This document shows, in pieces, positions 1 to 45,662 of a stretch of DNA of 45,662 bases; the stretch's first letter is position 1, and every line of letters begins with the position of its first letter. The translations under genes were made by a program, and so were the position numbers. Source of the DNA: Nonomuraea lactucae (GTDB lineage Bacteria; Actinomycetota; Actinomycetes; Streptosporangiales; Streptosporangiaceae); contig NZ_QNFZ01000060.1 of NCBI RefSeq assembly GCF_003313395.1, forward strand, positions 1-45,662, written 5' to 3'. The notes beneath the pieces are model-generated. The model saw only the letters and a list, made by a program, of their open reading frames with translations, made no database searches and had not been told where the DNA came from.

Positions 1-45
1 CGTTCGGGACGAAGAGGTCGTGGGTTCAAATCCCGCCACCCCGAC
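1..45 (+). repeat. attL core: 45-bp direct repeat
   Basis: Identical over 45 bp to 45193-45237 and in the same orientation. It covers the anticodon arm to the discriminator base plus one C. Identity stops at once on the right of each copy. Here the tRNA CCA and a terminator hairpin follow, while the other copy continues with AGAG. This is the standard footprint of tyrosine-integrase insertion into a tRNA 3' end. Confidence 0.93.
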
Positions 46-47
46 CA
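1..47 (+). tRNA. tRNA-Pro(CGG), 3' half (5' half outside window)
   Basis: The window opens inside a tRNA. Positions 3-9 form a seven-base anticodon loop with CGG at 5-7, 10-14 the 3' anticodon stem, 15-19 the variable loop, 20-36 the T arm (GTGGG, loop TTCAAAT, CCCGC) and 37-43 the acceptor strand CACCCCG. A discriminator A and an encoded CCA tail follow (45-47). The acceptor strand implies a 5' end of CGGGGTG, typical of bacterial tRNA-Pro. The 5' half must lie upstream of base 1. After integration the element supplies the 3' half, so the tRNA stays functional. Confidence 0.85.
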
Positions 48-55
48 GCCAGGTA

Positions 56-93
56 AGAGGCCCTTTTCGGAGAGATCCGGGAAGGGCTCTTTT
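56..93. terminator. Rho-independent terminator after tRNA-Pro, facing int
   Basis: Stem 56-65 pairs with 82-90 (AGAG-CCCTT against AAGGGCTCT, one bulged G), followed by a T run at 90-93. It ends tRNA-Pro on the plus strand. An A/T-rich flank lets it also serve the integrase operon arriving on the minus strand. Confidence 0.7.
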
Positions 94-124
94 CATGATC
101 ATGCGTCACCGATGCGTCAAGATC
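94..124 (+). repeat. Putative integrase arm-type sites, left end
   Basis: A 31-bp segment matches 45050-45080 at the other end of the element at 27 of 31 positions in the same orientation. Each copy contains two tandem 8-mers, ATGCGTCA here at 101-108 and 112-119, spaced 11 bp apart, about one helical turn. Its position just inside the att core and beside the int stop codon is where arm sites for a bivalent tyrosine integrase are expected. Confidence 0.65.
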
Positions 125-125
125 G

Positions 126-1343
126 CTAACTCGTGCGTCGGCTCCACGAAGCCGTCACCTTCTCGTGCGCATCCGGCGCCAGATGCGCATAACGCTGCGT
201 AGTCTCGAACGACTCATGCCCCAGCAGCGCCTGGACGTCGTACAACGGCACCCCATCCTGCACCAGTCTGCTCGCCGCGGTGTGCCGCGTGATCCTCGGC
301 GGGAACCGGCGGATTCGATGCGCCGGCGCATCGCAGATCTCGCCGCACTCCCCCTCGACGAACACATCCCCGTCCGCTGCCTCGCTCGGCGATCGGTGGC
401 CGCACAGCCGGGCCGCCTCAACTGCCGGGTACCAGACCCTGTTGCGGAAGTCTCCGTCGTCCACGGACCCGCCGCCCGGCGCGGTGAAGACCAGGGCCTC
501 GCGCGGCCGGCCTTGCATGAGCAGGCTCATCCGCTCCAGCGTCTGGGGAGGGATGGGCACGGTGCGGTTCGACTTCATCGACTTCGGGTACTCCCGGATG
601 CCGTCGCGGGTCGCCACCTCGACCACGGAGAGCTTCCCGCGTATCCAGTCGACGCGGTGGCCGTGGAGCCCGTAGACCTCCCCAGGGCGTAGCCCGACGT
701 CCATGCCGAGCTCTACCAGGGTGCGCCACTTCGGCCCATGCAGGCGCTCCAGGGCGGCGTACAGCGCGGCGATCTCATCGGGCTCATAGAAGTCGATCGC
801 TGTGGCGGACCGCTTGGGCAGCTCGAGGTCGAGGAACGGGTTGACGAGGACGATCGGCGGGTGCTCCTTCATCGCCGCCTTGTATAGGCCAGTCATGATG
901 TGGACGATGTCGTGAATCGTCGCGGCGCTGATGAACGGGATCTCGTCCGCGTCGTCGAATGCCGAGGCGGGCCGGCCTCGGTGGCGGGCGCGCCGGGTCT
1001 CCTGCAGGTCGCCCACCCATGCCTGTGCGTCGACGCGCTGGATGGCCTGCATCGGCCAGTCGCCCCACCGATCTTTGCAGTGGGTGTTCCAGAGGCTGGC
1101 GTTCTTGGCCTTGGTCGGGGCCTCGATGACGCGGGCGGCGGTGACGCGCTCGTGCCAGGCTTTCACCTTGATCTCGCCGGCCTTGGGGTCGCGGATGTCG
1201 CCCTGGTCGAACTGGGCCTCCAACGCCTTGGCCCACTTCTCGACCTTGGACTTCAGCTTGTTGGTCTTCGTGGTGCGTTTGCCGTTGGGCATGCGGACGG
1301 TGGCCTGGTAGAGGCCGCTCGGTAGGCGGCGGATGTAGGCCAT
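126..1343 (-). CDS. int: Tyrosine (site-specific) integrase
   Basis: 405 aa. It catalyses recombination between phage and chromosomal att sites in tRNA-Pro. Residues 1-50 form an AP2-like arm-binding domain (PSGLYQATV), about 60-165 a SAM-like core-binding domain, and the rest the catalytic domain. Visible catalytic residues are R219 (GLRPGE), a likely Lys at 257, R353 in RITRH, H376 (LLGHES) and the nucleophile Y385 (QRYAHL). The usual first His of the HxxR box is Arg (R350). The start is the ATG at 1343, preceded by GGAGG and overlapping the upstream stop as TGATG. An upstream in-frame extension to 1520 is only a shadow of the next gene. The gene ends against the left arm sites. Confidence 0.93.
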   Translation of the reverse strand: MAYIRRLPSGLYQATVRMPNGKRTTKTNKLKSKVEKWAKALEAQFDQGDIRDPKAGEIKVKAWHERVTAARVIEAPTKAKNASLWNTHCKDRWGDWPMQAIQRVDAQAWVGDLQETRRARHRGRPASAFDDADEIPFISAATIHDIVHIMTGLYKAAMKEHPPIVLVNPFLDLELPKRSATAIDFYEPDEIAALYAALERLHGPKWRTLVELGMDVGLRPGEVYGLHGHRVDWIRGKLSVVEVATRDGIREYPKSMKSNRTVPIPPQTLERMSLLMQGRPREALVFTAPGGGSVDDGDFRNRVWYPAVEAARLCGHRSPSEAADGDVFVEGECGEICDAPAHRIRRFPPRITRHTAASRLVQDGVPLYDVQALLGHESFETTQRYAHLAPDAHEKVTASWSRRTS

Positions 1344-1624
1344 CAGTCCTCCGCTCCGGCCAGCACTTCGATGAGGAGGCGCTCGAGGACCATGGCACGG
1401 TCCATGGTGATCAGGTTTTCGGGGATGTGGATGGAGAGACCGGCCGCGGTCCAGGTGAAGGTGGCGGTGGGGGCAGCGTGGGCCAGGCGCCGTGCGGCGA
1501 CCTCTGTGTTGTCCGCCCACCGCCGCGCTTCCCTACGGCTCGGGAACGTGCGTGAGCGGCGTGCGCGCCCCACCCTGACGGTTGCCTGCCAGCGGCCGGA
1601 CGGGGTCTTGCGCAGGGATGACAT
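1343..1624 (-). CDS. Stand-alone integrase arm-binding-domain-like protein
   Basis: 93 aa. Residues 1-45 (SLRKTPSGRWQATVRVG, then SRTFPSRREARRWADNTE) resemble the AP2-like arm DNA-binding domain at the N-terminus of phage integrases, including that of the adjacent integrase (IRRLPSGLYQATVRMPNG). No core-binding or catalytic domain follows. The remaining 45 residues look like a helical tail. The start has a good GGAGG site and the stop overlaps the int start as TGATG, so the two are translationally coupled. It may occupy arm sites and tune integration versus excision. That role is inferred; a degraded int duplication is the alternative. Confidence 0.7.
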   Translation of the reverse strand: MSSLRKTPSGRWQATVRVGRARRSRTFPSRREARRWADNTEVAARRLAHAAPTATFTWTAAGLSIHIPENLITMDRAMVLERLLIEVLAGAED

Positions 1625-1641
1625 GAGTTTCCTCCAGGGTG

Positions 1642-2040
1642 TCAGGCGGCCGGGACCGGGCCTTGGCCGATGATCGGCGCGTGGCGCATGATCGCTTGGA
1701 GCGCGGCGGTGCCGTGCGCCCCGAGCTGCTGTGTGATCTGGCGAGTGACGAGGTCGAAGGGCATGAACACGTTGACGGTTGCGCCTTCGATGTGGGCAGC
1801 GATCAGGTCGTCGCCGCCGAGGGTGTGATCGCGGTAGACACGGACGCGTGAGAGTGGGGCGATGCTGCCGACGTCGAGGATGCTGTCGCTGAGGCCCGCT
1901 ACGACGGGACCCAGGATCGGGTCCATCTGGGCCTGGTCGACGAGAACGTGGAGGTTCCCGGCCCGGGTGCGGTGGATGCAGATCGGCCCGTATGGGAGCC
2001 GATGGGATGGGAGCAGGCGATAGTGGACCGTTCCGTCCAT
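1642..2040 (-). CDS. Hypothetical protein of the int operon
   Basis: 132 aa, unrecognised. It is soluble, with alternating short hydrophobic stretches and no membrane segment, signal peptide or metal motif. The ribosome site before the ATG at 2040 is weak. It lies 17 bp upstream of the arm-domain gene and is probably the first gene of the leftward int transcript. Its place beside int suggests a role in lysogeny, but nothing in the sequence shows one. Confidence 0.6.
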   Translation of the reverse strand: MDGTVHYRLLPSHRLPYGPICIHRTRAGNLHVLVDQAQMDPILGPVVAGLSDSILDVGSIAPLSRVRVYRDHTLGGDDLIAAHIEGATVNVFMPFDLVTRQITQQLGAHGTAALQAIMRHAPIIGQGPVPAA

Positions 2041-2060
2041 TGGAGCATCACCGTGTCTTT

Positions 2061-2152
2061 CCGGGCGTTTTGCGTTTTCGAAGCTTCAGTGTGACGCCCG
2101 GGACAACGGAATGGTTGAAAATTCTTACGACAGGTAAGGGCACAGTCGCCCT
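2061..2152. promoter_or_regulatory. Putative int-operon control region with inverted repeats
   Basis: The gap between the repressor stop and the first int-operon gene holds an 8-bp inverted repeat (CCGGGCGT at 2061-2068, ACGCCCGG at 2094-2101) around AT-rich DNA. A short hairpin (AGGGC 2137-2141, GCCCT 2148-2152) lies just past the repressor stop. The first suits an operator or promoter of the int operon, the second a weak terminator. No confident -10/-35 pair was found. Confidence 0.3.
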
Positions 2153-2172
2153 ATGGCTAGATAGTCACTAGA

Positions 2173-2625
2173 TCAATCTTCTTGGTCCAATTCGCGGGCC
2201 ATGTCCTCGGCCCACTTGATGAGGCGTTGCCGCCGGCGCTCGGACAGCCCGGCCGGGACGTTGACCGTGACCCAGGTGCCCCCGCCTGTGTCCACGCGCA
2301 GTACGTCGCCGAGGTCCAGCCACTGGATGGCCGCCACTTTCTTGATCTCTTCGAGTCGTCGCCGGTAGTCGCTGTCGTCTCGCACTGACGCGTCTGTGGC
2401 CATTCCTGCTGCTAGTGCGCGCAATCGCCACATGTCGGGGACCCTGGGGACCTCGTTGGCGGCCAGGGCGGACAGGTAGGTGTGGAGCAGTCTGTGACCG
2501 GTTTGGGGGTCGACGCATTGCCTTGCCAGCTGGCGCGCGCTCAGCTCTGTTCGCTCCAGGTATGCCTGGACGTAGTCGCTGAGAGGGTGCTGGCTGGTGG
2601 TGCCGTTCATGTCTCGCGGCGGCAT
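2173..2625 (-). CDS. XRE-type HTH protein, candidate prophage repressor
   Basis: 150 aa. Residues 15-75 (LSDYVQAYLERTELSARQLARQC, then LHTYLSALAANEVPRVPDMWRLRALAAGM) follow the XRE-like fold seen in actinobacterial regulators. The C-terminal half is charged and may mediate oligomerisation. It is transcribed away from the Cro-like gene at 2880, with a 254-bp regulatory gap between, the usual layout of a lysogeny switch. The start could be the ATG at 2625 or at 2610 (MNGTT); neither has a strong ribosome site. The repressor role rests on position and fold. Confidence 0.65.
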   Translation of the reverse strand: MPPRDMNGTTSQHPLSDYVQAYLERTELSARQLARQCVDPQTGHRLLHTYLSALAANEVPRVPDMWRLRALAAGMATDASVRDDSDYRRRLEEIKKVAAIQWLDLGDVLRVDTGGGTWVTVNVPAGLSERRRQRLIKWAEDMARELDQED

Positions 2626-2879
2626 CAGTGGTCGCCTCTCGTTAGCCCTCGCCTGTACTGCTGACCTTGCCGTCTGACACGTCTGTTGGAGGAATCCGAC
2701 AGAGGTTCGCCTTACCTATGTAACCCGAGACTTGCTAGACAACAAGATGCGGCAATCAAACCAGATCTCCGGGGCTACATGAGGATGCATCTGGCCACCT
2801 AGTGGACAGGATTCGTTCAAAGGTCTAGGGTGTTGGAAAAATCTTCCAACGTCCCCCCAAGTCCACGGAGGTCTCCCGC
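2626..2879. promoter_or_regulatory. Divergent switch region with candidate operators
   Basis: 254 bp without a gene, more AT-rich than its surroundings, between the leftward repressor and the rightward Cro-like gene. Two dyads share the half-site TGTTGGA: 2684-2701 (TGTTGGA, 4-bp spacer, TCCGACA) and 2831-2850 (GTTGGAA, 5-bp spacer, TTCCAAC). The second lies 30 bp before the rightward start and would overlap that promoter. A possible leftward promoter (TTGTCT, 18 bp, TAGGTA on the minus strand) lies near 2710-2735. The dyads are directly visible; the operator role is inferred. Confidence 0.45.
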
Positions 2880-3320
2880 GTGTCACGGCGTCCCGAGATG
2901 GCCCTACGCAGCCGCGAGCTACTGCGCGAGCTGATGAAGGGCCGCCACGACACGGTCACCCTGGCGAAGCAGGTCGGCCTCACCAAGCAGGCCATCCAGC
3001 ACCTAACGTCCGGCCGCCGCACATCCTGCAGCCGAGGCACCGCCGAACTCCTGGCGGAAGCCCTCGGCGTCGAGGTCGGCACCCTTTTTTCGCATCCAGC
3101 GTCCGAAAATTCCAACACCAAGGAGCAGAAAGTGCTGCTCACCATCCCCGAGGCCGCGAAGGCGATGCGCGTCTCGCGGTCGCACGCCTACCGGCTCGTC
3201 GCCGACGGCGACCTGCCCATCATCGACGTCGGCCGCAAGTCCTCGAAGAAGCCCATGTCGCGCGTGCCCGTCGAGGCCATCCAGGCGTGGATCGCCAAGC
3301 GCGCCGCCGCTCAGTCCTGA
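2880..3320 (+). CDS. Cro-like XRE / excisionase-like HTH two-domain protein
   Basis: 146 aa, GTG start. Residues 7-70 are an XRE/Cro-type helix-turn-helix (VTLAKQVGLTKQAIQHLTSG, then GTAELLAEALGV). Residues 85-140 are a winged helix of the excisionase/MerR-like type (LTIPEAAKAMRVSRSHAYRLV, then RVPVEAIQAWI). Xis and Cro functions normally sit in separate genes. Joined here as the first rightward gene of the switch, the protein could repress the repressor promoter and also bend att-arm DNA for excision. The domain calls are fairly secure; the dual role is inferred. Confidence 0.75.
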   Translation: MSRRPEMALRSRELLRELMKGRHDTVTLAKQVGLTKQAIQHLTSGRRTSCSRGTAELLAEALGVEVGTLFSHPASENSNTKEQKVLLTIPEAAKAMRVSRSHAYRLVADGDLPIIDVGRKSSKKPMSRVPVEAIQAWIAKRAAAQS

Positions 3321-3395
3321 AACGCGGCGAGGCCCAGCCTGCCGGGGCCGGACCTCGCAGACCGCAATCCCCAACGAGAAAGGGACGCAAGTCTC

Positions 3396-3998
3396 ATGAC
3401 CATTATCGCAGATCAGCAGCAGATCGATCCCCACGCCATCCGCTACGCCGTTCACATCTGGCGCGGCGCCGCAAAGATCAGCAGCACCGAGCCGACCACC
3501 GGCCAGGCTGAGGCCCGCGACATGTTCCGCGCGCTGACGGTGTCCTTCCCCGACTCCGTACTCGTGGTCCAGGGTACGGACGGCGAGTGGAGGCCAGCCT
3601 CCGACGAGATGCTCGATCGGCTGGCCACGCACCGCGCCGCCCTCGCGCTGGCGGACATCGTCATCAAGGGCCCGGACGGCATCAACTGGTCTCTACGGGC
3701 GCACTCCCCCGGCGAGGTGGACGGCCACACCTTCAGCCGTGAGCGAGTGGAGGAGGTCGCGAACTTCCTCGGGGTGGACGTCACGGAGCGGGTGAACGGC
3801 GAGCACCTCACTGTGCGCGCGGAGGGCACGTACCGCGGCGTCCCCGTTGAGGTGTACTGCGTTACCCGCATCGAGCAGGCCAAGTGCGTCGAGTGCGGCG
3901 CTCGCGAGGGACTCGCCCAGCAGCGGGACCACCGCACGGACACCCTGGTGTGGCTGTGCGCGGACTGCCACCACGAGGCAACCGCGGACGGTGCGTGA
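3396..3998 (+). CDS. Early protein with C-terminal zinc ribbon
   Basis: 200 aa, preceded by GAAAGGGA at a good distance. The N-terminal two thirds are unrecognised. The C-terminus has two knuckles (CVECG near 164, CADCHHE near 188) around HRTDTLVWL, an HNH-like or zinc-ribbon arrangement. It is the first gene of the long overlapping early operon, and its stop overlaps the next start as TGATG. Nucleic-acid binding is likely; nothing more specific can be said. Confidence 0.65.
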   Translation: MTIIADQQQIDPHAIRYAVHIWRGAAKISSTEPTTGQAEARDMFRALTVSFPDSVLVVQGTDGEWRPASDEMLDRLATHRAALALADIVIKGPDGINWSLRAHSPGEVDGHTFSRERVEEVANFLGVDVTERVNGEHLTVRAEGTYRGVPVEVYCVTRIEQAKCVECGAREGLAQQRDHRTDTLVWLCADCHHEATADGA

Positions 3999-4213
3999 TG
4001 GTGGCCGTTGACCTGCACGCCTGCCAGATCGTCTCCACACCGGAGTGGAACGACGGCGAACCCGTCCGCGTCCAGGCCGTGCACCCGGTGTACGGCGGCC
4101 GGGTGGCGGTCCGCTACCAGGACGCCCGCTGCCGGTGCGCGGCGCAGGCGGTCGTGGTGCCGGTGGGGATGGAGCTGACGCTCATCTCCGGCGGCTGTAT
4201 CGGCGGTGCCTGA
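3998..4213 (+). CDS. Small hypothetical early protein
   Basis: 71 aa, start ATG at 3998 in a TGATG overlap with the preceding gene; its own stop overlaps the next start the same way. It is predicted as a compact beta-rich protein (VHPVYGGRVAVRYQDARCRC, then VVPVGMELTLI), with a CRC pair that could bind metal. No family is recognised. Its reality rests on the coupled start and stop and on GC-rich third positions. Confidence 0.6.
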   Translation: MVAVDLHACQIVSTPEWNDGEPVRVQAVHPVYGGRVAVRYQDARCRCAAQAVVVPVGMELTLISGGCIGGA

Positions 4214-5118
4214 TGCCGCTCATCACCTACGTCCCCAAGACCTTCAGGCGCTCCACCCTCGACATCATCGAGCGCGCCAACGCCATCTGCGCCGACTACG
4301 CCAGCCAGGGCTTCGACCTGACGCTCCGGCAGCTGTACTACCAGTTCGTCTCCCGCGACTGGATCGCCAACAAGCAGACCGAATACGACCGGCTCGGCTC
4401 CATCGTCAACGATGCCCGCCTGGCCGGCCTGCTCGACTGGAACTACATCGTCGACCGCACACGGAACCTTCGCTCGCTGGCGCACTGGGACAGCCCGGAG
4501 TCGATTGTGGATGCCGTCGCTCACCAGTACCGCACCGAACGATGGGCCAACCAGCCCACTCGCGTCGAGGTGTGGATCGAGAAGGATGCTCTCGTCGGCG
4601 TGATCGCCGGGGTCTGCCAGCGGTACGACGTCGACTACTTCTCCTGCCGGGGCTACACCTCCCAGTCGGAGATGTGGGGGGCGGCGCAACGCCTGAGTCG
4701 GTACGAGCGGAGCGGCCAGAAGACCGTCATCGTCCACCTCGGCGACCATGACCCGTCCGGCGTGGACATGACGAGGGATATCCGCGACCGCCTGGCTCTG
4801 TTCGGGGCGGACACCGACGTCGTACGCATCGCGCTCAACATGGACCAGGTCGAGGAGTACCAGCCGCCGCCCAACCCGGCCAAGCTGACCGACTCCCGCG
4901 CGTCCGGCTACATCGCCTCGCACGGGCGCTCGTCCTGGGAGCTCGACGCGCTCGACCCGACCACGCTGGCCCGCCTCATCGAGGACGAGATCTGGGCCTG
5001 GCGCGACCCAGAGCAGTGGGAACGGGACACCGCCGTCATGGAGCGTGAGCGGTCGCTGCTAACGGCCGTGTCGGAGCGCTGGTCGGACGTCGCTGAGTAC
5101 GTGGACGGTGCCCGATGA
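4213..5118 (+). CDS. Toprim-domain protein, Spo11/TopoVI-A-like
   Basis: 301 aa. The N-terminal region (LTLRQLYYQFVSRDWI, then DRLGSIVNDARLAGLLDW) resembles the winged-helix part of Spo11/topoisomerase VI A-like phage proteins. A Toprim core follows: glutamate in VWIEKDAL near residue 122, and the DxD-type motif in HLGDHDPSG near 180. Toprim domains bind Mg2+ and act in strand cleavage or rejoining. No Tyr is placed confidently as a nucleophile, so nuclease, primase-like or topoisomerase-like activity remain open. The start lies in a TGATG overlap and the end in an ATGA overlap. Confidence 0.7.
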   Translation: MPLITYVPKTFRRSTLDIIERANAICADYASQGFDLTLRQLYYQFVSRDWIANKQTEYDRLGSIVNDARLAGLLDWNYIVDRTRNLRSLAHWDSPESIVDAVAHQYRTERWANQPTRVEVWIEKDALVGVIAGVCQRYDVDYFSCRGYTSQSEMWGAAQRLSRYERSGQKTVIVHLGDHDPSGVDMTRDIRDRLALFGADTDVVRIALNMDQVEEYQPPPNPAKLTDSRASGYIASHGRSSWELDALDPTTLARLIEDEIWAWRDPEQWERDTAVMERERSLLTAVSERWSDVAEYVDGAR

Positions 5119-5291
5119 CCGCATCCGGGCCCGCCCGAGAGCTCCCCCAGATCGCGGCCGCCTGTCCCACCTGCAACGCACAGCCCGGCGACCTGTGCAC
5201 CAGCCACAGCGGCACCCGCGTCCGGCGCCACGACACGCACGTGACGCGCACTGCCGCCTGGCTGGACACCGAAGAGGACGGCGAGAAGTGA
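5115..5291 (+). CDS. Short zinc-finger protein
   Basis: 58 aa. The ATG at 5115 overlaps the Toprim gene stop as ATGA. The pattern is CPTCNAQPGDLC, then SHSGTRVRRHDTH: CxxC, a Pro-Gly turn, Cys, then His residues. This small zinc-finger type (CPxCxAxPGxxC...H) is common in actinophages and mycelial actinomycetes. It is probably a nucleic-acid-binding accessory. The stop overlaps the next GTG as GTGA. Confidence 0.7.
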   Translation: MTASGPARELPQIAAACPTCNAQPGDLCTSHSGTRVRRHDTHVTRTAAWLDTEEDGEK

Positions 5292-5488
5292 CCGGTCTGC
5301 TCACGCGTCTCCGCGCCCTGCACACCCGCCGTACCGCTGCCCTCGACGCCATCGCCAAGGCCGACGCCCAGGCGTGGCTCGCACCGTTCATCGACACCCC
5401 CGCCCCCACCCGGGCGGGGGCCCACCCCTACCGGCCGAAGGGCACCCGCAAGGGCGAGCTCACGGCCACCGAAACGAGCCGCGCATGA
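5288..5488 (+). CDS. Small hypothetical early protein
   Basis: 66 aa. The GTG start sits in a GTGA overlap with the zinc-finger gene, and the stop in an ATGA overlap with the exonuclease gene. The protein is basic and helical at the N-terminus (LLTRLRALHTRRTAALDAI), followed by a Pro-rich segment. No family is recognised. It is kept because both ends are coupled and the overlapping alternatives are weaker. Confidence 0.55.
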   Translation: MTGLLTRLRALHTRRTAALDAIAKADAQAWLAPFIDTPAPTRAGAHPYRPKGTRKGELTATETSRA

Positions 5489-6477
5489 CCACCACCACAC
5501 GAGCGGACTGCCCCACCTGCAAGACCCAGCAGCAGGTCAACAAGGACGGCACCATCCGCAAGCACACCCCCGCTGGCAACGCCATCCCCTGCCCGGGGAG
5601 CGGCGTGCCGGTCGGCACCGCCCGCATCCCCCGCCGCTCGACGGCCGGGTTCTACAAGTGCCACGTCACCGGCCAACTCCTCCGCTCCGTGACCACCATC
5701 CTCAACCAGGGGTCGCCCAAGGAAGCGCTCATCCACTGGGCCGGGCGACTCGTCGCCGAAACCGCAATGGAGCACCTACCCCAGCTCGTCCGCGCATCCC
5801 GCCACCCCGACACCGCCAAGGAGATGACGGACTGGCTCAAGCGCGCCCACACCCGCAAGAAAGAGGAACGCGGCGACCTCGGCACCACCGTCCACGCGCT
5901 GATCGAAGCCAAGGTGCTCGACACCCCAGTCCCCGACGCGATCGCGAACGACCCAGAACTGCGCCCGTACGTGGCCAACTTCGAACAGTTCGTCGCCGAC
6001 TGGCAGATCACCTTCACCGCCTCCGAGATGGTCGTCGCCGACTACGAGCACAAGTTCGCCGGCACCCTCGACTACCTCCTCCGCTCCCCGCTCCTCGCCG
6101 CCGAACTCGGCTGCCCGGCCGACATGGAGATCCCGGGCGATACGAAGACCGGTGGTGAGCTCGACAGCCGCACCTACGACGGCAACGTTCACGGCGTGTA
6201 CCCCGAGGCCGGCGTCCAGATGTCCGCCTACCGCAAGGCCAAGTACGGCTGGCTACGTGACGGCACGCGGGTGGAGATGCCGCCACGCCACGAGGTCGGC
6301 GTCGTCCTGCACCTGCGACCGGAGGGCTACCGCCTCTACCCGGTGCGCTGCGGCGACGACGTGTTCGAGGCCTTCACCTTCATCCGCCGCGTGGCGGAGT
6401 TCCAGACCGGCCCGGCCAAGAACATCGTCGGCCAGGCCCTCACTCTCAAGCGTTCCCAGGCCCGGGAGGTGGCCTGA
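5485..6477 (+). CDS. PD-(D/E)XK exonuclease, Cas4/RecB-like
   Basis: 330 aa. The N-terminus has a zinc-ribbon-like stretch (CPTCKTQQQ, then PCPGSG). The nuclease core shows the alpha-helical His motif (GTTVHALIEA, near 138), an acidic strand (EHKFAGTLDYL, near 190), the DTKTG motif carrying the [D/E]xK lysine near 220, and a Gln/Tyr helix (GVQMSAYRKA, near 242). This is the set found in Cas4-like and lambda-exonuclease-like phage enzymes that resect dsDNA for recombination. The Gp3-like gene follows after 2 bp. The start is the ATG at 5485; an upstream in-frame extension has no ribosome site. Confidence 0.85.
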   Translation: MTTTTRADCPTCKTQQQVNKDGTIRKHTPAGNAIPCPGSGVPVGTARIPRRSTAGFYKCHVTGQLLRSVTTILNQGSPKEALIHWAGRLVAETAMEHLPQLVRASRHPDTAKEMTDWLKRAHTRKKEERGDLGTTVHALIEAKVLDTPVPDAIANDPELRPYVANFEQFVADWQITFTASEMVVADYEHKFAGTLDYLLRSPLLAAELGCPADMEIPGDTKTGGELDSRTYDGNVHGVYPEAGVQMSAYRKAKYGWLRDGTRVEMPPRHEVGVVLHLRPEGYRLYPVRCGDDVFEAFTFIRRVAEFQTGPAKNIVGQALTLKRSQAREVA

Positions 6478-6479
6478 CC

Positions 6480-7586
6480 ATGCCCATCATCAACCTGCAG
6501 AAGCGCGCCCGCGAGCTCGGCCGCATCCGCATCGGCGAGGTCCAGCCCACCGCCCGCGGCGGCACTCGCCCGGCCAAGCTGGACCGGTTCCGGCTCACCA
6601 GCGCCTCCCGTGCGCTCCTGGACAAGGTGGCCAAGCTGTACGGCGGCGAGGTCCGCGAGTGGACCCCTGCCAACGGCGGACCCTCCGCATGGGAGGTCAT
6701 CACCGACGCCACCCGCCTGCCCATCCTCGTCCCGCCGCAGCCTGTCTCCCAGTGGTACGAGCTGTGGTCCGGCGGCGGCTGCAAGCGCCGCTGCGACGGC
6801 CAGACTGAGATCCTCTCGGACTCCTCGTGCCTGTGCGCCCAGGCAGACGAGATGCTGTGCAAGCCCACCACCCGGCTAAACGTCGTGCTGCGGGACGTCG
6901 AGGGCATTGGGGTCTTCAGGCTGGAGACCCACGGCTACTACGCCGCCGTCGAGCTTCCCGACGTGGCCGCCTTCCTCGCGCAGGCGGGCGGCTACGTCGC
7001 CGCGAACCTGTCGCTTGAGGAGCGGGTGGTCAAGCGGGACGGGGAGACCCGCCGGTTCATGGTCCCGACCATCGAGGTGGAGGGGCTGACCCCTGGCGAG
7101 CTGGTCGCCGGTGGTGGCCGGACTGCCATCGGGGCGGGTACAGCTCCCGCCGTCGCTGGCGCGAGCCGTACTGCAATCGAGGCGCCGCGCACGGACTACG
7201 AGGTGCTCATCGCCGCCGCCGGATCCCGTGACGACGTCGTCAAGATCTGGGAGCAGGCCAAGCAGGACCCCAACGCGGACGGCAAGCAGGTCGAGGCCGC
7301 GGCCAAGGCGCGCGTCGCCGAACTCCAGCAGCCCGCCCCGGCCGTCGAGCCCGCCCAGGAGGCGCCCGGCTCCGACGCCGAGCTGCTGTGGCAGCAGATC
7401 GTCTCCGCCTGGCCGCGCGGCATGACGGAACTGGCCAAGATATTCGAGGGAGCCATGGGCATCCACCACAAGGCCGCGGCCGAGAACGAACTGGCCGCGT
7501 TCCTCAAGCTGGTCAAGGCCGGCAAGTACAACGGCCTCGCCCCTGCCACCACTCCGGCGGGCGCCGAAGAGGCGGTGCCGTTCTGA
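6480..7586 (+). CDS. Gp3-like protein (often named recombination directionality factor)
   Basis: 368 aa. The N-terminal 200 residues (INLQKRARELGRIRIGEVQP, TRPAKLDRFRLTS, QWYELWSGGGCKRRCDG, GYYAAVELPDV) match, from memory, the actinophage family related to phiC31 Gp3. A Cys cluster (KRRCDG, SSCLCAQ, LCKP) suggests metal binding. The tail, from about 230, is Ala/Pro/Glu-rich and helical. phiC31 Gp3 switches a serine integrase, but this element uses a tyrosine integrase. Position behind an exonuclease suggests a broader DNA role such as ssDNA annealing. Family 0.7; function open. Confidence 0.65.
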   Translation: MPIINLQKRARELGRIRIGEVQPTARGGTRPAKLDRFRLTSASRALLDKVAKLYGGEVREWTPANGGPSAWEVITDATRLPILVPPQPVSQWYELWSGGGCKRRCDGQTEILSDSSCLCAQADEMLCKPTTRLNVVLRDVEGIGVFRLETHGYYAAVELPDVAAFLAQAGGYVAANLSLEERVVKRDGETRRFMVPTIEVEGLTPGELVAGGGRTAIGAGTAPAVAGASRTAIEAPRTDYEVLIAAAGSRDDVVKIWEQAKQDPNADGKQVEAAAKARVAELQQPAPAVEPAQEAPGSDAELLWQQIVSAWPRGMTELAKIFEGAMGIHHKAAAENELAAFLKLVKAGKYNGLAPATTPAGAEEAVPF

Positions 7587-8314
7587 TGGCCTGGCACAAG
7601 GGCATGCTGCTCGCCTTCGACCTGGAGACCACCGGCATCGACGTCGAGGCCGACCGGATCGTCACCGGCTGTGTTTCCCTCATCAACGGCACCACCGGCG
7701 AGGCCCAGACCAAGACCCTCCTCACCGACCCCGGCATCGAGATTCCCGAGGGCGCCACCGCGGTGCATGGCATCACCACCGAGTACGCGCGTGAGCACGG
7801 CGACGATCCGATGACCGTGGTCGGCCTGCTCACCGACATCCTCACGGGGCAGGTGTACGACGGGGTGCCGATCGTCGGCTACAACCTCGCCTACGACCTC
7901 ACCCTCCTCGACCGCGAGAGCCGTAGGCACGGGCTGGAGTCGTTCGCCGAGCGGTTCCTGGGCGCGCGGCCGGTGGTGATCGACGGCTTCGTCCTCGACA
8001 AGCACCTCGACAAGTGGCGGAAGGGATCCCGGAAGCTCGCCGACGTGTGCGCGCACTACGACGTCCGCATCGACGGCGCGCACGACGCCTCGCACGACGC
8101 CCTTGCCGCAGCCCGGGTCGTCTACCGGATCGCCCAGCGCAACCCGCGCATCGCCGAGATGCCGCTGCACGAGTTGCACGAGCTCCAGGTGCGCGCAAAG
8201 GCCGAGCAGGCCCGCTCGTTCCGCGCCTACCTGGAGCGGCAGGGCAAGCCCTTCGACGACGTGCGCGAGGAGTGGCCCATCGTCCCCTTCGAGCGTCAGG
8301 AGGCCCTGGCATGA
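7586..8314 (+). CDS. DnaQ-like DEDDh 3'-5' exonuclease
   Basis: 242 aa. Motif Exo I is LAFDLETTG (D12, E14), Exo II is GYNLAYDLTLLDRE, and Exo III is HDASHDALAAA with the His-x4-Asp of the DEDDh class. All catalytic residues appear present. It probably trims or proofreads 3' ends during phage replication or recombination; no polymerase domain is attached. The start lies in a TGATG overlap and the stop in an ATGA overlap. Confidence 0.88.
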   Translation: MAWHKGMLLAFDLETTGIDVEADRIVTGCVSLINGTTGEAQTKTLLTDPGIEIPEGATAVHGITTEYAREHGDDPMTVVGLLTDILTGQVYDGVPIVGYNLAYDLTLLDRESRRHGLESFAERFLGARPVVIDGFVLDKHLDKWRKGSRKLADVCAHYDVRIDGAHDASHDALAAARVVYRIAQRNPRIAEMPLHELHELQVRAKAEQARSFRAYLERQGKPFDDVREEWPIVPFERQEALA

Positions 8315-8724
8315 CGCAGCTGCGACGCACCACCTTCACCCGCGTCACTCAGCCGATCGTCGGGGCCGTGATCAAGTACCCGTCCGGCCCCGTCGTCCCG
8401 ATCGAGTTCCACGGGGCCGGCACGAGCGAGGACCTGGCCCTGCTCCTGTCCGACCCCGTAGAGGCCCGCGGGCTGGCTAACGCGAGCGCGATCGCGGCCA
8501 GCGTGCTGGAGGCCGAGCACGGCATGCCCGCGCCCGAGCGCGCCGAGTGCGGTGGCAACCCGGTCGAGTGCGCGCACGAGACGGCACGCGGCCAGCTGGA
8601 GGAGGAGCGGGACGTCTACCGTGCCATCCTCACCCGGCTCACTACTGCGGAGCGGCCGTCCGAGCTGTGGCCGGCCATCCGCGACGCCAGCGTGGCCCTG
8701 CAGCAGTGGGCAGGCCAGCCATGA
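8311..8724 (+). CDS. Hypothetical early protein
   Basis: 137 aa, preceded by AGGAGG inside the exonuclease gene and overlapping it as ATGA. Beta-rich N-terminal segment (VGAVIKYPSGPVVPIEFHG), then helices with a Cys pair (CGGNPVECAHE) and a C-terminal amphipathic helix. No family is recognised. The stop overlaps the RuvC-like gene start. Confidence 0.6.
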   Translation: MTQLRRTTFTRVTQPIVGAVIKYPSGPVVPIEFHGAGTSEDLALLLSDPVEARGLANASAIAASVLEAEHGMPAPERAECGGNPVECAHETARGQLEEERDVYRAILTRLTTAERPSELWPAIRDASVALQQWAGQP

Positions 8725-9248
8725 CCGCCCCGCGCGTGATCGGCCTCGACCTGTCCCTCACCGCCACTGGCATTGCCACCTGGGACGGGCGCCCCCTCTC
8801 CACCATCCGCACCGTGACGTCCGACGGCGACGAGCGCCTGCGCCGCATCATGGTCACCGTCCGGGCCAACGCCTACGACTACGTCCGCGACGAGCCGATC
8901 GAGCTGGCCGTCATCGAGGACCTGCCCACCCACGCGCACAGCGCGGGCATCACCGGAATGGTCCACGGCGCCGTGCGCATCGCCCTCATGGAGCTGAAGG
9001 TGCCGTACGCGCTCGTGCCCCCGGCCACCCTCAAGAAGTTCGCCACGGGTAAAGGCAACGCGACCAAGCCCGACATGCGCATGGCTCTCTACCAGCGCGC
9101 CGGACTCGACATTCGCGACGACAACCAGGTGGACGCCTGGTGGCTTCGCGCGGCCGGCCTCGACGCCCTCGGCCACCCGCTCGTCGAACTACCCAAGACT
9201 CAGCGCGAGGCACTGGCCAAGATGACGTGGCCGGAGGCGGCCAGGTGA
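8721..9248 (+). CDS. RuvC-like Holliday junction resolvase
   Basis: 175 aa, close to E. coli RuvC (173 aa). Acidic residues of the RNase H-like fold are visible: D10 in VIGLDLSLTATG, Glu in LAVIEDLPTHAHS (near 70), and the C-terminal pair in DDNQVDAWWL (near 141-146). The KKFATGKGNATKPDM stretch matches the basic loop of RuvC-like proteins. It likely resolves branched DNA before packaging and fits the adjacent exonuclease genes. The ATG at 8721 overlaps the previous stop. Confidence 0.85.
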   Translation: MTAPRVIGLDLSLTATGIATWDGRPLSTIRTVTSDGDERLRRIMVTVRANAYDYVRDEPIELAVIEDLPTHAHSAGITGMVHGAVRIALMELKVPYALVPPATLKKFATGKGNATKPDMRMALYQRAGLDIRDDNQVDAWWLRAAGLDALGHPLVELPKTQREALAKMTWPEAAR

Positions 9249-9538
9249 GCGACATCAAGACCACCGTAGAGGTCACCTGCTGGTGCTGTGGAGAACCCGG
9301 CATCCACGGAGGCCGTGGCCTGCGCCGCGCCTGCTACAGCCGCTACCTCCGCGCAGGCACGCTGGACCAGTTTCCCCCGCTGAAAACCGGCCTGCCGTGC
9401 CTATGGCGGCTGGAGGAGTACGCCGAACTTCGCAACCGCCGCATCAGCGTACGCGTGGCCGCCGAGCGGATAGGGGTCTCCAAGCGGACCGCCGAGCGGT
9501 ACGAGGCCCGGCTCAAGGCCCCGGAGGCGGCACGATGA
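9245..9538 (+). CDS. Zinc-knuckle / HTH DNA-binding protein
   Basis: 97 aa, GTG start in a GTGA overlap. The N-terminus has CWCCGEPG and a further Cys, a probable zinc knuckle. Residues 60-90 form a helix-turn-helix (RISVRVAAERIGVSKRTAER). It could be a small early or middle regulator. The stop overlaps the WhiB-like gene as ATGA. Confidence 0.65.
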   Translation: MSDIKTTVEVTCWCCGEPGIHGGRGLRRACYSRYLRAGTLDQFPPLKTGLPCLWRLEEYAELRNRRISVRVAAERIGVSKRTAERYEARLKAPEAAR

Positions 9539-10053
9539 CCGCACTCGCCCTCGACTACATGCCCACCTGGACAGGCGTCGGCCTATGCATAGGCCAGCCC
9601 GAGCTCATGTACCCAGACAGCCCGGCCGCCCTACGGGCGGCCCGCGCTACCTGCCGCGCGTGCCCGGTGCTGGCCGAGTGCCGCGACTGGGTGCTGTCCA
9701 TCCCCGACTACCTCGGCCCGGATGGCGTCGTCGCCGCCATGACCGCCTCGGAGCGCGAGCGCGTCATCCTCAGCCGCCTCCCGCCCAAGCAGTGCCGGAA
9801 CTGCAGGGAGCTCAAGCCCCAGCAGGAGTTCGGCATCAACACGCCGGGACGGGCCGCCCGCCGCGCCATCTGCCGGAGCTGCGCAAATCAGCCCCCGGCC
9901 AAGACCGACGCCCTACCTGGTGAGCCCCTCAAGACCTGCCCCCGCTGCAACACACCGCGCGGAGTCAGCCGCTTCTACCTCAACCGCAAGAACCCCGACG
10001 GCCTCGCCGTCTGGTGCAAACCCTGCTTCCAATCTCTGAAGGGAAACCAGTGA
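9535..10053 (+). CDS. WhiB-like iron-sulfur domain with two zinc ribbons
   Basis: 172 aa. The N-terminal domain has the four Wbl cysteines C18, C40, C43 and C49 (CxxC-x5-C) with the typical CRACPVLAECRDWVL helix. The usual GVWGG turn is replaced by PDGVVAAMT. Two ribbons follow: CRNCRELKPQQEF to CRSCAN, and CPRCNTPRGVSRFY to CKPC. Wbl proteins bind a 4Fe-4S cluster and sigma-A region 4; actinophage versions can redirect host transcription. Adding two ribbons is unusual. The changed turn may alter sigma binding. Confidence 0.75.
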   Translation: MTALALDYMPTWTGVGLCIGQPELMYPDSPAALRAARATCRACPVLAECRDWVLSIPDYLGPDGVVAAMTASERERVILSRLPPKQCRNCRELKPQQEFGINTPGRAARRAICRSCANQPPAKTDALPGEPLKTCPRCNTPRGVSRFYLNRKNPDGLAVWCKPCFQSLKGNQ

Positions 10054-10109
10054 CCACCACCGACGAGCTCAGCATCGGCATCATGTGCGGCGCCCCGGCG
10101 AGCGTGTGA
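10050..10109 (+). CDS. Possible 19-codon mini-gene
   Basis: A GTG at 10050 overlaps the WhiB-like stop (GTGA). The frame runs 19 codons to a TGA that overlaps the next start (TGATG). This preserves the coupling chain seen through the operon, so it may be translated as a relay or leader. The product is too short to assess. Confidence 0.3.
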   Translation: MTTTDELSIGIMCGAPASV

Positions 10110-10450
10110 TGCTGCGCGACTGGCTCCGCGGCCGGGCCGCGCTGGCGGCCGAGCTGTACGACACACGGGCAGCGCGCGACCAGCTGGCGGCCGAGCTGCA
10201 CACCGCCGAGGCCGCCAACGCCCGGCTGACCAAGCAGCGCAACCACCTCGGCGACCAGCTCGACGAGGCCCGCCGTGCCCTCCTGCGGGAACGCCGAGAC
10301 CGCGCGGTCGCCGAGGAGACCACCATCGCCATGCCCGCGGTTGTCACCCGCGCCGACCTGCTGAAGGAGCGCGCCCGCGCGGACGCCCTCGCCCAGCGAG
10401 TCGACCAGCTCCAGCACGCCAACATGGCCATGGACCGGCCCGCTCGATGA
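10109..10450 (+). CDS. Coiled-coil early protein
   Basis: 113 aa from the ATG at 10109 (a GTG at 10106 is equally possible). Almost entirely charged helix with heptad-like spacing (RAALAAELYDTRAARDQLAA, then LTKQRNHLGDQLDEARRALL), so it probably dimerises. No catalytic motif. The stop overlaps the next start as ATGA. Confidence 0.65.
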   Translation: MLRDWLRGRAALAAELYDTRAARDQLAAELHTAEAANARLTKQRNHLGDQLDEARRALLRERRDRAVAEETTIAMPAVVTRADLLKERARADALAQRVDQLQHANMAMDRPAR

Positions 10451-10794
10451 ACCCCTGCGTCCACTGGGACGGCGCCGCGGCCACCCGCTGCGGGGCCGTC
10501 CCCACGCGCTTCTACATCCAGGGCTGGCGCTGCACAGCAAACACCCCCGCAGCCATCGCAGGCGAACCCGAACCGCCCGCCGGCTACTGCGCACCCAAGC
10601 GGTGCCTGTGCGGCGACTGCCCCAGCTGGACGCTGGGCAACCCGTATGCCTCGCTCGTCGACTCCTGGGTCACCGACGCCCGCAACATCGCCACCGGCAA
10701 ACGCCGCGCCTCCCCCGAGCTGCAGGCCGCGGCCAAGGCCACCGTCGCCGAGCAGCGCGAGCGCGAGTCGCGCCTCCGTGCCCGCGCGCCTTGA
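10447..10794 (+). CDS. Cys-rich early protein
   Basis: 115 aa. Cysteines at about positions 4, 15, 29, 48, 53, 55 and 58, with a KRCLCGDCPSW cluster, suggest two metal sites. A helical, Arg-rich tail follows (AAAKATVAEQRERESRLRAR). It is the last gene of the overlapping early chain before the repeat region at 10801. No family is recognised. Confidence 0.6.
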   Translation: MNPCVHWDGAAATRCGAVPTRFYIQGWRCTANTPAAIAGEPEPPAGYCAPKRCLCGDCPSWTLGNPYASLVDSWVTDARNIATGKRRASPELQAAAKATVAEQRERESRLRARAP

Positions 10795-10800
10795 CGCGAC

Positions 10801-10929
10801 CCGACTGAAATACATCACATCGTCTGACCTGCAGTCTTTCGCCCCAACAAGGGCGACCACGACCATCGGTCTCCGCTATCACCGCAGGTCACGCCCATCT
10901 TATGGACTTCAGTCGGAATACATCACATC
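10801..10929. repeat. Nested dyad and direct repeats before helicase (origin or operator candidate)
   Basis: The 175-bp gap holds two pairs of inverted arms sharing one axis near 10858: CCGACTGAA (10801-10809) with TTCAGTCGG (10908-10916), and GACCTGC (10826-10832) with GCAGGTC (10884-10890). A hairpin TCGCCC/GGGCGA (10839-10856) lies inside. Each outer arm is followed by the same 12-mer, ATACATCACATC (10810-10821 and 10918-10929), in direct orientation. It is more AT-rich than its surroundings. An origin, a large operator or a structured leader are all possible. Confidence 0.5.
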
Positions 10930-10969
10930 CCGCCCCAACCTCCACCCCTGAACCACCCGGGAGACACGG

Positions 10970-12376
10970 TTGACCACCGAGCAGGACTCCAAGCTCTGGG
11001 ACCTCGGCGCAGAGCAAGCCGTGCTCGGCACCTGCATGACCGTGCAGTACATCGTCCCCCACATCCGCACAGCACTCCCCGACCCCGAGGCCTTCTACAG
11101 ACCCGCCCACCGGACCATCTACCAGGCCATCCTCGACCTACACGATGCCGACGCCCCTACAGACGCCGTCATCCTCGGCGACAAACTCCAACGCGAAAGC
11201 ACCCTCGACAAGATCGACGGCGGGCTGCTCTACCTCCACGAGCTCATGGCCGCCGCACCCCTCGCCGGAGACCCCGCCTTCCACGCCGGAATCGTCGCCC
11301 GACACGCCAACACCAGGCGCAGCCTCGCCGCCCTCACCCGCGGCATCCAATGGGTCACCAACGCAGCAGCCACCGACAACATCCACGACGCGCTGACAGC
11401 CGTCCAGGAAGAGATCAGCAAGGCCCTCGGCGACATCGCCGGCTCCAACACCAACGCCGCCAACGCCCTCGCCGGGCTCTACACCCCCATCGACTGGACA
11501 GCCGCGTTCTCCTCCCAGCCCGAGGAGATCCCCTGGCTGGTGGAGAACCTCATCGAGCAGGGCCGCTCCATCGCCATCTACAGCCCGCCCAAGGCTGGCA
11601 AGAGCCTGTTCACGCTGGAGATCGCCGCCGCCCTCGCCACCGGCCGGCCAGTCCTCAGCCAACCCGCCCAGCCGCCCGCGCGCATCCTGTACATCGACAT
11701 CGAGAACAGCCAAGCCGACATCGTCGAACGCCTCACCAACCTCGGCTACGGACCCGCCGACCTTGAGCTGCTCCAGACCAACCTGGTCTACTTCAGCTTC
11801 CCCAGCCTGCCCGTCCTCGACTCCGCGGCCGGCGGCCAGCACCTCCTGGCGCTCGCCAAGGCCCACCAGCCCGCCCTCGTCGTCATCGACACCGTCAGCC
11901 GGGTGATCGAGGGCAGCGAGAACGATGCCGACACCTTCGCCAACCTCTACCGCCATGCGCTCGCCCCGTTGAAGGGCATGGGCGTCAGCGTCATCCGCCT
12001 CGACCACTCCGGCAAGGACTTGGAGAAGGGCCAGCGCGGCAGCAGCGCGAAGGGCGCCGACGTGGACGCCGTCTGGCTGCTCGTCAAGGTCAGCGAGACC
12101 TCGCTGTACCTCAAGCGGGAGATGTCCCGCGCGAACCACGGCGTGCCGCTGATCGAGCTGCGCCGCCGGGCCGATCCGCTGCGCCACGAGCTCGCCGTGG
12201 GCGGCTCCGGGCTGCCGCCGAAGGTGACCGCGCTCATAGACAAGCTGGACGGCCTCCAGGTGCCTCTGGACGCCGGGCGGGACGCGATCCGCGACGAGCT
12301 CGCCCTGGCGGGGTTCAAAGCGTCGAACGAGACCATCTCGGCGGCCATCGCGGCGCGTCGTGCGGGGCTCCGATGA
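10970..12376 (+). CDS. Replicative helicase: DnaB N-domain plus RepA-like RecA-fold ATPase
   Basis: 468 aa, TTG start with GGGAG upstream. Residues 8-115 look like the DnaB N-terminal domain (AEQAVLGTCM, then YRPAHRTIYQAILDLHD). Residues about 180-380 are a RecA-fold ATPase of the RepA/AAA_25 type: Walker A SPPKAGKS at 205-212, Walker B LVVIDTVS near 305, then LDHSGKDLEKGQRGSSAKG. This is the expected hexameric helicase or loader of a phage replisome; no primase domain was seen. Repeat-rich DNA lies on both sides. Confidence 0.85.
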   Translation: MTTEQDSKLWDLGAEQAVLGTCMTVQYIVPHIRTALPDPEAFYRPAHRTIYQAILDLHDADAPTDAVILGDKLQRESTLDKIDGGLLYLHELMAAAPLAGDPAFHAGIVARHANTRRSLAALTRGIQWVTNAAATDNIHDALTAVQEEISKALGDIAGSNTNAANALAGLYTPIDWTAAFSSQPEEIPWLVENLIEQGRSIAIYSPPKAGKSLFTLEIAAALATGRPVLSQPAQPPARILYIDIENSQADIVERLTNLGYGPADLELLQTNLVYFSFPSLPVLDSAAGGQHLLALAKAHQPALVVIDTVSRVIEGSENDADTFANLYRHALAPLKGMGVSVIRLDHSGKDLEKGQRGSSAKGADVDAVWLLVKVSETSLYLKREMSRANHGVPLIELRRRADPLRHELAVGGSGLPPKVTALIDKLDGLQVPLDAGRDAIRDELALAGFKASNETISAAIAARRAGLR

Positions 12377-13122
12377 GGGGCCGCGGAGCGGCTGTCCGGG
12401 ACGCTGTCCGGGCCTGTCTAAAGATCTTGGAACTGTCCGGGACAGACCCCCGAGCAAGATCGTTAAATACCCCCCGGAGGGTGTGTCGCAACTCTGCGAC
12501 CTGCCGTCCAAGCTGTCCCGGACAGGAGGCAGAACATTTGTCTGTTACGCGAACCCGCAGATCACAACGCCGCAACCCCCCAATACCCCCCGAGGGTTTA
12601 ACGGCCCTATTCGACCTGTCCCCACCCCAAGACGATCACCCACAAAACCCCAGCACACACCTGTCCCGGACAGGTCCCGGACAGCTAGACGATCTTCAGC
12701 CGGGCAGCGTGGCCGGGACCTGTCCCCGTCCTCTCCTCTCTACAGAGAGGACGGGGTCCCGGACAGCCCCAGTCCCGGACACCCGAACCCGCCACCGAGC
12801 CCGCCCCAAGACCCTCATCACAGGCGACTGCGACCCCCACTGCACCACCTGCGGACGACCCGAAGGCGCCGGCTACTGCAACCCCTGCACCACCCTCTGC
12901 GAACACATGAACCAGCCCCACAACGCCGACATCTGCATCACCCTCACCCGAGCAGACGCCCACATCGTCATCAGCCCAGCCACCGGCTACATGCTCCTCC
13001 ACGTCAAGGAATGCCCCCACTGCGGCAACACCCACTGGCACGCACCCCTCGACCACCCACACCGAACCGCCCACTGCGGCAAGCCCTACATCCTCAACAT
13101 CAAGGAGCCACACACCCCATGA
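12373..13122 (+). CDS. Zinc-ribbon protein, start uncertain (5' part is iteron DNA)
   Basis: The frame opens at an ATG overlapping the helicase stop (ATGA) and runs 249 codons. Only from about 12810 is codon use normal; before that it passes through the repeat array. The conserved-looking part has CTTCGRPEGAGYCNPC and CPHCGNTHWH to HCGKPY, at least two zinc knuckles. Either translation starts at 12373 and the origin lies inside the gene, as in lambda O, or it starts at the ATG at 12907, which omits the first knuckle. No start codon lies between 12757 and 12907 in this frame. Confidence 0.5.
   Translation: MRGRGAAVRDAVRACLKILELSGTDPRARSLNTPRRVCRNSATCRPSCPGQEAEHLSVTRTRRSQRRNPPIPPEGLTALFDLSPPQDDHPQNPSTHLSRTGPGQLDDLQPGSVAGTCPRPLLSTERTGSRTAPVPDTRTRHRARPKTLITGDCDPHCTTCGRPEGAGYCNPCTTLCEHMNQPHNADICITLTRADAHIVISPATGYMLLHVKECPHCGNTHWHAPLDHPHRTAHCGKPYILNIKEPHTP
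12392..12781. repeat. Iteron-like array of GTCCSGGAC dyads, candidate replication origin
   Basis: Seven exact GTCC[CG]GGAC cores in 390 bp. Three are full 13-bp palindromes CTGTCCSGGACAG (12433-12445, 12513-12525, 12661-12673). The others are at 12392-12402, 12674-12684, 12756-12766 and 12772-12781, with partial copies at 12404, 12616 and 12720. Between them lie two AATACCCCCCG-type blocks flanked by CGTTAAA (12461) and TTTAACG (12597). TTA, ATA, AGA and CTA triplets show that it is not normal coding sequence. Iterons plus AT-rich patches beside a helicase gene suggest an origin. Confidence 0.65.
12724..12756. repeat. Perfect 12-bp hairpin within the iteron array
   Basis: CCCCGTCCTCTC (12724-12735) pairs perfectly with GAGAGGACGGGG (12745-12756) around a 9-nt pyrimidine-rich loop. 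The stem sits between iteron halves at 12720 and 12756, so the half-sites flank it symmetrically. No T run follows on either strand. A structural origin element is more likely than a terminator. Confidence 0.6.
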
Positions 13123-13346
13123 ACAGAAGCACCAAGCCGCCAACGTTGGCCCAGGCCGCCGCGCGCGAAGAGAAGTACCTGACCGTCCGGGAGATCGCCG
13201 CGCGCATGCGCGTCTGCAAGATGACCGCCTACCGCCTCGTCCACGGCGACGCCTTCCCCGGCACGATCCGGGTCGGCCGGTCCATCCGTGTCCCAGCCAC
13301 CGCCGTCGACGCGTACCTGAAGGGCAGCGTGATCAGCCATGGCTAA
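13119..13346 (+). CDS. Excisionase/BldC-like small HTH protein
   Basis: 75 aa. Residues 20-70 form a MerR-like winged helix of the excisionase class (YLTVREIAARMRVCKMTAYR, then GRSIRVPATAVDAYLKG). It is a second Xis-type protein, besides the C-terminal domain of the gene at 2880. The start overlaps the zinc-ribbon gene stop as ATGA. Being far from int, it may be a middle-gene regulator or the true excisionase. Confidence 0.75.
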   Translation: MNRSTKPPTLAQAAAREEKYLTVREIAARMRVCKMTAYRLVHGDAFPGTIRVGRSIRVPATAVDAYLKGSVISHG

Positions 13347-13602
13347 CCGCCTTACGCCAGAACAGTCCGCGAAGATCGACCGAGCGTCCCGGCGCGTCCT
13401 GAAGGCCACGGGCGCAATCTCGGCGATCGTCTGGCTCCTGTTCGCCGCCGCCATCTGGCTCGGCGACTGGAGGCTCGCCGGTCTCGGCGCCCTCACCGCG
13501 CTCCCGGCGCTCCTCAGCGTCGCTGTGTACGGCCTGATGTCCAGCGACTCCTGGCGCCAGCAGCAGGCCGACCGGCTCAACGCCCCGAAGGCAGACGAGT
13601 GA
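13339..13602 (+). CDS. Small two-pass membrane protein
   Basis: 87 aa. A charged N-terminus is followed by two hydrophobic segments (AISAIVWLLFAAAIWLG and LAGLGALTALPALLSVAVYG) and a hydrophilic tail. It overlaps the preceding gene by 8 bp and the next by 4 bp. A holin is less likely because the lysis genes are 20 kb away. Function unknown. Confidence 0.65.
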   Translation: MANRLTPEQSAKIDRASRRVLKATGAISAIVWLLFAAAIWLGDWRLAGLGALTALPALLSVAVYGLMSSDSWRQQQADRLNAPKADE

Positions 13603-13952
13603 CCCCCGAGGAGGCCACCTGGGTGCGCACCAACGTGCTCGCCCGCGGGGGAGCCGCCCACCTGAGCATCATGTGCCGCTGCACCAACCCCCCGCTGTGC
13701 CACTACTGTTCCGGCGGCGGGACACCGCCCATACACGGCGTCGGCGACGGCATCGAAGTCATCGCCGAGTCGCACCTGCTCCGCAGGCGCAGCGGCAATC
13801 CCGTCACGGTCGGATCCGGCTGGAAGTGGCGGACGATCGACGTCTGGCTCGCCGATCGCGTCTGCCGCAATGTGTGCCCGTGCCGCTGCCATACGGAGAC
13901 GGACTGGCTGCCCGCCGGCACCCAAGCCGCCCTTTTCGACCTGTCCGTCTAA
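13599..13952 (+). CDS. Cys-rich hypothetical protein
   Basis: 117 aa, GTG start in a GTGA overlap. Two Cys clusters, MCRCTNPPLCHYC and CRNVCPCRCH, could bind metal; in between is a beta-rich segment (GIEVIAESHLLRRRSG). No known family. Likely a middle-expressed accessory protein. Confidence 0.6.
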   Translation: MTPEEATWVRTNVLARGGAAHLSIMCRCTNPPLCHYCSGGGTPPIHGVGDGIEVIAESHLLRRRSGNPVTVGSGWKWRTIDVWLADRVCRNVCPCRCHTETDWLPAGTQAALFDLSV

Positions 13953-13974
13953 CCACACCTCGGGGGAGCTGCCC

Positions 13975-14706
13975 GTGTCCCACCCCACGATTGAGACCCT
14001 GGACTGGCTCATCGAGTACTGGCCCGACCTCCTCGACGCCCGCCTCCCCATGGCCACCCGCCGGCCGTGGCAAACGCCCACCCTCGACGCCGAGGGCAAG
14101 GAACTGCTCGACGCCGCCGCCTACCTGGACAGGTACTTCCGCAACCCGCTCGGGGTCAGGGAGTCGCCGGCCCCGCTCGACGTCAACGTCCTCCAGACCG
14201 TCCTCGACGTCCTGGTGCACGCCGACGACCTCGCGGCCGAGCTCGGCGAATGGTCCGTCCGCCCACTCCTCGCCTCACCCGGCATGGGCGAGCTGGACGC
14301 CCGCCCCTACCTCGCGTACGCCCGCGCCCGCCTGGCCGAGGAGCAGGAGGACCTCGGGGAGCCGGGCCCGTGGAGCGAGTGGGCCGAGCCGATCGTGCAC
14401 CGCGTGTACGAGTCCGTCGCCCGCGCCCTGGCGATGCTGTACACCGGCCAGACCGTGCGCGTCATCTGCCCCTGGTGCCTCGGCCGGACGGCTGAGAACC
14501 CGATCGGCGGCGAGTACACGTGGCGGATCCACGAACTCCCCGGCCGGCCGCCCCAGATCGCGATCATCTGCCATGGCCAGTGCGAGCCCCCGCAGCGCGA
14601 GGTGGGCACGTGGTGGGGCGGCAAACCGTGCTGGCCGTTGTGGGACTGGGAACGGCTGGCCAAGCGGGTACGCGACCACGAAACACACGAGACCATTGGG
14701 GCATGA
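13975..14706 (+). CDS. Hypothetical protein with Cys/His-rich C-terminus
   Basis: 243 aa. The GTG at 13975 is preceded by GGGGGAG. The N-terminal 150 residues are helical; the C-terminus has CPWCLGRT and CHGQCEPP, separated by a beta segment, resembling a zinc ribbon. Similar helical-plus-ribbon proteins are frequent in actinomycete phages, but no function is known to me. The stop overlaps the next start as ATGA. Confidence 0.65.
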   Translation: MSHPTIETLDWLIEYWPDLLDARLPMATRRPWQTPTLDAEGKELLDAAAYLDRYFRNPLGVRESPAPLDVNVLQTVLDVLVHADDLAAELGEWSVRPLLASPGMGELDARPYLAYARARLAEEQEDLGEPGPWSEWAEPIVHRVYESVARALAMLYTGQTVRVICPWCLGRTAENPIGGEYTWRIHELPGRPPQIAIICHGQCEPPQREVGTWWGGKPCWPLWDWERLAKRVRDHETHETIGA

Positions 14707-15200
14707 GCATCCTGTTGCTGGCAGCAACTGAGCCCGACTGGTTCGCGCGTGGCATCGGAACCGCGGGCCTCGCCGTGGCACTCGTAGGCCTGATCTTCAC
14801 ATGGCGTACGTACAAGCGCGGCGGCTACCAGATCAAAGTTGCTGCGTCCGTGGAGACCGAGATGCTCCAGAACTACCCCGAGGGTGGTTCGACCCGGATG
14901 ACGTACGTGAACGTGATCGTGAGCAACCACCGGGCGGGGGAAGTCCAGATCGTGCGCTTCCATGGTCACGATGGCCTCAACCCGCCGCACGAGATCGGGC
15001 TGATCGGCGACGCCCAGCACACGCTCAAAGGAATCTCGCAAGCGAAGTGGCGTACGCACAGGGCTGGCTCCCCAAATGAGCCTGCTCACGGCGGGCGCGT
15101 CCGTATCGGCGCGGAACTCGCCAACGGCCGGATCGTCTGGAGTAACTGGATGGAGATAGGACCGAAAGCTGCAGCGGAAGTCCTGGCATCTCGTTACTGA
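14703..15200 (+). CDS. Membrane-anchored hypothetical protein
   Basis: 165 aa with one N-terminal transmembrane segment (GTAGLAVALVGLIFTW, residues 18-34), then a soluble beta-sandwich-like domain (TYVNVIVSNHRAGEVQIV, WSNWMEIGP). The architecture suggests an inner-membrane protein facing the cytoplasm. It closes the pre-packaging gene block. Confidence 0.65.
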   Translation: MSILLLAATEPDWFARGIGTAGLAVALVGLIFTWRTYKRGGYQIKVAASVETEMLQNYPEGGSTRMTYVNVIVSNHRAGEVQIVRFHGHDGLNPPHEIGLIGDAQHTLKGISQAKWRTHRAGSPNEPAHGGRVRIGAELANGRIVWSNWMEIGPKAAAEVLASRY

Positions 15201-15346
15201 CCTGGCTTGACACCGGGCCTGTGGATAACTCATGATCGAGGCGTCTTCGGCATGCCCGAAACCCGGAGGTGGTCACCATGGCCTAACCTCCCAACACAAC
15301 AAGGCCCCGCCCCGCGCGGGGCTTTCGCACATCCGGGGGGTGAACG
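15201..15346. promoter_or_regulatory. Gap before late genes: possible promoter and terminator
   Basis: TTGACA at 15208-15213, with CATGAT about 18 bp downstream, is a plausible late-operon promoter. At 15301-15325 a hairpin (GCCCCGC/GCGGGGC plus A-T pairs) with a short T run looks like a terminator or attenuator. A consensus ribosome site at 15265 leads only to a two-codon frame (ATG GCC TAA at 15278), perhaps a leader. This is also a reasonable place for the packaging start site, which I cannot identify. Confidence 0.4.
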
Positions 15347-15820
15347 ATGCCCGCCCCCGCCCCACTCAGCGACGACGAGCGCCAGCAGATCCGCGACCTC
15401 CACGCCGCCGGCCACGGATGCAACGCCATCGCCCGCCAGCTCGGACGCGACCGCGCCACCATCAGCAAGCACGCCAAAGACCTCGGCCTGAGCTTCGACC
15501 GCACCCAGACCAAGGCCGCCACCGAGGCCCGCATCGCCGACGCCAAGCACAAGCGCGCCCTGCTCGCCGACCAGCTGCTCGACGACGCCCTCCGACTGCG
15601 CACGCAGCTCTGGGAACCCTGCAAGGTCTACAACTTCGGAGGACGCGACAACACCTACGCCGAGGCCCATCTCGACCACCCCGACTTCGCCGGCCAAGAG
15701 AAGATCCTCCGCTCCCTCGCCGTCGCCGTCGACAAGCACGCCCGTCTCATCGAGCTCGACCGCGACCCCGAGGGCCTGGCCGCCGTCGACGTCTGGCTTC
15801 GCGGCATCACAGGCCAGTGA
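15347..15820 (+). CDS. terS: Terminase small subunit
   Basis: 157 aa. The N-terminal helix-turn-helix (LSDDERQQIRDLHAAGHGCN, then IARQLGRDRATISKHAKDLG) is typical for packaging-site recognition; a helical oligomerisation region follows. It lies directly upstream of the large terminase gene and overlaps it as GTGA. It recognises phage DNA and hands it to the motor. Confidence 0.8.
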   Translation: MPAPAPLSDDERQQIRDLHAAGHGCNAIARQLGRDRATISKHAKDLGLSFDRTQTKAATEARIADAKHKRALLADQLLDDALRLRTQLWEPCKVYNFGGRDNTYAEAHLDHPDFAGQEKILRSLAVAVDKHARLIELDRDPEGLAAVDVWLRGITGQ

Positions 15821-17085
15821 TCGTCACACCCCTCGTTGGCAAGCAGGTCGACTCCTACCGCCTCGCCGACGCGCGCCTCAACATCTGGGATGGCTCCGTC
15901 CGCTCCTCCAAGACGATCGTCTCGCTCCTGAAGTGGATGGAGTTCGTACGCCAAGCCCCACCTGGCCCGCTACTCATGGTCGGCAAGACCGAGCGCACAC
16001 TCCGCCGCAACATCATCGACGTCCTCGTCGAGATGCTCGGCGACAAGCGCTGTCATCTCGTGGCCGGCACCGGAGAGCTGTTCCTACTGGGCCGCAAGGT
16101 GTACATCGTGGGCGCGAACGACGAGCGCGCGCAGGAGAAGATCCGCGGCTTGTCCCTCGTCGGGGCGTACTGCGACGAGGTGAGCACCCTGCCGGAGTCG
16201 TTCTTCGTCATGCTGCTCACCCGCCTCTCGATCGCGGGCGCACGCCTAGTCGGCACCACGAACCCCGACGGGCCGCAGCACTGGCTGAAGGCCAACTACC
16301 TCGACCGGGCCCGGCTCTGGCTGGACTACGACGGCCAGCTGCATCGCGAGACCGACGACACGCTCAACCTCGCCCGATTCTCCTTCCAACTGAAGGACAA
16401 CCCGAACCTGTCAGCGGAGTACGTCGCCGACGTGTCCTCGGAGTTCACGGGGCTTTGGCACAAGCGGCTGATCTTGGGTCAGTGGGTGCTCGCCGAGGGC
16501 GTCATCTACGAGTCGTGGGATCCGGCCCGGCACGTCGTCCAGGAGCTGCCCGCCATCACGCAATGGCTGTGCATCGCACTCGACTACGGCACCACGAACC
16601 CGTTCCACGCCCTCGCCATCGGTCTCGGCACGGACCAACGCCTCTACGTCGGGCATGAGTGGCGCTGGGACTCGAAGAAGCAGCGCGGCTCCCTGACGGA
16701 CGCCGAGTATTCGGAGCGGCTGCGCGCATGGGAGGCCGGTCTCGGCATCACGCCGTCCTATCGCATCGTCGACCCCTCGGCCGCATCGTTCCGCGTGCAG
16801 CTGCACCGCGACGGCTGGAACTCGACCCTCGCCGACAACGAGGTGGTCGACGGCATCCGCGACGTCGCCTCCCTCTTCGCCACCGGCCGGCTCCTCGTCC
16901 ACGCCGGATGCAAGGAGCTGATCAAGGAGATTCCCGGCTACGCATGGGATCCGGACGCTTCCGAGAAAGGCGAGGACAAGCCACTCAAGGTCAACGACCA
17001 CGGGTGCGACGCGCTCAGGTACGGGATCAGGACCACGCGGAACGTCTGGCATGGACGGCTTGCTCCGCCCAACAAGGCCGCGTGA
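15817..17085 (+). CDS. terL: Terminase large subunit
   Basis: 422 aa, PBSX/Terminase_3-like. The ATPase P-loop-like motif is DGSVRSSKT (near 25-33), Walker B is VGAYCDEVS (near 113), and the coupling motif is GTTNPDGP. The RNase H-like nuclease shows IALDYGTTNPF, YRIVDPSAASF and the C-terminal DHGCDALRYG acidic motif. It is the ATP-driven packaging motor and headful or cos nuclease. The GTG at 15817 overlaps terS; an in-frame upstream extension to 15232 is a shadow of terS. Confidence 0.92.
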   Translation: MIVTPLVGKQVDSYRLADARLNIWDGSVRSSKTIVSLLKWMEFVRQAPPGPLLMVGKTERTLRRNIIDVLVEMLGDKRCHLVAGTGELFLLGRKVYIVGANDERAQEKIRGLSLVGAYCDEVSTLPESFFVMLLTRLSIAGARLVGTTNPDGPQHWLKANYLDRARLWLDYDGQLHRETDDTLNLARFSFQLKDNPNLSAEYVADVSSEFTGLWHKRLILGQWVLAEGVIYESWDPARHVVQELPAITQWLCIALDYGTTNPFHALAIGLGTDQRLYVGHEWRWDSKKQRGSLTDAEYSERLRAWEAGLGITPSYRIVDPSAASFRVQLHRDGWNSTLADNEVVDGIRDVASLFATGRLLVHAGCKELIKEIPGYAWDPDASEKGEDKPLKVNDHGCDALRYGIRTTRNVWHGRLAPPNKAA

Positions 17086-17088
17086 CGG

Positions 17089-17643
17089 TTACGGGACCAG
17101 GAGATTGATCAAGACGCCGATCGGAATCGAGACGGCAACACCGAGACCAAACAGAATGAGGTCACGTCGCTTCGCCCTTGAAGCATCCTTCTCAGTTGCC
17201 CCGAGCAGGATCTGCCGGATCTTCTCAGCATGCTGCGCGTTGATCTCAAGCAGACGCTCCTGCTCCTCTGACTGGGCCAGGAGCGCATCACGAACAGCCT
17301 GCTGCGCGTCGATGTCCCGCTGGAGCTCCTCCATGAGATGCCCTGCCTGATCGAACGCCGCTCTCACCTTTTCGGCCCGCATGCGGACTCGCTCGCGAGG
17401 GTCGAGTTTGGCTTCCTCGATCGCTGCTCGGTAGCGCTCTACCGCCTCTTTTCGGCTCTCCCGCCAGACGGCGAAGCCTGCGGCAGAAAGGCCACCAACT
17501 CCGAGGAGCCCATACGCGATGGTTTCCCAGGGATCACCCAGGTCTTCTAGCAGGCTTAAGCCCACTGCCACAGCGACCATGCTCACCAGCAGGCCGCCGA
17601 CACTCCAGCACCCAGCGAGGGGGCCCGGCTTCTTAACCGTCAT
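17089..17643 (-). CDS. Membrane protein with coiled coil (moron candidate)
   Basis: 184 aa from the ATG at 17643; an in-frame extension to 17766 is possible but lacks a ribosome site. Two transmembrane segments lie near the N-terminus (GGLLVSMVAVAVGL, AYGLLGVGGLSAAGFAV), then a long charged coiled coil (RYRAAIEEAKLD to NAQHAEKIRQIL), then a final segment (LILFGLGVAVSIPIGVLIN). It runs against the late operon, has clearly lower GC, and ends 3 bp from terL. Superinfection exclusion or another lysogenic trait is possible. Confidence 0.65.
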   Translation of the reverse strand: MTVKKPGPLAGCWSVGGLLVSMVAVAVGLSLLEDLGDPWETIAYGLLGVGGLSAAGFAVWRESRKEAVERYRAAIEEAKLDPRERVRMRAEKVRAAFDQAGHLMEELQRDIDAQQAVRDALLAQSEEQERLLEINAQHAEKIRQILLGATEKDASRAKRRDLILFGLGVAVSIPIGVLINLLVP

Positions 17644-17774
17644 GCCGTCATCAAATGCCTCGTTGAGTACGGGCAGGCACGGCGTAATCGAATCGGGACA
17701 CAGCGTTCGCGTGAGCGCCGCTCTACTGATCGTTAACTTGGGGGAATCTTTACTTCCCGCAGGCAATTAAATGA

Positions 17775-18206
17775 TCATGAAAGTAGCTTCTCGACTCCGA
17801 CGAGAGCGGCGAAGAACACCAGCGCGGCGCCGACCCGCCACCGGGTTCGCCTGCCTGGCTCACCCCGCCGGGGATCTCCCGCAAAGAAGACCCGGAGTAC
17901 CGACTCGCCCACCGGAACGAGAAATGCGCATGCGATACCTACCACAAGAGCGGCGCTCAGCCAGTCCTCAGAGGTGAGAACAGGACCGCGCACAACAGCC
18001 AATGCTCTCACCTCGCCAACGGTGAGCACGATCTGTGCCATCGCCATGAGAAGAACGCCAACCCCTTGGTGACTCCCGTCCGTCTTCTCGTCACGGACGA
18101 GGTACAGCTCAGCTGATCTCTTGGCAAGTGCTCGCGCTTCGATCGCAATGGCTAGTGCGACGACCGGGATTACCTGCGCCAAAAGGGCTGCGTATTCCTT
18201 CGTCAC
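17775..18206 (-). CDS. Multi-pass membrane protein (moron candidate)
   Basis: 143 aa from a GTG at 18206; an ATG at 18227 is an alternative, and neither has a strong ribosome site. About four transmembrane segments (VIPVVALAIAIEA, VGVLLMAMAQIVLTVGEV, LSAALVVGIACAFLVPVG, VGAALVFFAALVGVE). It is upstream of the previous gene in the same direction, and both interrupt the terminase-portal junction. The lower GC suggests recent acquisition. Two adjacent membrane proteins point to a surface or exclusion function; that is inference. Confidence 0.6.
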   Translation of the reverse strand: MTKEYAALLAQVIPVVALAIAIEARALAKRSAELYLVRDEKTDGSHQGVGVLLMAMAQIVLTVGEVRALAVVRGPVLTSEDWLSAALVVGIACAFLVPVGESVLRVFFAGDPRRGEPGRRTRWRVGAALVFFAALVGVEKLLS

Positions 18207-18240
18207 ATCTCGTCTGTACCACGACATAGGAGAGCGATCC

Positions 18241-19791
18241 ATGCCGCTGCCGAGCGGCGGCACCTGGCCGCCCCAACACCTCCAACCCATCTACAGCCAC
18301 TACCAGGTGCTCGACACCTGGTACCGAGGCTCACCCGAGGAGCTCGCGGCCCTCTACACCGGCCAGCAGCCCGCCAACCGGCCATCCCAGCTGCGCGGCG
18401 GCATCGTCGGCGCGTTCGCCCGCATGTTCTGGGGCGCACCCACCCCCGCCGGCGAGAAGCTCACCAAACTCCACGTGCCCGTCGCCTCCGACATCGCCAC
18501 CATGAGCGCCGACCTGCTCTTCTCCGAGCCACCGACCGTCACCGTCGAAGACGAGGCCACCCAGGAGCACATCGACCAGATGATGCCCCAGCTCCAGGCC
18601 ACCCTCCTCGAAGGCGCCGAAGTCGGGGCCGCGCTCGGCGGCTACTACCTGCGCGCCGTCTGGGACGAGCAGATCGCCACAGCCCCCTGGCTGGCCGTCG
18701 TCCATGCCGACGCCGCCGTACCGGAGTGGCGGTGGGGCAAGCTCTGGGCGGTCACGTTCTGGCGGATCCTCGACTCCGACGACCAGACCTGCTGGTGGCA
18801 CCTCGAACACCACGAGCCCGGCGCGATCCGGCACGCCCTCTTCAAGGGCAAGCCGGGCCAGCTCGGCGACTCGCTGCCGCTCTCGGCCCACCCCGAGACG
18901 GAGAACCTGCAGCCGGTCGTCGAGACTCACATCGACCGGTGCACCGCCGTGTACGTCCCCAACATGCGGCCCAACCGGACCTGGCGGAACTTCCCGGCCG
19001 GCGCCAACCTCGGCCGCAGCGACTTCGACGGGCCCGTGCTCGGCCTGATGGACGCGCTCGACGAAACCTGGACGTCGTGGATGCGTGACATCCGCCTCGC
19101 GAAGGCGAGGTTGATCGTCCCCCGCTCCTACCTGCAGTCCCTCGGCAAGGGCCAGGGCGCCTACTTCGACCCCGACCGCGAGCTATACGAGGCGCTCGAC
19201 GTGCTCGGCGGCGACGACCGCATGGAAATCTCGGCGCAGCAGTTCGCCATCCGCTACGCCGAGCACAAGGAGACGCAGGCCGAGCAGCTGGCCGCCATCC
19301 TCCGCGCCACCGGCTACTCCGCCCAAAGCTTCGGCCTGTCCGGCGAGGTGGCCGTCACCGCCACCGAGGTAAGCGCGAAGGAACGCCGGAGCCTGACGAC
19401 CAGGGCGAAGAAGGGCCTCCACACCATCCCCCCGGTGGGCGACGGCCTGGAGATGCTGCTGGAGCTCACCGCGAAGCTCTTCCCCCAACTGGGCGTCACC
19501 CCGGAGCGGCCAGCCATCGTGCTCGCCGACTCCGTGTCGCCGGACATGCTGCAGCTGGCGCAGACGGCCGAGCTGATGCGCCGCGCGGAGGCCGCGTCCG
19601 ACGAGACGCTCGTCAGGATGCTGCACTCGGACTGGGACGAGGACCAGGTCAAGGCCGAGGTGGACGCGATCGCGGATGCGAGGCCCGATCCGATGGAGGA
19701 TCCGTTCGCGCTGCCCGGCGAGATGACCGGCCCCGACGCCGAGGGCGATCCCGAGGAGCCGAAGGCCAAGGACGGGCCACCGCGGGAGTAG
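18241..19791 (+). CDS. Portal protein
   Basis: 516 aa, SPP1 Gp6-like in size and place. The ATG at 18241 has AGGAG upstream. The early segment TKLHVPVASDIATMSADLLF and the later GYSAQSFGLSGEVAVTATEV are typical of these portals. The C-terminus is acidic. It forms the dodecameric vertex through which terminase pumps DNA, and is followed by the minor head gene after 21 bp. Confidence 0.85.
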   Translation: MPLPSGGTWPPQHLQPIYSHYQVLDTWYRGSPEELAALYTGQQPANRPSQLRGGIVGAFARMFWGAPTPAGEKLTKLHVPVASDIATMSADLLFSEPPTVTVEDEATQEHIDQMMPQLQATLLEGAEVGAALGGYYLRAVWDEQIATAPWLAVVHADAAVPEWRWGKLWAVTFWRILDSDDQTCWWHLEHHEPGAIRHALFKGKPGQLGDSLPLSAHPETENLQPVVETHIDRCTAVYVPNMRPNRTWRNFPAGANLGRSDFDGPVLGLMDALDETWTSWMRDIRLAKARLIVPRSYLQSLGKGQGAYFDPDRELYEALDVLGGDDRMEISAQQFAIRYAEHKETQAEQLAAILRATGYSAQSFGLSGEVAVTATEVSAKERRSLTTRAKKGLHTIPPVGDGLEMLLELTAKLFPQLGVTPERPAIVLADSVSPDMLQLAQTAELMRRAEAASDETLVRMLHSDWDEDQVKAEVDAIADARPDPMEDPFALPGEMTGPDAEGDPEEPKAKDGPPRE

Positions 19792-19812
19792 CACGCTGGG
19801 GAGGTCCTCGCG

Positions 19813-21852
19813 ATGGCTGTGGACCAGGACCTCCTCGACCGCATTGCGAGCTCGGTCGCCGACCTGTATCGCGAGGTCGAGACCGCGCTCGTACGCACCG
19901 TGGCGCAGCGCCTCCGCGCCGACCTTGACGAGCAGCCCCAGACGGTCGCCTTCTACCAGGAGAAGCTCGACTCCGTCCGCAAGCTCCAGCAGTCGGCCCG
20001 GCTCATCCTGGCCAGCCTGCAGGCGGCGCGCGCCGGCCGGATCCGGGAGGCGATCGCCCGCGCGTACCGGTCCGGCTCGGATGCGGCGATCGCCGACCTG
20101 CCTGAGCGCTGGTTCCCGAAGTCCGGGGTCGGCCAGCAGGCGCGCCGCGCCACCGCGGTGATGCCGAACGCGCGCGTCCTCGAGAACATCGCCCAGGCCC
20201 TCCACAGGGACGTCGGCCGAGTCGACATGAACATCCTGAGGGCGCCGCTCGACGCCTACCGTGCCGTCCAGGCCGGGACCGCAGCCCGCGTCACCAGCGG
20301 AGCATTCACACGCAGGGAGGCCAGCCAAGCAGCGTGGCAGCGGCTCATGGACAAGGGCATCGTCGACTTCACCGACCGCGCCGGCCGCCGCTGGAAGCTC
20401 AGCTCCTACGTCGAGATGCTGGCCAGGACGAACGCGCAGCGGGCCGCGGTGCAGGGCCAGACTGACCGGCTCGCCGACATCGACATCGACCTGGTCTATG
20501 TCAGCGACAACGTGCAGGAGTGCAAGGTCTGCAGGCCCTTCGAGTCGAAGGTACTGCGCCGCGACGTGGGGCCTACCGGCCCAATCCAGGTCGAGCATGC
20601 GACCCGCGACGACGAGTACATCACCGTCGACGTAACCGACACCCTGCCCGGCGCGATGGCCAAGGGCCTGTTCCACCCGAACTGCCGCCACTCTGTCAGC
20701 GCGTACCTGCCCGGCGTCACCACCCTCAAGACAGGCACCGCCGACCCGGAGGGCAACAAGGCCCGCCAGAAGCAGCGCGCCCTTGAACGGAGAATCCGGG
20801 CGGCCAAGGAGGCTGCGGTGGGGGCGCTCACCCCCGAGGCGAAGAAGGAAGCAGGCGCCCGCGTGCGCGCCGCCCAAGCTGCGCTCCGCGCCCATCTCGC
20901 CGAACACCCCAAGCTCAAGCGGTTGCCCTACCGCGAGCAGATCGGCGCCGGCAACCTACCGAAGGCAGGAGGCCCGAAGGGCGGGCCGGTCACCGACCTA
21001 CAGCCGCCGGTCCAAGAAGCCCTGCCTGACACCCCCGACGCTGACGCCGCGGCGAAGGCAGCAGCCGCCCAGGCCGCCGCCGAGGAGAAGACGCGGCGAG
21101 AAGCAGAGGCCGCGCGGAAGGCAGCAGAAGAGAAGGCCCGCCGAGAAGCCGAAGAACGGGCCCGCGCGCAGGCGCCTGGCATGCGCAAGGCCGTACGGCA
21201 CCGCAAGAACGCCGACGGCCTGGCCTGGGCCGGCGACCGCCTACCCATGCCCGACCTCACCGACGCCGAACGGCAGGCACTGCGCGCCTACACCGGCCCC
21301 GAATACATGCTGGTCAACGACGGCCTGCGCGGCAAGCTCCCCGACCACCAGTCGATCCGAGATCGGTTCCATCAGCTGCTCGGCGGCCTCGACGCAGCGT
21401 TCCGTAAGGCCAAGGCGCCCGAGTCGTTCATCGTCCACCGCGGTGTCGGCGCGCAATACGCCGGATTCCTCGGCGCGGATGTCGACCGGCCTGAGACAAT
21501 GAAGGATCTGGTCGGCCGGACTTTCCCTGAGCTGGGCTTCATGTCCACCAGCGTGGGTGCCCGGGCGAGATTCACCGGCGATGTCTACTTGATGATCCGC
21601 GTCCCCAAGGATCACGCCGCCATGAACGTCATGCCCGTCAGCGGGTTCGGGGAAGACGAGCGGGAAGTCTTGATCCGCAGGAACTCCCGGTACGTCGTGC
21701 ACGCTGTATACAAGAGGTACGACGGACGCGCCAAGCGGGACGCGTGGTTCATGGAGCTGGAGATCGTGCCCGACGATTGGGAGAAGCCCGCAGGCTGGGC
21801 GCCGGACCCGTACGGCGACGCCGACGACGGCTACACAGACGACGGCGAGTGA
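19813..21852 (+). CDS. MuF-type minor head protein fused to ADP-ribosyltransferase toxin domain
   Basis: 679 aa. Residues 1-310 are a SPP1 Gp7/MuF minor head protein, ending in the usual motif (ECKVCRPFE, then HPNCRHSVSAYLPG). Residues 410-455 are an Ala/Glu/Arg helical linker. Residues 480-665 carry the R-S-E ADP-ribosyltransferase triad: R543 in FIVHRGVG, S578-T-S in GFMSTSVG, and E616-R-E618 in EDEREVLIRRNSRY. The ExE form predicts an Arg-modifying enzyme using NAD+. MuF proteins ride in the capsid, so the domain may be injected with the genome. The target is unknown. Confidence 0.85.
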   Translation: MAVDQDLLDRIASSVADLYREVETALVRTVAQRLRADLDEQPQTVAFYQEKLDSVRKLQQSARLILASLQAARAGRIREAIARAYRSGSDAAIADLPERWFPKSGVGQQARRATAVMPNARVLENIAQALHRDVGRVDMNILRAPLDAYRAVQAGTAARVTSGAFTRREASQAAWQRLMDKGIVDFTDRAGRRWKLSSYVEMLARTNAQRAAVQGQTDRLADIDIDLVYVSDNVQECKVCRPFESKVLRRDVGPTGPIQVEHATRDDEYITVDVTDTLPGAMAKGLFHPNCRHSVSAYLPGVTTLKTGTADPEGNKARQKQRALERRIRAAKEAAVGALTPEAKKEAGARVRAAQAALRAHLAEHPKLKRLPYREQIGAGNLPKAGGPKGGPVTDLQPPVQEALPDTPDADAAAKAAAAQAAAEEKTRREAEAARKAAEEKARREAEERARAQAPGMRKAVRHRKNADGLAWAGDRLPMPDLTDAERQALRAYTGPEYMLVNDGLRGKLPDHQSIRDRFHQLLGGLDAAFRKAKAPESFIVHRGVGAQYAGFLGADVDRPETMKDLVGRTFPELGFMSTSVGARARFTGDVYLMIRVPKDHAAMNVMPVSGFGEDEREVLIRRNSRYVVHAVYKRYDGRAKRDAWFMELEIVPDDWEKPAGWAPDPYGDADDGYTDDGE

Positions 21853-21863
21853 GGGAGGCGAAC

Positions 21864-22196
21864 ATGGCAGACCAGCCGCATGCGCGGTGGACCGACGCCG
21901 CGTTCGCCCCCGTCGACGTGTCCGACTCCGGCACCTACCCGGGCGTCCCGGCCGGGCCCGTCCGGCGGGCCGAGCTGCGCGACGCCGCCACCGGCCAGTT
22001 GCTCGGCCACGTGTGGGCCGACAACCGGGAGGCGGCGGGGTTCGCCGACTCCGACGAGGCTGGTGCCGCCGGGGTGCGTGCGGGGGCCCGGGTGTGGCGG
22101 ATCCTCGCCGACACCTACCAGGCCGGACGGCCAGCTTCCGACGTGCTCGACCCGAGCCTGTTCGAGCCCGACTACCAGCTGGTCATCACCGACTAG
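21864..22196 (+). CDS. Small acidic protein after MuF-ART, possible immunity partner
   Basis: 110 aa, GGGAGG before the ATG, 11 bp downstream of the MuF-ART gene. Acidic, with a short beta-rich core (RRAELRDAATGQLLGHVWAD) and a C-terminal FEPDYQLVITD. It is separated from the capsid genes by a strong terminator, so it is transcribed with the toxin fusion. That is the usual position of an immunity gene; a structural role is equally open. Confidence 0.55.
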   Translation: MADQPHARWTDAAFAPVDVSDSGTYPGVPAGPVRRAELRDAATGQLLGHVWADNREAAGFADSDEAGAAGVRAGARVWRILADTYQAGRPASDVLDPSLFEPDYQLVITD

Positions 22197-22214
22197 CTGT
22201 CGCACATCCTTCAC

Positions 22215-22238
22215 GGCCCGCCTGGTGCGGGCCTTTTT
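22215..22238 (+). terminator. Strong intrinsic terminator inside the head operon
   Basis: Stem GGCCCGC (22215-22221) with GCGGGCC (22227-22233), 5-nt loop, then TTTTT. It lies between the MuF-ART pair and the scaffold gene. It would lower transcription into the capsid genes, or needs antitermination or a second promoter. Confidence 0.85.
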
Positions 22239-22283
22239 CATGCCCGCACGGGCCACCCCACCGATCCCGCACGGGAGACCACC

Positions 22284-22886
22284 ATGCACCTGTCCCACGC
22301 CCCCGGCGCCATCATCGGCTACCGCAAGAACGGCCGGCCCATCCGCCTCATCGCAGGCGGATCCGAAGGCGCGCCCGAGGGCGGCACCGGCGAGAACACC
22401 CCGCCCGCGAACCAGCCGCCCGCACCTCCTGCACAGGAGGGAACGGAGACCGACTGGAAGGCCGAGGCCCGCAAGTGGGAGAAGCGGGCCAAGGAGAACA
22501 GCAGCGCGGCCGAAGAGCTCGACAAGGTCCGCAAGGCGTCCATGTCCGAGCAGGAGAAGGCCGTCGAAAAGGCACGCAAGGAAGGCGAGACCACCGCCAC
22601 GGTGGCCGCCGGCCGCAAGCTCGCCGAGGCCAAGTTCGAGACCGCGCTTGCCCGCAAGGGGCTCGACCTGGGCGACGCTGCCGACCTGATCGACGTCGGC
22701 AAGTTCGTCGACGACAAGGGCGACGTCGACGACGCCGCAATCAAGAAGGCCGTCGACAAGCTGGCCAAGCTCGCCCCCAAAGCCCCGCCCAGCTCCGGCG
22801 GCGACTTCGGCGGCGGCAACGGCAGCGTCGGCAACCAGGAGCGACCGAAGTCCATCCGCGAGGCATACGCCCGCCAGCAGACGTAA
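22284..22886 (+). CDS. Capsid scaffolding protein
   Basis: 200 aa immediately before the major capsid gene. Pro/Gly-rich N-terminus, then a highly charged helical core (WKAEARKWEKRAKENSSAAE, MSEQEKAVEKARKEGE) and a C-terminal helical domain, the typical scaffold profile. It directs procapsid assembly and is lost at maturation. Called from composition and position. Confidence 0.75.
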   Translation: MHLSHAPGAIIGYRKNGRPIRLIAGGSEGAPEGGTGENTPPANQPPAPPAQEGTETDWKAEARKWEKRAKENSSAAEELDKVRKASMSEQEKAVEKARKEGETTATVAAGRKLAEAKFETALARKGLDLGDAADLIDVGKFVDDKGDVDDAAIKKAVDKLAKLAPKAPPSSGGDFGGGNGSVGNQERPKSIREAYARQQT

Positions 22887-22907
22887 CAACCAGACAGGAA
22901 GTGAGAG

Positions 22908-23924
22908 ATGGCCATCACCCTCGCGGACGCCCAGCGCAACGCCGCGTCGGACGTCGATTACGCAGTGATCGACGAGACCCGGCGCGGGAGCTGGCTCCTC
23001 GACCAGATCACGTTCGACGACACGGCGACCCCGGGCACGGGTGGCGGCACGCTCACCTACACCTACGCCAGGCTCACCCAGACCCGCGGCGGCCAGTTCC
23101 GCGCCTTCAACACCGAGTACACGCCCAGCGAGGCGAAGCGCACCCAGATCACCAGCTCGCTCTACCCGTTCGGTGGTGCGTACAACCTGGACCGGGCGCT
23201 CGCACACCTGGGCCCGCGGCTCACGGACGAGATGGCGTTCCAGACGTCGGAGCTGATCAAGGGCTGCCGGGTGACGTTCGCCGACCAGCTCATCAACGGC
23301 GACCACGCCTCCAACGTGCTCGGCTTCGACGGCCTCGACGTCGCCCTCACCGGCTCGGTCACCGAGCACTTCCAGAACACCAGCACCTACTACGTGGACT
23401 GGTCGCCGGCCACCATCGACACCGTCGACGAGTCCATCACCGTCTCCGACCAGCTCGACGAGTTCCTCAGCCTGCTCAACGGCGAGCCCGACGCGCTGCT
23501 CGGCAACCGCCTGCTGATGAACCGCGTCAAGGCCATCGCCAAGCGGGCCGGCCAGTACAACATCACCCAGGACAGCCTGGGCCGCACCATCGAGCGGTAC
23601 GGCAACGCTGTCCTGGTCGACCTGGGCACGAAGAACGACGACTTCACCGGCAACAGCTACATCGTCCCGGTCGAGACGCGTGACCCTGACGGCGGCGGCG
23701 GTGGCGGCAACATCACCAACCTCACCGATCTGTACGCGGTGCGGTTCGGTATGGACGCCCTCCACGGTGCTTCCGTCGCCGGGTCGCCGCTGATGAAGAC
23801 GTGGGACCCCGACTGGACCACCAGCGGCGCGGTGAAGACTGGCGAGCTGGAGATGGGCCCAGCCACGCTCGTGCTCAAGCACGCCAGGAGCTGCGGCGTC
23901 TTCCGCAACATCAAGGTCAAGTAG
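22908..23924 (+). CDS. Major capsid protein (HK97-like)
   Basis: 338 aa, AGGAAG before the ATG. The size, position after the scaffold and an N-terminal arm leading into a mixed alpha/beta domain fit a HK97-fold capsid protein. Notable are ITSSLYPFGGAYNLDRALAH and a Gly-rich loop (DPDGGGGGGNITNL, near 260-273), probably surface exposed. It forms the icosahedral shell. Confidence 0.8.
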   Translation: MAITLADAQRNAASDVDYAVIDETRRGSWLLDQITFDDTATPGTGGGTLTYTYARLTQTRGGQFRAFNTEYTPSEAKRTQITSSLYPFGGAYNLDRALAHLGPRLTDEMAFQTSELIKGCRVTFADQLINGDHASNVLGFDGLDVALTGSVTEHFQNTSTYYVDWSPATIDTVDESITVSDQLDEFLSLLNGEPDALLGNRLLMNRVKAIAKRAGQYNITQDSLGRTIERYGNAVLVDLGTKNDDFTGNSYIVPVETRDPDGGGGGGNITNLTDLYAVRFGMDALHGASVAGSPLMKTWDPDWTTSGAVKTGELEMGPATLVLKHARSCGVFRNIKVK

Positions 23925-23934
23925 GAGGCGCATC

Positions 23935-24291
23935 GTGAGCATCAGGTACTTCGAGATCCGCGCCCCGCGCGCCGATTTCACCGGCCGGGTCGGCGCCGTC
24001 TCCTTCGCCGACGGCGTCGCCCGCGTCTCCTTCGACGACACCCGCACCGACGGCATGTGCATGGCCGACGAGCACGCCGTCCAGGTCGGCCGCTCCGCAC
24101 TGCTGTTCGCCCAGCGGCGTCCCGGCTACACCGTGATCGAGACCGACGCCGCCGGCCAGCCGCTCCCCGAGCCGGAGGAGAAGCCGAAGAGGCGCACCTC
24201 CGGCAAGCCTCCGGCACCGCCGAAGGGGCCGGCCGCGCCGCCAGCCTCACCGACCGACCCCAGCGACCCGAAGAAGGAGGGCGAGCAGTGA
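23935..24291 (+). CDS. Hypothetical head protein with Pro/Lys-rich tail
   Basis: 118 aa, GTG start 10 bp after the capsid stop. A beta-rich N-terminal domain (DFTGRVGAVSFADGVARVSF) is followed from residue 78 by a disordered Pro/Lys/Ala tail. Similar short genes behind actinophage capsid genes are probably head-associated. The stop overlaps the next start as GTGA. Confidence 0.55.
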   Translation: MSIRYFEIRAPRADFTGRVGAVSFADGVARVSFDDTRTDGMCMADEHAVQVGRSALLFAQRRPGYTVIETDAAGQPLPEPEEKPKRRTSGKPPAPPKGPAAPPASPTDPSDPKKEGEQ

Positions 24292-24878
24292 CGACGCTCG
24301 GCCGCTACTACGAAGGCGTCATCGCCGACGCCGCCGCTCTCGACGTGCCCTTCAACGCTCTCCCCGGCGTCAACCAGGGCAACTTCGTCCGCTCCAACAT
24401 CCCCGCCTGGGCCTGCACGTCCGACCTGGCCGCCACCGCCACCGGCGTCGCCATCGGCACCCGCATCTGGCTCCGCAAGGGCGACGTCGTCACCAGCGTG
24501 AGCTTCGTGGCCGGCAACACCGCGCTGGCCACCGGCACCGCCGGATGGCACGCCCTGTACGACCCCGACGGCGCGCTGCTGGCGCAGTCGGCCGCCCAGG
24601 GCAGCACAGCGTGGGCGGCCAACACGGCCCGCAAGCTCGCCCTCACGACACCGAAGACGATCACGGTGGACGGCTGGTACATCGCCGCCACTTCGGTCAC
24701 CGCCTCGACGGTGCCGACCCTGATCGGGTGCGCGCCGATCGTCACCGCGTCGGCTGCGCTGCACACCGGGTCGAAGGCGCTCGGGTTCACGTTCGGGTCG
24801 GCGACCGGAGACGTGGCTCCGGCCACCACCGGCACGCAGACCGGCGTGGCCAAGTGCCCGATCGCGATTGTGAGCTGA
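24288..24878 (+). CDS. Putative virion decoration or fibre-like protein
   Basis: 196 aa, GTG start in a GTGA overlap. It is Thr/Ala/Val-rich and beta-predicted (TGVAIGTRIWLRKGDVVTSV, GWYIAATSVTASTVPTLIG) without charged helices, resembling surface-exposed virion proteins. The gene lies between capsid and connector genes. No specific family is claimed. Confidence 0.5.
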   Translation: MTTLGRYYEGVIADAAALDVPFNALPGVNQGNFVRSNIPAWACTSDLAATATGVAIGTRIWLRKGDVVTSVSFVAGNTALATGTAGWHALYDPDGALLAQSAAQGSTAWAANTARKLALTTPKTITVDGWYIAATSVTASTVPTLIGCAPIVTASAALHTGSKALGFTFGSATGDVAPATTGTQTGVAKCPIAIVS

Positions 24879-24881
24879 CCC

Positions 24882-25229
24882 ATGGCACGAGTCGCACTTA
24901 CCGCAGTCGCCTCGTCCGAGTCCGGAGTGGACTTGGACGCCGTCGACCAGGCGGCCGAGATCACCGACGGCAACAGCTTCGTGTGGACACCCACGCGGCG
25001 CTTCTACGTCCTCAACGGCGACGACGCGTCCCTCACCGTCGGCATCCCCACCGCGGCCACGGTCGGCCGGTCCGCGCTCGCGGTCGCCGACCTGTCCCAG
25101 GCCATGAGCGCCGGCACGAGGCGGGTCTTCGGCCCGTTCGGGCCGGAGTTCCGGCAGGCGGACGGCACGGTGCACGTCAACTACACGGGGACGACGCCGA
25201 CCGGCGTGATGGTGGCCGCCCTCGACTGA
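24882..25229 (+). CDS. Hypothetical beta-rich virion protein
   Basis: 115 aa, 3 bp after the previous stop. Pattern of a small beta-sandwich (NSFVWTPTRRFYVLNGDDAS, GTVHVNYTGTTPTGVMVAAL). Proteins of this shape and place often decorate capsids. The call rests on position and composition. Confidence 0.5.
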   Translation: MARVALTAVASSESGVDLDAVDQAAEITDGNSFVWTPTRRFYVLNGDDASLTVGIPTAATVGRSALAVADLSQAMSAGTRRVFGPFGPEFRQADGTVHVNYTGTTPTGVMVAALD

Positions 25230-25242
25230 GGGCCTTCGAGCG

Positions 25243-25285
25243 CGTGGGCGGGCCGGTGTTCGTGAGGGTGCGCTGCCCGCCCACG
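25243..25285. terminator. Hairpin in the head/connector gap
   Basis: An 11-bp stem (GTGGGCGGGC at 25244-25253 with GCCCGCCCAC at 25275-25284, plus an outer C-G pair), 21-nt loop, no T run. It sits in the 78-bp gap between the decoration and connector genes and may attenuate transcription or protect mRNA ends. Confidence 0.45.
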
Positions 25286-25307
25286 TCCGACTCCGAGGAG
25301 GTACGGC

Positions 25308-25730
25308 ATGGCGTACGCGACCGTCAACGACCTCGCCCCCACCTACGTCACCCCGGCGCCGGCAAACGCCGCGCTGCTGCTCGACCGCGCCACCCGACTC
25401 GTCGACCAGGCGCTGCTCACCGCCGTGTACGAGGTGGACGAGGACGGCCTGCCCACCGATCCTGAGCACATCGCAGCGCTGCGGGACGCAACCTGCGAGC
25501 AGGTGGCCGCCTGGCTGGAAGTCGGCGAGACCGGGACGGGCGCGTCGGCCGAGTACAGCGACGTGCAGATCGGCTCCGTCCGGCTCGGCCGCGGGTCCCA
25601 GACCGGGGCGGGTGGTGGAGGCTCGGCCGCCACCCGCCTCGCACCACAAGCGTGGGCGATCCTGCAGCAGGCCGGGCTCACCGGCCACGAGCCGTACACG
25701 TACCGGCCGTGCGCGGTGGCCGATGGGTAG
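25308..25730 (+). CDS. Head-tail connector (adaptor) protein
   Basis: 140 aa, GGAGG before the ATG. Helical, Gp6/Gp15-like adaptor profile: ATVNDLAPTYVTPAPANAAL, LDRATRLVDQALL, then RDATCEQVAAWLEVGE and a flexible Gly-rich loop. It would form the ring beneath the portal. The stop overlaps the next gene by 8 bp. Confidence 0.7.
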   Translation: MAYATVNDLAPTYVTPAPANAALLLDRATRLVDQALLTAVYEVDEDGLPTDPEHIAALRDATCEQVAAWLEVGETGTGASAEYSDVQIGSVRLGRGSQTGAGGGGSAATRLAPQAWAILQQAGLTGHEPYTYRPCAVADG

Positions 25731-26037
25731 CCTGCCGTCATACCTGCTCAGGCACACCGTGACCGTCGAGCCGTCCATCGAGCAGGGCACGTTCGAGCCC
25801 CTTTACGGCCCGCCGGTCACCGTGACGTGCTTCGTCGACGACCGCCTTCAGAAGATCCTCAACAACGAGGGCGAGGAGATCGTGGCGCGCACGGTCATCT
25901 ACATGCCGCTCGACACCACCTGCCCGCCCGGCTCCCGAGTGACCATGACCGGCCGCCAGGCGCAGGTCCTGGCCGCGCTGCGGCGGGACGGCGGCGGCCT
26001 CCCCACCCCGGACCACCTCGAAGTCGCACTCCAGTAG
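25723..26037 (+). CDS. Head closure (stopper) protein
   Basis: 104 aa. Small beta-barrel profile (YLLRHTVTVEPSIEQGTFEP, VTVTCFVDDRLQ, ARTVIYMPLDTTCPPGSRVT) matching head-closure proteins of the HK97-Gp7/SPP1-Gp16 class. The place between adaptor and tail-completion genes is canonical. Confidence 0.7.
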   Translation: MGSLPSYLLRHTVTVEPSIEQGTFEPLYGPPVTVTCFVDDRLQKILNNEGEEIVARTVIYMPLDTTCPPGSRVTMTGRQAQVLAALRRDGGGLPTPDHLEVALQ

Positions 26038-26049
26038 GAGGTGGACGCC

Positions 26050-26403
26050 GTGCCGCAACGTGCACGCCTCAAGCTCAACACCCAGCAGATCAAGGCCCGG
26101 CAGCGCGCCGGCGCCGTCAAGGGCCTGAAGGTCGCGGCCGAGCACCTCCTCCAGGTCAGCCGGGAGCTGGTGCCGCACGAGGAGGGCACCCTGGAGCGCT
26201 CCGGGACCGTCAGCGCGGACGAGGCCAACCTGCGAGCCGCCGTCTCCTACGACACCCCGTACGCGGTCCGCCAGCACGAAGAGCTCACCTGGAAGCACGA
26301 CCCGGGCAGGCAGGCCAAGTACCTGGAGGAGCCGCTCAACACCGAGGCGGCCACGATGATGGAGCTGGTCGCAGCCCAGATTCGGCGGAGCCTCCGATCA
26401 TGA
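26050..26403 (+). CDS. HK97 Gp10-like neck / tail-completion protein
   Basis: 117 aa. The GTG at 26050 is chosen because AGGAGG lies 8 nt upstream; a GTG at 26041 touches that site. The segment VAAEHLLQVSRELVPHEEGT, then VSYDTPYAVRQHEELTW, is characteristic of the HK97 Gp10 family. The stop overlaps the next start. Confidence 0.8.
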   Translation: MPQRARLKLNTQQIKARQRAGAVKGLKVAAEHLLQVSRELVPHEEGTLERSGTVSADEANLRAAVSYDTPYAVRQHEELTWKHDPGRQAKYLEEPLNTEAATMMELVAAQIRRSLRS

Positions 26404-26807
26404 CGCTCCTGGAGGAGTTCCAGCAGCTGCTCACCGCGATGGCCCTCGACCTGGGCCCCGTCTTCAGCACGAAGATGCCAGCGTCGCCGGACCGGTGCGT
26501 GGTCCTGGCCAGGTACGGCGGAGCCGAGAGCAGCCTCGCCGACAACTACGACGAGCCCCGCATCCAAGCCCGCGTCCGCGGGCCCGCGACCGACGTGCGC
26601 ATCGCTGAGCGGGACGCCGAGCTCGTCTACGACCGGCTCAACGGCCTCGGCACGCTCACCCTCCCGGGCGGCACCTGGCTGCAGCTCGCCGTCGCCCTCC
26701 AGGCCGGGCCCGTCTTCATCGGCCTCGACAGCAATCAGCGTCCTGAGTACACCGTCAACCTCCGCTGCGACGTCAGCAGGACCAGCACGAACAGGAGTGA
26801 CCCGTGA
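26400..26807 (+). CDS. Tail terminator protein
   Basis: 135 aa. Alpha/beta profile with an N-terminal helix (LLEEFQQLLTAMALDLGPVF), a central RIQARVRGPATDVRIAERDA, and a C-terminal strand pair ending NQRPEYTVNLRCDV, typical of tail-terminator minor proteins. It caps the tail tube for joining to the head. It sits just before the tube gene, overlapping it as GTGA. Confidence 0.75.
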   Translation: MTLLEEFQQLLTAMALDLGPVFSTKMPASPDRCVVLARYGGAESSLADNYDEPRIQARVRGPATDVRIAERDAELVYDRLNGLGTLTLPGGTWLQLAVALQAGPVFIGLDSNQRPEYTVNLRCDVSRTSTNRSDP

Positions 26808-27262
26808 CCCAGCGGAAGATCAACGCGAGAGACATCGTGGTCGAGGTGGAATCCTCGACTCCGGACACGTGGCTGCGCGTCGAGAACCTCGCCGGCGTGA
26901 CCATCAACCGCGGCGAGAACGAGGAGACCGCGGACACCGGCGATTTCGACTCGGAGGGCGCCTACGAGCAGGAGATCATGCAGCGTGGCGCCACGATGGA
27001 GCTGGCCGGCCTGGAGCTGAAGGACCACCTCACCGGGGCGCTGCAGCCGGGCCGGGCCCGGGTGGAGGAGATGGCGGGCGAGGACAAGGTCGGCTCCGAC
27101 AGTCTCGGCCGGATCCGGTTCCGGCACCCCACGCAGACGACGTGGCGCATCTGGACGTGCACCTTCTCCCTTGGCGAGTCCGGCGGCGAGTCGAACGCCA
27201 AGAGCGCCTGGGCGGCCACCATCACCAAGTCCGGACTGAGCACCACGGCGGCGGTGAGCTAA
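26804..27262 (+). CDS. Major tail (tube) protein
   Basis: 152 aa, GTG start. A beta-barrel tube pattern: INARDIVVEVESSTPDTWLR, INRGENEETADTGDFDSEGA, then MELAGLELKDHLTG and the final WRIWTCTFSLGESGG strand. Position between tail terminator and tail chaperone is diagnostic of siphoviruses. Confidence 0.8.
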   Translation: MTQRKINARDIVVEVESSTPDTWLRVENLAGVTINRGENEETADTGDFDSEGAYEQEIMQRGATMELAGLELKDHLTGALQPGRARVEEMAGEDKVGSDSLGRIRFRHPTQTTWRIWTCTFSLGESGGESNAKSAWAATITKSGLSTTAAVS

Positions 27263-27265
27263 CCC

Positions 27266-27778
27266 ATGTCGAACTCCGAGCCACTCGACACCGACCTCGA
27301 CAACGTCGAAGAGCCCAACGAGCATGAGAGCTGGGACGACTTCTGGGCCGAAGTCCAGCGCAAGGAAGCAGCCGAGCGCACCGGCCCGCCAACCCAGACC
27401 ATCCGCGGCGTCGAAGTCCGCGTCCCGCACGATCTGCCGCTGCTGTTCGAGCGGAAGGTCGACCAGCTGAAAGACGCGAGCGACGAAGCGGCCTTCGCCG
27501 AGCTGGTCGCCGAGCTGTTCGGCGTCGATGTCCTCGACGCGTGGATCGACGCCGGCATGACGGGCCGAGAGTTCGAGGTCGTGCTCGCCTGGGGCATGGC
27601 CAACGGCAAGGGCCGCACGATGTCGTTCCGCGAGGCGTACGAGCTCATCCAGAAGCGGAACAACAACCAGGGAAAAGCCCCGGCGAGCTCGACCCGCAAG
27701 AGCGCCAGATCCGGCGGTTCTGGCCGTTCATCGAAGCGGACTTCCGGCGCGAGTACGGCCTCTCGCCGCAAGAGATAG
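27266..27778 (+). CDS. Tail assembly chaperone, unshifted product
   Basis: 170 aa. Helical protein between tube and tape-measure genes, the place of lambda gpG. The acidic N-terminus (LDNVEEPNEHESWDDFW) leads into a helical core (QLKDASDEAAFAELVAELF). Past the slippery site it reads a short basic Ser/Arg tail. It binds the tape measure and is not part of the virion. Confidence 0.85.
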   Translation: MSNSEPLDTDLDNVEEPNEHESWDDFWAEVQRKEAAERTGPPTQTIRGVEVRVPHDLPLLFERKVDQLKDASDEAAFAELVAELFGVDVLDAWIDAGMTGREFEVVLAWGMANGKGRTMSFREAYELIQKRNNNQGKAPASSTRKSARSGGSGRSSKRTSGASTASRRKR

Positions 27779-27912
27779 GCCAGCTCACCCGTCGGCAGTT
27801 CCAGACCCTCCTGGCCGGCCTGTCGAGGGACGCCGTGTACCGGCTGGTCGTACAGAACGAGCCCATTGAGCTGTCAGGGGAGCAGGCCCAGTCCTACCTG
27901 AACACTCTCTGA
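27266..27912 (+). CDS. Tail assembly chaperone, -1 frameshift product (gpGT-like)
   Basis: GGGAAAA at 27670-27676 is phased as G GGA AAA in the first frame, a canonical -1 slippery heptamer. After shifting, the frame continues for 78 codons (SPGELDPQERQIRRFWPFIE, then YGLSPQEIGQLTRRQFQTLL), giving about 215 aa. The extension has no ribosome site of its own at the junction and encodes a compact helical domain like gpT. Ribosomes slip at a fixed rate to set the product ratio for tail assembly. Confidence 0.88.
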
Positions 27913-27940
27913 CCCAGCGCGCGGGAGGCGGTGACCTCTC

Positions 27941-29974
27941 ATGTCGATGACCGTGGGCGAGCTGGTCGGCTACATCGACCTCGAAGACAAGGGCTTCGAC
28001 CGCGGCCTCGTCAGAGCCGAAGGGCGGCTGCGCCGCCTGGAGTCCACCACCAGCAGCACGACAGGCAGCATCGAGTCCACGGTCGCCACGGCGTTCACGC
28101 GGGTGGCGGACGCGATCGGCGAAGGCATGGACCCAGACGAGGCCCTCTCCGACCTCGCGCGGCTCGTGGACGGCGTCGAGGACGCCCTCGACGGGGTCGA
28201 GAAGAAGGTCCGCGACTCCGGCGACGTCATCAGCGACGGGATCGGTGACGGGGCGGAGCGCGGCGGCAGCCGCTTCAAGAACGCCCTGAGCGGTGCGTTC
28301 GACGTGGCGCAGGCCGGGCTGGGCGGCGTCATGGCCTTCTCCAAGGTGGCCACTCTCGGCGTGGTCGGGCTCGGTGTGGCCGCGCTCGCCACCGCGGCGG
28401 CGGTCGCGGCGATCGGTGGCGCGATCACGCTCGGTGTGCTGCAGCTCGGCGTGTTCCTGGCCGCGAACAAGCAGGTCAAGAAGGAAGTCGAGTCTCTCGG
28501 CAAAACGGCCCTGAAGGCGTTCCGGGAGGCGGCCGAGCCGCTGCGTGGGCCCTTGCTCGAAGGTCTGCAGCGGATCGAGGGCAAGATCAAGCCGTTCGCG
28601 GCCATGCTTGGCAAGGTCTTCGTCGAGGTCGCGCCGCTGATCGAGACCGCCTTCGACGTCGCCATCAACGTCATCGACACCCTGATCGAGACCCTGCCCA
28701 CGATCGTCGAGCACGGCAAGCCCGTCGCGGAGTTCTTCCTCACCACCCTCGGCGGGGCGATCTCGAAGTTCTTCGAGTTCATCGCCTGGGGCCTGACCAA
28801 GATCGAAGCTTTCAAGACCGCGTGGAACGACAGCTCAACCACCCTGGGCGCTTGGGCCGAGTGCATAGGCGAGATCTTCACCAAGGTCAAGACGTTCTTC
28901 TCCGAGGTCTTCGAGACGGTCGCACAGTGGATCTCCGACAACCAGGGCAAGATCAGCGAGTGGGGCGCCAAGCTCGAAGAGGGCTGGAACCACATGTCGG
29001 AGGCCATCAAGTCGGCCATCGACGTTGTCTCCGCCCTTTGGTCCGAGTTCGGCGACGACATCCTCAACGCGCTGTCGATCCTGGTAGACACCTTCCTTGG
29101 CGTCTGGAACGGCTTTTGGCAGACCGTCAAAGGCATCCTCGACGTGGCCGCCGGCCTGCTCACCGGCGACTGGCAGCGACTCAAGTCCGGCCTCGAATCC
29201 ATCTGGAAGGGCCTGTGGGAGATCGTCAAGTCGATCCTGACCGGCGCCCTCGGCCTCATCCAGAACCAGATAAAGGCCGCCTGGGACTTCGTGCAGAACG
29301 CTACCGGCGTCTCCTGGGAGCAGATCAAGAAGCGGGTCTCCGACGGCATCGCCAACGTCGTCGCCTACGTCAAGAGCATGCCGGACCGGATCAAGACGGG
29401 GCTCGGCAACCTCGGCGCGCTGCTCGCCCAGGCCGGCCAGGATCTGATCAACGGCCTGATCAACGGCATCAGAGCCAAGGCGGCCCAGGCGATCGAGGCG
29501 GCCAAGGGCGTCGTCCGCGACGCGGTCCAGGGCGCGAAGAACCTGCTCGGCATCAAGTCGCCGAGCCGCGTTTTCCACGAGATCGGCGTCCAGACCATGC
29601 AGGGCATGGCGAACGGCGCCGCGTCCATGGGGCCGACCCTGCAGCAGGTCATGAAGGCCGTCATCGGCAAGGCGGTCGCCTCGGCGCGCGCCGAGGCCAA
29701 GACGCAAATGGACCGGCTGGCCGAGGACATGGCGAAGTGGAACGCCAAGCGGCAGCAGAAGCAGTCGATGACGATCAGGGAGGACCGGATCGCGCCGATG
29801 ACCGGCGTGGACTACGTGTCCAGGCCAGACGCGGCCCTGACGAACGCGGCGCAGCCGAGCGGCGGGACGTTCATCAACGTCGACATGTCCGGCTCGACGA
29901 TCCGCGAGGAGGCGGACGTCCCCCGGCTGGCGGCGCAGTTCGGGTTCGAGTACACCGCCCGCGCCCTGGCCTGA
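27941..29974 (+). CDS. Tape measure protein
   Basis: 677 aa, ATG at 27941 (or 27947). Long helical protein. An N-terminal coiled coil is followed by hydrophobic segments (KVATLGVVGLGVAALATAAA, then AAIGGAITLGVLQLGVFLAA, residues 135-180), Trp-rich helical repeats around 330-470 (DTFLGVWNGFWQTVKGILDV, GLESIWKGLWEIVKSILTG), and the common LLGIKSPSRVFHEIG motif near 540. It sets tail length and may enter the host envelope. At about 3 residues per 0.45 nm it predicts a tail of roughly 100 nm. Confidence 0.9.
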   Translation: MSMTVGELVGYIDLEDKGFDRGLVRAEGRLRRLESTTSSTTGSIESTVATAFTRVADAIGEGMDPDEALSDLARLVDGVEDALDGVEKKVRDSGDVISDGIGDGAERGGSRFKNALSGAFDVAQAGLGGVMAFSKVATLGVVGLGVAALATAAAVAAIGGAITLGVLQLGVFLAANKQVKKEVESLGKTALKAFREAAEPLRGPLLEGLQRIEGKIKPFAAMLGKVFVEVAPLIETAFDVAINVIDTLIETLPTIVEHGKPVAEFFLTTLGGAISKFFEFIAWGLTKIEAFKTAWNDSSTTLGAWAECIGEIFTKVKTFFSEVFETVAQWISDNQGKISEWGAKLEEGWNHMSEAIKSAIDVVSALWSEFGDDILNALSILVDTFLGVWNGFWQTVKGILDVAAGLLTGDWQRLKSGLESIWKGLWEIVKSILTGALGLIQNQIKAAWDFVQNATGVSWEQIKKRVSDGIANVVAYVKSMPDRIKTGLGNLGALLAQAGQDLINGLINGIRAKAAQAIEAAKGVVRDAVQGAKNLLGIKSPSRVFHEIGVQTMQGMANGAASMGPTLQQVMKAVIGKAVASARAEAKTQMDRLAEDMAKWNAKRQQKQSMTIREDRIAPMTGVDYVSRPDAALTNAAQPSGGTFINVDMSGSTIREEADVPRLAAQFGFEYTARALA

Positions 29975-30016
29975 CACCACCCCCAATTCCACCAGTTGAG
30001 AGGAGGCGATCTCAGC

Positions 30017-30283
30017 ATGTCCACCTACGAGCGGTACGACCCTGCCGTGCACGGCACCTACGGCGCCTATCTGCGCGGCAAGGGCCTCCAGGTGCACGGC
30101 GGCCGGTCCACGCCGGTCCGGCGCGAGCGGCGCGACGAGGACGGCCGGCGGCACCGGGAGGTCACCAGCCTGACCGAGTCCGGCGCGGTCGCGACCACGA
30201 CGAACCGCACCGACAAGGGAGGTGACCACCAGGACGTGCACGTGCGCGCCCCGCTGGTCACCGGGAAGGCGGTGGTCTGGTGA
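30017..30283 (+). CDS. Small hypothetical tail-region protein
   Basis: 88 aa. The ATG at 30017 is favoured because AGGAGG lies at 30001-30006; a TTG at 29996 precedes it. Strongly basic and polar (GGRSTPVRRERRDEDGRRHR), mostly beta or disordered. Overlaps the next start as GTGA. No family recognised. Confidence 0.55.
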   Translation: MSTYERYDPAVHGTYGAYLRGKGLQVHGGRSTPVRRERRDEDGRRHREVTSLTESGAVATTTNRTDKGGDHQDVHVRAPLVTGKAVVW

Positions 30284-30663
30284 GCATCCGTTCCCGGGCA
30301 GAGGCCCGGCTGGTCCTGGCGTGCGCCGACGTCGAGGACCAGCTGGCCGGCGCGAAGTCCGAATACGCCGACGAGCTGAGCGACGAAACGCGGGCGGCAA
30401 AGCGTGAGGCGATGGCCACCATGCACGAGACGCGTGCCTGGCTGCGCGCCAAGGACGAGCTGGCTATCCTCCCCGACAAGATCGCCGACGTGCAGCGCGA
30501 GCTGAAGTCGGCGCGGCTGGCCAAGGCTGGCACGGCGGACAAGCGGATCGGCGAGCTGGAGGCCGCGCTCGCCTTCCTGGAGGCCAGGCACAAGCGCATC
30601 CAAGCCCAGTTCGGGCCTCTGGTGCAGGCGATGGACGAGCTCGCAGCAGCTGGGGGTGCGTGA
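30280..30663 (+). CDS. Coiled-coil tail-region protein
   Basis: 127 aa, GTG start. A helical protein, rich in Ala/Glu/Lys with heptads (DKIADVQRELKSARLAKAGT, RIGELEAALAFLEARHKRIQ). Probably a structural or assembly component of the tail tip. The stop overlaps the next start as TGATG. Confidence 0.6.
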   Translation: MSIRSRAEARLVLACADVEDQLAGAKSEYADELSDETRAAKREAMATMHETRAWLRAKDELAILPDKIADVQRELKSARLAKAGTADKRIGELEAALAFLEARHKRIQAQFGPLVQAMDELAAAGGA

Positions 30664-31109
30664 TGGCGTGGAGTGCTTCCGGTGTGATGGGCGGCACCCA
30701 GATGGACCAGTGGGACCCGTCCGACCTGTCCATCGACCTGACTGTTGAGACGATGAAGGCGGCGTTCTGGGGGGCGTCGGTCACACCCGACTTCTCGCAG
30801 GCGGCGCCCGCCTACGGCTCCGCGCCGTGGAACTCTGGCGAGAGCTCGGGCGCTGGGTACACGGCGGGCGGCATCCTCATCCTCAACACCACGTTGGCGC
30901 TGGTCTCCGGTCAGCTGCGGTGGGATGCGGACAACCTGCAGATCACCAGCTCGACGATCATCGCGCACGGCTACATCTCCTACGTCCCCAGCATCTCGAA
31001 TCGGATCTTCCACGCCACCTGGTTCGGCGCCGAGTTCGAGACCCAGGACGGCACATTCTTGGTCACGCACGATCCGGTCGGCCTCGCCGCGCTGGACTAC
31101 ACCCCGTAG
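30663..31109 (+). CDS. Hypothetical tail-tip protein
   Basis: 148 aa from the ATG at 30663. Aromatic and beta-rich (MKAAFWGASVTPDFSQAAPA, SNRIFHATWFGAEFETQDG), with few charges. Located among tail-tip genes and likely part of the virion. No family recognised. Confidence 0.6.
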   Translation: MAWSASGVMGGTQMDQWDPSDLSIDLTVETMKAAFWGASVTPDFSQAAPAYGSAPWNSGESSGAGYTAGGILILNTTLALVSGQLRWDADNLQITSSTIIAHGYISYVPSISNRIFHATWFGAEFETQDGTFLVTHDPVGLAALDYTP

Positions 31110-31118
31110 GAGGAGCGC

Positions 31119-31622
31119 GTGGCGACGGTACGACAGACGCTGCTGCCCGAAGAGGCCCAGGTCCTCGGCAGCAACCTGGCCGCATTCGACAAGATCAACG
31201 GCACCAACTTCCCGGTCGCCCGGCTTCTGTACGACGCGGCCACCGACGAGGCGGCGTTTTGGAAGATCGAGGCGGTCAGCTACGGCTCCGGCAACCTGAC
31301 CGTGGATCTGATCTGGTACGCGGTCAACGCCACCACCGGGGTGGTCCGCTGGGAGGTGGCCATCGCCGCCATCACTCCCGAGTCGGACAGCCAGGACGTG
31401 GAGACCAAGTCGTTGGCGACCGCTCACACGGTGGACGACACGCACCTGGGCACCACCAGCAAGCGGCTGCACAAGGCCACCATCACCGTGTCCAACCTCG
31501 ACTCGGTGGCGGCCGGCGACGAGGTGTATGTGCGGGTGCGGCGGATTGGCTCCAACGCCGCCGACACGATGGCCAACGACGCCGCCCTGACCGAGGTCCG
31601 CATCAGCTACTCCGACACGTAG
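31119..31622 (+). CDS. Hypothetical beta-sandwich tail protein
   Basis: 167 aa, GTG start with GGAGGA upstream. Two beta modules (YGSGNLTVDLIWYAVNATTG, WEVAIAAITPESDS; KATITVSNLDSVAAGDEVYV), a jelly-roll-like pattern common in actinophage tail tips. Could bind carbohydrate or the neighbouring Dit-like protein. Confidence 0.6.
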   Translation: MATVRQTLLPEEAQVLGSNLAAFDKINGTNFPVARLLYDAATDEAAFWKIEAVSYGSGNLTVDLIWYAVNATTGVVRWEVAIAAITPESDSQDVETKSLATAHTVDDTHLGTTSKRLHKATITVSNLDSVAAGDEVYVRVRRIGSNAADTMANDAALTEVRISYSDT

Positions 31623-31632
31623 GGGGTGCTCT

Positions 31633-33423
31633 GTGGCGGTCAGGTTCTCCGCGGACGGCGAGGACTACAGCCGGACGATCAGCCTGGGCACGGTCACCGC
31701 GTTCTCTATCGCCTGCTGGGTCAAGCTGTCGACCGACCGGAACACCAACGTCACCGTCTGGGAGCTGACCGACGGGCTGGACGAGGACTACGCCATGCTG
31801 CGCACCGGCGCGGACGGCACCAGCGTCTCCTTTCAGCAGGTCGACGACGGTTTCGGCGACCCGCTGCGTGGCACCCGCAACCTGACTGTCGGCACCTGGT
31901 ACTACGTCGCCGTCGCGGTGAACGGCGCCAACGGCGTCATGCTCACCCGCAGCCTTACCGACACGTCGTTCACGGTGTCGACCTGGTCGAACGGTACCGC
32001 CGGCGGCACCGTCCAGGACATCTTCCGTCTGGGCGAGTCCGACGTCAGCGGTGAATGGCTGGACGGCTGCCTGGCCGCGTTCAAACACTGGACCACGAAC
32101 CTGTCGCAGGCCGAGCTGGAGGCCGAGTTCGGCTTCTACCAGCCGCGCCGCACCGCCAACCTGCGGGCGTGGTATCCGTTCACCCGCAACGAGACAACCG
32201 ACTACTCCGGAAACGGCCAGACCCTGTCCGGCGGCGCCAACACCTCGACGGAGGATGGGCCGGGCATCTCCTGGCGGCCAACTCGTCGCAAGGTTCGCAC
32301 CCCGCTGTCGGTGTCCGCCGAGGCCACCCCGGGCCCGGTCACCGCGCCCTGGTCGGTCCCGGCACCTGGCATCTCGCTCGGCACGGGCGTCCAGCCCGGA
32401 CCGGTCATCGCCCCGTGGTCGGTACCGACGCCGGATGTGTTCACCGGCACCACCCCGCCCACCCAAGTCCAGCCCGGACCGGTCATCGCCCCGTGGTCTG
32501 TGCCCACGCCGGCGGTGTCGGTGTCGGTGAACGTGCACGCCGCGCCTGTCGTGGCCGCCTGGAGCCTGCCGAGCCCCGGCGTGGTCGTCCCGATCAATCC
32601 TGGCGACGATCTGGACGGGCCCGGCCAACTGTCGTTTAACGGATTCAAGATGGGTAGCGGCACCCCGTACCGGCTGGTCCAGCTGGTCGGCGCCGACATC
32701 GACCTGCCAGCGCTCGACAACGGCAACGTGCCGCACCCGACCGAGGACGGCGCCATGTCGGGCGAGAAGCTCGCCCTGCCCCGCATCATCGAAGCCACGT
32801 TCTTGGTCTCGGTGCCGCGCGAGCAGATGCGCGAGGTGATGGAAGACCTGCGCCAGAACACGCCGAAGGCCGAAGCTGACGAGGAACTCTCGCTGGCGAT
32901 CCAGGTGTTGGACCGGATCTACATCACTGAGGGCGCGGTCATGCGCCGCTCACCGGGCGGCATCGAAAGGCGCTACCGGATCGGGCACGCATCCGCCGTG
33001 GTGGTCCAGTGGGAGTGCTCCGACCCGCGCCTGTTCGACCGGTCGCTGCAGAACGCCGTCATCGCTGACGGTGGCACAGTCACCGTGCACAACGCCGGCA
33101 ACACCAGCGTGAAGCCGATCATCCGGTTTCCGGGGCCGGCGACGCAGCCGCGCATCGAGATCGAGCGCACGCTAGGCGACGGTTCCACCGACCTGCGCGT
33201 GCTGGAGTTCGACGTCACGGTCGGCTCCGGCCAGGCGCTCGTGGTCGACGTCAAGCAGCTGACCGCGGTCATCGGCGCCACCTCGCACATGAACGCGCTC
33301 ACCGGCGCCAGCGCGGCGGTCAAGGACTGGGTGCTCGGCCGCGGCGACTCCTCCATCTCGTACGAGACGACCGGCGGGACCGCACCTGCGGCGCTGGTGT
33401 TCTGGCGGCACGGCTGGATCTGA
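31633..33423 (+). CDS. Distal tail-like protein with N-terminal lectin (LamG-like) domain and repeats
   Basis: 596 aa. Residues 1-200 look like a concanavalin/LamG fold (FSIACWVKLSTDRNTNVTVW, GTWYYVAVAVNGANGVMLTR, GWLDGCLAAFKHW-type end). Residues about 225-325 hold four copies of a 24-aa repeat with the core PGPVIAPWSVPTP. The last 270 residues resemble a Dit or phage tail protein family domain (YRIGHASAVVVQWECSDPRL, TVHNAGNTSVKPIIRFPG). A sugar-binding head on an extended stalk joined to the tail tip suggests host-surface recognition. Confidence 0.7.
   Translation: MAVRFSADGEDYSRTISLGTVTAFSIACWVKLSTDRNTNVTVWELTDGLDEDYAMLRTGADGTSVSFQQVDDGFGDPLRGTRNLTVGTWYYVAVAVNGANGVMLTRSLTDTSFTVSTWSNGTAGGTVQDIFRLGESDVSGEWLDGCLAAFKHWTTNLSQAELEAEFGFYQPRRTANLRAWYPFTRNETTDYSGNGQTLSGGANTSTEDGPGISWRPTRRKVRTPLSVSAEATPGPVTAPWSVPAPGISLGTGVQPGPVIAPWSVPTPDVFTGTTPPTQVQPGPVIAPWSVPTPAVSVSVNVHAAPVVAAWSLPSPGVVVPINPGDDLDGPGQLSFNGFKMGSGTPYRLVQLVGADIDLPALDNGNVPHPTEDGAMSGEKLALPRIIEATFLVSVPREQMREVMEDLRQNTPKAEADEELSLAIQVLDRIYITEGAVMRRSPGGIERRYRIGHASAVVVQWECSDPRLFDRSLQNAVIADGGTVTVHNAGNTSVKPIIRFPGPATQPRIEIERTLGDGSTDLRVLEFDVTVGSGQALVVDVKQLTAVIGATSHMNALTGASAAVKDWVLGRGDSSISYETTGGTAPAALVFWRHGWI
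32326..32584 (+). repeat. Four tandem Pro/Trp repeats in the Dit-like gene
   Basis: The repeats begin near 32326, 32391, 32470 and 32537. Copies two and three share nearly identical DNA (CAGCCCGGACCGGTCATCGC in both), while copies one and four have diverged (APWSVPAP, AAWSLPSP). The spacing of about 70-80 bp and recent identity of the inner pair suggest growth by unequal recombination. Confidence 0.8.
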
Positions 33424-33455
33424 CCCGCTTCAACACCAGGGGGGTGTGATCGCTG

Positions 33456-35282
33456 GTGGTTGCCTCCGTGCGGTCTGTGGCCGCTGCCGCCGTCTCCACC
33501 CCTACCGCGTTCGTCCTCCGTGACGAGGTCCAGGCCGGGGATGTGCTGCTGGCCTGGCAGTCCAGCGACACCGGCGCCATGATCAGCATGGAGTTCGGTG
33601 AAGCCGACGGCTGGGTCGAAAAGCAGCAGCAGACGGGGTTCGGCTGGGTCGGCACCAAGGTCTACCAGAAGACGGCCCAAGCCGACGAGACCGACGTCTA
33701 CGGGCTGCAGCAGGGCCTGACCGCCAAGGGCACCATCCACATCCTGGCCATCAGCGGCGCCAACCCCGCAGGCGTGCTCATCGTGGTCGGCGGCACCGAC
33801 ACCTGCCCGGCCGCCGTGCCGAGCTCCTCGTCCGGGCTGGAGATCCGCTATCAGGCAGGCATCCCGTTTACCCCCGGCACGGTGTCCTGGGACTCGCCGC
33901 CCGGATATGAGCAGCGCTCCATGCAGTCCGGCACCTCCACGACCAGCTGCCTGGCCGTGCGCGCCTACTCCTCCTCGGCGCCACTGGATGAGGTGGCGCT
34001 CACCCCGTCGGCGCTGCTGGCCGATCGGCTGGGCATCACCGTGCTGGTCGCCTCCGCCAGCGGCAGCGGCGGCGGCACCCCGCCCACGCCGCCCGAGTTC
34101 CCCGCCACGTCACCCTCGCGCGGCACCACGCGGATGCGCTACACGGTGCATGACCTGCTCACCGGCGTGTACGTCGGCGAGTTCACCAACCTGTCCGGCG
34201 TGACCATGGACCGGCGGCTCGGCGAGCCCGGAACCTTCCAGGCCAGCCTGGCCGTGCCAAACCGGCGGGTGGCCCGCCGCATCCAGGAGATCATCCCCGC
34301 CGACCCCACCGACCTCAGCGTGGGACCCGGCCGGCTCGTCGTGCACTGCTGGCGCTCCGGGATCCTCTGGGGCGTCTACTGGCTGCACACCGCCGTCATC
34401 GAACGTCCCGAAGGGGCCAAGGGCGTCGGCATCCAGCTGCAGGGATCCACGCTGGACGGCTACCTGCACAGCGTGAACCTGGAAGACGACGTGTCTTTCG
34501 CCGCTGATCAGATCGCCAACGCCCGCGACCTGATCCTGCACATGCAGGCCACGGCCGCCTCCAACATCGGCCTCGGGTTGATGGCCGGCACCTCCGGCAG
34601 CGTACGCGCGTTGGCTGCGGCGACGTCGGCGAACACGACCTACGGGCGGCTCCTGACCGACTACGCCAGGACGGACGGCGGCTTCGAGTGGGTGGTCAAC
34701 CCGACCGTGATCGGCGGCTCGATCGTCCGCTCGTGGGAGTGGGGCGCCCCCAAGATCTCCAACCCGTCTGCTGTGCACGTCTTCCAGGAGGGCGGCGACC
34801 TCACCACCTGGCGCGAGGAACGCTCCGCGCTCCGCAGGGGGACACGGTTCGGCGTGATCGGAGGCACCCCGGAGGGCGACGCCACCGAGACCCGCGTCCC
34901 GGCACGGTCGGCGCTGATCGAAACGCCGCACATCGCCGCCGGGTGGCCGATCATCGACAAGCGCATCCAGCACCCCGGCCAGTCCACCACCGTGGGCGTC
35001 CTGGATGCCTACGCCCGCTACTGGGCCGACCGCGCTGCCGGTTCAACCCGCGTGTTCTCGGCATCCCTCGTACTCGGCAAGAACCCCTCTCTCGATCCGA
35101 ACGGGCTCGGCGACTGGGCCCGCTTCGTGCTGTCCAACCCCTGGCACGCGATCACCGCCGACGGGGCGGCCGGGCTCAACGTGAGCCAGCGGATCATCGG
35201 CTGGGCGCTGTCGCCGGCCGACCGCGGCTCGCGCGGCAAGGACAAGGTGCAGCTGATCACCGAACAGGAGGTGCCTGAGTGA
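33456..35282 (+). CDS. Tail-tip hub / minor tail protein with N-terminal accessory domain
   Basis: 608 aa, GTG start. Residues 1-205 are a beta-rich accessory domain (DEVQAGDVLLAWQSSDTG, GTIHILAISGANPAGVLIVV), ended by a Gly/Pro linker (GSGGGTPPTPPEFPA). The rest resembles a siphovirus hub (Gp27/Tal-like): MRYTVHDLLTGVYVGEFTNL, GVYWLHTAVIERPEGAKGVG, then RLLTDYARTDGGFEWVVNP. It would anchor fibres and start DNA passage. Confidence 0.7.
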   Translation: MVASVRSVAAAAVSTPTAFVLRDEVQAGDVLLAWQSSDTGAMISMEFGEADGWVEKQQQTGFGWVGTKVYQKTAQADETDVYGLQQGLTAKGTIHILAISGANPAGVLIVVGGTDTCPAAVPSSSSGLEIRYQAGIPFTPGTVSWDSPPGYEQRSMQSGTSTTSCLAVRAYSSSAPLDEVALTPSALLADRLGITVLVASASGSGGGTPPTPPEFPATSPSRGTTRMRYTVHDLLTGVYVGEFTNLSGVTMDRRLGEPGTFQASLAVPNRRVARRIQEIIPADPTDLSVGPGRLVVHCWRSGILWGVYWLHTAVIERPEGAKGVGIQLQGSTLDGYLHSVNLEDDVSFAADQIANARDLILHMQATAASNIGLGLMAGTSGSVRALAAATSANTTYGRLLTDYARTDGGFEWVVNPTVIGGSIVRSWEWGAPKISNPSAVHVFQEGGDLTTWREERSALRRGTRFGVIGGTPEGDATETRVPARSALIETPHIAAGWPIIDKRIQHPGQSTTVGVLDAYARYWADRAAGSTRVFSASLVLGKNPSLDPNGLGDWARFVLSNPWHAITADGAAGLNVSQRIIGWALSPADRGSRGKDKVQLITEQEVPE

Positions 35283-35698
35283 GCAACTTCCTTGACCCGT
35301 TCCCGACCGACCCGAACCGGATCCTGCAGGAGCTCTCGCGCCGTGTCGCCGCCCTCGAAGCTCAGGCCGGCCAGGCGCAGGGACTGACGGTCACCAAGGC
35401 GTCGGACGCGTTCCTGGTTCCCTCCAGCGGCACCCCGGCCACGCCGTCGGATGGCGCCTACCTGTACGTCACCGTCGGTGGGGAGATGCGCTGGCGCTCC
35501 ACCATGGGCGACCGCTCCATGATCCACCCTCAGGCCGCGGCCATCGACAACCAGGCCAACATGCTCGCCGGCGCCTCCGCTCCCGGCAGCTACAGCGCCA
35601 GCTACGTGACCGACCTGCGCGAGGACGTGCGCGCCACCCGCCAGTACGGCTTCGACCTCACCACCCGCCTGCGCGACGCGGGCATCGTCGACGTCTGA
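35279..35698 (+). CDS. Hypothetical tail-tip protein with N-terminal coiled coil
   Basis: 139 aa, GTG start overlapping the hub stop. Residues 13-35 form a trimer-type coiled coil (ILQELSRRVAALEAQAGQAQ), then a beta segment (GAYLYVTVGGEMRWRSTMGD) and a helical C-terminus. Typical of short fibres or fibre-attachment proteins. Last gene of the structural operon. Confidence 0.6.
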   Translation: MSNFLDPFPTDPNRILQELSRRVAALEAQAGQAQGLTVTKASDAFLVPSSGTPATPSDGAYLYVTVGGEMRWRSTMGDRSMIHPQAAAIDNQANMLAGASAPGSYSASYVTDLREDVRATRQYGFDLTTRLRDAGIVDV

Positions 35699-35701
35699 CC
35701 C

Positions 35702-35750
35702 GGCCGCCCGCGCGGGCCGATGCGCGCCCCAAAGGGAGGCGCGGGCGGCC
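35702..35750 (+). terminator. Long GC hairpin after the tail genes
   Basis: A 12-bp perfect stem (GGCCGCCCGCGC at 35702-35713, GCGCGGGCGGCC at 35739-35750) around a 25-nt loop, right after the last tail gene and before the lysis genes. No T run, a form described for high-GC actinobacteria. Confidence 0.65.
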
Positions 35751-35799
35751 ACCCCCTCCACACCACGGCGCGCCGCCGTGCCCACGAACGGAGCGCCTT

Positions 35800-36075
35800 G
35801 TGACTCAGCTCGACCCGCTCGGCCCTGTCCAGATCGGAGCACGCGAGATCTACGACCAGCTCTTGGCCACCGATCGGAAGGTCGACGCCGTACGGGGCGA
35901 GGTACAGCAGGTGGCCCAGGCGCACGGCGAGCTCCTCAAGGACCTGACCGACCACGAGACCCGCATCCGTGTGCTGGAACGCGGACGGTGGCCGCTCCCC
36001 TCGTTGGCCGCCGTCATCTCGCTCGTGTCCGTGGTCCTGGCCGTCATCTCGTTCATCGCCACCCGAGGAGGCTGA
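35800..36075 (+). CDS. XhlA-like / holin-associated membrane protein
   Basis: 91 aa, GTG start. An amphipathic coiled coil (EVQQVAQAHGELLKDLTDHE, TRIRVLERG) is followed by one C-terminal transmembrane segment (LAAVISLVSVVLAVISFIA). This coiled-coil-plus-single-helix layout matches XhlA-type lysis accessories. It lies 2 bp before the endolysin gene. Confidence 0.7.
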   Translation: MTQLDPLGPVQIGAREIYDQLLATDRKVDAVRGEVQQVAQAHGELLKDLTDHETRIRVLERGRWPLPSLAAVISLVSVVLAVISFIATRGG

Positions 36076-36077
36076 CC

Positions 36078-36857
36078 ATGGCCCAGATCGTCTCCCGCGC
36101 TGCCTGGGGCGCGAAACCGCCGTCCAAGCCGCTCGCCCGCATCGCGAGCACCAAGGGCGTGAAGGTCCACTACACGGGCGGACACGTCCCCGTGACGATC
36201 GTGGACGACCACCAGGAGTGCGTCGACCTCGTACGGTCCATCCAGCGGATGCACATGGCCGGCGGGCGAGAACAGCCGTATTCGGACATCGGCTACAACC
36301 TGGTCGCCTGCCCGCACCGGCGCGTGTTCGTCGGCCGCGGCCCCCACATCCTCTGCGCCGCGAACGGCGCCGGGCTGAACTCGGCGCATTATGCGGTGCT
36401 CGCCCTCGTCGGATCCAGCGGCTACACGGTGCCCGGCGACCAGCTGCTGCACGCCATCGTCGACGCGATCGAGCACCTGCGTGAGCACGGCGACGCTGGC
36501 CGCGAGATCCGGGGGCACCGGGACGGGTTCGCCACGGATTGTCCGGGCGACCGGCTGTACGAGTGGATCCGGCGCGGCGCACCCCGGCCCAAGACGACCA
36601 CCCCCACGACCCCCTCGTGGACGGAGGACCTCGTGAAGGACCTGCCCACCCTCAAGCCGGGCGCCGAGCACCGGCACGTGAAGACCATGCGCGCGCTGCT
36701 GCACGCCCGCGGCTACACCCCGGCCAACCTGCACTCCACCGAGTACAGCAAGGAGGACACCGACCTCGCCGCGCAGGTGGCCGCGTTCAAGAAGGCCAAG
36801 AAGCTCGGCACGAGCACCACGTGGGATCGCTCCTGCTGGGTCGCTGCCCTCTCGTAG
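36078..36857 (+). CDS. Endolysin: N-acetylmuramoyl-L-alanine amidase
   Basis: 259 aa. The amidase_2/PGRP domain occupies residues 1-165. Zinc ligands are visible as H31 (VHYTGG), a central His in NSAHYAVLALVG (near 103), and the TDCPGDRLYEW motif near 155. No signal peptide, so it needs a holin. After a Pro/Thr linker, residues 190-259 form a peptidoglycan-binding-like module (KTMRALLHARGYTPANLH, DLAAQVAAFKKAKKLG). It cleaves the amide bond between muramic acid and L-Ala. Confidence 0.9.
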   Translation: MAQIVSRAAWGAKPPSKPLARIASTKGVKVHYTGGHVPVTIVDDHQECVDLVRSIQRMHMAGGREQPYSDIGYNLVACPHRRVFVGRGPHILCAANGAGLNSAHYAVLALVGSSGYTVPGDQLLHAIVDAIEHLREHGDAGREIRGHRDGFATDCPGDRLYEWIRRGAPRPKTTTPTTPSWTEDLVKDLPTLKPGAEHRHVKTMRALLHARGYTPANLHSTEYSKEDTDLAAQVAAFKKAKKLGTSTTWDRSCWVAALS

Positions 36858-36941
36858 CCCTCCCCTCCCCTGAGTCGTCCCGGCCGCGCGTTGGGCGTTG
36901 CTGGGTTGTGAGTCCCTTGTCCCCGAGCACAGGAGCACCTC

Positions 36942-37319
36942 GTGCTGAAGAAGATCCTGCCCCTCCTCGCCCTCGCCGCCCTCCTCCTCGGCGGAGCAGG
37001 CATCGCCGCCGCCTCCGTCGCCGCTAAGGAGCCCGCCAAGTCCTACGGCCTCTGCATCTCCAAGACCGGCGCGGTGCGCGTCCTCGAGGCCAAGAACCTG
37101 CCCAAGAGCCGCCACGGCAAGTGCCGGGCAGGCGAGCGCAAGGTGCTGGTGCCGTCGATCGACGGGGTGCCGAAGCCGTTCCAGATGCCGGCCAAGATGC
37201 AGTTCTCGTACGACGGCACCACGGTGCTGTGCACGCGCGGCACGGACGCGACCGGCGGTGTCCCGGCGTACGCGTGCGCGAAGCCGACCCCGAGCGCGTC
37301 CCCGTCGCCCGCCTCCTGA
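36942..37319 (+). CDS. Secreted small protein
   Basis: 125 aa, GTG start, AGGAG upstream. Clear signal peptide: KK, hydrophobic core (ILPLLALAALLLGGAGIAAA), cleavage near residue 25-28. The mature part has four Cys that could form two disulfides and a Ser/Pro/Ala tail. It lies between endolysin and holin genes; it could act in lysis (spanin-like timing) or be a lysogen-expressed surface protein. Not recognised. Confidence 0.65.
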   Translation: MLKKILPLLALAALLLGGAGIAAASVAAKEPAKSYGLCISKTGAVRVLEAKNLPKSRHGKCRAGERKVLVPSIDGVPKPFQMPAKMQFSYDGTTVLCTRGTDATGGVPAYACAKPTPSASPSPAS

Positions 37320-37338
37320 CGTCTCGACGTCACCCCCT

Positions 37339-37366
37339 GCCCCGGTGCCGCTCGGCCCGGGGCTTT
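37339..37366 (+). terminator. Terminator after the secreted-protein gene
   Basis: GCCCCGG (37339-37345) pairs with CCGGGGC (37357-37363), 11-nt loop, followed by TTT. It lies between the secreted protein and the holin gene, so the two may be expressed at different levels. Confidence 0.65.
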
Positions 37367-37390
37367 CGCATCTCCTGAAGGAGGAGAAGC

Positions 37391-37648
37391 ATGCACGGAG
37401 AGCCCATCAGCTACAGCAAGCCCAAGGTCGAGTCAAAGGTCAAGGCTGGCACAGCAGGGGCCTACCTCGGCCTGCTCGCCATCCTGGCCCCGCTGCAGGC
37501 CGTCCAGGCGAACCTCGACCTCATCGCGTTCCTGCCCGACTGGCTGGAGACCCTCGCGATCCCGCTCGTGCCTGGCCTGGTCACCTACGTTGCCGGGTAC
37601 GTCGCGAAACACGAGCCACGCCCGGACTTGCCCGCGTCCCAGCGGTAG
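37391..37648 (+). CDS. Holin
   Basis: 85 aa, GGAGGAG before the ATG. Two transmembrane segments (GAYLGLLAILAPLQAVQA and LAIPLVPGLVTYVAGYV) with a short turn (LPDWLE) and a charged C-terminus: class II holin topology. It would permeabilise the membrane and release the signal-less endolysin. Confidence 0.75.
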   Translation: MHGEPISYSKPKVESKVKAGTAGAYLGLLAILAPLQAVQANLDLIAFLPDWLETLAIPLVPGLVTYVAGYVAKHEPRPDLPASQR

Positions 37649-37649
37649 T

Positions 37650-37710
37650 CACGACACGAAGACGGCCCCCACCCCACCATCACGGTGGGGTGGGGGCCGT
37701 CTTCGTCGTG
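37650..37710. terminator. Very long bidirectional terminator
   Basis: A 22-bp perfect stem (37657-37678 with 37684-37705), loop ATCAC, plus an extra outer A-T pair and four pairs beyond a bulge. It separates the rightward lysis operon from the leftward accessory operon and marks the end of the phage core. Confidence 0.85.
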
Positions 37711-37716
37711 GGTACG

Positions 37717-38148
37717 TCAACCGCCGAGCAGGGTCCCCAGCATGCTGCCGAAGGCGCCGCTCACGGTGTCCCGGCCGCCCTCGGCCAGCCAGGCGCCGAG
37801 GGCTCGCAGCTTGCCGCGCTTCTCCTCGTCAGGCTCTCGCTCGGCCGCCTGGAGGAGTGCGTCGCGCAACAGCTCGGCCACGTTGTCGGGTGTGGGCCAG
37901 AACTCCGCTGCCCGCTTCCCATTGCCGAGCACCCTCTTGACGTACTCGTGGTTGTCGATCAGTGAGCCCCCCGTCTCCAGGTAGGGTTCATCCATCAGCG
38001 AGTAGATCGCGCGACGCACCGTCTCCTCGTCCATCCCCGTCGTCTCGGCGACATCCTCACGAGGAATGGGCTGCCCCGGGTTCTCATCCTTCAGTTGAAC
38101 GATCGCCTGCAGAACGCGCAGGTCTCGCTCGTACCAGACGCGGGTCAC
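37717..38148 (-). CDS. Winged-helix hypothetical protein
   Basis: 143 aa. Residues 8-60 form a winged helix (RDLRVLQAIVQLKDENPGQP, IPREDVAETTGMDEETVRRA). The rest is helical, with a Gly-rich hydrophobic C-terminus (GAFGSMLGTLLGG). Shares its opening (RDLRVLQ) with the small tra-operon protein at 43346, so the two may be distant relatives. Its start overlaps the preceding gene stop. Confidence 0.65.
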   Translation of the reverse strand: MTRVWYERDLRVLQAIVQLKDENPGQPIPREDVAETTGMDEETVRRAIYSLMDEPYLETGGSLIDNHEYVKRVLGNGKRAAEFWPTPDNVAELLRDALLQAAEREPDEEKRGKLRALGAWLAEGGRDTVSGAFGSMLGTLLGG

Positions 38149-38813
38149 GAGAGGCTCACCTTGACCCCGTCAGAGAACACACTGTCGTGCAGTTCGAGAG
38201 TCTCAGGCTTCAGGTTCTTGGGCACGTCGAAGAGCACGACGCCCTTCACGTTGTTGCCGGGGTTGATCTTCTCGTACAGCGACTTCGAGTCCTTGAGGTA
38301 GATGGCCGCGCCTGCGTCGGCCTCGTACTCCTTGCCGCCCGCGTGCAGCTTCTGTGCGGTGCTGGTGAACGCCTGCGCTTCGTCGCCGATGTTCTCGACC
38401 GTGATGTGCACGAGCAGGAACACGCCCTGGGCGTCCGTGCCGAGCAACTCGCTGCCGACGCGGGCCCGCTTCTCCACCTTGGTCACCGTGAACGCGAACT
38501 TGCCGTCCCTCACCTCGGTGCCGATGCCCGCGGTCTTCGCCTCACCCTTCGGCTCGTCGTCGCCGGCGGGCTGCTCTGCCGCTGTGGTCGAGCGCGGCTT
38601 GCCGTCGCCGCCTCCCCCCACCGCGGCGACGAGCACGGCGCAGCCGCCGAAGAGCACGAGGACCACGGCGCCGATGATCGCTAACACCATCGGGGCGTTG
38701 CTCTTCTTCTTGCGGCGCGGCGGCGGGCCGGGCGGGTAGCCGTAGCCCCCTTGGGGCGGGTACGGCTGCTGCGGCGGGTATCCGGGCTGATCCTGCCCAT
38801 AGGGGTAGGTCAT
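38145..38813 (-). CDS. Membrane-anchored DUF4352-like protein
   Basis: 222 aa. A Pro/Tyr/Gly/Gln-rich N-terminal tail (YGYPPGPPPRRKKK), one transmembrane helix (PMVLAIIGAVVLVLFGGCAV, 41-60), then an extracellular immunoglobulin-like domain (FAFTVTKVEKRARVGSELLG, FLLVHITVENIGDEAQAF, VLFDVPKN), the DUF4352 pattern. Overlaps the winged-helix gene as ATGA. Probably expressed in the lysogen and displayed on the cell surface. Confidence 0.75.
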   Translation of the reverse strand: MTYPYGQDQPGYPPQQPYPPQGGYGYPPGPPPRRKKKSNAPMVLAIIGAVVLVLFGGCAVLVAAVGGGGDGKPRSTTAAEQPAGDDEPKGEAKTAGIGTEVRDGKFAFTVTKVEKRARVGSELLGTDAQGVFLLVHITVENIGDEAQAFTSTAQKLHAGGKEYEADAGAAIYLKDSKSLYEKINPGNNVKGVVLFDVPKNLKPETLELHDSVFSDGVKVSLS

Positions 38814-38881
38814 GGGGTCTCCTGATCTTCGGGAGAGCGGGTGGGGGTTGGGACGTTCCAGTGACGGGTGTGGTTTGCGTT

Positions 38882-38933
38882 ACATGCGTGATCGGCATGT
38901 CCGGAAGCGGACACCCGTGCGAACGCGCGTTCG
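38882..38933. promoter_or_regulatory. LexA-like SOS box and adjacent dyads
   Basis: CGAACGCGCGTTCG (38920-38933) is a perfect dyad matching the actinobacterial SOS box CGAAC-N4-GTTCG. TAGGGT at 38944-38949 is a good -10 for the gene at 38957, so LexA bound here would block it. Two more dyads lie upstream: ACATGC/GCATGT (38882-38900) and TGTCCG/CGGACA (38898-38913). The latter shares the TGTCC half-site with the iteron array. Confidence 0.6.
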
Positions 38934-38956
38934 AGTCGAGTAGTAGGGTGGCCTAT

Positions 38957-39160
38957 GTGAACGCCCGCGACCGCATCCTGGTGTCCGTGCTCCACCCGGT
39001 ACGGCACGCGGCTGAGGGCATCCTCGACCAGATGACGGCAGCCGCACACGACCGCTCGCCGGACCCCGAGGAGGCACTGCGAGCCCTGGAGGTCCTCCAG
39101 ACAGAGGTCGCGCGCGCGGCCACGCTCGTGCAGCACCTCGTCGACGAGCAGCGTCCATAG
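38957..39160 (+). CDS. Small helical protein under a SOS-like box
   Basis: 67 aa. The GTG at 38957 has no ribosome site but lies 7 bp past a TAGGGT -10 box, so a leaderless mRNA is likely. All-helical (ILVSVLHPVRHAAEGILDQM, ALRALEVLQTEVARAATLVQ), possibly dimeric. If LexA-controlled it would be made on DNA damage, as phage antirepressors and inducers are. No family recognised. Its stop abuts the last tra-module gene. Confidence 0.55.
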   Translation: MNARDRILVSVLHPVRHAAEGILDQMTAAAHDRSPDPEEALRALEVLQTEVARAATLVQHLVDEQRP

Positions 39161-39373
39161 TCAGGCGCAGTCTGGCCAGCGCTCCCCGATCGAGCAGCGG
39201 CGGGCGACAGTCCTGCTCGTCTCATGTCGCGCTTCACGACCACTGCCGTCCTCGACGACCGCTACCCAGCGGCGTCCGCGGTCGACCACCCTCCCGGCCG
39301 GGCTCGTGGTGTAGTCGGCGCATGCCCCCACGAGCGGCAACGTGAGCGCGACAACAGCACAGATGCGCCTCAC
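39161..39373 (-). CDS. Small lipoprotein of the transfer operon
   Basis: 70 aa. The GTG at 39373 overlaps the preceding stop as GTGA. A short Arg-rich start, hydrophobic core (ICAVVALTLPLV) and lipobox VGAC (Cys near 18) predict lipid anchoring outside the cell. The C-terminus has a Cys pair (RRCSIGERWPDC). It is the last gene of the minus-strand operon. Small lipoproteins at conjugation operon ends can act in entry exclusion; here that is only a guess. Confidence 0.55.
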   Translation of the reverse strand: MRRICAVVALTLPLVGACADYTTSPAGRVVDRGRRWVAVVEDGSGREARHETSRTVARRCSIGERWPDCA

Positions 39374-39564
39374 TTCGGGCCGCGAACGCCTGCGCCACCG
39401 CAGCGAGGGCACAGGCGCCATCGGCCCGACAGGCTGCTGTAGATGCGGCCTCCCTTGCACCCGCAGTTGCTCCACCGGTGCCGGGACCGGTCGTAGACGA
39501 CCACGATGGCGGCGCGCACCACCAAGCAGAAGAAGATGAGTGCACCAGCGGTTTCATCGCTCAC
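39370..39564 (-). CDS. Small membrane protein with CxxCxG zinc-ribbon motif
   Basis: 64 aa, GTG start with AGGGA upstream. One transmembrane helix (AGALIFFCLVVRAAIVVVY), then CGCKGG and CPRCGGAGVRG, a DnaJ-like half zinc ribbon on the cytoplasmic side. Tiny proteins of this build recur in actinomycete transfer operons, from memory. It lies just beyond the GGTAG[AC]GG cluster that follows traB. Confidence 0.6.
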   Translation of the reverse strand: MSDETAGALIFFCLVVRAAIVVVYDRSRHRWSNCGCKGGRIYSSLSGRWRLCPRCGGAGVRGPK

Positions 39565-39585
39565 GGTTCCCTGCGCTTTCTGTGA

Positions 39586-39733
39586 GGTAGAGGGGACCCC
39601 CTCTACCGGTGGGCGGATCGAACGAGCGGCGGCCGGCCTCTACCGTGAGCACCTCATGTAGAGGGGGCCCTCTACCCGGGTCATGGGGGCGGTAGCGGCC
39701 TGCCACCAGGCAGGTAGCGGGGGTAGAGGGGGG
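39586..39733. repeat. GGTAG[AC]GG repeat cluster downstream of traB, candidate clt
   Basis: Eight copies in 148 bp. GGTAGAGG occurs forward at 39586 and 39722, reversed (CCTCTACC) at 39600-39607, 39637-39644 and 39669-39676, and forward with one mismatch at 39657. GGTAGCGG occurs at 39691 and 39713. Two pairs form near-perfect palindromes (39586-39607, 39658-39675). The cluster fills the untranslated gap after the traB stop. In Streptomyces plasmids such as pSVH1, TraB binds clustered 8-bp repeats in clt next to traB. Confidence 0.7.
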
Positions 39734-39755
39734 CCGCGCCGTCCCTGGTGGTTGC

Positions 39756-41843
39756 TCATCTGGGCGCTGCCAGCGGTGTGTCGAACAGCTCGACCGGCAC
39801 CGCGTCCTCGATGTCGCGTCGGTTGTATCCGGCCCGGTTCTGGCCGTCGATCTTCACCTGCTTCGTCTCGCGGCGGACGCCGGCGCGCTCGAGCTCCTCG
39901 GCGAGGATGCTCGGGTCCCAGTCGCCGTAGGTGTCCTCATCGACGTTCACCAGCCCGGTGAGGATGTCGCTGGTGAACATGCGCGGGCTGTTGTGCATCA
40001 CGTACAGCACGTCCGAGATGACCGCGGGGATCGCTCGGCCGGCTGCCTCCGCGGCGGACACCACATCGCCCACGGCGTCCCCGGACAGCAGGCCCGCATC
40101 TTCGCGCAGCTTTCGGCCGCGTTGGCAGATGTCGGCGAACGCCGCGTTGTCGAGGTAATCGCACTTCGGGATGACGTAGGAGCCGGGCCCGGTGATGAGC
40201 ACCCCGACGCCCTTGTGCTCCTCCTGCAGGATGCTGGCGTCGGCGCCCTGGGCGGCCTTGCCCTTGCCGAGCACCATGTCCGAGCTGGTCTTGTCGACGA
40301 CCTGCGTCGAATACCGGATGGTGATGATCTCCCGCAGCTTGGTCGGCACCGAGTCGGCGTCCGGCCGCTGCGAGGCGAAGTTGCAGATGAAGCCCGCGGC
40401 AGGGCCGCGCCGGGCGATTCTGCACAGCTTGTTGATGACCTCGTCCTTGAGGTCCTTGTCCATCGCGGTGAAGTACTCCTGCAGCTCGTCGATCGTGACG
40501 AAGATCAACGGCATCCGGTATTTGCGCATGATGTGCGGCGTCAGCTTCGACTCCGGGCACACCGACGTGGGCAGATCCCGGAAGATCCGGAAGCGCCGCT
40601 CCATCTCCACGATCAGCTCGTCCAGCATGGCCACCAGGGCGGCGATGGCGTCGTCCTCGGCGCCGAGGATCAGCCGGTGTGCCACCGAACGCATGGGCAT
40701 CCAGTCGGCGCCGCCCTTGCCGTCGGCGACGTAGTGGCGCACCCACGCGTCGAGCACGCCGGCCGCGGTCAGCAGCCGCTGCGAGAAGGTCTTGCCGCGC
40801 CTGGGGAGGCCGCCGAAGAACATGGACTGCCACAGGATCGACAGGACGATCCGGTTGCCGCGGGCGTCGACGCCGAACGGGATCGGATCCCATACCGACC
40901 AGGTGTCGGCCTTGGCCATGGGCGAGGTGGTGGGCGGCCCCATGTAGGGGTCGTCGTCTGCCACCCACAGGGCGATCCGGCCGCCGTGCCCGCCGGCGTG
41001 GGCGCGCACCCGGGACATGATGAGCTGGATCTCGTCGACGCCGAGCTCGGCCGCGAGGAGCTCCCTGCGCGATAGGACGTCGTTGGCGGTCCGGCCGCAG
41101 CCGCGTGGCAGGTCGATGACCGCGGACCAGCCCTTGCCGTCGCGGATGACGCCCTGGACGAGGGTGAGGGCCTGCCCGGCCTTGATCAGCCCGGCCGCGC
41201 GGAACGCCTCGTTGAGGTGCTCCGGGGCGAGGTCGAGGCGAACGGGCAGGGCGGGGGCGTCCATGACGGCGGCCTCGCTGACCGTGGTCCCGGTGACGGC
41301 GGCGGCGGACGCGGCCAGCACGCCGAGCCCGTACGGCAGCAACGGGTAATGCGTGACCAGCGCGTTGAGCAGCCCGAGTCCTGGCAGGCCGAGCCCGGCC
41401 GTCCACTTGGTGCGGCGCCAGATCTCCGCCCGCCTGGTGGCCCGCTCGTTCGCGGCGTCCTTCTTACGCCCCTCGGTGAGCGCCTGGTCGACGACCAGCT
41501 TGTGATCGTAGGCGGTGACGAACCGCCAGCCCGCGCGCACCCCCACCGCGGACCCGATCAGCGTGCGCAGCGCGAGCCGGCCGCCGTACTTGGGCGAACG
41601 GACAGCGTGCCAGGCAGCGATGTAGGCCATCTTGCGGGTGTGAAGCTTGATCTGCGCCTGCCAGCCCTGCCGCGTGGTGGCCCAGGTGGGCAGGATCGGG
41701 CCGAGCTCGCGCTCGTAGTCGGGCACGACGTGCCCTTCGAGCTCGATCTCGCGGGATGCCGGCGTCGAGGGGACGGCGGGCGGCGGCGACTCCTGGACTG
41801 CGAGTTCGCCGCCGCCCTCCGCGCTGGCCGTGTTCAGCTCCAC
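39756..41843 (-). CDS. traB: TraB-type FtsK/SpoIIIE DNA translocase
   Basis: 695 aa from the GTG at 41843, which has AGGAAG six bases upstream; the frame extends further 5' only as a shadow. Hydrophobic segments lie near 90-105, 145-160 and 167-188. The motor domain has Walker A GLPRRGKT (345-352) and Walker B LIFVTIDE (446-453). The C-terminal 80 residues form a winged helix (SPRMFTSDILTGLVNVDED to QNRAGYNRRDIEDAV) like the TraB DNA-recognition domain. Such hexamers move double-stranded DNA between mycelial cells. A phage-packaging role is unlikely, as terL is present. Confidence 0.85.
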   Translation of the reverse strand: MELNTASAEGGGELAVQESPPPAVPSTPASREIELEGHVVPDYERELGPILPTWATTRQGWQAQIKLHTRKMAYIAAWHAVRSPKYGGRLALRTLIGSAVGVRAGWRFVTAYDHKLVVDQALTEGRKKDAANERATRRAEIWRRTKWTAGLGLPGLGLLNALVTHYPLLPYGLGVLAASAAAVTGTTVSEAAVMDAPALPVRLDLAPEHLNEAFRAAGLIKAGQALTLVQGVIRDGKGWSAVIDLPRGCGRTANDVLSRRELLAAELGVDEIQLIMSRVRAHAGGHGGRIALWVADDDPYMGPPTTSPMAKADTWSVWDPIPFGVDARGNRIVLSILWQSMFFGGLPRRGKTFSQRLLTAAGVLDAWVRHYVADGKGGADWMPMRSVAHRLILGAEDDAIAALVAMLDELIVEMERRFRIFRDLPTSVCPESKLTPHIMRKYRMPLIFVTIDELQEYFTAMDKDLKDEVINKLCRIARRGPAAGFICNFASQRPDADSVPTKLREIITIRYSTQVVDKTSSDMVLGKGKAAQGADASILQEEHKGVGVLITGPGSYVIPKCDYLDNAAFADICQRGRKLREDAGLLSGDAVGDVVSAAEAAGRAIPAVISDVLYVMHNSPRMFTSDILTGLVNVDEDTYGDWDPSILAEELERAGVRRETKQVKIDGQNRAGYNRRDIEDAVPVELFDTPLAAPR

Positions 41844-42004
41844 CGCCGCTTCCTGGCCTGGTCGGTGGACTGCTTGCGCTGCCGCACCTCGTCCGGGTCG
41901 AACATGCTGCGGGTGCGGCCCTTCTCGCGGCGGCGCATCAGGTCGGCCCACTGCTCGTCGCTGATCGTCTTGGGCGACGTCGGCCGGTTGTCCTGGTCGC
42001 TCAT
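41834..42004 (-). CDS. Small basic protein upstream of traB
   Basis: 56 aa. The ATG at 42004 overlaps the previous stop (ATGA) and the 3' end overlaps traB by 10 bp. Highly charged (QWADLMRRREKGRTRSMFDP), helical and basic. Coupled to traB translation, so perhaps a TraB accessory. Unrecognised. Confidence 0.6.
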   Translation of the reverse strand: MSDQDNRPTSPKTISDEQWADLMRRREKGRTRSMFDPDEVRQRKQSTDQARKRRWS

Positions 42005-43002
42005 GCCGCCGCCTCACCCGTACGGAACACCTGCATGCGGGCTTCCCGTACGCGCTTCTCCACCCATGATCGGGAGCGCCGCGTACGGGTCATGAGCGCC
42101 TCGTAGTCCGGCCCCCACCGATCGCCGCGCTCGGCCGCGGCGAGGATTTCCTCGCGGAGCGTACGGACGAACGCCTCCTTCTCGACGGGCAGGTCGACCG
42201 GCGCGGGAGCCGGTGCCGGCGGGTGCTCCGTACGGGCGGTACGGGCGCCGGGCTGGAAGGTGAACGCCCTCCGGAGGACGCGTACGGGCTCGATCACGGG
42301 CCCCGTACGGAAGGCGAACGTACGGGCGATGCGCACCACGCGAGGCCCCTCCGTACGGGGAGCCGTACGGAACACGAGGGAGCGCCGTAGGGGAGCCGTA
42401 CGGACGGGTGCGGGGGCGGCGGCACGGGCCCGTACGGCGGCTGTCTCGTACGCCTTGTGGACGGCCTCGGTGATCTGGTGCTTCAGCGTGGTGATCGCCT
42501 CGGCCGCGCAGAACACGATCGCGGGCGGGACGCTGTGCAGCAGGATGGCCGCCGGGTCCTTCGCCTGCCACGAGCTCCACGTGTTCATCAGGTACGTGAG
42601 AAGCAGCGCGATCCACTTCGTACGGCGGATCCACGGCCCCGCCTTGATCTGGTGGCGGGCGATCACCTGCTCACCGAGCAGCGTCCCCAGGAGGATGAGC
42701 GAGACCGTGGGGTCCAGCAGCCAGGCGATGCACCACGGGATCGACCACGGTTCGGCGTCGCGCGCAGCGAACTGCTGCACATTGGCCGCGGTGAACGCCA
42801 GGCCGATGACGACGCCTGCCCACATGAGCCGGTCGACGCGGGCCCGCATCCGTTCGATGCGGTAGGCGATGACGTCGGGATTGGTGTCGTAGGCGCGGAC
42901 GTCGGCGGCGGCCTGGGCGGCGGCGGCGAGCTTCTCGGCGGCCGTCGGCTTCTTCTTTGTTCGTGCTGGCGCGGCGGTGGGCTCGCGCTTATCGTTCTTC
43001 AC
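42001..43002 (-). CDS. SpdB-like multi-pass membrane protein
   Basis: 333 aa. A Lys/Ala-rich start, then about four transmembrane segments (LMWAGVVIGLAFTAANVQQF; WCIAWLLDPTVSLILLGTLL; KWIALLLTYLMNTW; LHSVPPAIVFCAAEAIT), resembling DUF2637/SpdB proteins that sit beside traB and aid plasmid spread. Residues 190-265 are Arg/Thr/Pro-rich and disordered. The last 60 residues look like a helix-turn-helix (PDYEALMTRTRRSRSWVEKR). The DNA of the 3' two thirds is packed with CGTACG. Confidence 0.7.
   Translation of the reverse strand: MKNDKREPTAAPARTKKKPTAAEKLAAAAQAAADVRAYDTNPDVIAYRIERMRARVDRLMWAGVVIGLAFTAANVQQFAARDAEPWSIPWCIAWLLDPTVSLILLGTLLGEQVIARHQIKAGPWIRRTKWIALLLTYLMNTWSSWQAKDPAAILLHSVPPAIVFCAAEAITTLKHQITEAVHKAYETAAVRARAAAPAPVRTAPLRRSLVFRTAPRTEGPRVVRIARTFAFRTGPVIEPVRVLRRAFTFQPGARTARTEHPPAPAPAPVDLPVEKEAFVRTLREEILAAAERGDRWGPDYEALMTRTRRSRSWVEKRVREARMQVFRTGEAAA
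42019..42624. repeat. Fourteen CGTACG hexamers within the SpdB-like gene
   Basis: Copies start at 42019, 42047, 42082, 42160, 42229, 42281, 42304, 42319, 42352, 42364, 42397, 42431, 42447 and 42619. Twelve continue as CGTACGG on the plus strand, and seven are the full palindrome CCGTACGG. They fall in all three codon phases (CGT ACG at 42304, GTA CGC at 42281, G TAC GA at 42447), so a repeated peptide does not explain them. At this base composition about 0.2 copies are expected in 600 bp. Confidence 0.85.
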
Positions 43003-43078
43003 GGGTCGGACTCCAAGGTTGAGTTGGTGTCTGAGCTGGAAGAACCCCGTCGGCGTTGGCGCGCCGGCGGGGCCTTCT

Positions 43079-43330
43079 TCATTCAGTCGGGAATCGGTCG
43101 ATCCACCGGCGCGGGAACGCCAGCGTGTGTCCGCGGTCGTGCTCCTCCACCAGGTCCTCCCACAGCTCGCGCGCCCGCCTGTAGGGGCCGCGGCCGGCCT
43201 CCTCCGTCCCGCTCTTGCGCAGGACCATGTACTGGCCGCCCTGGCACGCCCACTCGTAGGCGCCGCAGCACGACGTCTCAGTAACGCGGAGCCGCCCGCG
43301 GCGGGGATTGTGCGGTTCCCACGCGACCAC
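43079..43330 (-). CDS. Small Cys-containing transfer-operon protein
   Basis: 83 aa, GTG start with AAGGAG upstream. The pattern TETSCCGAYEWACQGGQYMV, then GRGPYRRARELWEDLVEEH is one I associate with small proteins of actinomycete integrative elements. A Cys trio may bind metal. Lies 76 bp upstream of the SpdB-like gene. Function unknown. Confidence 0.6.
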   Translation of the reverse strand: MVAWEPHNPRRGRLRVTETSCCGAYEWACQGGQYMVLRKSGTEEAGRGPYRRARELWEDLVEEHDRGHTLAFPRRWIDRFPTE

Positions 43331-43345
43331 GCGCGTTCTCCTTGC

Positions 43346-43591
43346 TCAGTGGCGCCTTACGCGCCGGGTGTGGAGGATGCGGGCCTGGTTGGACAGGGCG
43401 GCGCTAAGCGCGTCGACCGAGGTCCGGGCGATCGCCTGGTAGAGGCCGACGGCAGCGAGGTCGGCCGAGGGTTGCTGACGCTGGATGGCCCACCACCAGC
43501 GCTGCCCGTGCCGGTCAGTGCGGCAGGAGAGCCGCCAGGAGGGATACATCTGCGCGAGCAGCTGCAGCACTCTCAGGTCGCGATCCTCCAT
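43346..43591 (-). CDS. Small hypothetical transfer-operon protein
   Basis: 81 aa from the ATG at 43591, which overlaps the preceding stop as TGATG. Compact alpha/beta pattern with Trp cluster (MYPSWRLSCRTDRHGQRWWW), then a helix (GLYQAIARTSVDALSAALSN) and an Arg/His tail. Opens with EDRDLRVLQLL, like the winged-helix protein at 37717. Unrecognised. Confidence 0.55.
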   Translation of the reverse strand: MEDRDLRVLQLLAQMYPSWRLSCRTDRHGQRWWWAIQRQQPSADLAAVGLYQAIARTSVDALSAALSNQARILHTRRVRRH

Positions 43592-43950
43592 CAGCGCTCG
43601 GCCCACAGTTCGGCGTAGATCATCCGGCCGCCACGTTTGGTGGGCCGCTCGCCGTAGGCGTCAGCGAGCTTCGACACCGCCTGGTAGGCGGTGGCTGCGC
43701 TGGTCGGGTCCGGCTGGTCGTTGGGGAAGTACAGCTCAAAGCGAATCTTGCTGGGCTCCTCCACGGTGATGAGGTTCATGTCGCTGCCGGGGCTCGACTT
43801 GGCCAGCCCAGCGGAGAAGAGGTGCTCGACGAGCGTGTAGGCGTCGGAGGCGCGCCCGGGGAGGTGCTGGTTCGCGACGGTGTAGGCGAGCTGCGCGGCA
43901 GCGTCGGCGCTGCCCGCCAGCGCGGGATAATCCTGGGTCCAGGTCGTCAC
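43591..43950 (-). CDS. First gene of the transfer operon, hypothetical
   Basis: 119 aa from a GTG at 43950 with GGTGG upstream; the frame opens earlier, but that part overlaps the operator region. Mixed alpha/beta (AAQLAYTVANQHLPGRASDA, MNLITVEEPSKIRFELYFPN). It is divergent from the GntR regulator, with the operators in between, so it probably leads the operon that ends at 39161. Confidence 0.55.
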   Translation of the reverse strand: MTTWTQDYPALAGSADAAAQLAYTVANQHLPGRASDAYTLVEHLFSAGLAKSSPGSDMNLITVEEPSKIRFELYFPNDQPDPTSAATAYQAVSKLADAYGERPTKRGGRMIYAELWAER

Positions 43951-43980
43951 AGTCACCACCAGACTGAGGGGAAATCTGTC

Positions 43981-44040
43981 TATGCAGCTCGATGGCCGCA
44001 CGCACAGCTTGCAAGCTGCATATGCAGCCCGTCAAGCTGT
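43981..44040. promoter_or_regulatory. Divergent tra/gntR operator, copy 1
   Basis: A composite of two overlapping dyads: AGCTTGCAAGCT and CTGCATATGCAG (44004-44027, 24 bp). Half-sites flank it: TATGCAGCT at 43981-43989 and AAGCTGT at 44034-44040. It lies between the leftward tra operon and the regulator start at 44045, overlapping where a leaderless regulator promoter would be. A matching inverted copy is at 44937-44960. Expected ligand: the adjacent GntR protein. Confidence 0.75.
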
Positions 44041-44044
44041 CTTC

Positions 44045-44809
44045 GTGGATCAACCCGCTTACGTCCGTATCGCGAACGACCTGAGGGCCCGCATCGTCAG
44101 CGGCCAGCTGGCCGCAGGCACGCGACTGCCCTCGCGCCAGGAGCTGGCCGTCGAGTACGACGCCGCCCAGGGCGTTATCAGCGAGGCAACCAAGCTGCTC
44201 ACCCGCGAAGGGTTGCTCGTGTCCAGGCCGGGCGCGGGCATGTTCGTACGGCAACGCCCTCAACGCCGCAGCCTGGTCCGCTCATGGTTCCGCGAGCGGC
44301 AGGCCGGGAGCCCGTTCCGACAGCAGATGGAGGAGCAGGGGCGCCGCGGCTCCTGGGAGTACGCATCGGAGACGCTGCAGGCGCCGGCGGAGGTGCGCGA
44401 GCGGCTGGGCCTGGGCGAGCCGGACGGCGACCGCCACGACGTCATGCGCACCACCTACACGTTCTCCTCGGACGACGAGGGACCGTGGATGCTGTCGACC
44501 AGCTGGGAGCCGCTCGAGCTGACGAAGGGCACGCCCATCGCGTGGCCAGAGGCCGGCGAGCACGCGGGACTCGGCGTGACGCACCGCATGGCCGCTATCG
44601 GCATCACCGTAGACGCGTGGGACGAGGAGGTGTGGGCGCGGGTGGCGTCGCCGGAGGAGGCGAAGCATCTGGGCATCGGCGCGGGTTCGATCGTGATGGT
44701 GGTCGAGCGCAGTTACTTCGCCGGTGAGTTGGCGGTGGAGACCTGCGACATCGTGGTGCCCGCGGAGACAACGAAGTTGGTCTACAACGGGCCGGTCGGC
44801 GACAGCTGA
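44045..44809 (+). CDS. GntR/HutC-family regulator (KorSA-like), UTRA domain
   Basis: 254 aa from a GTG at 44045. An earlier in-frame ATG at 43982 would place the operator inside the gene. Residues 5-70 are a GntR winged helix (IANDLRARIVSGQLAAGTRL, PSRQELAVEYDAAQGVISEA). Residues 95-245 are a UTRA effector-binding domain (MRTTYTFSSDDEGPWMLSTS, ERSYFAGELAVETCDIVVPA). KorSA-type regulators of actinomycete integrative elements repress transfer genes and themselves. No ribosome site is visible, so the mRNA may be leaderless. Confidence 0.85.
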   Translation: MDQPAYVRIANDLRARIVSGQLAAGTRLPSRQELAVEYDAAQGVISEATKLLTREGLLVSRPGAGMFVRQRPQRRSLVRSWFRERQAGSPFRQQMEEQGRRGSWEYASETLQAPAEVRERLGLGEPDGDRHDVMRTTYTFSSDDEGPWMLSTSWEPLELTKGTPIAWPEAGEHAGLGVTHRMAAIGITVDAWDEEVWARVASPEEAKHLGIGAGSIVMVVERSYFAGELAVETCDIVVPAETTKLVYNGPVGDS

Positions 44810-44821
44810 AGGCCTCCGGGA

Positions 44822-44864
44822 GCCTGGCCGCCGGGCGAGGGCTAATCGCAGCCGGCGGCCAGGC
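44822..44864 (+). terminator. Terminator after gntR
   Basis: A 13-bp perfect stem (GCCTGGCCGCCGG at 44822-44834, CCGGCGGCCAGGC at 44852-44864), 17-nt loop, no T run. It ends the regulator transcript. Confidence 0.75.
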
Positions 44865-44936
44865 CGCTCGGGGGAGCGACGTCCCAGCATCACTCCTTGA
44901 GCACACTAGTTCACTTATTGCGCACAGTCCAGCCTC

Positions 44937-44960
44937 CTGCATATGCAGCTTGCGAGCTGT
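44937..44960. promoter_or_regulatory. GntR operator, copy 2 (inverted)
   Basis: Reverse complement of 44004-44027 with one mismatch in 24 bp (G at 44954). The adjacent 44895-44930 stretch is AT-rich (ACTAGTTCACTTATTG) and may hold a promoter; TTGAGC at 44898 is a weak -35. It lies past the regulator and its terminator, with no protein gene between it and attR. Confidence 0.7.
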
Positions 44961-45050
44961 ACGGAGATCGCGAAGGGGCGCTTCGTGGCGACAGTGTCGA
45001 TCCCCTGCCCGATCACGCCCCGTCATCCGGTTGGATGGCGGGGCGTTGTC
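44961..45050 (+). ncRNA. Candidate small RNA between operator 2 and attR
   Basis: Three stems in succession: CGAAG/CTTCG (44971-44985), CGACA/TGTCG (44989-44999) and a 14-bp terminator-like stem (45015-45028 with 45033-45046, GGTT loop), then TTGTC. With a regulated promoter overlapping the operator just upstream, this would give a transcript of about 85 nt. No good ribosome site or convincing reading frame is present. Inferred from structure and context only. Confidence 0.4.
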
Positions 45051-45080
45051 ATGATCGTGCGCCACCCATGCGTCATGATC
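45050..45080 (+). repeat. Putative integrase arm-type sites, right end
   Basis: Matches 94-124 at 27 of 31 positions in direct orientation. It contains GTGCGCCA (45057-45064) and ATGCGTCA (45068-45075), again 11 bp apart. It lies 113 bp inside the attR core. One pair of sites at each end is what a circularised attP with P and P' arms would give. Confidence 0.65.
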
Positions 45081-45192
45081 TTGGAAATCCCAGACACTCC
45101 TAGGTGATTCCGAGAGACGCATTCCGTTGTCTTTAAGCTGGTCAGAGCCACGGCGTACGCCATGACCAGCACTCGCCCGATACGGCCTGATA

Positions 45193-45237
45193 CGTTCGGG
45201 ACGAAGAGGTCGTGGGTTCAAATCCCGCCACCCCGAC
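45193..45237 (+). repeat. attR core: 45-bp direct repeat
   Basis: Identical to 1-45. No tRNA 5' half precedes it (no CGGGGTG acceptor strand or D arm upstream) and no CCA follows, so it is the displaced 3' end of the original host gene rather than a functional tRNA. It marks the right end of the element. Confidence 0.93.
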
Positions 45238-45252
45238 AGAGTTTGGCCAGGT

Positions 45253-45288
45253 AGAGGGTCTGATCCGCTAAGCGGGTCGGGCCCTTTT
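45253..45288 (+). terminator. Original tRNA-Pro terminator
   Basis: A two-part stem: GATCCGC/GCGGGTC (45262-45268, 45272-45278) inside AGGG/CCCT (45255-45258, 45282-45285), followed by TTTT. It was probably the terminator of tRNA-Pro before this insertion. Confidence 0.7.
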
Positions 45289-45303
45289 CCATCTCACGCG
45301 GAC

Positions 45304-45594
45304 TCAACCTGTCGGCTTGTCGACGAGATCGGCGATGGACTCGATGGGTACGCCCTGGTCACTCATGATGGAGACGAACGAGTGACGCAGCTCGCGAGAT
45401 GTCCAGTTTGTTCCGATCTTGGCATCCCCGGTGATCTTGCGGAATGCCCGCCGCACGTTCGCAGCGTCCAGAGGGGTGCCGACGCTCGTACAGAACACCA
45501 GGTTGTGATCTTGCCATACCTCGCCGGCCTTGAGCTTGTGGGCGGCTTGGTGTGCGTGGTGTTGCTTGAAGCTGTGAGCGGCGAGCGTATCCAT
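45304..45594 (-). pseudogene. Truncated tyrosine integrase, relic of another element
   Basis: 96 codons resembling the catalytic domain of AICE-type integrases: an N-terminal HSFKQHHAHQAAH, VFCTSVGTPLDAANVRRAF, then RELRHSFVSIMSDQGVPIES. It stops at LVDKPTG, just before the expected GH box and the catalytic Tyr. At the 5' side an in-frame stop precedes the first ATG, so the N-terminal domains are lost too. Its 3' end points at the tRNA site, as in integrases that flank attP. It lies outside attR. Confidence 0.8.
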
Positions 45595-45610
45595 TCAGGC
45601 CTGTGATTGA

Positions 45611-45662
45611 TCAGGCGTTTTGTGGTGGCATCCAGGGGGTTCCGGCCAGGGCCTCGCGGAGG
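45611..45662 (-). pseudogene. C-terminal gene fragment at window edge
   Basis: On the minus strand a frame enters from beyond the window and ends at a TGA (45611-45613), reading LREALAGTPWMPPQNA. It may be the end of a gene next to the integrase relic, or part of the same decayed element. Too little is visible to name it. Confidence 0.3.

Follow-up and report, generated by a model that had tools for sequence, protein, structure and literature searches.

A siphovirus prophage of Nonomuraea lactucae with a putative TraB-type DNA transfer cassette between its att sites

Phage genes within a single att pair

The stretch of DNA analysed here (the window) comprises 45,662 nucleotides of Nonomuraea lactucae contig NZ_QNFZ01000060.1, and its positions 1-45237 are a single element inserted in the 3′ end of a tRNA-Pro(CGG) gene with one att pair. 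Integration and phage functions are encoded as follows.

1-45, plus strand: left-end att core, the 3′ part of tRNA-Pro(CGG); the 5′ part of the gene is on contig C738
126-1343, minus strand: tyrosine integrase, 405 aa (PF00589, 8.7e-17; phrog_1, 1e-48)
6480-7586, plus strand: Gp3-like recombination directionality factor (PF18897, 3.9e-45)
10970-12376, plus strand: DnaB-like replicative helicase (PF00772, 1.2e-19; phrog_19, 2.7e-25)
15817-17085, plus strand: terminase large subunit, terL (phrog_2, 1.5e-38)
18241-19791, plus strand: portal protein (phrog_533, 3.3e-105)
19813-21852, plus strand: minor capsid protein with C-terminal ADP-ribosyltransferase domain (PF06152, 2.3e-56; PF03496, 3.2e-21)
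22908-23924, plus strand: major capsid protein (phrog_212, 5.8e-61)
27941-29974, plus strand: tape measure protein, 677 aa (phrog_58, 3.3e-45)
36078-36857, plus strand: endolysin (phrog_1493, 6.3e-39)
45193-45237, plus strand: right-end att core, with a tRNA-Pro terminator-like flank next to it

Virion genes recognised by PHROGs also include those for a minor head protein (4.3e-81), scaffold (2.4e-18), major tail protein (4.6e-34), and minor tail protein (1.5e-31), and the gene at 2898-3320 matches both repressor and excisionase-regulator PHROGs (best 2.5e-8). Judged from its sequence, the element has the traits of a temperate siphovirus, that is, a terminase, portal, capsid, tail tube, and tape measure together with an integrase and a repressor-type regulator. 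The siphovirus gene set of the original prediction is thus recovered for terL, portal, capsid, tape measure, and endolysin, while the holin is less firm, the 85-aa gene at 37391-37648 having no NCBIfam or PHROG match.

The two copies of the 45-bp repeat (1-45 and 45193-45237) match exactly. Direct repeats from a tRNA 3′ end and an integrase adjoining one att site (PF00589, 126-1343) are both traits of AICEs, the integrative and conjugative elements of actinomycetes (PMC3218068, PMC9513070), and both are present. As an 18-base and a 23-base part of the repeat have no further copy in the window at up to 3 mismatches, no third core is seen; one att pair and one intact integrase enclose phage and transfer-type genes alike, as had been proposed. 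The same tRNA-Pro core was found at up to 9 mismatches in none of 32 sequence sets of other records, so those elements use other sites. An integrase fragment (45304-45594) lies just beyond attR; its position outside the element indicates that the tRNA site was used earlier.

ARAGORN finds no whole tRNA within the window. The intact tRNA-Pro(CGG) gene is on contig C738, which ends in the same 77 bases with which the window begins, and the window contig starts exactly at base 1 of the att core. Its other end shares 77-base overlaps with C920 and C659. In a k=77 assembly graph, a contig break at the core would fit a second path into it, i.e., attP in the sequenced DNA. No attP contig was found and attR shows no matching break, and this explanation therefore stays a hint.

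The transfer-type cassette and its repeat array

The transfer-type genes sit between the lysis genes and attR, at 39370-44809 (39161-44809 in the original prediction), and all of their reading frames are open.

39370-39564, minus strand: 64-aa membrane/zinc-ribbon-like protein; comparable small ORFs are found at this position in 7 of 13 stretches tested, the window included
39586-39731: candidate clt-like repeat array of six GTAGAGG sites, by sequence only
39756-41843, minus strand: FtsK/TraB-like DNA translocase, 695 aa, with N-terminal helices, Walker A motif GGLPRRGKT, and a C-terminal winged-helix-like part
41834-42004, minus strand: 56-aa operon protein, no Pfam or NCBIfam match
42001-43002, minus strand: 333-aa membrane protein, Spd-like by position; homologs (59-63%) in G355 and G242
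43079-43330, 43346-43591, and 43591-43950, minus strand: three small operon genes, of which the second and third are 67% and 76% conserved in G064
43973-44031: gap between the divergent genes, with two candidate operators, CTGTCTATGCAG at 43976 and CTGCATATGCAG at 44016
44045-44809, plus strand: GntR/UTRA regulator, divergent from the operon (PF00392, 4.9e-15; PF07702, 6.7e-8)

The 695-aa translocase, or pump, matches FtsK_SpoIIIE (PF01580) with an E-value of 3.2e-6 (27.2 bits against a cut-off of 24) and the FtsK-like phrog_1358 at 5.5e-29. It does not reach the NCBIfam plasmid_TraB equivalog (E 0.006, 15.1 bits against a cut-off of 800). Its predicted structure consists of N-terminal helices, a motor, and a C-terminal domain (about residues 590-695). 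The 333-aa protein has two hydrophobic stretches and no Pfam match, and it is called Spd-like on its hydropathy, position, and homologs; the gene in the same position in G243 matches DUF2637 (2.1e-6). Of the complete-looking transfer operon envisaged at the outset, the FtsK/TraB-like gene, the small genes, and the divergent GntR/UTRA gene (Pfam) are borne out, the SpdB-like label is less firm, and "complete" is a reading.

The FtsK gene is followed directly by the repeat array and then by the 64-aa gene. Two or more copies of GTAG[AC]GGG directly follow the pump gene at 72 of 81 FtsK-family loci (some as near-copies), compared with 4 of 4828 control windows, and a repeat array is present at 17 of the 20 loci labelled as phage. 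Repeats beside the transfer gene that TraB may bind are a trait of TraB-clt systems, and the sequence here displays it. In pWTY27, a Streptomyces plasmid with a proven clt locus, short direct repeats likewise extend over about 160-175 bp, at the 3′ end of the transfer gene and beyond it, although the word there is TGACACC rather than GTAGAGGG and the locus described here is a candidate (PMC3583192). According to PMC9513070, no clt had been described for the AICE archetype pSAM2.

Other pump types that fill the slot are accompanied by other repeat words, and among close relatives the repeat sites change together. The pumps of G242 and G243 are 77-78% identical to that of G064, the repeats differ among the three, and the G242 pump is followed by its own array with the word GGTCGACC. 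When repeats of any word are counted, the signal is weak in G064 (k=6, reached by 42 of 827 other windows), G090 (154 of 1383), and G243 (k=7, 67 of 1333). The count of GGTAGA in the G064, G090, and G243 arrays is reached by 0/1096, 0/1836, and 0/1770 other windows, respectively, for a word that was picked after the arrays had been inspected and that has just 2 copies in G243. Short repeats right behind the pump gene, in a position resembling that of known clt loci, appear from the sequence to be new here. The open-licence papers searched yielded no TraB/clt cassettes in phages.

Relatives and known systems

Ten relatives with a readable right arm (portal 64-77%) were compared. In five, the same slot is filled by an FtsK/TraB-like cassette, with pumps of two other types, and one of these five has a different integrase and att site. 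The cassette is absent in four, and one retains the Spd-like gene alone. The cassette is thus present, absent, or exchanged among relatives, in line with the swapping that had been suspected, and the joining of phage and transfer modules, put forward as new, is not unique to this element. G001, the second-closest capsid relative (87%), has no FtsK match in a record of 41,058 bp that is possibly incomplete.

These relatives also bear on whether the window displays two tandem elements. The integrase fragment just beyond attR would suit such an arrangement, which is largely refuted and which we regard as extremely improbable. No core separates phage and cassette, and in the related soil-virus contig L039 the integrase, tRNA 3′ end (attP), and pump gene are contiguous. 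In G090, phage genes and FtsK cassette are enclosed together by flanks that directly adjoin each other in 19 of 19 other genomes examined; these empty sites place the cassette inside the element. The presence of phage and transfer-type genes within one element is confirmed.

It could be argued that the cassette is what is left of a decaying AICE that once stood in tandem at the same tRNA and whose integrase, replication genes, and att core are gone. Many members of the FtsK family are found in elements that bear Prim-pol-type markers (19 of 56 genome loci), and extra cores occur at the tRNA site in several genomes of the genus. However, all ORFs of the module are open and the slot is filled in half of the readable relatives, even alongside another integrase and att site, and we consider a remnant very improbable. 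On the FtsK tree, the window gene has a long branch (0.81) beside a clade of seven rows (five AICE, two unlabelled; support 87), a join that the program warns may be false. On this tree the phage label needs 11 changes, 10 of which the starred branches force. This pattern suggests that exchange took place repeatedly, but half of the rows are unlabelled.

The element resembles AICEs in its integrase, tRNA 3′-end att site, FtsK/SpoIIIE transfer gene, and GntR (KorSA-type) regulator (PMC3218068, PMC9513070). It differs in its virion gene set, in lacking a detected RepSA/RepAM/Prim-pol-type replication gene, and in its size of 45 kb, compared with 11.9-36.2 kb for the traB regions reported in PMC9513070. 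A Pfam scan of 23 window proteins, a set that includes every non-virion ORF of at least 240 aa in the gene list, gave no match to RepAM (PF12307) or Prim-pol (PF09250), Pfam holding no RepSA model; hence, this is not a full AICE. The description as a phage-AICE hybrid holds insofar as one element contains phage and transfer-type genes.

Among 50,697 phage records, the window FtsK is matched by two, both of one phage. Related portals (about 42%) are found in Streptomyces/Gordonia siphophages such as ToastyFinz and in the Micromonospora phage pMLP1. The head genes of pMLP1 are collinear as well, and a GntR gene stands opposite a membrane-protein operon. Since no FtsK gene was recognised in its gene list, we did not accept this phage as a second hybrid. 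Phi1207.3 of the Firmicute Streptococcus pyogenes is comparable by description, as a prophage reported to be capable of conjugal transfer (PMC4260502). TIGER/Islander calls include islands with phage and conjugative genes (<0.1% of islands), but these are described as tandems (PMC12424338), whereas here one att pair spans both parts.

A possible second exit for a temperate virus

We think it probable, from sequence and gene order, that the element is a temperate siphovirus prophage with a TraB-type double-stranded DNA transfer cassette between its lysis genes and attR. By analogy with KorSA/KorA-type repressors, the GntR protein would repress the FtsK operon. Int would excise the element as a circle, FtsK hexamers would dock at the GTAG[AC]GGG sites via their C-terminal domain, and the pump could then drive the circle, in double-stranded form, into the adjoining hyphal compartment or into a mating hypha. 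A second exit would be provided by the virion genes.

Several observations weigh against this explanation: the TraB score far under its cut-off, the membrane gene unmatched in Pfam, the cassette-free state of four of the ten relatives together with the one that retains the Spd-like gene alone, and the weak any-word signal of the G064, G090, and G243 arrays. A further point against it is that at least six other phages have their FtsK gene a short way upstream of terL (1.7-3 kb) and away from GntR, a location that would fit a part in handling phage DNA. The protein might then serve phage replication, dimer resolution, or packaging, with the repeats as its polarity or loading sites, and a replication role has been suggested for the FtsK-like gene of phage Geonosis (PMC11536984). 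We judge this very improbable here: the gene shares an operon with a membrane protein under a divergently oriented GntR gene, an arrangement known from transfer operons, and it is missing from sister phages.

Alternatively, the pump may serve the lysogen only, spreading or segregating the excised circle within a single mycelium, from compartment to compartment or into its spores, and not between strains. Spread inside the mycelium involves Spd proteins, and both steps rely on the same TraB machinery, yet known TraB systems also transfer between cells (PMC4170104, PMC12857230). The argument against a lysogen-only role is thus indirect, and we hold that role to be unlikely.

Should the transfer cassette be functional, a group of soil viruses would straddle the boundary between prophages and conjugative elements, and the virus could move from a lysogen to a strain that its virions cannot infect. 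More tentatively, there may be an actinobacterial lineage of temperate viruses that moves both as virions and as TraB-pumped circles, the pump and its co-evolving docking array forming an exchangeable cartridge in one fixed slot. Were this true, pump specificity could be swapped with the virus unchanged. The related pumps of G064, G242, and G243, with their differing repeat words, offer a natural set for learning how TraB-type proteins read their sites, and the array provides a candidate clt for AICE-type elements.

Anatomy and borders of the element

Gene calling predicts 64 ORFs in the window. PHROGs matches were found for terL, portal, minor head, scaffold, major capsid, major tail, tape measure, minor tail, and endolysin genes, as well as for DnaB-like helicase, RuvC-like, and topoisomerase-like genes. 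The siphovirus set named in the original prediction stands by these matches for terL, portal, capsid, tape measure, and endolysin; its holin found no family match among the window genes. Judged by gene content, the element is predicted to be a temperate siphovirus, and IMG/VR already lists the window as a viral record (L015). The tape measure protein is 677 aa long versus 954 aa in G001, a genome with a related prophage, and the two share 61% identity over 614 columns, after which the match weakens to 29% at the end. A minor capsid protein at 19813-21852 is fused to an ADP-ribosyltransferase domain (PF06152 and PF03496). The repeats CCGGACAG, ACCTGTCC, and GTCCCGGA cluster at 12361-12840, at and past the end of the DnaB-like gene, and may mark an origin of phage replication. 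A Gp3-like recombination directionality factor (6480-7586; PF18897, 3.9e-45) co-occurs with a tyrosine integrase in the same element; the Gp3-like family PF18897 is known from serine-integrase phages. Another prophage with this type of portal (46%; C769:18730-20310) is present in the same genome, on a contig that stops at the lysis genes.

The window is a complete contig (C1019) of an 8.67-Mb genome in 1068 contigs. Both element ends are formed by an exact 45-bp repeat, the left copy being the 3' part of a tRNA-Pro(CGG) gene located on contig C738, and the two contigs share a 77-base overlap. The chromosome beside this tRNA is 84.9% identical to Nonomuraea gerenzanensis over 75% of a 9-kb query. 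A terminator-like flank lies 3' of the right repeat and is similar to the post-tRNA flank in loci L278 and L280 and in N. gerenzanensis, while nine other flanks were unlike it, in a comparison that covered 12 of the 30 fetched loci, the window's own among them, and read one strand. We take the element to extend from 1 to 45237. The break between the window start and the end of C738 falls exactly at the first base of the att core, which might reflect reads derived from the excised circle. Just beyond attR, the right att core, is an integrase-like fragment (45304-45594) with an 85% match on contig C998. Several genomes of the genus carry extra tRNA-core copies 2-18 kb from tRNA-Pro, which marks the site as a hot spot.

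The right arm, between the lysis genes and attR, holds the transfer part.

Transfer part: gene order from ORF calls
43950 down to 39370, minus strand, whole transfer part, in this order:
three small genes
333-aa membrane protein
56-aa protein
695-aa FtsK/TraB-like protein, the pump (39756-41843, minus strand)
repeat array
64-aa membrane/zinc-ribbon-like protein, last in the transfer part

A GntR/UTRA gene is divergent from this operon. The gap between them contains CTGCATATGCAG at 44016 and a two-mismatch copy at 43976. An exact copy recurs at 44937-44948, 3' of the GntR gene and before attR in a stretch without a called gene, and a one-mismatch copy lies at 34536 among the tail genes. The word was not found in G064, a related prophage whose gap has, by eye, a different repeated word. 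Repeats of CCGTACGG occur at 42161-42403, within the reading frame that encodes the 333-aa membrane protein.

The cassette in relatives and viral contigs

A portal search of 342 genomes of the family returned 11 relatives at E ≤ 1e-200, and the right arm was read in 10 of them, the contig of G055 being too short. In the comparison that the original prediction had called for, related elements keep or lack the module: FtsK/TraB-like, membrane, and GntR genes are present in five of ten (G070, G090, G064, G242, and G243), no such cassette was found in the right arms of four (G358, G137, G178, and the decayed G328), and G355 has a Spd-like gene alone in the slot. Four Walker-A or other candidates in the cassette-less relatives turned out to be SRP54, an ABC transporter, gyrase B, and an integrase. 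The pumps themselves differ. Those of G090 and G064 are 29-31% identical to that of the window and match PF01580, and those of G242 and G243 are 77-78% identical to that of G064. The 670-aa protein of G070 has no Pfam FtsK match and falls in phrog_24831 ('unknown function'); a Walker A motif, helices, the C-terminal part, and the neighboring genes are our grounds for calling it TraB-like. Despite the different pump, two of the window's small operon genes and its GntR gene are conserved in G064, at 67, 76, and 83%. Ten more distant prophages (portal 44-55%) gave no blastp match to the window FtsK or the G070 pump in the stretches read, which did not reach the right arm in two (G055:C179 and C769 of the window's own genome). 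In G012 (portal 43%), an FtsK gene (33%) close to the end is accompanied by a GntR gene. In phage pMLP1 (L014), a GntR/UTRA gene stands opposite a membrane-protein operon at 2723-7485 in which no FtsK gene was recognized; this may be a related slot that is filled differently.

The original prediction of one element rather than a tandem pair is upheld by G090, which has another integrase (325 aa) and another site than the window. Its left and right flanks are adjacent in 19 of the 19 other genomes inspected (53 others matched), a 13-bp repeat is seen by eye at both element ends, and the cassette is placed by these borders inside the element. L039, part of a 58.3-kb virus contig (terL 49%, portal 50%), has the order integrase (54% to the window's), tRNA 3' end, membrane-protein gene, FtsK (51%), then lysis and tail genes by our own reading. 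This is the order that the window genes would have after circularization; a GntR gene was not recognized in L039. Among the tRNAs of the window's genome, the tRNA 3' end of L039 best matches tRNA-Ile(GAT) (88% over 34 bases). Since phage genes flank this one tRNA fragment on both sides, it is read as attP, and L039 therefore as a genome that is free or permuted and that contains the cassette, although the arrangement may also stem from tandem duplication.

FtsK relatives occur at 29 viral-contig loci, the window counted as one. A tblastn panel, which includes proteins from some of the same 29 records, identified terL, portal, or capsid genes in the flanks retrieved for 18, two of them (L017 and L019) with terminase only; adding the window, L039, and L041 (the last two by phrog_2) gives 21 of 29. 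A separate profile search found the phrog_2 terminase in 8 of 22 of these viral records. In two records of the panel, all three of terL, portal, and capsid were confirmed by PHROGs; in one more, terL and capsid were. Among one-per-species genomes there are 56 FtsK loci, with Prim-pol, primase, or recombinase markers at 19, virion markers at 2, and neither at 35. AICE-like elements and phages thus both carry the pump gene. Matches to the window FtsK number 2 in 50,697 phage records (both one phage, 26%) and 104 in 72,556 plasmid records (best 57%). Each of the ~15-kb viral contigs L017 (14987 bp) and L019 (14667 bp) encodes an integrase, an FtsK/TraB-like protein (58%), a membrane protein, and a terminase large subunit with 31-33% identity to that of G023. 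No portal, capsid, or tail gene was recognized in either, L017 has a prim-pol match in addition, and the two contigs resemble a cross between an AICE and a phage satellite.

Repeat arrays beside the pump gene

Six GTAGAGG sites lie within 143 bp immediately 3' of the window FtsK stop; none of 500 shuffles, and 4 of 1124 other windows, contain any 7-mer as frequently. The position relative to the transfer gene is that of the proven clt, the DNA docking locus, of pWTY27, described as covering 16 bp of traA and the 159 bp that follow, and as containing four repeats of 7 bp to which TraA binds (PMC3583192). A motif-free scan of 300 bp around and 3' of the FtsK stop covered 81 of 85 loci (four had too little sequence), and by our own reading of the list, variants of the same word were the top repeat in about 60. 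GTAG[AC]GGG is present in at least two copies at 72 of these 81 loci, which include the window and several near-copies and are partly non-independent, versus 4 of 4828 control windows of the same loci; for at least one copy, the counts are 79 of 81 and 203 of 4828. By label, at least two copies occur in 17 of 20 phage, 18 of 19 AICE, and 37 of 42 unlabelled loci.

Other pump types have other words at the same position (in brackets, other windows holding any word that often). The arrays are GGGTGCCA six times in G070 (0/1159), CGCTAG eight times in G012 (0/1413), and GGGTCGAC six times in G242 (4/1432), with weaker cases in GGTAGA five times in G064 (42/827) and G090 (154/1383) and GGGTCTA four times in G243 (67/1333). 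Aligned sites read GGTCGACC in G242 versus GGTCTACC-like in G064 and G090 at most positions, a joint change that would be expected for a co-evolving DNA reader and its sites.

Proposed transfer mechanism

The anatomy, the recurrence, and the arrays are direct observations, and transfer function is predicted from TraB work on other elements. TraB hexamers are described as recognizing 8-bp repeats and moving double-stranded DNA, and Spd proteins as serving intramycelial spread (PMC12857230, PMC4170104). In pSAM2, the GntR protein KorSA is reported to govern replication as well as transfer, as part of a kil-kor system (PMC3218068). An AlphaFold model of the window FtsK (33 sequences, mean pLDDT 72.9, pTM 0.62) shows helices at the N-terminus, a motor part, and a C-terminal part built of helices and strands; among solved structures, FtsK (7e-4) and a DNA translocase coupling protein (0.03) match by sequence.

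No AICE-kind replication module was found in the element, so it is not an AICE under the published definition. The proposed joining of phage and transfer modules in one element is real but not unique to this element, as the arrangement recurs among relatives and viral contigs. The phage/transfer hybrid is thus one case of a recurrent arrangement and, if the analogy is right, would work like a TraB/clt element.
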